Both the position numbers and the translations under genes were made by a program. This document shows, in pieces, positions 1 to 32,493 of a DNA stretch of 32,493 nucleotides. The notes under the pieces were generated by a model that did no database searches, was not told the origin of the DNA, and saw nothing but the letters and a program-made list of their open reading frames with translations. This DNA comes from a virus: IMG/VR virus record IMGVR_UViG_3300043395_001432, positions 1 through 32,493 of that record, one strand, 5' to 3'. Position 1 is the first letter of the stretch; each line of letters begins with the position of its first letter.

Positions 1-108
1 AATTTCAATAATCCGGCTCTCGGCCACAAAGACTCGGGACAGGTCGAGTACCATGGGCGGGAGGTTCTTGTGACCACGCGGAATGGTAAGCTGGGTCTGG
101 GAAATCAT
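1..108 (-). CDS. Partial gene, N-terminal 36 residues, unknown function
   Basis: An open frame on the minus strand begins with ATG at 108 and runs off the left edge. The visible product starts MISQTQLTIPRGHKNLPPM and goes on through VLDLSRVFVAESRIIEI. The start is supported by a Shine-Dalgarno-like AAGGA a few bases upstream and by the terminator hairpin at 127-154, which separates it from the SSB-like gene. It is the next gene in the leftward transcription direction. Too little is visible to assign a family. Confidence 0.6.
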   Translation of the reverse strand, partial: MISQTQLTIPRGHKNLPPMVLDLSRVFVAESRIIEI

Positions 109-123
109 GGTATCCTTGTTAGC

Positions 124-154
124 AAAAAGGGGAGCGAGTCACCCCGCTCCCCTT
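124..154 (-). terminator. Intrinsic terminator after the SSB-like gene
   Basis: A 10-bp perfect stem (127-136 pairs with 145-154, AAGGGGAGCG) with an 8-base loop is followed on the minus strand by a T run (five A at 124-128 on the plus strand). It lies between the stop of the SSB-like gene at 183 and the next leftward start at 108, the expected place for rho-independent termination of that gene. Confidence 0.85.
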
Positions 155-182
155 CTCTATAGCTCAGAAACCTGCGTCAAAT

Positions 183-1325
183 TTACCCTTGAAACAGCTT
201 CATGAAGTCTGCATCAGAGAGGTTGGGGTCGAGCGGGTTGAGAGACTTGGTCGCCGCAGCCGCTACAACCGGTGCAGGAGCAACCGGTGCAGCGGTCGCC
301 GCCTTGGCAGCCTTGGCCGCAGCCAAAGCACGCTCCAGAGCAGCTACCTCGTCCGTGGCCTCTGCCGTCACCACCGGGGCAGGAGCCGGTGCAGCCACCA
401 CGGGTGCGGGGGTCGGAGCCGCCACAACCGGAGCGGGTACCGGGACGTTCTTGGCCGTCACTGCCGCAGACGGAGATACGCCCCGGGAAGCCTCGCGCTT
501 GGTTCCCGCATCAAAGATACGGTCAATGTCGTCCGGGTCGCCGCTGGACGCTACCAGAGCCGAAATCTGCTCCGCCGTTAGGGTGCGGGTGGTCGTGGTC
601 AGGTCTGCACACGCCTCCCCGGCCTTGGCTAGCTGCTCGGTAGAGAGCGGAGCACGCTTGGCAGCAATGTACTTGCGCCCATCCGGACCTGTCACAGACT
701 CCTTCTCGTAATCCACAGCGTAGGTGGTGTTGAAGCGCCCACCGGCCACCTTGGTTACGGTCACCCACACGCCCTCGCTGGGGTCGGTGCCGTCAATGCC
801 CTGCTCGGAAGACAGCTTCTCAAAAAGGGCCTCAATCTCCTTCTTGGCCGTCGTCGGGAGGGGGATGACAACAAACTCCCCGTCCTTGGTCATGGCGTTG
901 ATGTGGTACTTCTGGTCACGGGAGTGCTGGTCGAGCCACGCCTTCAGGTGCTCGGTCGCCTCCGTGATATCCTTGTCGCTCTTGCCCTGCGCCTTGAGGT
1001 TATTGACCCGGGCGTCGAGCATGTTCTTCTGGCTCTCGATACGAGAGCACTCCGCGCACGGGACCGTGACCATCTTGGTCTTGTAGTTCATCTCCATGGG
1101 GCAGCGGAACGGACGGGACTTCGTCTTGCCCGGGTTCTTGCTGTCGTTGCCACGGTAGCCCCAGTGCTGGGCGTGGTACTGAGCCCAAGCGCCCTTTGCG
1201 GCCAGAGACTTAAAGGGAGGCATGACGCGGAAAACGTTCACGCCATCCTTCAGGTTCTGAATCTTCGTGCCAGTGTAGGACTGAGCGCCGTACTTCGCCT
1301 TACCAAACGGATTAGAGTCGGACAT
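183..1325 (-). CDS. Single-stranded DNA-binding protein, T4 gp32-like
   Basis: Probable replication and recombination SSB of 380 residues. The N-terminal half has an aromatic and basic core (around HAQHWGYRGN) and a cysteine set (FRCP, then PCAEC about 13 residues later). With the nearby histidines this resembles the zinc-binding region of gp32-type SSBs. Residues 293-359 form a long Ala/Pro/Val linker. The protein ends in an acidic, hydrophobic tip (LSDADFMKLFQG), as SSBs use to recruit partners. It lies in the leftward replication block downstream of DNA polymerase and is followed by a terminator. ATG at 1325 has no good Shine-Dalgarno sequence. The gp32 assignment rests on this architecture rather than a clear full-length match. 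Confidence 0.65.
   Translation of the reverse strand: MSDSNPFGKAKYGAQSYTGTKIQNLKDGVNVFRVMPPFKSLAAKGAWAQYHAQHWGYRGNDSKNPGKTKSRPFRCPMEMNYKTKMVTVPCAECSRIESQKNMLDARVNNLKAQGKSDKDITEATEHLKAWLDQHSRDQKYHINAMTKDGEFVVIPLPTTAKKEIEALFEKLSSEQGIDGTDPSEGVWVTVTKVAGGRFNTTYAVDYEKESVTGPDGRKYIAAKRAPLSTEQLAKAGEACADLTTTTRTLTAEQISALVASSGDPDDIDRIFDAGTKREASRGVSPSAAVTAKNVPVPAPVVAAPTPAPVVAAPAPAPVVTAEATDEVAALERALAAAKAAKAATAAPVAPAPVVAAAATKSLNPLDPNLSDADFMKLFQG
249..449 (-). repeat. Low-complexity Ala/Pro/Val repeat inside the SSB-like gene
   Basis: This stretch encodes residues 293-359 of the SSB-like protein. It contains four imperfect copies of PAPVVAA/PAPVVTA separated by Ala-rich spacer (ALERALAAAKAAKAAT). The periodic DNA gives rise to long spurious open frames on the opposite strand. 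It reads as a flexible linker between the DNA-binding core and the acidic C-terminal tip. Confidence 0.75.
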
Positions 1326-1361
1326 TGTGTATTGTAGTGGGTTATGGGCTGGAGTTATTGA

Positions 1362-2102
1362 TTAGCTCTTCTTCGACTTCTGCTTCTTTTCGGTAGCCTT
1401 CTGCTTCACGATGCCGAATGCATTCAGCACCTCGTCCGTGGTTACCGTACCGGACACATTGATGACGGTGGTATTACCGTCAAACAGCTTGGCCATGTTG
1501 TCGGCCTCGTCCTTCGTTAGGCCCGTGATAACAACCGGGACAACAGACTGATTCAAACGCTTGTCCGCCGCAATGCGCATGGCGTCCTTCTCAATAAACA
1601 GAAGGTTCATTACGTCCCCTAGCTGGGCACGTAGAGTCTCGCGGACGCCATTGACAACGTCCTGCTCGCTCTGGACAACGTAAGTCTTGGTAAACTGCAC
1701 GTTGGGCGGGTCCACCTCCAGCGACTGCCCAATCTCGTCCACGGTCTGGTCGAGCAGGGAAGACTGGGTCATTCCCAGACCGGACGAATCCAGCGTGGGG
1801 GAAAGCTCGGCGGCAATCACCTCGTACAGACGCGCCCCGTTGACGTTGACGGTCTGCCCCTCCTGCTCTGCAATGGTAGCAAACTGCTTGGTCGCCTCGG
1901 GCTCGCCCAGTACAATGAGAGCGGAAGTCACCTTGCGAAGCCCCTGCATGTACTCGGCAATGGCGTCGGGGAGAAGCTCCTGCGCCTGCGCCTTGGCGGT
2001 CGCACGCCCAATGTACGTGCGGGGGTCGCCACCCGAAAGCTCCTGATTGGCGGTGGTCTTCAACTGGTCAATTCGGTTAAGGATAGTGTCAAAGTTGCCC
2101 AT
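1362..2102 (-). CDS. Hypothetical protein, 246 residues
   Basis: No family recognised. The protein is soluble with no signal peptide or membrane segment. It looks helical through residues 1-130, more mixed through the middle (FTKTYVVQSEQDVVNGVRETLRAQLGD), and ends in a lysine-rich tail (KQKATEKKQKSKKS). It starts six bases after the DNA polymerase stop and is followed by the SSB-like gene, so it is probably co-transcribed with both. A replication accessory role is possible from context only. Confidence 0.8.
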   Translation of the reverse strand: MGNFDTILNRIDQLKTTANQELSGGDPRTYIGRATAKAQAQELLPDAIAEYMQGLRKVTSALIVLGEPEATKQFATIAEQEGQTVNVNGARLYEVIAAELSPTLDSSGLGMTQSSLLDQTVDEIGQSLEVDPPNVQFTKTYVVQSEQDVVNGVRETLRAQLGDVMNLLFIEKDAMRIAADKRLNQSVVPVVITGLTKDEADNMAKLFDGNTTVINVSGTVTTDEVLNAFGIVKQKATEKKQKSKKS

Positions 2103-2108
2103 GTATAT

Positions 2109-5100
2109 TTAGCCCTCTACTGCGTCTGGAGACTCTTCAAACTGCACTGCGCCCAACGGAGACTGAATAACCTCTACTTCAACGACTTGGAATGGCTTGG
2201 CTTCCTGCGTCTTCGTCCATACAGCTACAATAACTGCCCCCGTCAAATCGTCTGCAAGGTCGGCGGACAGCTTGCCCTTGCGGTCTGGCCACAACACCGA
2301 GCTATAGCGTGCGGAATCAACGTCCAGTACCAATTCCATGGCCTCCTTGTCCCCGCCGTAGCGGAAGCGGCGGCTGGACACTACGTAGGAAGCCGTGGCT
2401 ACCGTGTACGGGCCGACAAAAGGAGTGAGCGTATTAAGATGGTCAATAAATCGAGGAGGAGCAAAGCGGGCCTTCTTGTTCCCGTACCTGTACACCCAAA
2501 GTCCGTTCGCTTCAAGAACAATCTGCGGGTGGTTGAGGATTGGTAGCAGGGGCTGGCTGTAGGCCGGGAGGATGGCCTTGCGCATCTGGTAGCGCACCAG
2601 CGGAGACAGGTTGATGAACTCTGCCTTGACCTTGACCGGCTTCTTGCCTGACACCTGTGCCACTACGCGCTCGTACTGCTCCAGCATGTCATTGGTGTCC
2701 GACATGCCCGGGAACAGGCTGTCCATGGCCCCGGAAACAACGAGCTTGTACACCACACCCCGGTTGAGGGCAGAATGACCCATCTTCTTGGCCATGACCA
2801 CAGTCTCGGCCCCGGTCTTCTTGTCCTTCTTCTTCTTTTCGACCATGGTCGCCAGCTTCTCTCGACGGTTTTGTACCTTTTGCACAAACTCCTCTAGGGA
2901 GGCAAACGGGCGTAGTTCGCACATCTCCTTGTGCGCCCCCTCGCCAATCCCATGGAGCAGGGACAGCGGGGCCTGAATGCGCTCCCCTACAATCTCAAAC
3001 TGGTCCCCGGACTTGGAGATATCCGGCAAGTCAATGAGGTGACCGCAGTGCTTCCAAAACTTCTCGTTCACCTCGTCCTTAGAGGCGTTGCGGAGCACCG
3101 CCGTCCACCACTCCAGCGGGTAATGGTACTTGAGGAACGCACAAGCGTAGCCAATCAGGGAATAGCAGACGGCGTGACTTTTGTTGAAACCGTATCTACC
3201 AAAAACCTGAAGAAAGTCCCATAGCTGGCGAGCGCCTTCTTCTCCCAACTTGGCGATTGCTCCGGGCATGAACAGGTCGCGGTGCTTGAGGACCTTGGCC
3301 ATCTCCTTCTTAGCAATATCTCGCCGGAACGCTTCCGCTTGGTCAGCGGTAGTGCCGCCAATCTCCCGGAACGCATACTCCAGTTGCTCCTGATAAACAA
3401 TAATCCCGTAAGTCTCAGGGAAAAGCTGGTCAAGGAGAGGCATGCGCCCATATCCTTGCTCGCCCTTGGCCCGCTTGGAATACTCCACGAGCATGTTGTG
3501 GACCGGTTGCTCTAGGTCGTCCATTACCATTGCGTCCAAAGGCCCCGGACGGTCTAGGGCGGTGAAGGCAGCCAATGACTCAATAGAGTCCAGCGCCTTG
3601 TGCCCAGAGCCGTCCGATTTCAAGAAGTTGAACTCCTTCAACCACTTCTTTGCTCCGTCCGTGTTAAACTGAAACACGGTGTCGGTCTCGCTCCGACAAA
3701 TCGTGTCATATACCGACTGGTCGTCCGGCAAGTCCCATACATCGTACAGCTTCCCGCCAAAAGGAACCACGCGGTAGTAAGGTACAGCGCGGCCATTGAG
3801 AGTGTACGTGCCTTCAATCTTTTCGGAGGCCCGAGAACGAATGAGCTTCAGGGCCTCGGAAATGTCGAGCAACGTGTTCAGCCCGAGGAAGTCCATCTTC
3901 ACGCCCCCGGACTTCTCCACGGGGCCAGCCGTGTACTGGGTGACGCGAACGTCACTGACTAGCTGGAGGGGAATGAAGTTGGACACGGGCTCGTCCGTGA
4001 CCACGTAGGCAGAGGCGTGGCGACCCTTGTTGCGAACTACGCCCAAGCACTTGACCACAATATCCCACTGCTTGGGGTACTTCGCAATGTACTCCTTCAA
4101 AAACTCGTCGGTTTCGATAGCGCCCTTGACCCAGCCGTCCGCGCCATCGTAGCCAAAGACGTAGTCCCGGTCGGAAATGCCCTGCGGGGGCATGGCCATC
4201 TTCTTCGACAGCTTCTCAATCTCGTCCGGCACCTTGCCGTAGGTAGCGCGGGCCACGTCCTTGATGGAAGACTTGACCTTCATCGAGGTGTCAACCGAAA
4301 TCTGAGCGTAGCACTCGCCAAACCGCTGCTTGAGCCAGCCCTTGTCCGGGTCCACAAGAATGTCCCGGTTCGGCAAGTCCATATCAATATCGGGGAGCTT
4401 GCCGGAAAGGATACGAGTCTTCGTCAAGAACCGGTCCATGGACAGGTTGTAACGAAGCGGGTCCGCGTGGGTAATCCCCAGCAGGTAGGTGAGCAGCATG
4501 CCCGCTGCCGAGCCACGGCCCGGACCCGTCAACTGCTCCTGTGCCGCAAACTGGGCAAGGGCCTCCTCTGCGAGGAAGAAATAGGGGAGCAGGTCAATCT
4601 TCCCGTTGCCCTGAATCATCGAGATTTCAGCCTTCAGCCGCTCCACATACTTCTGGTTCGTCCAGTCCATCCGCCCGTGCTTGTCAATCAGGGCCTTGAG
4701 GTGGCCGAGCGTGTTGGTCGGATAGAACGACTTCGGCAAGGACACTCGGTCATTAAACTTGAAGCCCTTGAACTGCTCCGCCCATGCGTGGCTGTTGTCA
4801 ATCCAGCCCTCAAACGTGGCGCGGTCAGTCTTCATGTACTGGGCAAAGTAGGCGAACGCCTCCTCGCTCGACTGCCGGTGGTAGTTGCCGTAGAACTTAA
4901 AATTGTCGCCCATGGAGGCAAGGCGAATCTCCTGCACAATCCGCTCGTCCGGGTGAGCGTAGTGGGAGTCGTCCGAAATGAGAATGCGGTGGCCGTACTT
5001 GCCCGCAAAATACTGGACAACGCGGTTGCAACCTAGCTGGACGTCTCCATCCGGAGCCCATGGGCGGCACTCGTTGGGCATGAAGTCCGAAATCTTCTTG

Positions 5101-5885
5101 ACGCCCACGATGACCTTGTTGCGCTCATCCCACTTGCTGTAGTTTTGCACAGCAAGCAGCCGGTCAGTCTCGTGCCCCTTGCGACCGAACGACTTCGCAA
5201 GGTCAATGGCCTTGATTTCGCCACCCTTTTCGGTGTTCAGGCCCTTGTTGTCGTAGAACTTGTCAACCGAATTGTCCTCGTAGGTAACGAATACCCCGTT
5301 GACCCAGTTCTTGTCGCAACGGTGCGGGAAGACCTCTACAAAGAAGTGGTCCGGCTTGACGATTTCCGAAAGCCGCCGGTAATACGCCTCGGCAATATCC
5401 ACGCGGTTATGGTTCAGGACGTGGCGCTGGACCATTCCAATCAGGCAACCCGAGGTGAAGGTGACGTTCTGGGCACCGATTTCTTCAAGGTCCCGCCAGT
5501 TGAACAGGGGCTTGAGTTCAGACCCGTGGCGCTCTACCGGAGCCTTGGACAGTAGCCGCACGATAATCTCGTAAGCGGCTTGGTCCAGAGCGTGAATGGT
5601 AAGGTGGTAATACTTGTTGTACTTCTTCGCGTCCTGAATGCCGAACGACTTCAGGATGGGGCACTCTGCGTCAAAGAAGTACGCCTCAATTCCCAGAATG
5701 GGAGTCAGGCCCTTGGCCTTGGCGAGGTCATAGACCTTCCGTGCGGCCCCAAGGCTGCCATGGTCGGTGACAGTCAAGTACCCAGTGCCAAGCTCCAGTT
5801 CGCGCTCTGCGAAGGCTTCCGGGGTGCTGCCAGAGTCGAGGGACTGGGGGTGAACGTGGGGCGAAACGAAGGGCTTGAAGGTCAT
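2109..5885 (-). CDS. dnaE: DNA polymerase III alpha subunit (DnaE-type, with PHP domain)
   Basis: Replicative C-family polymerase of 1258 residues, slightly longer than bacterial DnaE. Residues 1 to about 330 are a PHP domain: HVH (H10, H12), D17, TDHG (D41, H42), GIEAYF (E67), YHL (H94), a TSGC cysteine and a final SDDSHY. All the usual metal ligands therefore appear to be kept, unlike E. coli DnaE. The polymerase core has GPGRGSAAG, the catalytic PDIDMD pair, and the third carboxylate in GGVKMDFLGLN. The fingers motif GRYGFNKSHAVCYSLIGY is present, and an OB-like segment lies near the C-terminus. ATG 5885 lies just after a terminator and a GGTTATAG motif, so it probably heads its own transcript. 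No separate proofreading subunit of DnaQ type is seen in the window. Confidence 0.96.
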   Translation of the reverse strand: MTFKPFVSPHVHPQSLDSGSTPEAFAERELELGTGYLTVTDHGSLGAARKVYDLAKAKGLTPILGIEAYFFDAECPILKSFGIQDAKKYNKYYHLTIHALDQAAYEIIVRLLSKAPVERHGSELKPLFNWRDLEEIGAQNVTFTSGCLIGMVQRHVLNHNRVDIAEAYYRRLSEIVKPDHFFVEVFPHRCDKNWVNGVFVTYEDNSVDKFYDNKGLNTEKGGEIKAIDLAKSFGRKGHETDRLLAVQNYSKWDERNKVIVGVKKISDFMPNECRPWAPDGDVQLGCNRVVQYFAGKYGHRILISDDSHYAHPDERIVQEIRLASMGDNFKFYGNYHRQSSEEAFAYFAQYMKTDRATFEGWIDNSHAWAEQFKGFKFNDRVSLPKSFYPTNTLGHLKALIDKHGRMDWTNQKYVERLKAEISMIQGNGKIDLLPYFFLAEEALAQFAAQEQLTGPGRGSAAGMLLTYLLGITHADPLRYNLSMDRFLTKTRILSGKLPDIDMDLPNRDILVDPDKGWLKQRFGECYAQISVDTSMKVKSSIKDVARATYGKVPDEIEKLSKKMAMPPQGISDRDYVFGYDGADGWVKGAIETDEFLKEYIAKYPKQWDIVVKCLGVVRNKGRHASAYVVTDEPVSNFIPLQLVSDVRVTQYTAGPVEKSGGVKMDFLGLNTLLDISEALKLIRSRASEKIEGTYTLNGRAVPYYRVVPFGGKLYDVWDLPDDQSVYDTICRSETDTVFQFNTDGAKKWLKEFNFLKSDGSGHKALDSIESLAAFTALDRPGPLDAMVMDDLEQPVHNMLVEYSKRAKGEQGYGRMPLLDQLFPETYGIIVYQEQLEYAFREIGGTTADQAEAFRRDIAKKEMAKVLKHRDLFMPGAIAKLGEEGARQLWDFLQVFGRYGFNKSHAVCYSLIGYACAFLKYHYPLEWWTAVLRNASKDEVNEKFWKHCGHLIDLPDISKSGDQFEIVGERIQAPLSLLHGIGEGAHKEMCELRPFASLEEFVQKVQNRREKLATMVEKKKKDKKTGAETVVMAKKMGHSALNRGVVYKLVVSGAMDSLFPGMSDTNDMLEQYERVVAQVSGKKPVKVKAEFINLSPLVRYQMRKAILPAYSQPLLPILNHPQIVLEANGLWVYRYGNKKARFAPPRFIDHLNTLTPFVGPYTVATASYVVSSRRFRYGGDKEAMELVLDVDSARYSSVLWPDRKGKLSADLADDLTGAVIVAVWTKTQEAKPFQVVEVEVIQSPLGAVQFEESPDAVEG

Positions 5886-5894
5886 TTGCGGGGT

Positions 5895-5902
5895 CTATAA
5901 CC
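5895..5902 (-). promoter_or_regulatory. Candidate phage promoter motif GGTTATAG upstream of dnaE
   Basis: On the minus strand GGTTATAG lies between the terminator hairpin at 5914-5931 and the dnaE ATG at 5885. The core GTTATA is shared with seven other intergenic positions listed here. The role as a late or middle promoter box for the phage sigma-like factor is inference. Confidence 0.4.
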
Positions 5903-5913
5903 TGAAATGCGAA

Positions 5914-5931
5914 ACCCCGCTTTCGCGGGGT
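5914..5931 (-). terminator. Hairpin terminator between the 80-residue gene and dnaE
   Basis: A perfect 7-bp stem, ACCCCGC/GCGGGGT with a four-base loop, sits five bases beyond the stop of the gene ending at 5937 and is followed on the minus strand by TTTCGCATTTC. The T tract is weak on this strand (it is richer on the plus strand), so termination may be partial. Confidence 0.65.
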
Positions 5932-5936
5932 CTCTT

Positions 5937-6179
5937 TTAGTCCTGCACGTTCATCACTTGGCGAAGCTTGGCGACCACGTTTTGGTACATATCTTGCACT
6001 TGGTCTTCCGTCATCAACAGGGCTTGGGCCACAATCCGGTCTGGGCAGCCTTCGGGGTACCTCTCTAGCAGGCGGCTGAGCGAATACTCAAACCGTTTGA
6101 GGCAGATGTAGTCCTCGTCGTCAATCAGCCGGGTTCGGGCTTCGTTCAACGCTCTCGGTAGTGGTAGATTTGTCCCCAT
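5937..6179 (-). CDS. Small protein resembling sigma-70 region 4.2 (possible gp33-like co-factor)
   Basis: Eighty residues. The last 45 (IVAQALLMTEDQVQDMYQ, then NVVAKLRQVM) align by eye with the sigma-70 region 4.2 helix-turn-helix: a small hydrophobic helix, M-T-E-x-x-V turn and recognition helix, then V-x-K-L-R as in A-L-x-K-L-R of sigma factors. The N-terminal half is helical and charged. This matters because the sigma-like factor at 20703-21725 ends right before region 4.2. In T4, gp33 supplies the region-4 function for gp55. Start ATG 6179 overlaps the upstream gene by 34 bases. It could instead be an unrelated helix-turn-helix protein; the reading is moderate to low in certainty. Confidence 0.7.
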   Translation of the reverse strand: MGTNLPLPRALNEARTRLIDDEDYICLKRFEYSLSRLLERYPEGCPDRIVAQALLMTEDQVQDMYQNVVAKLRQVMNVQD

Positions 6180-6541
6180 TGACTTAGCTCTTTTTTGTAC
6201 TTGTTCAGTTCTTTTTCGAGGTTTTGGACCGCAAGCTGAAGGCTGTCTCGGGCTGCGGTGTGTCTATGTAGCTCGTCTTTCAGCCATTCAAGGTTCTTCA
6301 GGGTGTCCTTGATAAGCTTGCGGGCATCCCTGTATTTTTCTAGCATGACAACCTGCGCTTCGCTCTTCAAGAAACGCAGATTGTACTTAGCGATACTCAA
6401 AACCTGCTTGGCTTCGTCCTGTCTTCGCTTGACCGATGCTACTTCCGTGGTCATGGCTGCCAAAACGGACTTGGCCTCTTGAATTTCGTCTGCTAGGTCT
6501 TCGATGGCCGATTCGATGGTGGCGTATTCACTCTTGGTCAT
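6146..6541 (-). CDS. Coiled-coil protein, unknown function
   Basis: A 131-residue, almost entirely helical protein with heptad-like spacing of Leu, Ile and Val (for example IESAIEDLADEIQEAKSVL and LQLAVQNLEKELNKYKKEL), predicted to form a long coiled coil. No catalytic motif or membrane segment is seen. Its ATG overlaps the stop of the metallophosphoesterase gene (ATGA), which points to translational coupling. Its own 3' end overlaps the 80-residue sigma-4-like gene. Confidence 0.8.
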   Translation of the reverse strand: MTKSEYATIESAIEDLADEIQEAKSVLAAMTTEVASVKRRQDEAKQVLSIAKYNLRFLKSEAQVVMLEKYRDARKLIKDTLKNLEWLKDELHRHTAARDSLQLAVQNLEKELNKYKKELSQWGQIYHYRER

Positions 6542-7662
6542 ACTCCATAGCCATCATAGGGGAGGATAATCTTGTTTAGGGTAGCGTCTTTGTCGGTGCT
6601 GGAATCGACTTGGATATAACGGTAATCCCCTACAACATGACCGGGAACTGACTCCCACATGACCTGTCCGCAGGTAGACTCAAACAGTCCGATGGACAAC
6701 GCATACTCATCTGTCGGAATGAGACAGCCATTCGTAATTACGGTAGCCCCGTTTGACAGCGTCACGCAAGAGTTGACGTGTACATGGCCGACCACGAACA
6801 GGTTGTACTCCTGCTTGTCCGGGAGCGCCGCGTTGATTTTGTTAATCTGCGTCTCTAGCGACTTGACGTTGATGGTGCTTCCCGGGTAGCCAACGTTTAG
6901 CACCGTGTCGCCATGAGTTGCGAAAATGCGCTTATCAAAAGCATTGACAGTGATGTAAGGCGGCTCAGGAACAAAGAACTGGACGTTTGCCAGAGACTCG
7001 CAGCCCACCTTCACCGCATCATACAACATGTTCTCAAAGCTGTCCGTCTTCTCCAGCGTGGCGCGGTCCTTGTGGCGGGAGGTGTTGCGCCCGTGGTTGC
7101 CGGGGGTACAATGGACCTTGACCCGCTTGAAGTGCTGGGATACAAACGAGACAAACTGCTTTAGGTAGTAGAGCGAAGCCCCGAACTGCTGGCGGAGGGG
7201 TGCGCCGTCCCGAGGGTCATGTAGCTGGCCCTGAAAAATGTCGCCCGCAATGTAGACGTGTAGCTCGGTCACATCCCGGTACTGGAGCTTGTACTCGCAA
7301 ACCTGCTGCGCTACAGCCGCCAAACGGCGGGACTCCTGTAGGGGGCCATACTTGAGCGGGGTGCGACGGCCACTCAATAGGCTGCCAAAGTGCAGGTCGG
7401 ATAGAAAGATGTTGAGAATGCGCTCCGTGGGAGTCTTGTCCTTACGGAGATTGTACTTGCTCGGGACGACCTTGGGCTGCTCCCGGAGCATCTCCCGGTA
7501 CTCATCCAAGACAAGGCGGTCCCGCGCTACCGCCTCTGCTGTCTTGGAATTCTTCTTCGACTGGTATACCGCCTTGTCCTCCAAGGCGCGGGTACGCAAG
7601 AACTCGATAATCTGGTCGTCCTGCTGCTTCCGTAGCTCTTTGACGGTCTTCTTGGAGGACAT
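6538..7662 (-). CDS. Calcineurin-like metallophosphoesterase
   Basis: A 374-residue protein with a charged helical N-terminus (about 1-80) followed by a complete calcineurin-like phosphoesterase core: LSDLHFG (D89, H91), AGDIFQG (D141), PGNHGR (N189, H190), ATHGD (H250) and GHVH (H293, H295). These are the two-metal ligands of nucleases and phosphatases of this superfamily. The start is set at 7662. The frame stays open upstream to 7794, but that extension only shadows the preceding gene. It is distinct from the Mre11-like protein at 22107-23087. A DNA-processing role fits the position near the polymerase, but the substrate cannot be told from sequence. Confidence 0.9.
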   Translation of the reverse strand: MSSKKTVKELRKQQDDQIIEFLRTRALEDKAVYQSKKNSKTAEAVARDRLVLDEYREMLREQPKVVPSKYNLRKDKTPTERILNIFLSDLHFGSLLSGRRTPLKYGPLQESRRLAAVAQQVCEYKLQYRDVTELHVYIAGDIFQGQLHDPRDGAPLRQQFGASLYYLKQFVSFVSQHFKRVKVHCTPGNHGRNTSRHKDRATLEKTDSFENMLYDAVKVGCESLANVQFFVPEPPYITVNAFDKRIFATHGDTVLNVGYPGSTINVKSLETQINKINAALPDKQEYNLFVVGHVHVNSCVTLSNGATVITNGCLIPTDEYALSIGLFESTCGQVMWESVPGHVVGDYRYIQVDSSTDKDATLNKIILPYDGYGV

Positions 7663-7669
7663 TCTGTAA

Positions 7670-8266
7670 TTACTCCGCCGTGGTGTTAGAGGTCGTGTTC
7701 GCCGCGTTGTTCGTGTTCGCGGCGGCAGCGTCCATGGCCTCGGCAGCAGCGTTGGCCGCAGCCTGCACGATGTTGTAGATTTCCTTGACCTCAAACGTGC
7801 CGGTGTCGGTGTCTAGCTTGAAGCCCACGGTGGCATTGCGGAGCTTGTCCTGATACTCCAGAGCAATCTGCGAGAACTGTAGCTGCACGCGGCCAGTCGT
7901 GTTGACCGGGGCGTTGCTCTTATCGGTCTCGTAGCCAATGATAAACGAGTCGTTACCAATTGTATCTGCGGCTACCAATACCCCCTGCTCAACAAGCTTG
8001 GCTACCTGCTCAGCGGACTGCTGGGCGCGTAGCTTCGCCTTGTTCTCGCGCTCTGCTACTACCAGCGCCGTAACCGTATCCACCCCGACGTGGCGAATGA
8101 CCGCATCAACAATCTCCGTAATGCCCGAAAGCTGGTTCTGAAGAACCGACACGGCGTTGTTGAACTGGGCCGTCACCGTCTGGAAATCACCCTCTAGACC
8201 GTCTAGACGCTCTAGGGCGGTACGGACCTTCTGACGCTGACTGACCTGCGAAGCAAGACTCGACAT
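7670..8266 (-). CDS. Hypothetical protein, 198 residues
   Basis: No family recognised. Residues 1-100 look like a coiled coil (ALERLDGLEGDFQTVTAQF, then VVAERENKAKLRAQQSAEQ). Residues 100-165 look like a small beta-rich module (DSFIIGYETDKSN to GTFEVKEIYNI). The tail is Ala/Asn/Thr-rich and probably disordered. It sits between the 263-residue gene and the phosphoesterase with spacings of 5-7 bases. ATG 8266 is preceded by a GGAG sequence. Confidence 0.8.
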   Translation of the reverse strand: MSSLASQVSQRQKVRTALERLDGLEGDFQTVTAQFNNAVSVLQNQLSGITEIVDAVIRHVGVDTVTALVVAERENKAKLRAQQSAEQVAKLVEQGVLVAADTIGNDSFIIGYETDKSNAPVNTTGRVQLQFSQIALEYQDKLRNATVGFKLDTDTGTFEVKEIYNIVQAAANAAAEAMDAAAANTNNAANTTSNTTAE

Positions 8267-8271
8267 TTTGA

Positions 8272-9063
8272 TTACTCTCCGGATACGAGGTGTTTGGTTA
8301 GTACGTCTACCAGCGGGTCTACAGCTAGGTTCGCAAGCTGCTGGTGAGCCTGAGAATTGGACAACTGGGTCAACTGCGGTCCGGTCGGCATCGGTACAGG
8401 CTTGCTTACCGGGGAAGTCCCCTGCGGGGTAACGTCGATTTCAACGGTACGCCCATCGGGGGCAACGATTTGCTTATAACGCTTCTTGATGCGGCCACTT
8501 ACCTGCTCGGGCTCAGAATTCGCCTTGGCCTCCTTCTTTGGCTCGGGCTTCGGGGCTGGACGGGAGGCGGTTTCGGCCTTGCGGACTACCTGCTTGGGAG
8601 CGGGAGCGGTCTTCTTAAGGGCTGGAGGAGCCTTTGCGGCAGGCGCAGCCACCTGACGCAGGGACGGAGCCGGGGGAGGAGCAGCCTTTACGGGCTCCGC
8701 AAGCTCGGGCTTGCGCAGGATTTTGCTGGCAACCGTCTTCAGGGCGCTCACTTCGGCCTCGGTAAATACGTCCTTGGCTGGGGCAGTCTCCTGCTTGATG
8801 CCCAGTAGCACCTCTAGGCGATTACGAATGAAGCCCCGCACCTCCTTCTCGACCTCGACCGCCGCCGGGGTCATGTCCCCGAACAGGTGGTCATTGAGAA
8901 GTAGGCGGTAGTAGCTTGCAATCTCCAGCCGCTGCTCCACTTCGGAAAGCTGGTCGTCGAACGCAGCTTCCTGCTCCTGCTGCTCTAGCTGCTGCACGAC
9001 CTGCTCGGCGGCCTCTTCGGAGTCCGCAAACTGGCTGGGGTCATCAGAAAAACTGAATGGCAT
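8272..9063 (-). CDS. Hypothetical protein with Pro/Ala/Lys linker, 263 residues
   Basis: The N-terminal 120 residues are acidic and helical, with a Glu/Gln-rich start (EEAAEQVVQQLEQQEQEAAF). The middle (about 125-190) is a Pro/Ala/Lys linker, and the C-terminal part carries a short ordered-looking segment (RIKKRYKQIVAPDGRTVEI). ATG 9063 has AAGGAC at good spacing. No catalytic motif was seen. A GCGTTATAA copy inside this gene is probably coincidental because it encodes the KRYK peptide. Confidence 0.8.
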   Translation of the reverse strand: MPFSFSDDPSQFADSEEAAEQVVQQLEQQEQEAAFDDQLSEVEQRLEIASYYRLLLNDHLFGDMTPAAVEVEKEVRGFIRNRLEVLLGIKQETAPAKDVFTEAEVSALKTVASKILRKPELAEPVKAAPPPAPSLRQVAAPAAKAPPALKKTAPAPKQVVRKAETASRPAPKPEPKKEAKANSEPEQVSGRIKKRYKQIVAPDGRTVEIDVTPQGTSPVSKPVPMPTGPQLTQLSNSQAHQQLANLAVDPLVDVLTKHLVSGE

Positions 9064-9078
9064 TTTGTGTCCTTTGGT

Positions 9079-9507
9079 TTAACGACCGGTGCTACCAAAA
9101 CCGCTCTCGCCACGCTGGGTACCGCTTAGCTCGGTGGTCTCGACTACTTCGGGGATTACAACCTTGGCTACCACTAGCTGGGCAATCCGGTCGCCCTTGT
9201 GACCAATGAACGTGCGGAGGCCGTGGTTAATGAGAATGACCTTGATTTCCCCTCTGTAATCTTCGTCAATGGTCCCCGGGGAGTTGAGTACCGTCACCCC
9301 GTGCTTGGCGGCTAGCCCGGAACGGGGGCGCACCTGTCCCTCATGGCTGGGAGGCAGTTCCATGGCGAGGCCCGTAGGCACCAGCTTGATATCGCCCGGG
9401 TTGAGAATGAACTCTTCCACGCAGCACAGGTCCAGACCTGCGGCTAGAGCGGTTCCCCGAGTGGGAATTACGGCATCTTCGTGTAGCTTCAGGAACTTAA
9501 CGGTCAT
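9079..9507 (-). CDS. dut: dUTP pyrophosphatase (dUTPase)
   Basis: Hydrolyses dUTP to dUMP and pyrophosphate, keeping uracil out of DNA and feeding dTMP synthesis; trimeric family. All five family motifs are visible: AGLDL (motif 1), RPRSGLA (2), GTIDEDYRGEI (3), GDRIAQLVV (4) and RGESGFGSTGR (5). The length of 142 residues is normal. ATG 9507 (MTVKFLKLHED) is preferred over an upstream in-frame start because it aligns with the family N-terminus and clears the GCGTTATA box at 9519-9526. The gene follows a terminator-like hairpin and pairs with the upstream ribonucleotide reductase gene in dNTP metabolism. Confidence 0.97.
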   Translation of the reverse strand: MTVKFLKLHEDAVIPTRGTALAAGLDLCCVEEFILNPGDIKLVPTGLAMELPPSHEGQVRPRSGLAAKHGVTVLNSPGTIDEDYRGEIKVILINHGLRTFIGHKGDRIAQLVVAKVVIPEVVETTELSGTQRGESGFGSTGR

Positions 9508-9518
9508 GGTAATCGTGG

Positions 9519-9526
9519 TATAACGC
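9519..9526 (-). promoter_or_regulatory. Candidate phage promoter motif GCGTTATA upstream of dut
   Basis: GCGTTATA on the minus strand lies 11 bases upstream of the dut ATG and about 10 bases beyond the end of the terminator hairpin at 9537-9564. That order, terminator then motif then start codon, is what a promoter would give. Confidence 0.5.
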
Positions 9527-9536
9527 AAAAAGACAA

Positions 9537-9564
9537 AGGCCCCAGCGGATTGCCGCTAGAGCCT
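9537..9564 (-). terminator. Terminator after the ribonucleotide reductase gene
   Basis: A 12-position stem with two mismatches (9537-9548 against 9553-9564) and a four-base loop is followed on the minus strand by TTTGTCTTTTTG. It stands 30 bases past the reductase stop codon and directly before the dut promoter-like motif. Confidence 0.75.
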
Positions 9565-9593
9565 CTGCCTTCGGGACCAAGGGGTGCTACAGA

Positions 9594-11459
9594 CTACTTG
9601 ATGGGGCAACTTCCATTCTGGCACTCTAGACTATCGAGGTCGCTGCCACTCCCCACCGCATCTACGTTCACCGGGGAGATTTTGGAAGACAGCTTCTCAA
9701 ACTGCTCCTTCGTGATGGCTTCCTTCGGAGCCTGCTTGAAACCATGCTCGGAATGGCAGAGGAACGAAATGGTCTTGAGGTACTGGAGGTTATCGGCAAG
9801 CCACTTCTTCAGTTCCGGTAGCTCTTCCCGCTTGTAATACACGGTCACCGAAACCGCTTGGTCGGCCCAGTGCTTCTGAGCCATCCTGAGCACATCTAGC
9901 TGCTGCCAAGTGGTCCAATTTTCGTCTGCTACAGGAGCACCTTCGGGAGCCTGCTCGTAGAAGTCAACCACCACGGTGTTGTGGTCGAGCGTACCATCAA
10001 AGCGCACCACCGGCTCAATATGGTGACCCGCAGCAGCAAGCAAGGGGACAAGCGGGTCCGCAGAAGAGAAGCGTACACGCTGGATGTAGTACCGGCTGTA
10101 GGCTGCGTGGATGCCTTCGTACCCGCGCATATCATACATCTTGGAGATGGTCCCGGACGGCTTGATGACCGTGGTGCGGATGGACTCGGGGATGCCTAGC
10201 TCACGGCTGTACTTGACATTCTCGTCCTGAATGGCCGCATACGCCCGGTCGAGATGCTCCGGGGTAAACAGCGGGCTCTGGAGACAGCCGGTAATGCCAG
10301 TCCCAATGCGCCGGTTGCGCTTGATGACCTCGTCGCACTTGGGCTGGTGGTACTTCTCCATGGTTACCCGCTTGCCCCAACGGTGCATGAGCCGACCGGC
10401 CTCTACAAACTCGTCTGGGCTGGCGATATGGGGTAGGGCAATCTCCTGTAGATTGCAGGGCTCCCCGTCCTCCAGCGTGGCCTCTGCGCAGGGATTGACT
10501 ACGATGGCCGAGTCCTTCTTCAACTCGCCCATACGCCCGTACTTCTGGATGTTGGTACGATTGACAATACCAAACGGCTCGCCCTGCTCGTAGGTCTTCC
10601 AGAACAGCGGGTGCAGGTCCTCTACGTCATCCACTACTACGCTGAAATTCGCCATGGCCCGTTGGGTGGGGATGGGGCCGAGGTCCCAACGCTTGGCCTT
10701 GAGGTATTCCTTGTCGAAAGCGTCACCAAGAATGATAATAGCAGAGCGGCGCACGTTACCCGCTACTACCATCTCGCCAATTGAGCAGAGAATGTCTGCT
10801 GCGTCAATCGGGCGAATGGAACGGCCTTCCCGGGCCTGTAGGATGGCAGTCAGCTTCTCAATGTAGTTGATGAGAGGGAGCGGGCCAGAGGCGGTTCCAC
10901 CAAAGCCCTTGATGACCTCCCCGGCCCCACGAATGACGACCGTGGAATACTCTACAGACTTGCCTGTGACGAAGAATGCCTCCAGCACGCGGCGGGTAAG
11001 TTCGCACCAGCCTTCCCGACTGTCTGGGACAATGAATGAAGCGTCCTTGGTGGACTTGTGGACCACCTTGACGTTCTTTTTGACCTTGGGGAGCTTGGAG
11101 ACGAAGCGGTGCTCTACGCTCATGCCCACGCCACCACCCAGCATCAGGAGGTCCTGCGCAAGCACGAAGTTGTACCAATCGTCCCCAGTCACGCCCCAGC
11201 AGTTAACCAGAGCCGCTCCGCCCAGAGTAGAATGAGAGGGAGCGCCCGAGAACCAGTACCCACGGCCCGCAGGGCCCGCCTTGCGCTCGGTCAGGAAGTA
11301 GCGCAGGCGATTGATTTCATTCTCTGACAAGTTGTGCCCACGGACATTCCCGCCGATGACACGCTCTACCGTATCATTCCAAGACTCTACAAAACCGAAG
11401 TCCTTGCGGGCGTAGGTGCGCTTGAAGACTACTGATGCTAGGTTACTCCAGTCAGACAT
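9594..11459 (-). CDS. nrdJ: Class II (adenosylcobalamin-dependent) ribonucleotide reductase
   Basis: Reduces ribonucleotides to deoxyribonucleotides using B12. It resembles the monomeric Lactobacillus-type triphosphate reductase: VNCWGV near residue 87 holds the first redox cysteine; NPCAE followed 11 residues later by PCNL gives the thiyl cysteine, glutamate and second redox cysteine at the family spacing; and the C-terminus ends with a CxxxxC pair (ECQNGSCPIK) for re-reduction. At about 621 residues it is shorter than the 739-residue prototype. Two in-frame ATGs occur (11465 and 11459); 11459 is chosen because AGGAG lies 8 bases upstream, whereas it is only 2 bases from 11465. It sits between the resolvase and dUTPase genes. 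No small subunit gene is needed or seen. Confidence 0.93.
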   Translation of the reverse strand: MSDWSNLASVVFKRTYARKDFGFVESWNDTVERVIGGNVRGHNLSENEINRLRYFLTERKAGPAGRGYWFSGAPSHSTLGGAALVNCWGVTGDDWYNFVLAQDLLMLGGGVGMSVEHRFVSKLPKVKKNVKVVHKSTKDASFIVPDSREGWCELTRRVLEAFFVTGKSVEYSTVVIRGAGEVIKGFGGTASGPLPLINYIEKLTAILQAREGRSIRPIDAADILCSIGEMVVAGNVRRSAIIILGDAFDKEYLKAKRWDLGPIPTQRAMANFSVVVDDVEDLHPLFWKTYEQGEPFGIVNRTNIQKYGRMGELKKDSAIVVNPCAEATLEDGEPCNLQEIALPHIASPDEFVEAGRLMHRWGKRVTMEKYHQPKCDEVIKRNRRIGTGITGCLQSPLFTPEHLDRAYAAIQDENVKYSRELGIPESIRTTVIKPSGTISKMYDMRGYEGIHAAYSRYYIQRVRFSSADPLVPLLAAAGHHIEPVVRFDGTLDHNTVVVDFYEQAPEGAPVADENWTTWQQLDVLRMAQKHWADQAVSVTVYYKREELPELKKWLADNLQYLKTISFLCHSEHGFKQAPKEAITKEQFEKLSSKISPVNVDAVGSGSDLDSLECQNGSCPIK

Positions 11460-11471
11460 TGCCATTTCTCC

Positions 11472-12101
11472 TTACTTCTTTCCGTCGCAGTGGGGAACAC
11501 CGTTGTATAGCGCGAGACCCAAGCAGATAGCGTCAGCTACGTCATCGTCTTTGGCCTTGAGCGACAGGCCGAACATCTGGTTGACTAATCGGATGGCTAC
11601 GTGCTTCTTATTGACTTTGCCCCGAACGCCCATCTGCTTCTTGAGTTCCGCGAACTTCTTCAGGTCCAGTTTACCGTCCGTTTTTGCCTTTTGCTTGGCT
11701 TTCGCTACCTTTGCGTTCTGTTTCTTGTCCTCCTTCGACAGCATCCCCCCAACCGACTTGCGCCAATCTGACGTGTTGATGTAGACCACCTTGGCCTTGG
11801 TGTCTAGCAGAGTGTGCAACACCGCGTAGTGCAGGAACTCCAGAATCTTTTGCGTATACCGGCTACGGCTACCATTCGTCTCTTCGATAACGATGACGTC
11901 CGGGCGGTGCTTGGCTAATTGGTCCTGAATCAGCAGGGCCATGTTCTTGGCTGCGTAGTAGTAGGAAAATGGGTACGGCCCATAATCCTCAATGCGCTTA
12001 TCATTCTGAATGGAGCCCTGCTCCAGAAGCTTGACCTCTCCGTCGTGCTCCTGCACACTGTAGCCGGTACTGGTCGAAATGTCTAGGGCAAATACTATCA
12101 T
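11472..12101 (-). CDS. RuvC-fold Holliday junction resolvase
   Basis: A 209-residue protein of the RNase H/RuvC fold that probably cuts branched DNA before packaging. Visible acidic residues are FALDIS (D7, strand 1), VIVIEE (about 73) and a late DDDVADAICLGLA, the classic D-E-D(D) arrangement with the final helix. The middle has a lysine-rich insertion (KEDKKQNAKVAKAKQKAKT) suited to DNA contact. The start at 12101 (MIVFALDIS) is chosen because the longer frame up to 12188 would read through the terminator at 12122-12162. It is followed closely by the reductase gene, whose Shine-Dalgarno lies near this stop. Confidence 0.85.
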   Translation of the reverse strand: MIVFALDISTSTGYSVQEHDGEVKLLEQGSIQNDKRIEDYGPYPFSYYYAAKNMALLIQDQLAKHRPDVIVIEETNGSRSRYTQKILEFLHYAVLHTLLDTKAKVVYINTSDWRKSVGGMLSKEDKKQNAKVAKAKQKAKTDGKLDLKKFAELKKQMGVRGKVNKKHVAIRLVNQMFGLSLKAKDDDVADAICLGLALYNGVPHCDGKK

Positions 12102-12121
12102 TGTTGACTCCGGAAAAGGCA

Positions 12122-12162
12122 AAACTCCGGAAGGCTTCGATGCTGCAAGCCGTCCGGAGTTT
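12122..12162 (-). terminator. Strong terminator hairpin upstream of the resolvase gene
   Basis: A 10-bp arm AAACTCCGGA (12122-12131) pairs with 12153-12162. It is continued by a 5-bp GGCTT/AAGCC stem after one A-G mismatch, around a 9-base loop. On the minus strand it is followed by TTTTGCCTTTT. It lies between the gene ending at 12213 and the resolvase start at 12101. Confidence 0.85.
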
Positions 12163-12212
12163 CGGCAAACGCATGGCTCATCATGCATTCGCTATGGCAC
12201 ATCATTCACTAA

Positions 12213-12542
12213 CTAAGGTTGGCCATAATCTCGCTTAGACAGATACAGTTTCGCAAACCTTGCGCACTCTAGATTTGCTTGATGCGCATCGTGATTATTC
12301 AGCATCACCTTGGTTACCAAGTCTTTGGCTACTTCAAAAGTTGTTGCTCGCGCATTAACGATGGGACGGGTTAGGTCTGACTCTCGGTGGCATACATATT
12401 CCCAAAAAGCGCCACTGGTAACACTCAAGATTTGCACCACACTGGCGATATAACCTCCGCCCTTAAAGTGGTACATCATGGAGCCGTCAGGCCAATGCTG
12501 AACAGTCCAAATCAAAGGGGTAGGAAATGGAGTTTTTGACAT
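12213..12542 (-). CDS. Hypothetical protein, 109 residues
   Basis: No family recognised. The product MSKTPFPTPLIWTVQHWPDG and following is aromatic-rich at the N-terminus, probably with several beta strands (MMYHFKGGGYIASVVQILSV), then helical in its C-terminal half. ATG 12542 is chosen; the frame is open to 12605, but that extension is proline-rich with no good ribosome site. Base composition here looks less GC-rich than neighbouring genes, and it is bounded downstream by a strong terminator, so it may be a recently acquired single-gene insertion (inference). Confidence 0.7.
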   Translation of the reverse strand: MSKTPFPTPLIWTVQHWPDGSMMYHFKGGGYIASVVQILSVTSGAFWEYVCHRESDLTRPIVNARATTFEVAKDLVTKVMLNNHDAHQANLECARFAKLYLSKRDYGQP

Positions 12543-12637
12543 TGTTTTTCCGTTGGCTAGAAAAGGCGGGGGTGGCGCTGTTTTACTCGGCAGTCCCCCG
12601 GACACAGAGAAGCGCCCGCTTAGCTGCCGAAAGCATA

Positions 12638-12946
12638 CTAATGGGGGGTTGCGTCAAACTCGCCAGCAGCCTTACCGGTGTCTTCCAAGACGCGCTTGCA
12701 GAACTGAATCTTCAAGCGGTTCATCTTGGTACCGTCTCGGTAGACCTCATTGGCGAGCTTGGCTGCCTCTACCTTGTCCTGAAGGTCAGTGTCGTCCTCC
12801 TTGGCCTTCATCAACTCCTCTTGGTCAAGAGCAGTCTGCGCAATCTTGGCGCGAATGGCCTCCTCAGACATTCCGGCGATAGCATCCCGGAACTCCTCGG
12901 GCAGAGCGGCGAACTTGTCCTTCTTTGGTCCCTTCGGGCGTCCCAT
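12638..12946 (-). CDS. Small charged protein with GRPKG-type N-terminus
   Basis: A 102-residue helical protein beginning MGRPKGPKKDK, reminiscent of an AT-hook-like basic grip, followed by an acidic helical body (EEAIRAKIAQTALDQEELMK). Function is unknown; DNA binding is plausible from the basic start. ATG 12946 follows a GGAGACGAG sequence, and a GCCGTTATAAG motif lies about 37 bases upstream, between it and the Rad50-like gene. Confidence 0.75.
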   Translation of the reverse strand: MGRPKGPKKDKFAALPEEFRDAIAGMSEEAIRAKIAQTALDQEELMKAKEDDTDLQDKVEAAKLANEVYRDGTKMNRLKIQFCKRVLEDTGKAAGEFDATPH

Positions 12947-12982
12947 CTCGTCTCCGTGTTGTAGTTGGTGTTACGATGAGCT

Positions 12983-12989
12983 TATAACG
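12983..12989 (-). promoter_or_regulatory. Candidate promoter motif CCGTTATAAG before the 102-residue gene
   Basis: The minus-strand CGTTATA core sits in the short gap between the Rad50-like stop (12991) and the gene starting at 12946, leaving a leader with a Shine-Dalgarno sequence. It matches the motif before the Rad50-like gene over AGCCGTTATA. Confidence 0.45.
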
Positions 12990-12990
12990 G

Positions 12991-15033
12991 CTAAATCAAG
13001 GACACCCCGTTGCGCAGTTCCACGTCCACGAACTGGGTAAACATCTCCTTGAACTCGGTGGCGTGGTCTACTACCAAAACGAGGCGGTCCTGCGCGTACT
13101 GTGACAGGATTGTCATACCGCTCTCCTTAGAAACGATATCGAGACCTTCAAAAGCCTCGTCCAGCACCAGCCACCCCGGGACAATACCGGCGCGGCGGCT
13201 GACCACGGAACTCACGGCAAGGTCCACAGCCAGTTCTACAGACGTCAGCATGCCGCCCGAGCAGCCGCTCTTGAGCGGGGCTTCGATGCCGTTAAACGAG
13301 ACCATGGGTATAATTGACTTTTTGATGGTGCCCTTCTGGGTGGCGGTCTCGGACGCAAACCGTACCGTAACATGCTGAGCATTCGGTAGTCCAGACAAAA
13401 TCTCATTGGTCTCAGCCGAAATCTCGTCCAGAACCTCATCAAAGATGCGCCCGAGGAAGCCTTCCCGGCCTACCAGCTTGATGAAGTCCTGCTCGGCCTG
13501 AATCTGGACCTTGAACGCACTGGCCTTCTGCTCTACGTCGGCCAGATAAACCTCGGCCTCTCCCAGCCGCTGCTGGACCTGCTGGAGGCGTTGCGCTTCC
13601 CGGGCGTTGCTGTCCGTTGCGGCCTTGAGGCTAGTTTGGGCCTGAAACAGGTCGTTCCGGGCGGCCAATTCCTCTTCCTGCTGTGTCTGCACTGCTAGCT
13701 GAGCCTCCTTGACAAAAGACTCAAATCGCTGGGTTACCGCAAGCACCTGCTGCTGGCGCTTGAACTCGGCTGCCTGCCTCTGTCCAGCCACCGCCACCTG
13801 CGCCGTAGCAAGGTCAGTAGTCAGCTTGGACTTGACGGTGCCCAGCTTCTCAATCATCGGGTCTGGCTCAAACGTGCTGAGTGCGTCTGCTTCCTTTTCT
13901 AGCGGAAGAAGCAGGTCCAGAGCAAGCTCGTGGTCCTGCATCGTTTTGGCATCTTCAGAGTTCTGCTTTGCAAGAGCGGCAATCCGGTCTTGCGCCTCGT
14001 CCCACTGACGTTCACAAGTAGGGCAGATTGACTGTTGAAGCTTGGTAATCTCTTTGGTCCGAGACTGAATCTGGCTGTGAATCTGAAGCGACTCAAGCTG
14101 GCGCTTACGGAGGTTTGTGACCCGTTGCCCAATTTCGCGCAGTTGCGCAAGTCGTGCAACGTCCCTCTCCTTATCGGCCGCCTTCAGCTTGTCAATCCTC
14201 TCGTTGACATTTGCGAGCAGGTCCGATACCCGTCTCACCTCGGACATGTCTGGCTCAAACGCCACCACGGGGATGGCTGCTAGCTCCCGGTCCCGGTCAA
14301 AGATAACGGTCTGTAGATACTCCTTGACATTTTCCAGCCTCTTCTTGGCGTCTACATGCTCGGCTTCAGCTTCCTTAGCGGCAGTCTTCAAGGGCTCGAC
14401 GTCTACGTGCGTCAAGCTCTGGAGGTCGGCTCGATACCGGTCCACAGTCAGCTTGGCGGGCTCAATCTGGCTCAAGGTGGCGTGGCCGTCCTTCTCCAGC
14501 TTCTTGATGTTCTCGCCTGCCTGCTCGACTGCCTGCTCAAAACGCTCCAGCCCCAATACGGCGGTCAAAAACGACTTCTTCTCGGAATCGGTCTTGGACA
14601 GGAACAGCCCGCGCTCCTGCTGGGCACGGTAGGTCAGCGCCGAGAGTAGGTCCGCAGAAAGCCCCAGCGCCTCCCGGAGCTTGTTCTCTACCAGCGAAGC
14701 CGAGCCAGCCACCTTCTTGCCATTGACGGTGACCGACAGCTTCTCGCCCCGGGTAATGACGATTTCGTCATCTTTGGCCGTCAACTCCAGCTTGACAGAC
14801 ATGGGCTCTTCGGTAAGCCAAGACTGGAGGGCGGTGGCAGGGAAGGGGCTGTAGCCAAGCGCGTAGGCAATCGCTAGGTTGATGGATGACTTGCCCGAGC
14901 CGCTGCTTCCGCCCGTGTCGTGATTCTTCCCACGAATGAGAACAAGCCCCTTTTCCGGGAACTCGACCGTGCAAGTGTCCTTGAACGAGCGGAACGCCTT
15001 AAGAGTGAGCTTGCGCAGGTGGATAGCGGCCAT
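12991..15033 (-). CDS. Rad50/SbcC/T4 gp46-like recombination ATPase
   Basis: The SMC-type ATPase of a DNA end-processing nuclease complex, 680 residues. The Walker A is GGSSGSGKSS (about 41-50). Long coiled-coil arms surround a zinc-hook CPTC (C337, C340). The C-terminal lobe has the ABC signature SGGM (about 594) and Walker B WLVLDEAFEGLD (about 618-628). ATG 15033 is used because AGGTGA lies just upstream; an in-frame GTG at 15039 lacks a site. Its likely partner, the Mre11-like nuclease at 22107-23087, is encoded 7 kb away on the other strand, whereas sbcC and sbcD are usually neighbours. Confidence 0.93.
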   Translation of the reverse strand: MAAIHLRKLTLKAFRSFKDTCTVEFPEKGLVLIRGKNHDTGGSSGSGKSSINLAIAYALGYSPFPATALQSWLTEEPMSVKLELTAKDDEIVITRGEKLSVTVNGKKVAGSASLVENKLREALGLSADLLSALTYRAQQERGLFLSKTDSEKKSFLTAVLGLERFEQAVEQAGENIKKLEKDGHATLSQIEPAKLTVDRYRADLQSLTHVDVEPLKTAAKEAEAEHVDAKKRLENVKEYLQTVIFDRDRELAAIPVVAFEPDMSEVRRVSDLLANVNERIDKLKAADKERDVARLAQLREIGQRVTNLRKRQLESLQIHSQIQSRTKEITKLQQSICPTCERQWDEAQDRIAALAKQNSEDAKTMQDHELALDLLLPLEKEADALSTFEPDPMIEKLGTVKSKLTTDLATAQVAVAGQRQAAEFKRQQQVLAVTQRFESFVKEAQLAVQTQQEEELAARNDLFQAQTSLKAATDSNAREAQRLQQVQQRLGEAEVYLADVEQKASAFKVQIQAEQDFIKLVGREGFLGRIFDEVLDEISAETNEILSGLPNAQHVTVRFASETATQKGTIKKSIIPMVSFNGIEAPLKSGCSGGMLTSVELAVDLAVSSVVSRRAGIVPGWLVLDEAFEGLDIVSKESGMTILSQYAQDRLVLVVDHATEFKEMFTQFVDVELRNGVSLI

Positions 15034-15040
15034 GCTCACC

Positions 15041-15047
15041 TATAACG
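15041..15047 (-). promoter_or_regulatory. Candidate promoter motif CCGTTATAGG before the Rad50-like gene
   Basis: The minus-strand AGCCGTTATAGG lies 7 bases upstream of the ATG at 15033, between it and the stop of the small gene ending at 15049. If it is a -10-like box, the transcript would be nearly leaderless. Alternatively it contributes to the AGGTGA ribosome site. Confidence 0.4.
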
Positions 15048-15048
15048 G

Positions 15049-15270
15049 CTACTTTCGCCGGTAGGCGTTTTGCTCATCCGGGTCGAGAGCAAGGTTGTAG
15101 TCGTGGACTACCTTCCAAGCCCCGCTGTCAAAAGCCATGTTGGACAGGGGCCGAGGACGGGCGTTAGTTGCAATCTCTTCATCGTCGCACAGCAAAGAGA
15201 AGACGGTGCCACCATCCTCGTGCTTGAGAACGATGCGCACCGTCTTCCCGCTCATCTTCATATTCTTCAT
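15049..15270 (-). CDS. Small hypothetical protein, 73 residues
   Basis: The product starts MKNMKMSGKTVRIVLKHED and ends DPDEQNAYRRK. It looks like a small beta-rich domain (VRIVLKHEDGGTVFSLLCD) and a C-terminal acidic to basic tail. The start at 15270 is fixed by the ATGA overlap with the stop of the zinc-ribbon gene; the frame is open further upstream, but only as a shadow of that gene. No known motif. Confidence 0.7.
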   Translation of the reverse strand: MKNMKMSGKTVRIVLKHEDGGTVFSLLCDDEEIATNARPRPLSNMAFDSGAWKVVHDYNLALDPDEQNAYRRK

Positions 15271-15503
15271 GGCTTTTGCTTTGAGCGTTCCTTGAAGACT
15301 TCCTCGGCATTTGCAATCCGAGTAACCTTCCGAGGCATCCAGCCGTTGTCCAGCGTCTCTGTGATGCTGGCGGTGGCGGGTTGCATGCTGCGTTTCATCT
15401 GCCCACCACACTCACAGTTAAAGCCCTTGTCCGCATCCGCCGCCTGCATCAGCCGCCTGCGCTCTTTCTGGCAGGCTTCGCATTGGAAGTAGTACAAAGG
15501 CAT
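15267..15503 (-). CDS. FmdB-like zinc-ribbon protein
   Basis: A 78-residue protein starting MPLYYFQCEACQKE with a CxxC pair (C8, C11) and a second CxC pair about 20 residues on (FNCECGGQMKR). This is the layout of FmdB-type putative regulatory zinc ribbons (Y-x-F-x-C-x-x-C at the N-terminus, then C..CG..M.R). The rest is charged and probably helical. Function is unknown; such proteins are common in phages and are thought to bind nucleic acid or act in regulation. Translationally coupled to the 73-residue gene. Confidence 0.75.
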   Translation of the reverse strand: MPLYYFQCEACQKERRRLMQAADADKGFNCECGGQMKRSMQPATASITETLDNGWMPRKVTRIANAEEVFKERSKQKP

Positions 15504-15509
15504 GGCTGC

Positions 15510-15656
15510 TTACTCCTCGTAGTACCGCCCCTCAGAGTCGTAGCTGCCAACCTTGCCAGACTTTGGAGCGTTGCGCTTATACATCTTGTACTGGTCCCAT
15601 AGGGCGGATACCGCGAATCCAGCACCGATGCCAGCGAAGAAAGCGAGGATTGACAT
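15510..15656 (-). CDS. Tiny membrane protein, 48 residues
   Basis: A short frame starting MSILAFFAGIGAGFAVSALW, followed by DQYKMYKRNAPKSG and ending in SEGRYYEE. One hydrophobic N-terminal segment (about 2-20) with small residues is a good transmembrane helix, leaving a basic then acidic cytoplasmic tail. It lies 3 bases downstream of the 123-residue membrane protein gene and 6 bases before the zinc-ribbon start, so it fills an otherwise empty gap in a tight operon. The function is unknown; lysis or membrane anchoring are possible. Confidence 0.7.
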   Translation of the reverse strand: MSILAFFAGIGAGFAVSALWDQYKMYKRNAPKSGKVGSYDSEGRYYEE

Positions 15657-15659
15657 GGC

Positions 15660-16031
15660 TTACTTCTTCCCCTTCTTGGAGGTAGGCTTCGTCTTGGAGG
15701 ACTTCTCGCTCTTCTTGTCCTGAGCAACGGGCTTTAGCACAATCACTGTGCCAGCAAACGGGCTATCGGGAGTGCCAAGTTCAGGCTTCTTTAGCTCAAT
15801 GCTGCCAATCGGACTGGTCAGTCCAGAACCTGGGGAAACAACGACGGCCGACTCTACTGGCGCTGCCTTTGCAGAAAGGTCCGAAGGAATGAGAATGGGA
15901 AGCTTCTTCTCTAGCTCTCGTAGGCAGTAGTCGAGCATCGACACTCGACGGGCCAGTAGCACTAGAGACATGAGAGACAGCATGCCGTAAACGGCGGCGA
16001 CGATAACGATAAGTAGGGAGGTAGTGTCCAT
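15660..16031 (-). CDS. Single-pass membrane protein, 123 residues
   Basis: An N-terminal hydrophobic helix (SLLIVIVAAVYGMLSLMSLV) is followed by a positively charged flank (LARRVSMLDYC), a Pro/Gly/Ser-rich extended region and a Lys/Ser-rich tail (KSEKSSKTKPTSKKGKK). It resembles an anchored protein with a disordered basic cytoplasmic tail. It comes just after the chaperonin gene and a GGTTATATA motif. No family was recognised. Confidence 0.8.
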   Translation of the reverse strand: MDTTSLLIVIVAAVYGMLSLMSLVLLARRVSMLDYCLRELEKKLPILIPSDLSAKAAPVESAVVVSPGSGLTSPIGSIELKKPELGTPDSPFAGTVIVLKPVAQDKKSEKSSKTKPTSKKGKK

Positions 16032-16040
16032 GGTGGTGTA

Positions 16041-16047
16041 TATAACC
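16041..16047 (-). promoter_or_regulatory. Candidate promoter motif GGTTATATA after the chaperonin gene
   Basis: On the minus strand AGGTTATATA lies between the GroEL-like stop (16053) and the start at 16031. It shares GTTATA with the motifs before dnaE, dut and others, but the flanking CG is replaced by GG as in the dnaE copy. Confidence 0.35.
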
Positions 16048-16052
16048 TAGCT

Positions 16053-17846
16053 TTAGTCCAAGTTGGTAGGGTCAATCATTCCGCCGTCTCGGAGATACTG
16101 ATTCGTCTCCCGAGCTTCAGTACGCTCTAGCTCTGCGTCACGCTTAAACACTACCGCGCCACCCAGAGTGCCTAGCAGGCCCGCAATGGAAATAGAGTTG
16201 CGGATGGCTTCTAGGACAGCAGGCGTGGAGTCTAGTAGACCGCCACTACGAGCATCCACGTACTGGAAGTTGAGAGCGTCATAAGCAGAGGGCTCATGTC
16301 CAGCAGTAATCCGATTGCCCACTGTGTGAATCGTATCATTGATTTCATCCTGAGACATGCCCGCATTCTGGAGCAGACGGGTTACCGGGGCAAGCAGGGC
16401 GGGACGGAGAACCGCGTCCACGACCTCGTCGTTCAGCGCCTTAAGCTCGCTGTGAAGCTTGATGAGGGTCCAGCCGCCACCGGGAAGGGTGCCGTGCTTG
16501 ATGGCTCCACGAACCGCTGCAACAGCGTCCTCGGCGCGGTCCCGCTTCTCCCTGAGTTCTCCACTGGAGGGACCGACAACCTTCAGCTTGGCAATGCCGC
16601 CGGTCAGCTTACCAATACGCTCGTTGAGGATAGCGGTCTCGTAAATCGAGGTCTCCTGATTGAGCAGGCTCTTTAGCTGGTCCACGCGGTCCAGTACCGT
16701 CAACTCGTTGAGCGGCGTGCCGTCCGGCATGTGCCCGCACATCACGGAAGAGCGGAAACGGCCGCACTCAAAGTGCTTTGCCTGTAGCCCAATGTCGTGC
16801 AGGGTGGCTACGTCGAACGGCTTGTTGAGCGGGTCGAGGATGGTAGCGCCTGTGTAGGCGGCTACGTCCTGTAGGAACGCAAGCTCGCTGCCCTGTACAG
16901 CGTTCTGGGGAGCAAGCAGCGGAAATACGTTGATGCTACCAATCTCAGCGAAATTGGTGGCGAGGTTTGCCAGCACGGTGTCGGAGAACCCAGTCGCCAC
17001 CAGCACGATGTTGTGGCGGAAGCCGTCAGTCTGCCAAGCACTACCAATCTCGGAGAAGAACTTGATGAGCGTCTGGATATCCGTCACTCGCCCATGGTAA
17101 CAGACAAAGGCGGGGTTCTCCATCTTGCACATTTGCGTGCCGGGGTCGTTGATGAACTTCCCATAGAACTTGCCGCAGGAGTCCTCGTACCCCATGCCAA
17201 TCGGGAAGCCCTCGATGCGCTCCACCTCGTAGGACGAAGGGCCGCTAATCTCCGAAATGGTCACGTTGCCGTCGTCGCCCACAAGCTCAAAGCACTGGAT
17301 GACGGCATTGGCAAGGGCCTCGTCTCCGTTGGCAGACACACGGGCAACCGAGCGCAGAGCCTCCTTGCCCTCCGGGGTATTAAAGTCCGCCTTAGTTGAC
17401 AGGCCGTTTATGGCCGGGGCAATGTTTGTGGTGAACACGCTCTCCAGCTTGCGGACAATCTTCTGCGGGCTGTACCGGGGATTCTTGGCTACGAACGAGT
17501 TGGAGTACCGGACAATCGCTTCGGCCAGTACAGTGGCAGTCGTAGTGCCGTCCCCTGCCTCGGTTGCTGTACGTACAGACGCATCCCGAGCGGTCTCCAT
17601 GATGACGTGCGCCACGGGGTCATCGAAACCCAAGTTGCGGAATACGGTCACGCCGTCCTTGGTGACCATGGCAGGCATACCAAACTCCTGCCGCTCAATC
17701 AAAACGGGCTGTCCACCCGGGCCGAGTGTTGAGCCAACGATATCCGCAATGGTCTTCATGGTGCTTAGCACCTTGTTTGACAGCGAGCCTCCCTTGACCT
17801 CGACAGCCTTGGAGACCGACTTTACCTTTGCGTAACTTGTTGACAT
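16053..17846 (-). CDS. groEL: GroEL-like chaperonin (phage-encoded)
   Basis: A group I chaperonin homologue of 597 residues (E. coli GroEL is 548). The nucleotide-binding motifs are kept: STLGPGG near the N-terminus, TKDGVTV, the hallmark GDGTTTATVLAEA with its catalytic aspartate, and the C-terminal RAEDAVAAVRGAIKHG with the second key Asp, then LPGGG. The apical region is divergent, and the C-terminus lacks the GGM repeats. It is the second gene of the leftward operon, three bases from the winged-helix gene, with GGAGTAG before its ATG. The likely role is folding a phage virion or replication protein that host GroEL cannot handle. A candidate GroES-like partner lies at 21757-22107. Confidence 0.95.
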   Translation of the reverse strand: MSTSYAKVKSVSKAVEVKGGSLSNKVLSTMKTIADIVGSTLGPGGQPVLIERQEFGMPAMVTKDGVTVFRNLGFDDPVAHVIMETARDASVRTATEAGDGTTTATVLAEAIVRYSNSFVAKNPRYSPQKIVRKLESVFTTNIAPAINGLSTKADFNTPEGKEALRSVARVSANGDEALANAVIQCFELVGDDGNVTISEISGPSSYEVERIEGFPIGMGYEDSCGKFYGKFINDPGTQMCKMENPAFVCYHGRVTDIQTLIKFFSEIGSAWQTDGFRHNIVLVATGFSDTVLANLATNFAEIGSINVFPLLAPQNAVQGSELAFLQDVAAYTGATILDPLNKPFDVATLHDIGLQAKHFECGRFRSSVMCGHMPDGTPLNELTVLDRVDQLKSLLNQETSIYETAILNERIGKLTGGIAKLKVVGPSSGELREKRDRAEDAVAAVRGAIKHGTLPGGGWTLIKLHSELKALNDEVVDAVLRPALLAPVTRLLQNAGMSQDEINDTIHTVGNRITAGHEPSAYDALNFQYVDARSGGLLDSTPAVLEAIRNSISIAGLLGTLGGAVVFKRDAELERTEARETNQYLRDGGMIDPTNLD

Positions 17847-17848
17847 TT

Positions 17849-18133
17849 CTACTCCTTGGGCTCAGAACCGAATCGAATGTAACGCTTGTTGAACCAGCTT
17901 TTGGGGGTATTTTGGTATCTACGGGTCTTCCAGTAGACAAGACCTTGCCCCTTCAACCAGTGCAAATAACGTGAAATCTGTTTGCCGCAGCAGCCAAGCG
18001 CCTCGCCTAGCTCGTCGTCGGTCAAATCCACGTACCCGTACTCCTGCTTTGCGAACAGGTACTCGTAAAGTTGCTGTGCCTTTTGAGCAAATTGCCCTAC
18101 AGGGCGTCCCGGACGCTTCTTTTCCGCAGTCAT
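17849..18133 (-). CDS. Winged helix-turn-helix DNA-binding protein
   Basis: A 94-residue protein starting MTAEKKRPGRPVGQ (a GRP-type basic arm), then a winged HTH: LTDDELGEALGCCGKQISRYLHWLKGQGLV, where the second helix and the R-Y-L-x-W-L-K recognition helix are followed by a basic wing (YWKTRRYQNTPKSWFNKRYIRF). ATG 18133 is preferred; an in-frame ATG at 18181 would add 16 low-complexity residues. It is the first gene leftward of the repeat-filled divergent region, so it is the prime candidate to bind those repeats as a repressor, activator or replication initiator (inference). Confidence 0.8.
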   Translation of the reverse strand: MTAEKKRPGRPVGQFAQKAQQLYEYLFAKQEYGYVDLTDDELGEALGCCGKQISRYLHWLKGQGLVYWKTRRYQNTPKSWFNKRYIRFGSEPKE

Positions 18134-18272
18134 GGGGTCAACGTAGCTGGAACCGGTTGTGGGTGTCAAGTGCCCTCCCATTTTTGTCCCGACTCATCGA
18201 CAATAACGTCCGGACTTAGATGTAAGTAATGATATAGATACTAACTACAATCTAACTACCAATTCTTAAATT

Positions 18273-18580
18273 CTATATATGTAGCTAAGGAGGGACTTTT
18301 AGCTTCCGCCCTAAGAAGGGACTTTTGAAGGCTACCCTTAAGGAGGGACGTTTTCATTTGCTTGAACGGACAAAAACCCAGATAACGTCCCTTCTTCATT
18401 TCTGATTTAGCCCTATATAGGTCTAAGGAGGGACAAAAACTGGCGCATGAAGGGACTTTAGCACGGCTTCCTCTAAGGAGGAACCAAAATACGCAAAGAG
18501 GTGCTTTGGTATAGTTTTTGAGCATTAAAGTCCGACCTTCAGTCCGGATTCAGCCATATCTAGCTTAAGGAGGGACTTTT
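18273..18580 (+). repeat. Iteron-like array, consensus TAAGGAGGGACTTTT
   Basis: Copies on the plus strand have their GGAC core at about 18293, 18319, 18346, 18368 (weak), 18431, 18453, 18481 (GAAC variant) and 18573; inverted copies lie at about 18387 and 18530. Neighbouring direct copies are 22-28 bases apart, about two to two and a half helical turns. Three copies (18273-18296, 18412-18434, 18554-18576) carry an extended AT-rich head ending in TAG before TAAGGAGGGAC and are spaced 138 and 142 bases apart. The half-sites are too short and too variable in spacing to be CRISPR. Confidence 0.85.
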
Positions 18581-18588
18581 TTCAAAGC

Positions 18589-18597
18589 TGCGTTATG
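18589..18597 (+). promoter_or_regulatory. Candidate promoter motif TGCGTTATG, upstream copy
   Basis: CTGCGTTATGG lies just after the last iteron copy, 54 bases before the first rightward start codon. It is one of two TGCGTTAT copies ahead of the rightward operon and differs from the other at the last base. Confidence 0.35.
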
Positions 18598-18632
18598 GTA
18601 CAAGCAAACGAAGTCGATTGCAAGCTCTTTCC

Positions 18633-18641
18633 TGCGTTATA
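18633..18641 (+). promoter_or_regulatory. Candidate promoter motif TGCGTTATA before the rightward operon
   Basis: CCTGCGTTATACAGGGGGT leads directly into the ATG at 18650. The same CTGCGTTATA is found before the gene at 21757. The GGGGG after it serves as the ribosome site, so a transcript starting a few bases after the box would have a very short leader. Confidence 0.5.
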
Positions 18642-18649
18642 CAGGGGGT

Positions 18650-19222
18650 ATGCTTGTGTCTTTCGTTGGCTCTCCGTGCAGTGGCAAGACGACTACAGCG
18701 GCATCCGTGTTTGCCGAACTCAAGGCAAGCGGGTTGCCAGCCGAGTTCGTGGGTGAGCATGCGCGTTTGTATATTGCCCAAGCCAAGTGCAAGGCCATGG
18801 ACAACAACGTCCCGTTTGAGCTAACGGACGAAGACCAGCGTAAGATTTTCATCAATCAGTACGAGATTGAGAAAACGATGACCCGGGTGTGTGGACCCGA
18901 AGTTGTTGTCATTTCCGATAGCTGCCCGCTTAACAGCCTGCTCTACATGAACGATTTGAACCTGTTCGTTCAGCCGGACGCTTTCATTTCTGAAGTCGCT
19001 AACTCGCTAGAGCTTATCTTTGTTTGCGACCCTGTCAAGCCTGCAACTTCGATTGACCCGAATCGCATTCACGACGAAGAGCAGTCGAAGGCTATCCACG
19101 CCAAGATTGAGCCCATGCTAGCAAAGTGGGCTCCGCATATCAAGACCGTTCCGCTGTTCGGTCCCAATAGCGCACGGGTAGGCACTGTCCTACGGCATTT
19201 GTACTCACGGACGGTTTGGTAA
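18650..19222 (+). CDS. NadR-like P-loop kinase (AAA_28-type ATPase)
   Basis: A 190-residue P-loop protein with Walker A GSPCSGKTT (about 7-15), an EHARLYIAQ motif like the E-x-A-R-x-Y-I of NadR-type ribosylnicotinamide kinases, LTDEDQRKIFINQYEIEK, and a hhhSDS strand (VVISDSCPLNSLLY) equivalent to Walker B. The order matches the AAA_28/NadR kinase family. The likely reaction is phosphorylation of a small nucleoside such as nicotinamide riboside, but the phage version may act on another nucleotide. First gene of the rightward operon, preceded by the TGCGTTATA motif. Its stop overlaps the helicase start (TAATG). Confidence 0.7.
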   Translation: MLVSFVGSPCSGKTTTAASVFAELKASGLPAEFVGEHARLYIAQAKCKAMDNNVPFELTDEDQRKIFINQYEIEKTMTRVCGPEVVVISDSCPLNSLLYMNDLNLFVQPDAFISEVANSLELIFVCDPVKPATSIDPNRIHDEEQSKAIHAKIEPMLAKWAPHIKTVPLFGPNSARVGTVLRHLYSRTVW

Positions 19223-20697
19223 TGCCCATCGTCATTGAGTCGCCTACGGTAGCTCGGCTGGTTGGCTACGAAGGCAGGGAAGAAGAACTCCGTCGCCTGC
19301 TTCGCTACCACGACAAAAAGGTTGACTTTGAAATCCAGAAGTTCAAGAACAGCCCCTACAACCTCCAGCGTCTAGGGGAAGAGGAGTTCAAGGCTCGGCT
19401 GGATGCTCTCAAGGCAGAGCGAATCAAGTATCTTGTTTTCCGGGATGAGCAGGGGCTGTGGACGTACAGCGGGTTGGCAAACAAGACCGCTCTGCATTTC
19501 CAAGACACGATTGAAAACAAGGTCGAGTACCCCGAGCGTGAGTCTTGTCCTTGGCACCGTGTATTGGACAAGGAGCCTCGTCCCTACCAGCAGCAGGCGG
19601 TAGAGAGGCTGATTGAAGGCAAGCATGCAGGCGTGGAGAAGGGGACTGGTCTAGGCAAGTCTCTGGATATCATGCTGCTGGCCAAGCACCACGGACTTAA
19701 GACCATCATCATGGCTCCGTCCGTATCCATTGCAGGTCAGCTTTACGAGGACTTCCTGCACTACTTTGGTCCCAAGAACGTAGGCAAGTTCTACGGCGGC
19801 AAGAAGGAATCCCAGAAGCGGTTCGTGGTGGCTGTGGCTGCCTCCTTGACTCGGGTAGAGCAGGGCACCAAGGACTGGGACAACTTGTCCAAGGCCAAGG
19901 TCTTTATCGCAGACGAGTCGCACCTGTGCCCCGCTTCGACGCTGTTGGAGGTCTGCTTTGGACTGGTTCGGAATGCTCCTTACCGCTATTTCTTCTCTGC
20001 CACCCAAATCCGAAACGACGGTCTGGACTTGGTTTTGGAAGGCATCACGGGACCTATCGTATTCCGTATGTCCGTCCGGGAAGGCATCGAACAAGGGTAC
20101 CTAGCGAAGCCTTTGTTCAAGCTCATTCGCACCAAGTCGGCTAGCCAGTACCATTCTCGTGATGTAAACAACATGACCCGCAAGCACTTGCTGTACAACC
20201 CGGCGGTCAATAAGGCCGCTGGGGAACTTGCGAACAAGGCTGTGGACCTGCTTGGTCACTCGGTTCTCATTCTGGTAGACGAAATTGAGCAGTTCTCCCA
20301 CCTGCTTCCCTACCTAAAGCACCCCGCCAAGTTTGCCCATGGTGGAGTCACCAAAGAGAACAAGGGCAGCCTGCCTCCAGAGTATCACGACAGCGACCCT
20401 GCTGCCCTTGTGGAGGAATTCAACGCAGGGAAGCTACCCATCCTCGTGGGCACCTCCTGCATCTCGACTGGGACCGATATCCGAGCCGTCAAGACCATGA
20501 TTTACCTCATGGGCGGCAAGTCGGAAATTCAGGTGAAACAAGCGGTCGGGCGTTGTACACGTAAGGTGCCCGGTAAAGACTCCTGCATGGTCATCGACTT
20601 CGACGTTGTCAATATCGAATCGCAGCACCGCCACGCCCAAACCCGTAAGCTCATCTACGATGACATTTATGGTCCCGTAGCCGAGATTGATTGGTAA
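19222..20697 (+). CDS. SF2 DNA helicase, UvsW-like
   Basis: A superfamily 2 helicase of 491 residues. A helical N-terminal region (1-125) precedes RPYQQQAVERL (Q-like motif), Walker A GTGLGKS (about 141-147), the DESH box (ADESHL, about 230), motif III FSATQ (about 259), and the second lobe with motif VI QAVGRCTRK (about 440). This is the layout of T4 UvsW and related branch-migrating helicases, which unwind R-loops and recombination forks. ATG 19222 shares a base with the preceding stop; the frame's earlier TTG is rejected. Its neighbours, a sigma-like factor and the Mre11-like nuclease, fit a recombination-dependent replication set. Confidence 0.92.
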   Translation: MPIVIESPTVARLVGYEGREEELRRLLRYHDKKVDFEIQKFKNSPYNLQRLGEEEFKARLDALKAERIKYLVFRDEQGLWTYSGLANKTALHFQDTIENKVEYPERESCPWHRVLDKEPRPYQQQAVERLIEGKHAGVEKGTGLGKSLDIMLLAKHHGLKTIIMAPSVSIAGQLYEDFLHYFGPKNVGKFYGGKKESQKRFVVAVAASLTRVEQGTKDWDNLSKAKVFIADESHLCPASTLLEVCFGLVRNAPYRYFFSATQIRNDGLDLVLEGITGPIVFRMSVREGIEQGYLAKPLFKLIRTKSASQYHSRDVNNMTRKHLLYNPAVNKAAGELANKAVDLLGHSVLILVDEIEQFSHLLPYLKHPAKFAHGGVTKENKGSLPPEYHDSDPAALVEEFNAGKLPILVGTSCISTGTDIRAVKTMIYLMGGKSEIQVKQAVGRCTRKVPGKDSCMVIDFDVVNIESQHRHAQTRKLIYDDIYGPVAEIDW

Positions 20698-20702
20698 CAT
20701 AT

Positions 20703-21725
20703 ATGCCACTAATCGTAGACGACGAGCACTTCCAGTCATTCGCCTCTGTCCTAGAGCAGGCCATTGAGAAGTATGGCAACCTAGAAGAGGAGGACCTGCT
20801 TGCTCGGCAGAAGCGTCAAGTCGAAAAGCTGGTCAAGCTGGAGAAGGACTTCCGTAAGACCCTGATTGCTCATCCTTGGGGCGGAACTGTCTACAGGGCG
20901 TTTATTTCGATGATTTGTGATGAGCGCCGAAACATCTTGGCTGCTCGACCTTTCTTCCGAGAGCGCCAGCCTGTATTTACCCAGAAAATCTCCAAGGCGC
21001 TTAAGAGCCGTAATGAGAAGGCTCTCCAAAAGTTTCATTTCAACTTTACCTTTGTCACCTTTGTGCTCAGGTCCCGTAAGTGGCCCAAGGGCAGTCAGAT
21101 TGTGAAGCTGGCCAAGGACATTGCTGACATTCGCCAAGAGATTATTGAGATGAACATGCCCTTGGCAATCAGCCGGGCAAGCATCTTCTGGCGCAAGACT
21201 CCCAAGGCCCAGCTTTCCTACATGGACCTTGTGCAGATTGCTTGTGAAGGGCTAATGTCCGCCGTGGACAAGTTCTGCCTGCCTTTCTCCCGGGTGTTCC
21301 GAGCCGTTGCGATTGGCCGCATGCTGGGGAATTTCATTGAGCAGTACAGTGAAACCTTGGTTCATTTCTACCCAGTTGACAAGCGCAAAATCTACCGCGC
21401 CAACAAGCTAATGAAGCATTTCCCGGATGGGGTGGACTTTGACTTGCTGGCTGCCGCTGTCAATAAGGAAGTGGACGACGGCCACCTTACCACCCCGGCT
21501 GAGATTGCGGACCTCCTAGCTGCCGCTTCGTGCGTTTCGACGGACACCTCTGCCCCCAACGACCCGGAAGAGTCTGAGGTGCTGGATACCTACGTGGCAG
21601 ACGTCACTTCGCAGCCTGACTACCAATACGAACAACATGAAGCTCGCCAAGTGCTGGCTTCTGCTCTAGGCAGCCTAGACCCGCTGGAGCGTAAGCTGCT
21701 CAAAATGAAGGGGATTTCGTTTTAG
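20703..21725 (+). CDS. Sigma-70-family-like factor lacking region 4.2
   Basis: A 340-residue protein. Residues about 151-220 match sigma region 2: NMPLAISRAS, then SYMDLVQIACEGLMSAVDKF, FSRVFRAVAIGRMLGNFIEQ, as in NLRLV..., DLIQEGNIGLMKAVDKF and FSTYA of bacterial sigmas. Residues 1-150 are a long helical extension with no known match. The last 26 residues (RQVLASALGSLDPLERKLLK, MKGISF) read like region 4.1, and then the protein stops where the region 4.2 helix-turn-helix should follow. T4 gp55, the late sigma, likewise lacks region 4. It probably directs RNA polymerase to the phage promoters. ATG 20703 lies 6 bases past the helicase stop, with no strong Shine-Dalgarno. Confidence 0.82.
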   Translation: MPLIVDDEHFQSFASVLEQAIEKYGNLEEEDLLARQKRQVEKLVKLEKDFRKTLIAHPWGGTVYRAFISMICDERRNILAARPFFRERQPVFTQKISKALKSRNEKALQKFHFNFTFVTFVLRSRKWPKGSQIVKLAKDIADIRQEIIEMNMPLAISRASIFWRKTPKAQLSYMDLVQIACEGLMSAVDKFCLPFSRVFRAVAIGRMLGNFIEQYSETLVHFYPVDKRKIYRANKLMKHFPDGVDFDLLAAAVNKEVDDGHLTTPAEIADLLAAASCVSTDTSAPNDPEESEVLDTYVADVTSQPDYQYEQHEARQVLASALGSLDPLERKLLKMKGISF

Positions 21726-21729
21726 TTTC

Positions 21730-21738
21730 TGCGTTATA
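21730..21738 (+). promoter_or_regulatory. Candidate promoter motif TGCGTTATA after the sigma-like gene
   Basis: CTGCGTTATAGAG follows the sigma-like stop by 5 bases and precedes the gene starting at 21757, which has a strong GGAGGAAG ribosome site. This placement in a 31-base gap argues for a promoter start, giving a leader of about 15 bases. Confidence 0.5.
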
Positions 21739-21756
21739 GAGTCGTTGGAGGAAGCC

Positions 21757-22107
21757 ATGACTACTACCGTTAGCACAACTCGTAATCCCGCCATGACTCT
21801 CAAGGTAGAGCCCCAGTTCTATGTCCCAGCAAACAAGGTGGCTCTGACCCCCTTCCCAACGCTGGCCGTGGAGAAGCAGAACACGAGCGGGTTCGTAACA
21901 GTGAAGAACAAGCTCTCCCTTGTTCCGCTCAAGGTTGTTTTTGGTAACGAAAACTCGACCGGCACCACTATTTACGCTCCCACCCACAGCACGGCTTTTG
22001 TCCGGGGTGACTCTGTAACCCAGTTGTGGGCCAAGGAGATTTACGAGGTAGATGGCATCCAGTTCATCCTTGCTCCCGTCGATGCGGTTCAGTTGGTGAG
22101 CCGCTAA
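21757..22107 (+). CDS. Small beta-rich protein, candidate GroES-like co-chaperonin
   Basis: A 116-residue protein. After about 24 residues, NKVALTPFPT, SGFVTVKNKLSLVPLKVVFG, FVRGDSVTQL and VDGIQFILAPVDAVQLV run in the same order as GroES: an opening strand, a loop with the T-x-S-G-F/I segment, a V-x-x-G strand, V-K-x-G-D-x-V, and a final x-y-x-I-x-x-x-D-I-x-x-I/V strand. The alignment is by eye and identity is low. A phage GroEL homologue is present at 16053-17846, and T4 gp31 is a precedent for a diverged phage GroES. ATG 21757 has GGAGGAAG upstream; an earlier TTG at 21745 is rejected. If the GroES reading fails it is a small unknown protein. Confidence 0.75.
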   Translation: MTTTVSTTRNPAMTLKVEPQFYVPANKVALTPFPTLAVEKQNTSGFVTVKNKLSLVPLKVVFGNENSTGTTIYAPTHSTAFVRGDSVTQLWAKEIYEVDGIQFILAPVDAVQLVSR

Positions 22108-23087
22108 TGCGAGTCCTTTTCGTGGGAGACCCGCACGTCAAGCCAAGCGAGCTACAGGACTGCGAACGGTTGATGGAGATGGTAAAGCGAGTGGCCACCT
22201 TTGAACAGGTGAGCCACATCGTGCTTTTGGGGGACTTGTTTCATACCCATTCCATCATCCATCTGGAGGTGCTGGACTTCTGGACTCACTGGCTTCCTCG
22301 CCTTTCCCAGAACCATGCAGTAGTGGCTTTGGTGGGCAACCACGACAAGTCCGGGGATAACGACGACCCCGCCCATGCCTTGATGAGTCTACGCCAATAC
22401 GCAAGCGTGGTGGACTCTCCTACGGTCATTGAGAACGTCCTGTTCCTGCCTTACTACGCAGACCAGTCCAAGCTGGTTGAGTTTGCCAATGCCTCTTCGC
22501 AGTGGAAGACTTTGGTGTGCCATGCCACGTTTGACGGCTCTACGTATGACAATGGCTTCTACGCCAAGGACGCACTGGACCCTAATCTACTTCATGTAGA
22601 GCACATCATCTCCGGGCACATTCACACCCCGCAAACGTTCGGCAAGGTGTGGTACCCGGGTGCTCCGCGTTGGCAGACTGTGTCCGACGCCAACATCGAC
22701 CGCCATATCTGGGTAGTTGACTTTCAAAACGGACGCCCCACCGACAAGAAGTCCTATGATACGAGTGCTGCATGTCTCAAAATCCTGAATTTGAAAGATT
22801 CTCCGGAAGCTCCTCTCGACCCCAAGCTGGTGGAGGAACTGGCGGTTACGGCGAAGGTATGCGTGGATTTGAAGGGGCCGGAAGCCTACATCCAACAGCG
22901 CAAGGAACTGTACTCGCGGCTGCCGGTAAGGTTGAGGACTTTCAGGGAGACAGCATCGGGACCTACAGTGAAGGAATCGGAGGGGATTCAGATAGCATTT
23001 CTGAATTTCCTGCATTCTGGCGCGATTGGCTACGTAACGTCTCTTGAGCAGCTACAGCAGATGGCCAAGGAGCGGCTAGGGGTATGA
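22107..23087 (+). CDS. Mre11/SbcD/T4 gp47-like nuclease subunit
   Basis: A 326-residue calcineurin-like nuclease with full metal-ligand motifs: GDPH (D8, H10), LGDLFHT (D43), VGNHDK (N78, H79), VCHATFD (H139) and SGHIHTPQ (H171, H173). The C-terminal third is helical (LVEELAVTAKVCVDLKG and following), as in the Rad50-contacting tail of Mre11 proteins. With the Rad50-like ATPase at 12991-15033 it should form the exonuclease and endonuclease that processes DNA ends. ATG 22107 shares a base with the preceding stop; the longer frame to 22026 is a shadow. It is coupled to the next gene by an ATGA overlap. Confidence 0.93.
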   Translation: MRVLFVGDPHVKPSELQDCERLMEMVKRVATFEQVSHIVLLGDLFHTHSIIHLEVLDFWTHWLPRLSQNHAVVALVGNHDKSGDNDDPAHALMSLRQYASVVDSPTVIENVLFLPYYADQSKLVEFANASSQWKTLVCHATFDGSTYDNGFYAKDALDPNLLHVEHIISGHIHTPQTFGKVWYPGAPRWQTVSDANIDRHIWVVDFQNGRPTDKKSYDTSAACLKILNLKDSPEAPLDPKLVEELAVTAKVCVDLKGPEAYIQQRKELYSRLPVRLRTFRETASGPTVKESEGIQIAFLNFLHSGAIGYVTSLEQLQQMAKERLGV

Positions 23088-23413
23088 AGCAGGTAGAGGC
23101 GGGCGACAGGCTAGAGCAGCTAGTGGCTTTGAAGTCCATCACCAAAATGACCGGTGGCCTGCACGAGGCGCAGGTGCTTCAGCTACGCATGTGGCCCATG
23201 GTGATTGCGGAAGAGGTCGAGAAGTCCGAGACCCAGATTGACATTCCCAAAAAGAAGGTCCTGTTCAAGCTCTTTCTCAATAAGCCCGCCCCTGCCGACA
23301 TGAAGCAACGTCTAGCCAAGCTCCGGGAGAATGTAGAGTGGCTGCTCGGGGAAGACTGGGCGGTGGATTGGGAGGTGTCGAATGTCCGAAAAAATCGTCG
23401 TCGTTCAGGATAA
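23084..23413 (+). CDS. Hypothetical protein, 109 residues
   Basis: No family recognised. It has a helical N-terminus (DRLEQLVALKSITKMTGGLH), then a likely strand and basic segment (IDIPKKKVLFKLFLNKPAP) and a C-terminal helix with aromatic residues (LRENVEWLLGEDWAVDWEVS). ATG at 23084 overlaps the Mre11-like stop. The 3' end overlaps the next gene by 32 bases. Position between the nuclease and the packaging genes suggests a shared transcript. Confidence 0.75.
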   Translation: MKQVEAGDRLEQLVALKSITKMTGGLHEAQVLQLRMWPMVIAEEVEKSETQIDIPKKKVLFKLFLNKPAPADMKQRLAKLRENVEWLLGEDWAVDWEVSNVRKNRRRSG

Positions 23414-23981
23414 GCTGACGCCCCGGGAGCGGTCTGCCTACGAGTTTTTGGTAAAGGCAAATCAGCCCCGCCTGTCCCCTACGCTGTCTTCCCAACTATA
23501 CGAGTTGTTCCTTGCCGGGAAAAGCTGCGAAGAAATCACGCGGCTGAACCCCGGCATTTCGCTTGGGCAAGTGGTCCGTGCCCGGGTAGAAGACAACTGG
23601 GACGACCGAAAAGAGCGCCACACTACCCAGCTAATGGATAACATCCGTGAGCGGGTGCAACACTCGACCATTGAGAACGTGGCGTTCTTGTCCGACCTGC
23701 TTGCCGCTACGCGCAAGTATTACGGCGACAAGATTGCCAAGTACCTCCAGACCGGGAATGTAGACGACCTCGGCGCAACTGTCAACCTCATCGGCTCCAT
23801 GAAGGCATTCAAGGAGACGGCCGAGCTAATGATGAAGATGACCGGCCAAGAGAGCACCAAGGCCGAAATCATCCACCGCCACACCGTAGACCAGCCGGTT
23901 CCTACCGAAACGACTTTGAGCGAAGACCAAGCCGCTCAAATCCTCGCCATTTTTGATAGCAAGGAAAAGAAGAATGAGTAA
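23382..23981 (+). CDS. Probable terminase small subunit
   Basis: A 199-residue helical protein. Residues about 40-75 give a helix-turn-helix-like segment (GKSCEEITRLNPGISLGQVV, then RARVEDNWDDRKER), with the W-x-x-R end usual in small terminases. The middle is long helices (IENVAFLSDLLAATRKYYGD), and the C-terminus is acidic and Gln-rich. Small terminases of this type recognise the packaging site and assemble as rings. Position two genes before the large terminase supports the call; sequence alone is suggestive only. ATG 23382 lies inside the preceding gene. Confidence 0.65.
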   Translation: MSEKIVVVQDKLTPRERSAYEFLVKANQPRLSPTLSSQLYELFLAGKSCEEITRLNPGISLGQVVRARVEDNWDDRKERHTTQLMDNIRERVQHSTIENVAFLSDLLAATRKYYGDKIAKYLQTGNVDDLGATVNLIGSMKAFKETAELMMKMTGQESTKAEIIHRHTVDQPVPTETTLSEDQAAQILAIFDSKEKKNE

Positions 23982-24600
23982 GTGGATGACAAGGCTCGTA
24001 TTGGCATTCGGCCCGTTTTTCGTTGGCTTGTACTTACGCCACATTTACCGTCGCTGGTCTTGGCTGTATCGCTGGTTGTGGGAGCGCAAATATCGGAACG
24101 TGCCCTTGACCGAGTACACAGGTTTCATCGAACTTGCCCGGACGGTACGCAAGAAGAAATGGGTGGCTGACGGGCCAAAACAGCTTTGGGATGCCATTTC
24201 GACCCCTCAAGCAGCCCAGCGGCTGATTGATACGAATGACTCCAAGCAGTCGTTTGATTGCGACGAGTTTGCTATCTACCTGTGCAACGTCATCTGGAAT
24301 GCCATGAAGAAAGGTACTTTCAATGACCGTAACCTCGTGGAGGCGTGCTTCTTCACGGTGACGTGGATTATTCCGTCTACCGGGGAGATGGGCGGGCATA
24401 ACGTTTGTGGGCTCAAGTGGACTCATTCCGGCAAAGATGTGTATGGCTACATGGACTACGGAATGCCCCTCATGGCTATGTTTAGCTGGAACGAGGTCGC
24501 TGAGCGGGTCCGCATTCGTTATGCAGGCGTCAAGGAGGTTGTCAGCCTTGGCTGGTCCCGGCACACTCCGGAGTTGGACTTCATCGAAGCGAGCAAGTAA
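23974..24600 (+). CDS. Membrane-anchored transglutaminase-like cysteine protein
   Basis: A 208-residue protein. A hydrophobic N-terminal helix (about 6-23, VLAFGPFFVGLY) is followed by a strongly basic, Trp-rich flank. The rest shows a transglutaminase-like triad in order: FDCDEFAIYL (C96), GGHNVCGL (H142), YMDYG (D161). In this fold the Cys-His-Asp set supports peptidase, transglutaminase or amidase-type chemistry. It lies between the probable small and the large terminase, an unusual position; ATG overlaps the preceding stop and its own stop overlaps the large terminase start (TAATG). Possible roles are cell-wall or host-protein modification, or a morphogenetic protease. Not proven. Confidence 0.72.
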   Translation: MSKWMTRLVLAFGPFFVGLYLRHIYRRWSWLYRWLWERKYRNVPLTEYTGFIELARTVRKKKWVADGPKQLWDAISTPQAAQRLIDTNDSKQSFDCDEFAIYLCNVIWNAMKKGTFNDRNLVEACFFTVTWIIPSTGEMGGHNVCGLKWTHSGKDVYGYMDYGMPLMAMFSWNEVAERVRIRYAGVKEVVSLGWSRHTPELDFIEASK

Positions 24601-26489
24601 TGGCCGCCATCCCATCCGAAGAAGAGCTACTCCGCAAGGCGCTGTTCGTCCCCTGCAACAACAAGGAGGCGCTGCACCGCTGGATTAAGGTCTATCTTGG
24701 GGTGGACATGCCGGACTGCTTGGTGGACCCATCTTCCACCGCCAGTGCCATGGACGTCATTTGGGAAATCTACAGCGTGGTTCGTAACCGCACGCCCGGA
24801 TTTACTCAATCGCTCGCATTCTCATCCCGAGACTCGTTCAAAACGCTCAGCGCCTCCATCGTTGAGGTGCTGATGCTTGCGCATTTGGAATGGAATGTCG
24901 CTCACATGGCGGCAATCTTACCCCAAGCAAAGAAGTCACAGCAGTACGTTAAGAAGTTTTTTAATCGCCCTTTCTTGCGGGACTTCGTAACCTCGACCAA
25001 CGAACGGATGGTCGAGATTACCCGTTACCGAAACCGTAAGACGGGCGAGTTTCTGTCTCCGAAGGAGTTTGAGACAGCAGTAGACAAGGCGGGATACGAA
25101 GAACTCAAGAACTACATTTCAATTGTTGTGGCCACCTTGCAGGGCGCTAACTCGGAGCACGTACCGTTCATGTGCGTAGACGAGGTAGACGTAGTGGAAA
25201 ACCCCGATGCCTACGAGGAAGCCAAGTTCATTCCCGCCCCGTTTCAGGGGCAGCCACCCATCACCCTACTTACGTCCACACGTAAGTTCTCATTCGGTCT
25301 TGTCCAAAAAGAGATTGATAACGCACATGAAACTGGTCTACACATTCGCCATTGGAACATCATCGACGTCACGGAAGCTTGTCCGCCCGAGCGTCACCTT
25401 CCCGAAGAACCCAAAATTGCCATCTATCGTTCCGATGACACACTTCGTGCCATCCCCGAGAAAGACTATCAAGCCCTCTCCCCTGAAGACCAAGCCAAAT
25501 ACATTGCGGACCAAGGCTACGCGGGCTGCCTAAAGAACTGCAAGCTGTTCGCGGTGTGTAAGGGCAGGCTGGCGACCGAGCAGAAGTCCCGGTCGCCCCT
25601 GCTCAAGCCTATTGACCACGTCATCGGCCAGTTCCGAAAAGTCTCCATCAACAAGGCCAAGGCCCAGTTGATGTGCTGGAAGCCCTCCACGGAGGGTTTG
25701 ATTTACCCCAACTTTGAGCGGGAAATCCACATGCTGACCGCCTCTCAGATGGCGGAAAAGCTGACTGGAATGACATTCCCAGCGAATTTCAGCAAGGCGG
25801 AACTTCTCGACTTGATGCAGAAGCGTGAAGTGCTGTTCTATTCTGGCCTCGACCACGGTTACACGCACAACTTCGCAAACGTGACGGGCGCTCTGGACGC
25901 TAAGCGTCTATTCGTAATCGACGTTATATCTCAGCCAGAGTTGGAATTGTCTCAGAAGATTGAGGCACTCGAAAGAATCAAGCACTTGAATCCTGTCATT
26001 TTCCCGGACCCAGAAGACCCCGCGAGCAATAAAACGCTCGCTCGGCATTTCCGCGTCAAGAATTTCCACAAAGAAAAGGGCTCGGTCATCGGTGGCATTG
26101 AAGTGGTCCGCATGAAGCTAATGCCCGGAATGTCCCAGCCAGAACTGTTTTTCTTGAAGGGCGACCTTGGGGTGGAGCTATTGTGCAAGCGTCTGTCTCA
26201 GTACCACTGGGAACTGGATGCCGCTGGCCGCCCCACGGATGTTCCGGATGACGAGGACGACGACGAAGTTGACGCATTGCGGTACTTGTGCATGAACCTG
26301 TTTGCTCCCAAGGGCAAGTTTGGTATGGTCCGGGACGAAAAACCGGTAACGCCCACCGCAGCAGACGCCAACACCTACACCCAGCAGAACTGGGCTCAGA
26401 AAATCATTACCGAGCAGATTGGTAGCAACCCCCAGTCCGAATCGACCGGCTCAGCAGGCAAGCGCGGCGGGTTCATGTGGGACGTGTAA
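24600..26489 (+). CDS. terL: Terminase large subunit (packaging ATPase/nuclease)
   Basis: The DNA-packaging motor and nuclease, 629 residues. The ATPase part has a deviant Walker A, SSRDSFKT (75-82; the R-x-x-x-K-T/S form seen in TerL), Walker B FMCVDEVD (190-197) and coupling motif LLTSTR (223-228). The nuclease half has SGLDHG (D418) and a late DDDEVDALRYL with acidic residues of the RNase H-type site. A Cys cluster (C310, C314, C320, plus C261) may bind metal in the linker region. The C-terminal 60 residues are polar and Thr/Asn/Gln-rich. Followed by head genes in the usual order. Confidence 0.93.
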   Translation: MAAIPSEEELLRKALFVPCNNKEALHRWIKVYLGVDMPDCLVDPSSTASAMDVIWEIYSVVRNRTPGFTQSLAFSSRDSFKTLSASIVEVLMLAHLEWNVAHMAAILPQAKKSQQYVKKFFNRPFLRDFVTSTNERMVEITRYRNRKTGEFLSPKEFETAVDKAGYEELKNYISIVVATLQGANSEHVPFMCVDEVDVVENPDAYEEAKFIPAPFQGQPPITLLTSTRKFSFGLVQKEIDNAHETGLHIRHWNIIDVTEACPPERHLPEEPKIAIYRSDDTLRAIPEKDYQALSPEDQAKYIADQGYAGCLKNCKLFAVCKGRLATEQKSRSPLLKPIDHVIGQFRKVSINKAKAQLMCWKPSTEGLIYPNFEREIHMLTASQMAEKLTGMTFPANFSKAELLDLMQKREVLFYSGLDHGYTHNFANVTGALDAKRLFVIDVISQPELELSQKIEALERIKHLNPVIFPDPEDPASNKTLARHFRVKNFHKEKGSVIGGIEVVRMKLMPGMSQPELFFLKGDLGVELLCKRLSQYHWELDAAGRPTDVPDDEDDDEVDALRYLCMNLFAPKGKFGMVRDEKPVTPTAADANTYTQQNWAQKIITEQIGSNPQSESTGSAGKRGGFMWDV

Positions 26490-26522
26490 GACGTAATCTT
26501 TAGCCCAAAGGACTCCCTTAAA

Positions 26523-27506
26523 ATGGCTGACGCAATCTTGAACATCGTTTCATCGGCTGTCGCATTTGGCGACGGTAGCCCAACGAGCAATCCAAAGCTC
26601 CGGTACTTTGACTGGAGTCGTCAGTCGCAGGGCGTACCCGTCTCCAATCCCCGTTCGGAGTGCGTAGTTCTGGACCCCGGCCAGTCCAAGACGATGTTTG
26701 ATGGTACCCGTACCACGTCTATTGACGGCACAACGCAGTTTCAGGTCACGCTGAATCCGATGGACCCCTCCCTGTACCGCTTTACGTGGGTTTCGGGGGC
26801 TTTGCCGGTCTTTCGGGTAGCTCGTGCTACCAATCTATCGGGGACACAGGTTACCGTTACCACCGCCGCCAATGGCTCTGCCACGTTCTCCGTTTCCTCT
26901 GGCACGCCCTTTAGCGGCGTACAAAGTGGAGACATTGTCTTTATCCCGGGCATTTCAACTGGCGACCCTGCCAGTCCGTTCAGCGATATCAATACGGGTT
27001 ACTGGGAGGTGTTGGGGGCGTCCGGCACTGCCCTACAGGCCACCCGGCTTGCTGGCCAGCAGTTTGTGGGAATCAACGAGCAAGTGACTGTGACCGATGC
27101 CGCTCAGTTCCAAATTTTCTCCTCTACGGGCGTGCAAGTAGGCGACAAGGTGGAGATTTCCAGCGGTTTTGCTATTGCTACCCGCAAGACGTATGAGGTT
27201 GTAGCCGTCAACCCCAAGTGGGTAGAGGTCGTTTCGACTTCCCCGCTGGCCCTAGAGACCGCTGCCCCGGGCATGGGCGGCATGTCCTTCTATACCTCTT
27301 CTAAGCGTTTTGTGCGCGTAGAGGTGGACCAAGAGGCGCTGGTGCGCATGAATGGCGACACTGGCTCTTCTCAGCGCCTGTCCCCGGTCATCCCGGGCGA
27401 CAGCCTTCAGACGGCTTGGTTTGAGAAGTTTGGCCCAGCATGGTCGCTGGTAATTGTCAATCGTTCTGCAAGCCGGATGACGGTCAACATGCTGACCTGC
27501 GAGTAA
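26523..27506 (+). CDS. Probable virion structural protein, beta-rich
   Basis: A 327-residue protein dominated by Val/Thr/Ser/Gly strands (for example TQVTVTTAANGSATFSVSSG and GDIVFIPGI), with no catalytic motif. Several short beta modules with VGDKVEIS/GDIVFIPG-like turns suggest a repetitive fold as in head decoration or tail proteins. Located between the large terminase and the portal gene. AAGGA precedes the ATG. A structural role is inferred from composition and position; the exact component is unknown. Confidence 0.75.
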   Translation: MADAILNIVSSAVAFGDGSPTSNPKLRYFDWSRQSQGVPVSNPRSECVVLDPGQSKTMFDGTRTTSIDGTTQFQVTLNPMDPSLYRFTWVSGALPVFRVARATNLSGTQVTVTTAANGSATFSVSSGTPFSGVQSGDIVFIPGISTGDPASPFSDINTGYWEVLGASGTALQATRLAGQQFVGINEQVTVTDAAQFQIFSSTGVQVGDKVEISSGFAIATRKTYEVVAVNPKWVEVVSTSPLALETAAPGMGGMSFYTSSKRFVRVEVDQEALVRMNGDTGSSQRLSPVIPGDSLQTAWFEKFGPAWSLVIVNRSASRMTVNMLTCE

Positions 27507-27509
27507 ACC

Positions 27510-29603
27510 ATGGCTAAGAATGAGACTAAAGTCCAGCTATTTATTGCGGACCCCAACGCTACCCCGGTCAATGACTTGGCCAAGATGGAGGGCGGCGTAA
27601 AGGAGGCTCCGTCGCTGGCGAAGTCCATTCTGCGCGTGCTGAATGCGGGTGGAGAGGACACCGTAGAGCGCCTTGCGTTTGAAGTAGACCCTTCGCTCAA
27701 TAACGAGTATCAGGCGCTGTACAAGGGCAAGATTCGGCTCATTCCGGACTTCCTGCTCAAGCGCATTGCCATTCAGGATGACCTCGTTGCGGCCATCCTG
27801 AATGCTCGGTCCAACCAGCTTTCCATCTTTGGCCGTCCCCAGCCTGACCGCTTCTCTACTGGTTTCAAAATCGAGCCCCGCAAGGAAGTGTTGGAGCGGG
27901 CTTCCGCCGAAGAGAAGAAGGCCATTCAGGCTCGTATTGAGAAGGCCACCAAGAAGCTTCTGCACTGCGGCGACACTCGTGGCTGGTCCGACGACGAGAA
28001 AATGTCGTTTTCCCAGTGGCTTTACATGTCCACCCGTGATGCTCTTACAGTGGGTCGCATTGCCACGGAAATCATCTATGTACTGGATGAGGATTCCGGC
28101 AAGCAGGTCTTCCATGGGTTCCGTCCTATCGACGCGGGAACCGTTTACAAGGCGTCTAAGCACAAAGCCGCTGCTCAATCTGTTCGCCACCAAGCCAAGC
28201 GGCTGCTAGAGCAGCTAAAGAACGAGAAGTTTGAGTCCGAGCGTTTCATGGCGGACGAGTACGCTTGGGTGCAGGTCATCGACGGCAAGCCTGTGCAGGT
28301 GTTCACAGACACCGAATGCGTTGTTCACAATTTCTATCCTGTGACGGACGTGGCTCTTAACGGCTACCCGCTGACGCCAATTGACACTGTCATTTCGGCG
28401 GTAACCACCCACATCAACATCACCACGCACAACAAGCTCTACTTCCAGAGCGGTCGTGCGACCCGTGGCATGTTGGTCATCAAGTCCAACGACATTCAGC
28501 CCAAGGACTTGAAGGAAATCCGCAGCCAGTTCAACAACTCTATCAATAACGTCTCCAACTCGTGGCGCATGCCCGTGTTCTCCGTGGGCGGAGACGATGA
28601 TATTGTGTGGTCGCCTATTGACAACGGTGGCCGGGACATGGAATTCCAGTACATGTCCGACACGAACGCCCGTGTCATCTTGTCGGCGTTCCAGATGAGC
28701 CCGGAAGAGCTTCCCGGCTACGCTCACCTTTCCCGTGGTACCAACAACCAAGCGTTGTCCGAGTCGAACAACGAGTATCAGCTAGAAGCTCACCGCGACC
28801 TCGGCATCCGTCCTCTCATCAAGCATTTCGAGGACTTTGTCAACGAGTCCTTGTTGCCCCTGATTGACGAAGGGCTGGCAAAGGTCGCGTCCCTGCATCT
28901 GGTAGGCATCAACGCTGAGACGGCGGAAAAGGAGTCCATCCGCCTCCAGCAGGACATGCCTGTCCACATGACCTTTGACGAGGTGCTCGCCAAGGTCGAA
29001 AAGACGCCTATTGGTAAGCGTTGGGGCGGTGAGTTCCCGCTCAACGCCAGCTTCCAAGTCATCCTCGATAAGTACATGACGGTGGGGCAGATTCTGGAGC
29101 AGTTCTTTGGCGTGGAAGGCGCAGCCAAGGACCCTCAGTACGCCTACGTCCGGGACCCGTTCTGGTTCCAGAACGTCCAGTTGCAGCAGGCTCAGCAGCA
29201 AATGCAGATGCAACAGCAGCAGATGCAGGCCCAAGCCCAGCAGCCGCAGCAGGGCCAGCTACCTCCGGGACAGGATGGCGGACAGGGCCAGCCCGAGGCG
29301 TCTGCGCAAGCGCCACAGGGGCAGGAGCAGCAGCAGGGTGACGCACAGACTCAGCAGAACCCACAGCAGGAACAAAATGTGGGTCAGCCAGAACAGGATG
29401 CTGCACCTGAACTGACACAGGGCATTGACCAAGCGTTGGGTCTTTTGGGTAAGTCGGAGAAGGACCTTCCTCCCACCAAGCGCCGCATTTTGGCGCAGCA
29501 CAAGAAGATGGTCAAGACCATCATGGACGCTTGGGAGCAAGACTCCCGTAAGGCGCTGGACGAGATTTTGGATGTGGCCGAGAAGCATGCTCCGAAGGGA
29601 TAG
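27510..29603 (+). CDS. Portal protein
   Basis: A 697-residue protein forming the dodecameric portal at the head vertex. Visible features typical of portals: the N-terminal arm with IPDFLLKRIAIQDDLVAAIL, a wing domain with WLYMSTRDALTVGRIATEII, the ILSAFQMSPEELPG segment (the V/I-x-x-x-F-x-I/V-P-P-E motif), and the long C-terminal helix segment. Residues about 557-632 are a Gln-rich, low-complexity stretch followed by a helical, charged C-terminal tail. It lies between the structural protein and the MuF gene, the standard order. Confidence 0.88.
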   Translation: MAKNETKVQLFIADPNATPVNDLAKMEGGVKEAPSLAKSILRVLNAGGEDTVERLAFEVDPSLNNEYQALYKGKIRLIPDFLLKRIAIQDDLVAAILNARSNQLSIFGRPQPDRFSTGFKIEPRKEVLERASAEEKKAIQARIEKATKKLLHCGDTRGWSDDEKMSFSQWLYMSTRDALTVGRIATEIIYVLDEDSGKQVFHGFRPIDAGTVYKASKHKAAAQSVRHQAKRLLEQLKNEKFESERFMADEYAWVQVIDGKPVQVFTDTECVVHNFYPVTDVALNGYPLTPIDTVISAVTTHINITTHNKLYFQSGRATRGMLVIKSNDIQPKDLKEIRSQFNNSINNVSNSWRMPVFSVGGDDDIVWSPIDNGGRDMEFQYMSDTNARVILSAFQMSPEELPGYAHLSRGTNNQALSESNNEYQLEAHRDLGIRPLIKHFEDFVNESLLPLIDEGLAKVASLHLVGINAETAEKESIRLQQDMPVHMTFDEVLAKVEKTPIGKRWGGEFPLNASFQVILDKYMTVGQILEQFFGVEGAAKDPQYAYVRDPFWFQNVQLQQAQQQMQMQQQQMQAQAQQPQQGQLPPGQDGGQGQPEASAQAPQGQEQQQGDAQTQQNPQQEQNVGQPEQDAAPELTQGIDQALGLLGKSEKDLPPTKRRILAQHKKMVKTIMDAWEQDSRKALDEILDVAEKHAPKG

Positions 29604-29606
29604 ATT

Positions 29607-32228
29607 GTGCCTAAACCCAAGAAGCTCGCCAAGGCCCAGAAGAACAAGTCGCGCCCTAGCCTGCTAGGCAAGGGGGCAATCAAGGCCATTCATTCGGCCC
29701 TAGACAGCCTCTTTGATAAAATCAAGGCCCGTTTCCTTGGCCCCAAGTCTTTGGGCGGCAAGCAGATTCGGTTCACCTACGAGCGGCCACTATCAATCCC
29801 GGGCCTGTATGAGTCCGGGCTGATTGCGGACGGAGCCAAGCCCAACCTCGACACGCTGGACAGCCTTGTCCATGTGGCGGGCGGGTACGTGGATTCCCTC
29901 CGGGAGAACTCCAAGGCCAACGTAGTCCATACCATTCAATCGTTCATCCGGGACGCCCACCAGCGGGATATTCAGACCGACTTCCGTACCATTCTGGGCG
30001 GGCAGCTAGCGGACCTCTGGGCCTCCACCAGCGGCAAGCTGGAGAGGATTGTTGATACCGAGGCCACCAAGGTGCGCAATGTTTCAGCCCTTGAGGGCAT
30101 TCTAGAAATCAACGCCTCTAGGGGCATTGAAGATGCAGTGGTGTACTGGATTGTAGTGAAGGACGGGGCTTTGTGCAATGAGTGCCGCCGCCTCCATCTT
30201 ATGGGCGACGGGCACACACCCCGGCTCTGGTTCATGTCGGAAGTCAAGCAGGGCTACCATAAGCGCGGCGAAGATGCCCCGGCTATTGGCGGGCTGCACC
30301 CGCACTGCCTAACCGGCAACATGCGCATCCACACTGACCGTGGTATGCTGACCGCCAAGGAGCTTTTTGAGCAGGGCGGCAACCTCAAGGCGGTTGTGGA
30401 CGAGCGGGTCAAGGTTCGGCGTCAGGGCAACAACCAGTTTGGCGCAGAGCTAGAGGGCCAAGTGTGGTACCACCGCCACGCCTCCGGGGCTCGCTTGCTG
30501 GACGCAACTCACGTTTATGATACTGGCGTTCAGCCGTGTTACCGGATTGAGCTAGACTCTGGTCACGTTATCGAGGTCTCGGAAGGCCACGAAATGTGGG
30601 TGGATGACGGCAATGCTGGCGTCAAAATCCGTGCGGACAAGCTCAAGGTCGGAGACAAGGTTCCGTTGCTGTCCGGAGAGGGCGCTTTTGGCAGTGACTC
30701 TTTCCCAGAGCTTGCCGAGTTGATGGGCAACCTGATGGGAGATGGGACTCTAAACGACACTGCTCAATTCCATTTCTTTGGGGATGACATTGAGTACGGT
30801 CGTCACCTCAAGGCTATGGCCGCCAAGTTTAGCGACAGGCTGGACGGCGAGATGACCGTTTATCCACCGAATAACAAATACTCGGTAGACCACGCTACTT
30901 TCAATAGCCAAGTTCTGCGCCGTATTTTTGTGGAGGAGTTTGGGCTATCCAAGACCCCCCGTCGAGTTCCGGCACGAATTTGGGGCGCAGACAAGGCTAC
31001 CGTAGCTGGTTACGTTCGGGGTCTATTCGCGGCTGACGGGCATTCCGAAGTAACTCCATCGGTGGTATTGGCTCAGAACGATTCGGAGTTCCTGCGCGAA
31101 ATCCAAGCCCTGCTATCTAATTTTGGTATTCGTTCACGCATCTTTAAGCATGACGAAGCCATGCAGAAGACCATCACCTATGCCGATGGCTCTCAATACG
31201 TTACGGAGCGCAAAGAGTGCTGGCGTCTTCACGTCGGTGGCTGGGAACAGGTCAATCGTTTCGCTACCGAAATTGGGCTCGGCGTTCCCGCTAAACAGCG
31301 CAAGCTGCTAGAGCGCCTAGAGGCTACTAAGGAGAATGGACGCCACGGAGCGTGGCGTACTGCGAGGGTGCTATCCATTGCGTCTATTGGCGAACAGCAA
31401 ACCTACTGCCTAACTGAGCATAAGACCAATACCATCACGGTGAACGGTATTGTAACGGGCAACTGCCGGTGCAGCATGGTAACGCTGCTCCCCGGCTACG
31501 GCTTTGACGCTGGTGGCAAGGTGGAGTTCAAGAAGTTCGGCTACAACGCCATCAACGTCCAGCGCGGCACCAACAAGGCTGAAGACGCCTTCCCCGGCCT
31601 GTTGCTTGCCAAGGACGGCGAAGACGAGCACGATGCTGAAGACTTGGAAAAGGCTCTTCCGCCCTACAATCCGGCCACGGACACCTCGGACAAGGAGCGC
31701 CAGACAATCTCGGACTGGCAGAACTACGCCGATACCAAGTCCCGGAACGCCATCCCACGGCTTATTGGCGCAGGACGGGAGCGTGCCCTGCACAAGCTTC
31801 ATGGGAAGACTGAAGCTCGCCGTAATCCCACCACAGGCGAGCGCGAGTTCTTGCTCCACCGGGGCGTGGGGAACACGGACAAGCTCCAGATTGAGAACGG
31901 CGTAGTTTCACACAAGGGCGTGGGCTCGTGGACGTTTGACCCAGAGATTGCCCAGTCTTTTGGTAAGCGCCGCAAAGGAACGGTGTCGGCGTGGATTCCC
32001 GAAAGCGCCATCCACCATGTTCTAGACCAAGTCGGCTACGTCAACGACGGCGCTACGGCCGGGATACACGGCAACAAGCCCAAGCCGGGGATTTCGGTAC
32101 CGCACCCTACCGACCCCAACGCAATCCCACGGGCGATTGGCAAGCCCGGATACCGCGAAGGAGAGATTCTGGTAAAGCTGCCCAAGGGGGCACACGTCCA
32201 CAAGTGGGAGCCTAGCCCTCCCGCTTAA
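29607..32228 (+). CDS. MuF-type head protein fused to ADP-ribosyltransferase domain, with intein
   Basis: An 873-residue precursor. Residues 1-233 plus 620 onward form a MuF/SPP1 gp7-type head morphogenesis domain with a metal-binding set: C190-x2-C193 and HPHCRC (H231, H233, C620, C622). Between H233 and C620 sits an intein (residues 234-619). The mature, spliced protein would be 487 residues. The C-terminal part (about 740-866) resembles an ADP-ribosyltransferase: R752 in LLHRGVG, S774 in GSWTFDPEIAQSF, and E851-x-E853 in REGEIL. MuF proteins may be packaged with DNA, so this could be an injected effector. The start is GTG 29607 with AAGGGA upstream; no ATG fits. The ART call is by motif order only. 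Confidence 0.88.
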   Translation: MPKPKKLAKAQKNKSRPSLLGKGAIKAIHSALDSLFDKIKARFLGPKSLGGKQIRFTYERPLSIPGLYESGLIADGAKPNLDTLDSLVHVAGGYVDSLRENSKANVVHTIQSFIRDAHQRDIQTDFRTILGGQLADLWASTSGKLERIVDTEATKVRNVSALEGILEINASRGIEDAVVYWIVVKDGALCNECRRLHLMGDGHTPRLWFMSEVKQGYHKRGEDAPAIGGLHPHCLTGNMRIHTDRGMLTAKELFEQGGNLKAVVDERVKVRRQGNNQFGAELEGQVWYHRHASGARLLDATHVYDTGVQPCYRIELDSGHVIEVSEGHEMWVDDGNAGVKIRADKLKVGDKVPLLSGEGAFGSDSFPELAELMGNLMGDGTLNDTAQFHFFGDDIEYGRHLKAMAAKFSDRLDGEMTVYPPNNKYSVDHATFNSQVLRRIFVEEFGLSKTPRRVPARIWGADKATVAGYVRGLFAADGHSEVTPSVVLAQNDSEFLREIQALLSNFGIRSRIFKHDEAMQKTITYADGSQYVTERKECWRLHVGGWEQVNRFATEIGLGVPAKQRKLLERLEATKENGRHGAWRTARVLSIASIGEQQTYCLTEHKTNTITVNGIVTGNCRCSMVTLLPGYGFDAGGKVEFKKFGYNAINVQRGTNKAEDAFPGLLLAKDGEDEHDAEDLEKALPPYNPATDTSDKERQTISDWQNYADTKSRNAIPRLIGAGRERALHKLHGKTEARRNPTTGEREFLLHRGVGNTDKLQIENGVVSHKGVGSWTFDPEIAQSFGKRRKGTVSAWIPESAIHHVLDQVGYVNDGATAGIHGNKPKPGISVPHPTDPNAIPRAIGKPGYREGEILVKLPKGAHVHKWEPSPPA
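30306..31463 (+). other. Intein with LAGLIDADG homing endonuclease domain
   Basis: Residues 234-619 of the precursor, 386 residues. It begins with CLTGNMRIHTDRG (block A) and has a TYCLTEHKTNTITVNGIVTGN-type end that leads into Cys +1 of the C-extein. Block B is GHVIEVSEGHEMWV. Two LAGLIDADG-like motifs, LAELMGNLMGDG (369-380) and VAGYVRGLFAADG (466-478), mark the homing nuclease. The penultimate residue is Gly (G618), not His. Removing it restores HPHCRC exactly, confirming the insertion point. Splicing by family precedent is expected but not tested. Confidence 0.92.
31824..32204 (+). other. ADP-ribosyltransferase-like domain within the MuF protein
   Basis: Encodes residues about 740-866. 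Motifs in order: R752 (FLLHRGVG), S774 (SWTF), then REGEILVKLPKG containing E851 and E853. This R-S-ExE order is that of NAD-dependent arginine mono-ADP-ribosyltransferases such as T4 Alt-like and bacterial toxins. Spacing between S774 and the ExE (77 residues) includes a Pro/Gly-rich loop, so the fold should be checked. No signal sequence. Confidence 0.6.
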
Positions 32229-32493
32229 CATGCGGGAACCAGTAGCAGTCGTTGTAGGCTCGGAACTCCCAGCCCTCGTCGCCAACCGTTAAGTATCCCT
32301 TAACAGTTCGCCCCTTGAACCTACAGGCAGCCGGAATGCTGAAGTATGTATCCGGCTCGCCTTGTGCGTACACCGTCCGGCGACCAAAGACGGTGGGGCA
32401 GTTGCGAACGAGGGACAGGGTGTGGCCGCCCATCCAGTAGGCGTACCACGGAACTGCCCCGTTCGGGAACTCCTGCTTGCTCGGCGCTTCTGC
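32212..32493 (-). CDS. Partial gene at right edge, unknown, convergent with the MuF gene
   Basis: A minus-strand frame is open from the right edge to a stop at 32212, overlapping the MuF stop by 17 bases. A first in-frame ATG is at 32433, but the upstream codons (KQEFPNGAVPWYAYWM) look coding, so the gene probably starts beyond the window. The visible product is aromatic and Gly/Cys-rich (PTVFGRRTVYAQGEP, GWEFRAYNDCYWFP). Function unknown; its place next to a putative toxin makes an immunity role possible but unsupported. Confidence 0.6.
   Translation of the reverse strand, partial: AEAPSKQEFPNGAVPWYAYWMGGHTLSLVRNCPTVFGRRTVYAQGEPDTYFSIPAACRFKGRTVKGYLTVGDEGWEFRAYNDCYWFPHVKREG

Follow-up and report, generated by a model that had tools for sequence, protein, structure and literature searches.

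Background

Near-exclusion of palindromic Type II restriction sites (bias <0.1) from dsDNA phages was reported by Rusinov et al. 2018, with GATC among the avoided sites, and according to the available part of that survey it is found mainly in non-temperate phages and results mainly from orthodox Type II enzymes (PMC6286503). In the case of Staphylococcus phage K, the loss of GATC is put down to Sau3A in the available text of PMC6532042, and by the identical method we counted 0 GATC against 358 expected in its 148,000 bases. Among 8 loci of at least 8 kb from phage K relatives, 6 had no GATC, one had 1 against 48 expected and one had 20 against 46. The genome of phiX174 is also without GATC, and mismatch repair was discussed as the cause for enterobacteriophages in the available portion of PMC5014478.

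Here we examined a stretch of 32,493 nucleotides of phage DNA, referred to as the window, and its relatives around Myxococcus phage Mx1. As in the survey, near-exclusion of palindromic Type II sites, GATC included, was observed; however, the survey dealt with known hosts and enzymes (as far as its available part goes, PMC6286503), whereas the related phages here are mostly without a known host and a Markov estimator was used. Phage K, a myophage, resembles the GATC-free Mx1-like phages in the total loss of GATC from a large genome, but it differs from the window in family and host, and 0 of its 36 six-base palindromes were purged; furthermore, its host GATC enzyme is known, whereas for the window we infer one. 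The phage phiX174 shares total GATC loss with the window, as taken from its partly available description (PMC5014478), but it is a small ssDNA phage of E. coli. Thus, as the available parts of PMC6532042 and PMC6286503 indicate, GATC elimination in a large phage is already published, and what is remarkable here is its extent and recurrence. Searches of the open-access literature on Myxococcus phages with GATC and on GATC-free phages listed no description of the Mx1-like family.

Gene content and relatives of the window

The window had been described as phage DNA, which agrees with its terminase, portal and other phage genes and with its kinship to Mx1 (169,621 bases). Judging from its sequence, it represents part of the genome of a large relative of Mx1. 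The terminase large subunit (24600..26489, plus strand, phrog_5653) had Mx1 as its sole match among 50,697 phage records, with 52.1% identity over 100%, and Mx1 was also the best match of the DnaE-type DNA polymerase III alpha (2109..5885, minus strand, phrog_405; 52.2% identity over 99%). For the portal protein (27510..29603, plus strand, phrog_15361) the identity in the Mx1-like comparison was 56%. In both the window and Mx1, one strand carries, in the identical order, the GroEL-like chaperonin (16053..17846, minus strand, phrog_5725), the SbcC-like protein (12991..15039, minus strand, phrog_77), the ribonucleotide reductase (9594..11465, minus strand, phrog_367) and DnaE, while the other carries the helicase (19216..20697, plus strand, phrog_16), the sigma-factor-like protein (20691..21725, plus strand, phrog_351), a phosphoesterase, the terminase and the portal. 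As Mx1-like we regarded phages that share the terminase, DnaE and portal homologues and their arrangement, and the window has all of these; it also encodes a dUTPase and an SbcD-like protein.

A scan of genome contigs with the terminase alignment detected two contigs, one from a MAG assigned to Saccharibacteria (8 GATC against 76 expected) and one from a MAG assigned to Elusimicrobia (71 against 69). Both assignments are possibly binning errors.

Absence of GATC from the window

The preliminary description had reported, from reading the letters, that GATC is absent, and a program count confirmed it: 0 sites were found against 83.5 expected under a second-order Markov model and 123 expected from base composition alone. 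Since GATC is its own reverse complement, both strands of positions 1..32493 are free of it. Where elimination is defined as an observed/expected ratio <0.1 with >15 sites expected, GATC is eliminated from the window. It had the lowest z-score of the 256 tetranucleotides, followed by CGCG (71 against 136 expected), AATT (46 against 92) and TGCA (88 against 136), while CTAG (74 against 84) and CCGG (201 against 210) were normal, in line with the earlier remark that these words are not lost. When the synonymous codons of 30 coding sequences (31,056 bases in all, with overlapping parts entering twice) were shuffled 500 times, keeping each protein and its codon usage, 104.7 +/- 7.8 GATC were obtained (range 82-128), against 0 observed. 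Because of the Markov and synonymous-shuffle controls, the absence of GATC is not due to chance, composition or protein content.

The loss had also been called specific to GATC, which holds insofar as only GATC among the 4-mers is totally lost. However, other palindromes are depleted in the window too, and the loss is therefore not confined to GATC. SAGCTS was found 0 times against 32 expected, and GGCGCC, AGCGCT, GTCGAC, CTGCAG, CAGCTG and AGTACT were missing, with about 9-12 expected each. Purged 6-mers comprised 6 of 21 palindromes versus 3 of 1,578 non-palindromes (CAGCTC, which is part of SAGCTS, CATCGC and GACATC), and the six-base palindromes without a GATC core summed to 223 against 415 expected. 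The depletion of these other palindromes would agree with past exposure to more than one restriction system.

We examined how GATC sites were replaced by aligning the window with GATC-containing relatives in 140 ortholog pairs, which gave 981 GATC sites of the relatives, one window position possibly counting with several relatives. At 251 of them both residues are identical in the window, and its variants there are thus synonymous by construction; GACC was the replacement in frame 0 in 97 of 103 cases and GATT in frame 2 in 65 of 145. At the other 730 sites at least one residue differs, which is little informative at about 50% identity. The selection acted on the GATC word itself, not on codons or amino acids.

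GATC across the Mx1-like family

By searching with the terminase, DnaE and portal we obtained a family set of 106 records including the window and Mx1, of which 75 are known from loci rather than whole contigs and a few are near-copies (for example G015/G016 and L129-L131). GATC was at zero in 18 of the 106 records and at an observed/expected ratio <0.3 in 25. The distribution is two-peaked, with the majority of the records outside the low group at 0.5-1.1. The largest GATC-free relatives had 0 sites against 441 expected in 171,713 bases and 0 against 430 in 159,288 bases, and a near-free one had 6 against 613 in 164,871 bases; the GC content of the zero-GATC records ranges from 0.42 to 0.67. 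Mx1 itself, which infects Myxococcus, still has 432 GATC where 807 are expected. This speaks against restriction by the host as the cause of the loss, and the pressure on GATC must therefore vary between hosts or times.

On the portal tree (99 rows), the low-GATC state requires 13 changes, 12 of which are forced by starred branches, or 11 when intermediate records are left out, and on the terminase tree (93 rows) it requires 12 or 10; over two trees and three thresholds, this amounts to 10-13 changes of state, in which loss and regain are counted together. The label is clustered on the portal tree (13 changes versus a shuffled mean of 21.5), and yet near neighbours there may differ strongly, as do G018 (13 of 111 expected) and G037 (440 of 477), or L106 (0 of 10) and L058 (96 of 90). 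Recurrent loss among relatives is what avoidance of a GATC-specific system would predict. G015 and G016, which come from two different metagenome collections, have an identical spacing of their residual GATC sites. Residual sites were flanked as CGATCG in 3 of 6 cases in G015 and 3 of 8 in L270, versus 8.7% in six GATC-rich genomes, and the excess was not repeated in G017 (0 of 3), G018 (0 of 13) and G019 (1 of 36).

The purging of 4-mers in the family is confined to palindromes. Among records with a length of 10 kb or more, none of 9,163 tests of non-palindromic 4-mers fell <0.2 and none <0.28 observed/expected, while ratios <0.2 were found for GATC in 18 records (G016 repeating G015), AATT in 3, TTAA in 2 and CCGG in 1. 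For the 6-mers, 30 records with a length of 30 kb or more were used, and ratios <0.15 were seen in 128 of 1,157 palindromic versus 36 of 53,692 non-palindromic tests, with G014 alone contributing 20 and 15 of these, respectively; GAGCTC was purged in 23 of the records and CTCGAG in 13. In both family counts the overlap of overlapping loci was counted twice, which in the 6-mer set concerns 6 of the 30 records (L038, L048, L056, L061, L067 and L074). In GATC-free G001 and in G015, the totals of six-base palindromes are normal (561 against 555 and 2,288 against 2,345 expected), and in G001 0 of 27 other six-base palindromes were purged. Thus, the loss of GATC and the wider palindrome purge are separable.

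Nuclease and methyltransferase genes of the family

Neither the DpnII family (PF04556) nor the MutH/Sau3AI family (PF02976) was detected in any of 50 family records, the window and many other records being fragments, and the DpnI family (PF06044) gave 0 of 25 over the cut-off, with none over it in 14 control genomes either. Methyltransferase families were found in 1 of 50 records for PF02086 (G040), 2 of 50 for PF01555 (G026 and G040) and 1 of 50 for PF00145 (G047), all three carriers containing GATC. Those GATC-free records that were searched yielded none of these nuclease and methyltransferase families. A protective methyltransferase as a general rule in GATC-rich members was rejected, as only 3 records carry one of the searched families.

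Gene content was compared over 3,345 predicted proteins from 31 records, grouped in 2,195 clusters. One cluster was shared by all 3 long low-GATC records (G005, G014 and G015) and missing from all 9 long GATC-containing ones; G001, which is free of GATC, and GATC-rich G043 have it too. It is CYTH-like, in that 1 of its 4 members matches CYTH slightly below the cut-off, and its association with low GATC was treated as chance. Another cluster, present in 7 of 9 long GATC-containing records and 0 of 3 long low-GATC ones, was discarded, as it also occurs in 5 low-GATC fragments including the window.

GATC in phages outside the family

Relatives of the window ribonucleotide reductase served as comparison loci. 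There were 57, of which 50 were of at least 8 kb, and 36 were retained after 13 were removed by hand as family members, together with one copy. For L284 and L285, the DnaE match that led to their removal was weak, and loci with comparable matches were kept elsewhere; because of this uneven exclusion the number could equally be 38. Ratios <0.1 were found for GATC in 5 of the 36 loci, TTAA in 2, and CGCG, GCGC and TCGA in 1 each, against 0 of 4,306 non-palindromic tests. In a stricter set without a match to seven family markers, GATC was <0.1 in 4 of 30. Thus, GATC elimination is not peculiar to the Mx1-like family.

Other Myxococcus phages were also GATC-poor, with 3 sites against 108 expected in Mx8 (0.03), 2 against 106 in Mx9 (0.02) and 13 against 87 in Mx4 (0.15), the last two counted from 50-kb stretches. 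None of them was among the matches of the window terminase in the 50,697 phage records searched, and Mx8 is a relative of Mx9. An annotated DNA methyltransferase gene, mox, is present in Mx8, and we take its product to act on XhoI and PstI sites. GAGCTC is the site of the MxaI enzyme, and its numbers were normal in Mx8 (16 against 15.9 expected), Mx9 (17 against 17.0) and Mx4 (21 against 23.5), and the idea of the six-base losses as a mark of Myxococcus thus found no support.

These phages are like the window in that GATC is nearly gone or strongly depleted; unlike the family of the window, they show no purged six-base palindromes (0 of 29 in Mx8, 0 of 29 in Mx9 and 0 of 28 in Mx4), they are phages of other kinds, and Mx8 and Mx9 are temperate, being given as lysogenic in the available part of PMC10720576. 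Two of these features speak against a restriction reading, namely that the three phages are without the six-base losses, and that temperate Mx8 and Mx9 are purged like virulent phages while near-exclusion was mainly seen in non-temperate ones in the available part of the survey (PMC6286503).

Possible causes of GATC loss

The preliminary description had proposed that the phage lost sites cut by its host, which is plausible; the loss does exceed chance and codon usage and recurs in relatives, although GATC is not the only depleted word. We consider it probable that GATC was lost through restriction-site elimination under recurrent cleavage by hosts. Hosts that an Mx1-like phage meets repeatedly would cut GATC, the simplest agent being a Type II enzyme of DpnII/MboI/Sau3AI specificity that cuts unmodified GATC. 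Every new GATC would then reduce the odds of a successful infection, and alternative words, synonymous at conserved residues, would be kept until zero GATC remain. Type II restriction would be expected to cause just such a total loss of palindromes at scattered places of the tree, and we infer a GATC-cutting enzyme of the host, and likewise its type. In the case of G001 and G015, whose six-base palindromes are unpurged, this reading lacks the support from other restriction sites.

Modification-dependent cleavage, in which some hosts methylate GATC (Dam-like), others cut methylated GATC (DpnI-type) and phages moving between them lose the site, appears unlikely as the cause. It would hit GATC alone, as seen in G001 and G015, but it leaves the losses of AATT, CCGG, GAGCTC and CTCGAG in relatives unexplained. 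In the available part of the survey, GATC bias was <1 in 46 of 46 phages whose hosts encode a matching Type IIM enzyme, yet avoidance was ascribed mainly to orthodox Type II enzymes (PMC6286503). It is very unlikely that the phages carry a GATC-cutting nuclease of their own, for instance for degrading host DNA, and became site-free for self-protection. Such a nuclease would account for total loss without a methyltransferase, and the function of only few proteins of these phages is known, the window being only a fragment; however, the searches for DpnII and MutH/Sau3AI in 50 records and for DpnI in 25 gave nothing over the cut-off, the sole exclusive gene cluster is the CYTH-like one that GATC-rich G043 shares, and it would be left unexplained why Mx8, Mx9 and Mx4, which are unrelated, are poor in GATC.

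To our knowledge, MutH occurs in only a few groups of gammaproteobacteria and Myxococcus lacks it. Counter-selection through methyl-directed mismatch repair, with MutH nicking at GATC, is accordingly hard to credit here; an effect on GATC only is what G001 shows, but not the window, and this process would leave intact the AATT, CCGG, GAGCTC and CTCGAG that relatives have lost. It was proposed for enterobacteriophages and phiX174 is GATC-free, yet the forces are called unclear by the authors themselves in the available portion of PMC5014478. An artefact of composition, codon usage or assembly is barely conceivable, as it is already refuted by the Markov and synonymous-codon controls, by the GC range of the zero-site records and by the residual-site spacing that G015 and G016 share across two metagenome collections.

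Implications

For a 4-base word to vanish completely from a genome of 160-170 kb, lasting selection against single sites is required, and the recurrence of such a loss beside relatives with hundreds of GATC offers a replicated test, set up by nature, of how frequently phages are driven to re-code their genomes. The only isolate of the Mx1-like family infects Myxococcus, and since GATC is also purged or depleted in Mx8, Mx9 and Mx4, which have no relation to this family, a GATC defence may be common in myxobacteria. Tentatively, we suggest that GATC cleavage could be the dominant single restriction pressure on this mostly uncultured family, that the defence common in myxobacteria could be an undescribed or unusually efficient one, and that the purged words could be a record of host defences. 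Knowing which palindromes an uncultured phage has purged might assist in assigning it to a host, and on the present data a defence that cuts GATC would be worth searching for in myxobacteria.

Depleted words in the window and in the Mx1-like family

Besides GATC, other words were depleted in the window, where SAGCTS was absent (0 observed against 32 expected) and where CGCG and TCGA occurred 68 and 95 times, against 159.5 and 158.8, respectively, after synonymous shuffling of its coding sequences. Of the family's records, 30 span 30 kb or more; GAGCTC was purged (observed/expected below 0.15) in 23 of these and CTCGAG in 13, and in Mx1 itself both were absent (0 against 73 and 45 expected, respectively).

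The family record G014 (L160–L167) lacked GATC (0 against 430 expected) and had almost lost CCGG (7 against 206). It had also lost 20 of the 52 six-base palindromes tested, as well as 15 6-mers that are not palindromes, among them CAGCAG (0 against 35). AATT was purged in G028 (L257–L263; 0 against 61), and also in L119 and L120, which are near-copies of each other (0 against 38 in each); GATC was normal in all three, and TTAA was absent too from L119 and L120 (0 against 16). G015 (L171–L179) and G016 (L168–L170), two records from different metagenome collections, have five remaining GATC sites at matching intervals and apparently represent one and the same phage.

Proteins encoded by the window and its relatives

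The protein encoded directly downstream of the portal (29607–32228, + strand) contains an intein, in which a LAGLIDADG domain was recognised (Pfam LAGLIDADG_3, 2.7e-14); the Intein_splicing match, at 33.7 bits, was slightly below its cut-off. Its C-terminal part resembles an ADP-ribosyltransferase motif; no solved structure matched at E < 0.6.

A CYTH-like protein (L011:16881–17507), with relatives in the family records G005, G014, G015 and G043, was present in all 3 long low-GATC records and in none of the 9 long GATC-containing ones; it was also found in G043, which is GATC-rich.

Word losses outside the family

As for the comparison phages, which share a relative of the window's ribonucleotide reductase, L313 lacked CGCG and GCGC (0 against 51 and 43 expected, respectively), and L317 lacked GATC and TCGA (0 against 60 and 28). 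GATC was scarce in the Myxococcus phages Mx8 (L272; 3 against 108 expected), Mx9 (L274; 2 against 106) and Mx4 (L273; 13 against 87), with AGCT at about half of its expectation in Mx8 and Mx9 (0.46 each).

What the first reader, a model, noticed from the sequence alone, without database searches (positions are those of the whole stretch)
5937..6179. A stand-alone 80-residue protein resembling sigma region 4.2
The pattern IVAQALLMTEDQVQ...VVAKLRQ follows region 4.2 (helix, turn at M-T-E, V in the recognition helix, K-L-R end). It is the part missing from the sigma-like factor 15 kb away on the other strand. In T4, gp33 supplies the sigma-4 function to gp55. A split sigma made of two separately transcribed genes is thus plausible and would be unusual if region 4.1 and 4.2 are cut precisely.
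Basis: inference. Interest (0 to 1): 0.8.

Follow-up and report, generated by a model that had tools for sequence, protein, structure and literature searches.

The report
Phage sigma factor split in two
A group of large bacterial viruses carries a promoter-recognising sigma protein that stops just before its last DNA-reading segment, plus a small separate gene that looks like a re-charged version of that missing segment, which suggests a two-piece transcription factor of an unusual make.

Summary
The 80-residue ORF (5937-6179, minus) is real and conserved. Homologues lie just upstream of dnaE in 18 of 36 related viral records, exactly the 18 that hold dnaE, and in Myxococcus phage Mx1, where the ORF is unannotated. 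The 340-residue sigma on the other strand is conserved too: in 36 of 36 viral loci it stops within 20 residues after region 4.1. Against E. coli RpoD it ends at residue 567; the small family aligns to 576-601. The genes are complementary pieces cut at the 4.1/4.2 boundary. The small family matches region 4.2 and LuxR HTHs equally well (0 of 150 shuffles reach either score), so 'sigma 4.2' is not proven. Its reading helix is acidic where sigma's is basic, so it probably reads no -35 box; candidate phage promoters show a -10-like core without -35. Best reading: a two-gene sigma that works like T4 gp55/gp33 but is not detectably related to them. Binding to polymerase is untested. Rivals: replisome accessory, independent regulator.

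The parts
5937..6179 (-). 80-aa HTH protein, candidate region-4.2 subunit of the split sigma (start codon may lie downstream of 6179)
20703..21725 (+). 340-aa sigma-70-type factor with regions 1.2 to 4.1, ending at the 4.1/4.2 boundary
6146..6541 (-). 131-aa probably coiled-coil protein upstream of the small gene, overlapping it by 34 nt; role unknown; Mx1 has a 142-aa gene at the same place
2109..5885 (-). DnaE-type DNA polymerase III alpha, constant downstream neighbour of the small gene
5911..5934 (-). hairpin of 10 pairs just after the small gene, probable transcription terminator
   Evidence: -20.3 kcal/mol, z -5.1
5896..5902 (-). GGTTATA, candidate phage -10-like element before dnaE
18635..18641 (+). 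CGTTATA, candidate -10-like element at the head of the gene run that holds the sigma gene
21732..21738 (+). CGTTATA, candidate -10-like element directly after the sigma gene
9519..9525 (-). CGTTATA, candidate -10-like element
12983..12989 (-). CGTTATA, candidate -10-like element
15041..15047 (-). CGTTATA, candidate -10-like element
16041..16047 (-). GGTTATA, candidate -10-like element

Best explanation
The phage encodes its sigma factor in two separately placed genes. The 340-aa protein keeps regions 1.2 to 4.1: it would bind RNA polymerase and read a -10-like element. Region 4.2 is absent from it and is replaced in trans by the 80-aa HTH protein, made with the replication genes. Together they would complete a domain 4 on the beta-flap tip. 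The DNA-reading face of the small protein has become acidic, so it would cap the flap without reading a -35 box. Shown here: both genes, their conservation, the precise conserved truncation, the HTH-class profile match, the inverted charge, and a start-proximal motif without -35. Inferred: that the two proteins act together, that they bind the flap, and that this sigma reads the motif.
For: Sigma stops after region 4.1 in 36 of 36 viral loci, in Mx1 and in 5 of 6 loci from bacterial assemblies. Alignment to RpoD ends at residue 567 and the small family takes over at 576-601. The small gene is present in every record that covers the dnaE region, 18 of 18, and in Mx1. No protein reaches the Pfam cut-off for region 4 in any of 11 records searched in six frames, among them the complete Mx1 genome; the small gene is itself a weak Sigma70_r4 match in 2 of the 11. 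Profile match to region 4 beats 150 of 150 column shuffles. The end of region 4.1 stays conserved in the truncated sigma (L325, K331, L333 invariant). A -10-like motif without -35 in window and relatives. Four DnaE phages of other lineages have no homologue of the small protein within 8 kb of dnaE.
Against: The profile match to LuxR-type HTHs is as good as to region 4. No small-protein member passes a Pfam cut-off. Fold matches are weak (VIA Z at most 2.5, Foldseek no E<=0.001). The constant neighbour is dnaE, not the sigma gene. The presence data cannot separate function from common descent. The motif was not the top word in Mx1 in the blind ranking and was not seen in most other records tested. 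No interaction data.
Confidence: 0.58

Rival explanations
1. The small protein is a replisome accessory that binds the DnaE polymerase or a clamp; the sigma simply lost region 4.2 and works without a substitute.
For: Always next to dnaE on the same strand, 18 of 18; acidic helix.
Against: HTH class shared with sigma 4.2 in exact register; no homologue within 8 kb of dnaE in four DnaE phages of other lineages, although those phages are distant. T4 gene 33 also lies among replication genes.
Confidence: 0.17
2. The small protein is an independent HTH regulator of LuxR type that binds DNA or another protein and has nothing to do with the sigma.
For: Tied or slightly better LuxR scores.
Against: Acidic reading helix argues against DNA binding; present in every record with the truncated sigma and the dnaE region.
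Confidence: 0.13
3. The small protein acts on the host sigma, in the manner of T4 AsiA (recalled), taking host promoters out of play, while the truncated sigma works alone.
For: Small acidic helical protein; some relatives have host-type TTGACA promoters that would be shut off later.
Against: No direct evidence; the match is to sigma region 4 itself, not to a partner of it.
Confidence: 0.08
4. The short sigma is a sequencing error or the two genes are joined by trans-splicing.
For: None found.
Against: Same end in 36 of 36 loci and in Mx1; no 4.2-like reading in any of the three frames after the stop; the next start codon follows after 31 nt.
Confidence: 0.01

Closest known systems
T4 gp55/gp33 late transcription pair
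   Same: Two separately encoded proteins stand in for sigma domains 2 and 4; gp33 sits on the beta-flap, does not recognise DNA sequence, and late promoters lack a -35 (PMC2988020 and PMC7892883, passages). Gene 33 lies among replication genes and overlaps its upstream gene.
   Different: gp33 is said to have no recognisable homology to sigma and no structural relation to sigma region 4; here the small protein is an HTH of the 4.2/LuxR class and the large one keeps regions up to 4.1. No sequence similarity to gp33 or gp55 detected.
Bacillus subtilis SigO-RsoA two-subunit sigma
   Same: Sigma domains 4 and 2 in separate proteins that act together (PMC8103513, passage).
   Different: Split between domains 2 and 4, both in one operon (yvrI-yvrHa); here the cut lies inside domain 4 and the genes are far apart on opposite strands.
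SPO1 gp33/gp34
   Same: Two phage proteins annotated as sigma factor and sigma factor accessory.
   Different: By my reading gp34 holds a region-4-like end of its own; gp33 shows no match to the small family.
Microcystis phage MaAM05 RpoD-like sigma
   Same: Best match outside the clade to the 340-aa sigma among phage records (26%, E 2e-3).
   Different: It runs on through a complete region 4.2.

Membership tests
sigma-70 family (340-aa protein) | regions 2 to 4.1 recognisable by sequence and fold | tested here: met
   profile to SigA E 9e-9, RpoD E 3e-8, fold Z about 12
sigma-70 family (340-aa protein) | region 4.2 present | tested here: not met
   absent in 36 of 36 viral loci
Sigma70_r4 (80-aa protein) | score over the Pfam cut-off | tested here: not met
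   best E 0.039 among 19 members; no match over cut-off in 11 records
Sigma70_r4 (80-aa protein) | profile similarity in the register of region 4.2 | tested here: met
   0 of 150 shuffles, ungapped 29 columns; but LuxR HTH equally good
Sigma70_r4 (80-aa protein) | basic residues that read the -35 (R584, R588; positions recalled) | tested here: not met
   acids at these positions in 20 and 17 of 24 members
Sigma70_r4 (80-aa protein) | fold of domain 4 | tested here: inconclusive
   VIA Z at most 2.5, HTH part only
T4 gp33 family | sequence similarity to gp33 | tested here: inconclusive
   no match with a single gp33 sequence (P 0.07 in another register); gp33 is known to diverge fast
T4 gp33 family | binds the beta-flap tip; C-terminal clamp-binding epitope | not testable with these tools
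   needs biochemistry or complex modelling
Split (two-gene) sigma factors in general | two genes whose products together cover sigma domains, conserved together | tested here: met
Split (two-gene) sigma factors in general | both proteins needed for one polymerase activity | not testable with these tools
   needs in vitro transcription or genetics

The most novel reading that the evidence does not exclude
A clade of large phages has cut its sigma inside domain 4, at the 4.1/4.2 boundary, and turned the free 4.2 HTH from a -35 reader into an acidic, non-reading flap cap made with the replication genes. The result would be a -10-only promoter code under two-key control, and a possible evolutionary bridge between an ordinary sigma and a T4-type gp55/gp33 pair.
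Probability: 0.38. Interest if true: 0.85.

Novelty: new variant of a known kind. Interest (0 to 1): 0.72.

Why it matters
The T4 review read here asks why gp55 and gp33 are always encoded apart and why no fused late sigma is found (PMC2988020, passages). A phage group in which the split falls at a recognisable sigma boundary, with the free piece still HTH-like but stripped of DNA-reading residues, would make that question directly testable. One member, Mx1, is cultured on Myxococcus xanthus (PMC10720576, part 1 of 2 of the text). It would also give a promoter motif and a missed gene to the annotators of such phages.

Tried and rejected
The first direct relative search gave L003: rejected, its ORFs are unrelated and its record has no sigma of this family. 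A single-protein relative search with the sigma found nothing; the alignment search did. Fold searches of the small protein: Foldseek no match at E<=0.001, VIA Z at most 2.5; T4 gp33 was not among the rows, which says nothing either way. The first hhalign run with 20 members gave tied weak scores (14.0 for sigma and for LuxR, reversed 2.5); with four more members and 150 shuffles the signal was clear but still tied. Column shuffles break helix periodicity, so the reversed control is the fairer one (P 0.48 and 0.061 against 2.3e-4 and 1e-4). The weak region-4-like hits in G017, G036 and G014 are other proteins, one a LuxR-like 77-aa ORF. Trans-splicing was considered and rejected for lack of room. 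Correlated divergence of the two proteins (r 0.63, 0 of 2000 permutations, 20 pairs) is expected from common descent and is not used as proof; G034 was left out for its intein, and records without the small gene could not enter. The motif in Mx1 was first seen by eye; the later count (15 of 35 upstream regions, expected 1.1) is therefore post hoc, and some of the 35 regions lie inside upstream genes. For the -35 test some motif sites were picked by hand from the listings, and the two positive controls were chosen because they showed TTGACA.

Literature: seven searches of the PMC library. None of the listings showed a description of this split or of these phages' promoters; most subscription papers and all preprints are not held. 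Papers seen: PMC2988020, PMC7892883, PMC10141391, PMC8103513 and PMC7218084 as passages; PMC10720576 part 1 of 2 of the text; all others as listings only.

Full report
Observation. The ORF at 5937-6179 (minus) encodes the 80 residues quoted, and the sigma-like protein is a 340-aa ORF at 20703-21725 (plus). The window is a 32,493-base virus record. The nearest named relative is Myxococcus phage Mx1 (169,621 bp), which has the same gene order around the small gene: phosphatase, a gene of like size to the coiled-coil one, small ORF, dnaE. In Mx1 the small ORF is not annotated; read from its ATG it has 76 residues and 38% identity.

Conservation of the small gene. A profile of five members found it in 18 of 36 viral records that carry this sigma. 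A separate search for the window's DnaE found that protein in 18 of the same 36 records, and they are the same 18. The small gene lies upstream of dnaE on the same strand in all 18, with gaps from 15 to 1,019 nt between the matches (my reading of the coordinates). The other 18 records gave no DnaE match and may be fragments. Three metagenome-assembled genomes with a related phage contig also carry the small gene, 3 of 3, with no match outside the family at E<=0.1.

The sigma ends at the same point everywhere. All 36 viral loci found with the sigma profile stop within 20 residues after a motif of the type KLLRLKG (L060 has a variant of it), as does Mx1. In loci from bacterial assemblies 5 of 6 do; the sixth, L100, has unreadable bases near its end. 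Several of the 36 are near-duplicates of each other, and two (L058, L059) carry an inserted intein. Against E. coli RpoD the profile aligns with E 3e-8 and its last residue falls on M567. The AlphaFold model (mean pLDDT 81) aligns to sigma-70 chains up to residue 566 with Z about 12, and Foldseek gives Thermus SigA at E 3e-5. That is the end of region 4.1 (region boundaries recalled). The best match outside the clade among phage records, the MaAM05 sigma, runs on through a full region 4.2.

What the small protein is. Its model is confident (mean pLDDT 90.5), with helices 9-20, 34-40, 47-53 and 58-75. The Pfam scan of the window protein is empty; over 19 members the commonest weak families are LuxR/GerE (4) and Sigma70_r4 (3). 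In the PDB profile search a designed protein ranks first (E 8e-4, probably chance) and the NarL HTH second (0.0017); sigma factors come at E above 1. With 24 members, profile alignment to 30 bacterial region-4 sequences scores 26.4 against a shuffle maximum of 17.2, and to 30 LuxR HTHs 26.7 against 17.1, 0 of 150 shuffles each. The sigma alignment is ungapped over 29 columns, from the first HTH helix to the KLR end. Against RpoD alone the aligned stretch is 576-601. So the sigma stops at 567 and the small family begins at 576. The sequence does not decide between region 4.2 and LuxR HTHs; the complementary truncation is what favours sigma.

A recharged reading helix. At the positions of R584, R586 and R588 of sigma-70 the 24 members carry acids in 20, 20 and 17 cases. 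The first ten residues of the helix have a mean charge of -3.5, against +2.0 in all 30 sigma sequences and +1.35 in the 20 of 30 LuxR sequences in which the search pattern was found. The hydrophobic positions and the KLR end are kept. This speaks for a kept fold with lost -35 reading. T4 gp33 likewise does not recognise DNA sequence (PMC2988020) and turns acidic residues to the polymerase zinc-binding domain (PMC7892883).

Promoters. In the window the most over-represented hexamer upstream of genes is GTTATA: 6 of 13 regions with a crude gene caller, expected 0.11, and 6 of 15 hand-listed regions, expected 0.13, P 5e-9, about 2e-5 after correction for 4096 hexamers. Sites stand on both strands, among them directly before dnaE and directly after the sigma gene. 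Related phages show CGCTATA (G003, G008), CGTTATA (G005) or CAATCTT (G004, Mx1). In most other records tested no such motif stood out, and in Mx1 the blind ranking missed it (rank 123). Information content upstream of the core is near zero apart from a T two bases before the G003/G008 core (14, 10 and 13 sites). TTGACA-like boxes at the right distance are not in excess: 2 of 20, 0 of 11 and 2 of 14 sites have four or more matches, against 17, 16 and 21% in shuffles. Two sites in G003 do have TTGACA at 17 nt and look like host-type promoters. The two phages with CAATCTT also share a distinct stretch in the sigma's -10-reading region (GRITGDLVE, against mostly GR..GN.IE). This fits a -10-only code read by this sigma, but it rests on few sites and on no transcript data.

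Mechanism. Most likely the two products form one promoter-recognising unit on RNA polymerase, with 4.1 and 4.2 brought together in trans on the beta-flap, the acidic HTH capping the flap rather than reading DNA. Its place among replication genes could tie late transcription to replication. The binding, the joint action and the timing are inference. T4 has a like arrangement: gene 33 lies between dsbA and gene 59 and overlaps dsbA.

Known kinds. Split sigmas are known: T4 gp55/gp33 and SigO-RsoA. This case differs in where the cut lies and in that the small piece is still an HTH of the 4.2/LuxR class. No similarity to gp33 or gp55 was detectable with single T4 sequences. I rate it a new variant of a known kind, interest 0.72.

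Noticed in passing
L058 9959-12241 and L059 427-2709: The sigma gene of two related records carries an in-frame insert of about 400 codons in the -10-reading region; Pfam finds an intein splicing domain in the L058 copy.
   Followed up: partly
29607-32228 (+): The 873-aa ORF after the portal-like gene contains an intein splicing domain and a LAGLIDADG-like domain.
   Followed up: partly
L004 7604 and 36550, L166 26276, L167 22392: In Mx1 several YAATCT motifs end 6 nt before an ATG, which would give leaderless late mRNAs if the motif is a -10 element.
   Followed up: no
L018/L052 and L004 (sigma genes) against the other sigma loci: The two phages with the CAATCTT motif share a distinct -10-reading stretch in their sigma (GRITGDLVE with NSETL), as if motif and reader changed together.
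   Followed up: partly
16053-17846 (-): 597-aa ORF at the place of the Mx1 gene annotated as a GroEL-like chaperone.
   Followed up: no
9594-11465 (-): Ribonucleotide-reductase-like ORF at a place where Mx1 has annotated class Ia alpha and beta genes; a beta gene was not recognised beside it by eye. Class not tested.
   Followed up: no
L098-L101, L103, L105: One Deltaproteobacteria assembly (bog_1112) holds several contigs with this sigma and two contigs with the small gene, so several related phages in one bin.
   Followed up: no
L008 18078 and 17554 (-): Two perfect TTGACA-N17-TATAnT promoters in G003 beside the -10-only class, perhaps early promoters for the host sigma.
   Followed up: partly

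Follow-up and report, generated by a model that had tools for sequence, protein, structure and literature searches.

Gene organization around the divergent region

The window analyzed here is the virus contig IMGVR_UViG_3300043395_001432 (32,493 bp), which has the gene content of a large tailed phage. Two divergent operons are separated by a 518-bp non-coding gap. The leftward genes encode a small winged-helix protein, GroEL, SbcC-like and RuvC-like proteins, ribonucleotide reductase, dUTPase, an exonuclease and a PolIII-like polymerase; the rightward genes encode a kinase, a helicase, a sigma-like factor, an SbcD-like protein, terminase and portal. The winged-helix gene (17849-18133, minus strand) specifies 94 residues from the ATG at 18133, with a longer open reading frame of 110 residues starting at 18181. 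It is followed by the GroEL-like chaperonin as the second gene of the operon (16053-17846, minus strand; phrog_5725, PF00118). A nucleotide-kinase-like gene of the AAA_28 type (18650-19222, plus strand; PF13521) heads the rightward operon. The sigma-like gene (20691-21725) and the terminase gene lie 2 kb and 6 kb from the repeat array described below. Note that the SbcC-like (12991-15039, minus strand) and SbcD-like (22026-23087, plus strand) genes are in opposite operons, flanking this locus. Further to the right, an 873-residue open reading frame (29607-32228, plus strand) combines a LAGLIDADG_3 match with a sub-threshold intein-splicing match and is, by sequence, a probable intein within a structural gene.

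Of the named phages, Myxococcus phage Mx1 (169,621 bp) is the nearest relative; it is syntenic with the window and largely shares the gene order around the locus. The Mx1 chaperonin is 50% identical to that of the window, a winged-helix homologue is found at the same place, and the homologue of the kinase-like gene is the first gene of the Mx1 record. No origin is annotated in this record, and the literature found on large myxophages of this group describes none.

A phage-specific repeat array fills the non-coding gap

Using a position-weight model, we located twelve sites of the motif TAAGRAGGGACKTTWW (eight forward, four inverted) between 18181 and 18581. At a score of ≥11, all twelve were inside the non-coding region and none elsewhere in the 32,493 bp, in a model that was trained on the array sites themselves and hence favours them. 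From left to right, two weak inverted sites, TGAGTCGGGACAAAAA (18181-18196, adjoining the winged-helix gene) and TAAGTCCGGACGTTAT (18203-18218), are followed by the forward sites TAAGGAGGGACTTTTA (18286-18301), TAAGAAGGGACTTTTG (18312-18327), TAAGGAGGGACGTTTT (18339-18354) and CTTGAACGGACAAAAA (18361-18376, weak), the inverted site GAAGAAGGGACGTTAT (18382-18397), the forward sites TAAGGAGGGACAAAAA (18424-18439), CATGAAGGGACTTTAG (18446-18461) and TAAGGAGGAACCAAAA (18474-18489), the inverted site GAAGGTCGGACTTTAA (18525-18540) and a last forward site, TAAGGAGGGACTTTTT (18566-18581). A mismatch search with TAAGGAGGGACTTTT (≤3 mismatches) gave four matches in the window, all within 18286-18580 and corresponding to TAAGGAGGGACTTTTA, TAAGAAGGGACTTTTG, TAAGGAGGGACGTTTT and TAAGGAGGGACTTTTT; 0.71 were expected by chance, and four were reached in none of 100 shuffles. 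The array region held 76 pairs of repeated 8-mers, compared with a mean of 5.8 and a maximum of 14 in 200 shuffles, a 13-fold excess over the mean. Searching viral_contigs for the pair pattern AAGGAGGGAC returned five matches in other contigs, none of which had a match to the window proteins.

The initial annotation had described at least eight copies, spaced by 22-28 bp, with additional inverted copies at the point where transcription switches strands. The array is thus real beyond chance, it contains both orientations and it sits between the divergent operons as proposed, but it comprises twelve sites rather than about eight and reaches further left, to 18181. Its start-to-start spacing is 21-28, 41-51 and 83 bp, not 22-28 bp throughout. 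Abundance of the motif across the genome had been named as the observation that would speak against a special role, and none was found elsewhere in the contig at matched score. Core-to-core distances are mostly near two, four or eight helical turns; others are near half-integral values, so that helical phasing of the array is only partial. Five copies contain the sequence AAGGAGG. A sigma-70 promoter scan of the array region gave no matches.

The 169,621 bp of Mx1 (OR576727.2) contain three copies of the core GGGACKTTAA, all inside one 181-bp stretch of the orthologous divergent region; by arithmetic, a random sequence the size of the Mx1 genome would hold about 0.65 matches. The core was absent from all 18 other phage records searched. 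A variant, GCGGACTTTAAT, is also present in the Mx1 region. The AT-rich stretch there is flanked, just as it is in the window, by an inverted site on the left and forward sites on the right. The two regions thus agree in position, gene order and core; that of Mx1 differs in having only about four sites and is unannotated in the record. Mx1 shares GGGACKTT at the same place and does not have AAGGAGG. Therefore, the likeness to a Shine-Dalgarno sequence is not the conserved feature.

An exceptional AT-rich element lies within the array

The segment 18214-18283 (54 of 70 positions AT), rich in CTA/TAG strings, is a proposed DNA unwinding element. It includes the AT-richest 60-mer of the window (start 18224; 47/60 AT), with the two weak inverted sites to its left and all other sites to its right, a feature that the initial annotation had not mentioned. 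Among the eight complete-size genomes with an Mx1-type helicase, seven (Mx1, G001, G002, G003, G005, G006 and G018) have their AT-richest 60-mer at this locus, alone or, in one case, tied; in G011, the whole-genome comparison placed it elsewhere. It was also not at the slot in G012 and G013, both of which carry a DnaB-like helicase there. The AT-rich stretch could serve promoters instead.

The AT-rich stretches contain an excess of CTA/TAG triplets (91 versus 48.7 ± 6.3), recalling DnaA-trios (PMC8287927). We do not count this likeness as proof because DnaA boxes are absent: such regions, 9,052 bp in total, gave a single box-like match, versus 1.9 expected, and the window region gave none. An oriC-type origin was rejected on this basis, and a phage initiator is therefore expected.

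Marker signals from base composition were mixed. The initial annotation had suggested GC skew as a check on an origin, and the raw skew minimum is indeed no more than about 2.1 kb from the locus in five of ten genomes (in Mx1, 24 bp from the kinase start). The other genomes have their minima 23-40 kb from it, in structural-gene blocks where these were inspected, and fits at four-fold sites do not single out the locus, the best Mx1 fit being elsewhere. We therefore discarded GC skew as proof of an origin.

The adjacent gene encodes a single winged-helix domain

AlphaFold2 predicted one domain of winged-helix topology for the window protein (pLDDT 85.5), from an alignment that did not include the Mx1 row. 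The protein has weak Pfam matches to winged-helix families. Its Pfam and PDB resemblances extend to generic regulators such as MarR/ArsR/TFE, and the commonest PHROG matches of its homologues are to replication initiation protein, DnaD-like loader and O-like entries. The likeness to initiators is generic. Within the 94 residues we recognized no helicase-loading domain. No Rep family matched at the cut-off and the two-domain arrangement of Rep is absent; with respect to λ O and DnaD, there are weak matches to the DNA-binding part and no C-terminal domain.

Several homologues differ in their annotation or architecture. In Mx1, homology extends beyond the annotated winged-helix gene (168903-169187), upstream to an ATG at 169271; the annotation probably leaves out about 84 bp. 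The slot proteins of L029, L031, L035 and L159 have an extra N-terminal part that resembles GIY-YIG by eye; Pfam gave no support for such a domain and we rejected the assignment. The slot protein of L091 (6375-6986) appears, again by eye, to consist of two tandem winged-helix units, reminiscent of Rep, with a sub-threshold Pfam match. In L026, a recombination endonuclease VII-like gene (3282-3584; PF02945, E = 1e-21) is found between the GroEL and winged-helix genes.

Repeat sequence co-varies with the winged-helix protein

A scan with the sigma-factor alignment yielded 63 viral loci. In 21 phages, including the window and Mx1, a small winged-helix-like gene occupies the slot upstream of GroEL, opposite the kinase/helicase genes. 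Strong repeat arrays were present in 18 of these 21 winged-helix-type regions (L015, L016 and L023 being without one), compared to 12 of 147 other non-coding gaps (Fisher 1e-13); the control gaps came from seven genomes and were judged by the same threefold criterion, with 60 shuffles against 200 for the regions. The repeats themselves vary: ATGTTTACTTTA in L017, GGTGGTCATTCACC in L019, TGGCCCGATACC in L020, ARTGCCGTTCA in L024, L026 and L029, GGTATAATTGGTATG in L014 and AAGGGTGGCAGGATTGTC in L034.

Motif similarity correlated with winged-helix similarity (Mantel r = 0.645, p = 0.0002, n = 13), in a comparison for which the L017, L019 and L020 motifs were hand-picked from visible repeats and the winged-helix domains were trimmed by eye. 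The correlation persisted when sigma similarity was removed (partial Mantel r = 0.55, p = 0.0003) and when two of the three closest phages were left out (r = 0.42, p = 0.0035). Conversely, motif and sigma similarity were uncorrelated once the winged helix was removed (r = 0). Of the phages in this comparison, Mx1 has the sigma factor least like that of the window but the most similar winged-helix protein, and no other shares the motif. By these comparisons, repeat sequence tracks the winged-helix protein and not phylogeny. The prediction that this protein binds the array repeats is thus well supported by co-variation, and the adjacent protein, which the initial annotation had named as a possible binder, is the probable one in the window.

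Two further features of the family were recorded. Three related phage contigs in genome_contigs (L159, L160 and L161) are binned into Saccharibacteria, Saprospiraceae and Deltaproteobacteria MAGs; host assignment by binning is doubtful. In addition, gaps of about 0.6-1.3 kb or more interrupt the tblastn matches to terminase (L019, L033, L040, L041, L044, L060, L061 and L072), to sigma (L072 and L073) and to the G011 polymerase, a pattern that suggests inteins or introns in many relatives.

The array is exchanged together with the helicase

In complete-size genomes with the winged-helix gene, an Mx1-type primase-helicase is encoded at a distance of 21-28 kb. Where the slot is taken by a different DnaB, the genomes have neither the array nor the AT-rich peak nor the Mx1-type helicase. 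Next to the slot DnaB, L013, L038 and L043 encode a protein with matches to replication-initiation or primosomal families; in L045 such matches are weak. L014 is an exception in combining a winged helix and iterons with a slot DnaB. We also looked for iterons within the initiator genes of the slot-DnaB phages; the candidates were not convincing. The strongest argument from context for an origin at this locus is that the entire module is replaced by a different initiation module.

A probable iteron-type origin and its alternatives

Taken together, these findings make it fairly probable that a large Mx1-like phage starts its replication at 18181-18581, from an iteron-type origin to which the neighbouring winged-helix protein binds. 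As in iteron origins, a specific short repeat is clustered at one place of the replicon and, by sequence composition, an AT-rich element lies beside it. According to the model we propose, the winged-helix protein encoded alongside would bind the twelve phage-specific sites that flank the AT-rich element between the divergent operons, as co-variation predicts. Several bound copies might then open this element, and the opened DNA would allow the phage's own Mx1-type primase-helicase to load. This helicase step is borrowed from the relatives, since the window stops short of any replicative helicase gene. Binding to the sites near the winged-helix gene would also repress the protein's own promoter, making it a possible initiator and autoregulator. 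Protein and repeats would change in step as matched partners, so that every phage has an origin specificity of its own.

The initial annotation had offered origin iterons, operators for the winged-helix protein or translation-like decoys. Origin iterons are the best supported of the three, given the array, the exceptional AT-rich element and the replacement of the locus by a replication initiator with a DnaB in some relatives. They are not exclusive of operators, because co-variation supports binding independently, and the two functions may coexist by analogy with plasmid Rep proteins. That the sites are operators only, through which the winged-helix protein regulates two divergent early operons and has no replication role, with the AT-rich stretch supporting promoters, is the main alternative, though rather unlikely. 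The predicted binding fits it equally well, as do the generic regulators among the Pfam and PDB resemblances and the site just upstream of the winged-helix start in several phages. Identical short inverted sequences by the start codons at both edges of the region (Mx1, L013, L014 and L015) can moreover be read as paired promoters. However, most sites are between the edges, off the presumed promoters, and a pure regulator predicts neither a genome-top AT stretch nor the joint loss of array, AT-rich element and helicase type.

In TubR layouts, a small winged-helix protein is encoded beside its own iterons, and the window locus resembles these. Together with the terminase gene 6 kb away, this resemblance would fit a centromere-like or packaging site served by a small adaptor protein, as for TubR on tubC iterons or a pac region. 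We regard such a site as improbable: the neighbours are GroEL and kinase/helicase genes rather than an adjoining TubZ, ParM or ParA gene, and the joint loss with the helicase type would be left unexplained. In addition, Mx1-like phages are described as virulent (PMC6070905), and partition is therefore not expected. A promoter array for the phage-encoded sigma-like factor is more improbable still; the factor is encoded only 2 kb away, but the motif is confined to this locus, being absent upstream of other Mx1 operons, and retains no correlation with sigma similarity. Shine-Dalgarno-like decoys acting in translation, which the five AAGGAGG copies might suggest, can practically be dismissed, as the core persists in Mx1 without AAGGAGG and the repeats of other relatives are unrelated. 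The resemblance is coincidental.

Relation to known origins

The locus provides a short, testable segment with a named candidate binder. Matched protein-repeat pairs, constant in position and design but varying in sequence, would form a data set for the rules of winged-helix recognition and for origin specificity in lytic phages. More tentatively, the one-domain winged-helix protein of Mx1-like phages (some 70-120 residues, with neither an AAA+ nor a loader domain) may be the dedicated initiator of an unrecognised origin system, in which protein and iterons turn over together so fast that close relatives differ in origin specificity.

Iterons adjoining an A+T-rich region are the layout of ori-λ and of iteron plasmids (PMC5043065, PMC4980987). 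With the λ origin, the locus shares repeats beside an A+T-rich stretch and near the gene of their DNA-binding protein, here a proposed one. The λ iterons are near-palindromic 19-bp sequences bound by O dimers (PMC5043065); in contrast, the window has up to twelve short, mostly non-palindromic sites between divergent operons, and its protein is without the O-type C-terminal part. Iteron plasmids (RK2, F, R6K and P1) likewise combine mostly direct repeats, an AT-rich element and a winged-helix protein, with repeat numbers and lengths in a range similar to that of the window array (PMC4980987). Their origins carry DnaA boxes, which the window locus does not, and their Rep proteins have two winged-helix domains, as L091 seems to by eye, whereas the window protein has one.
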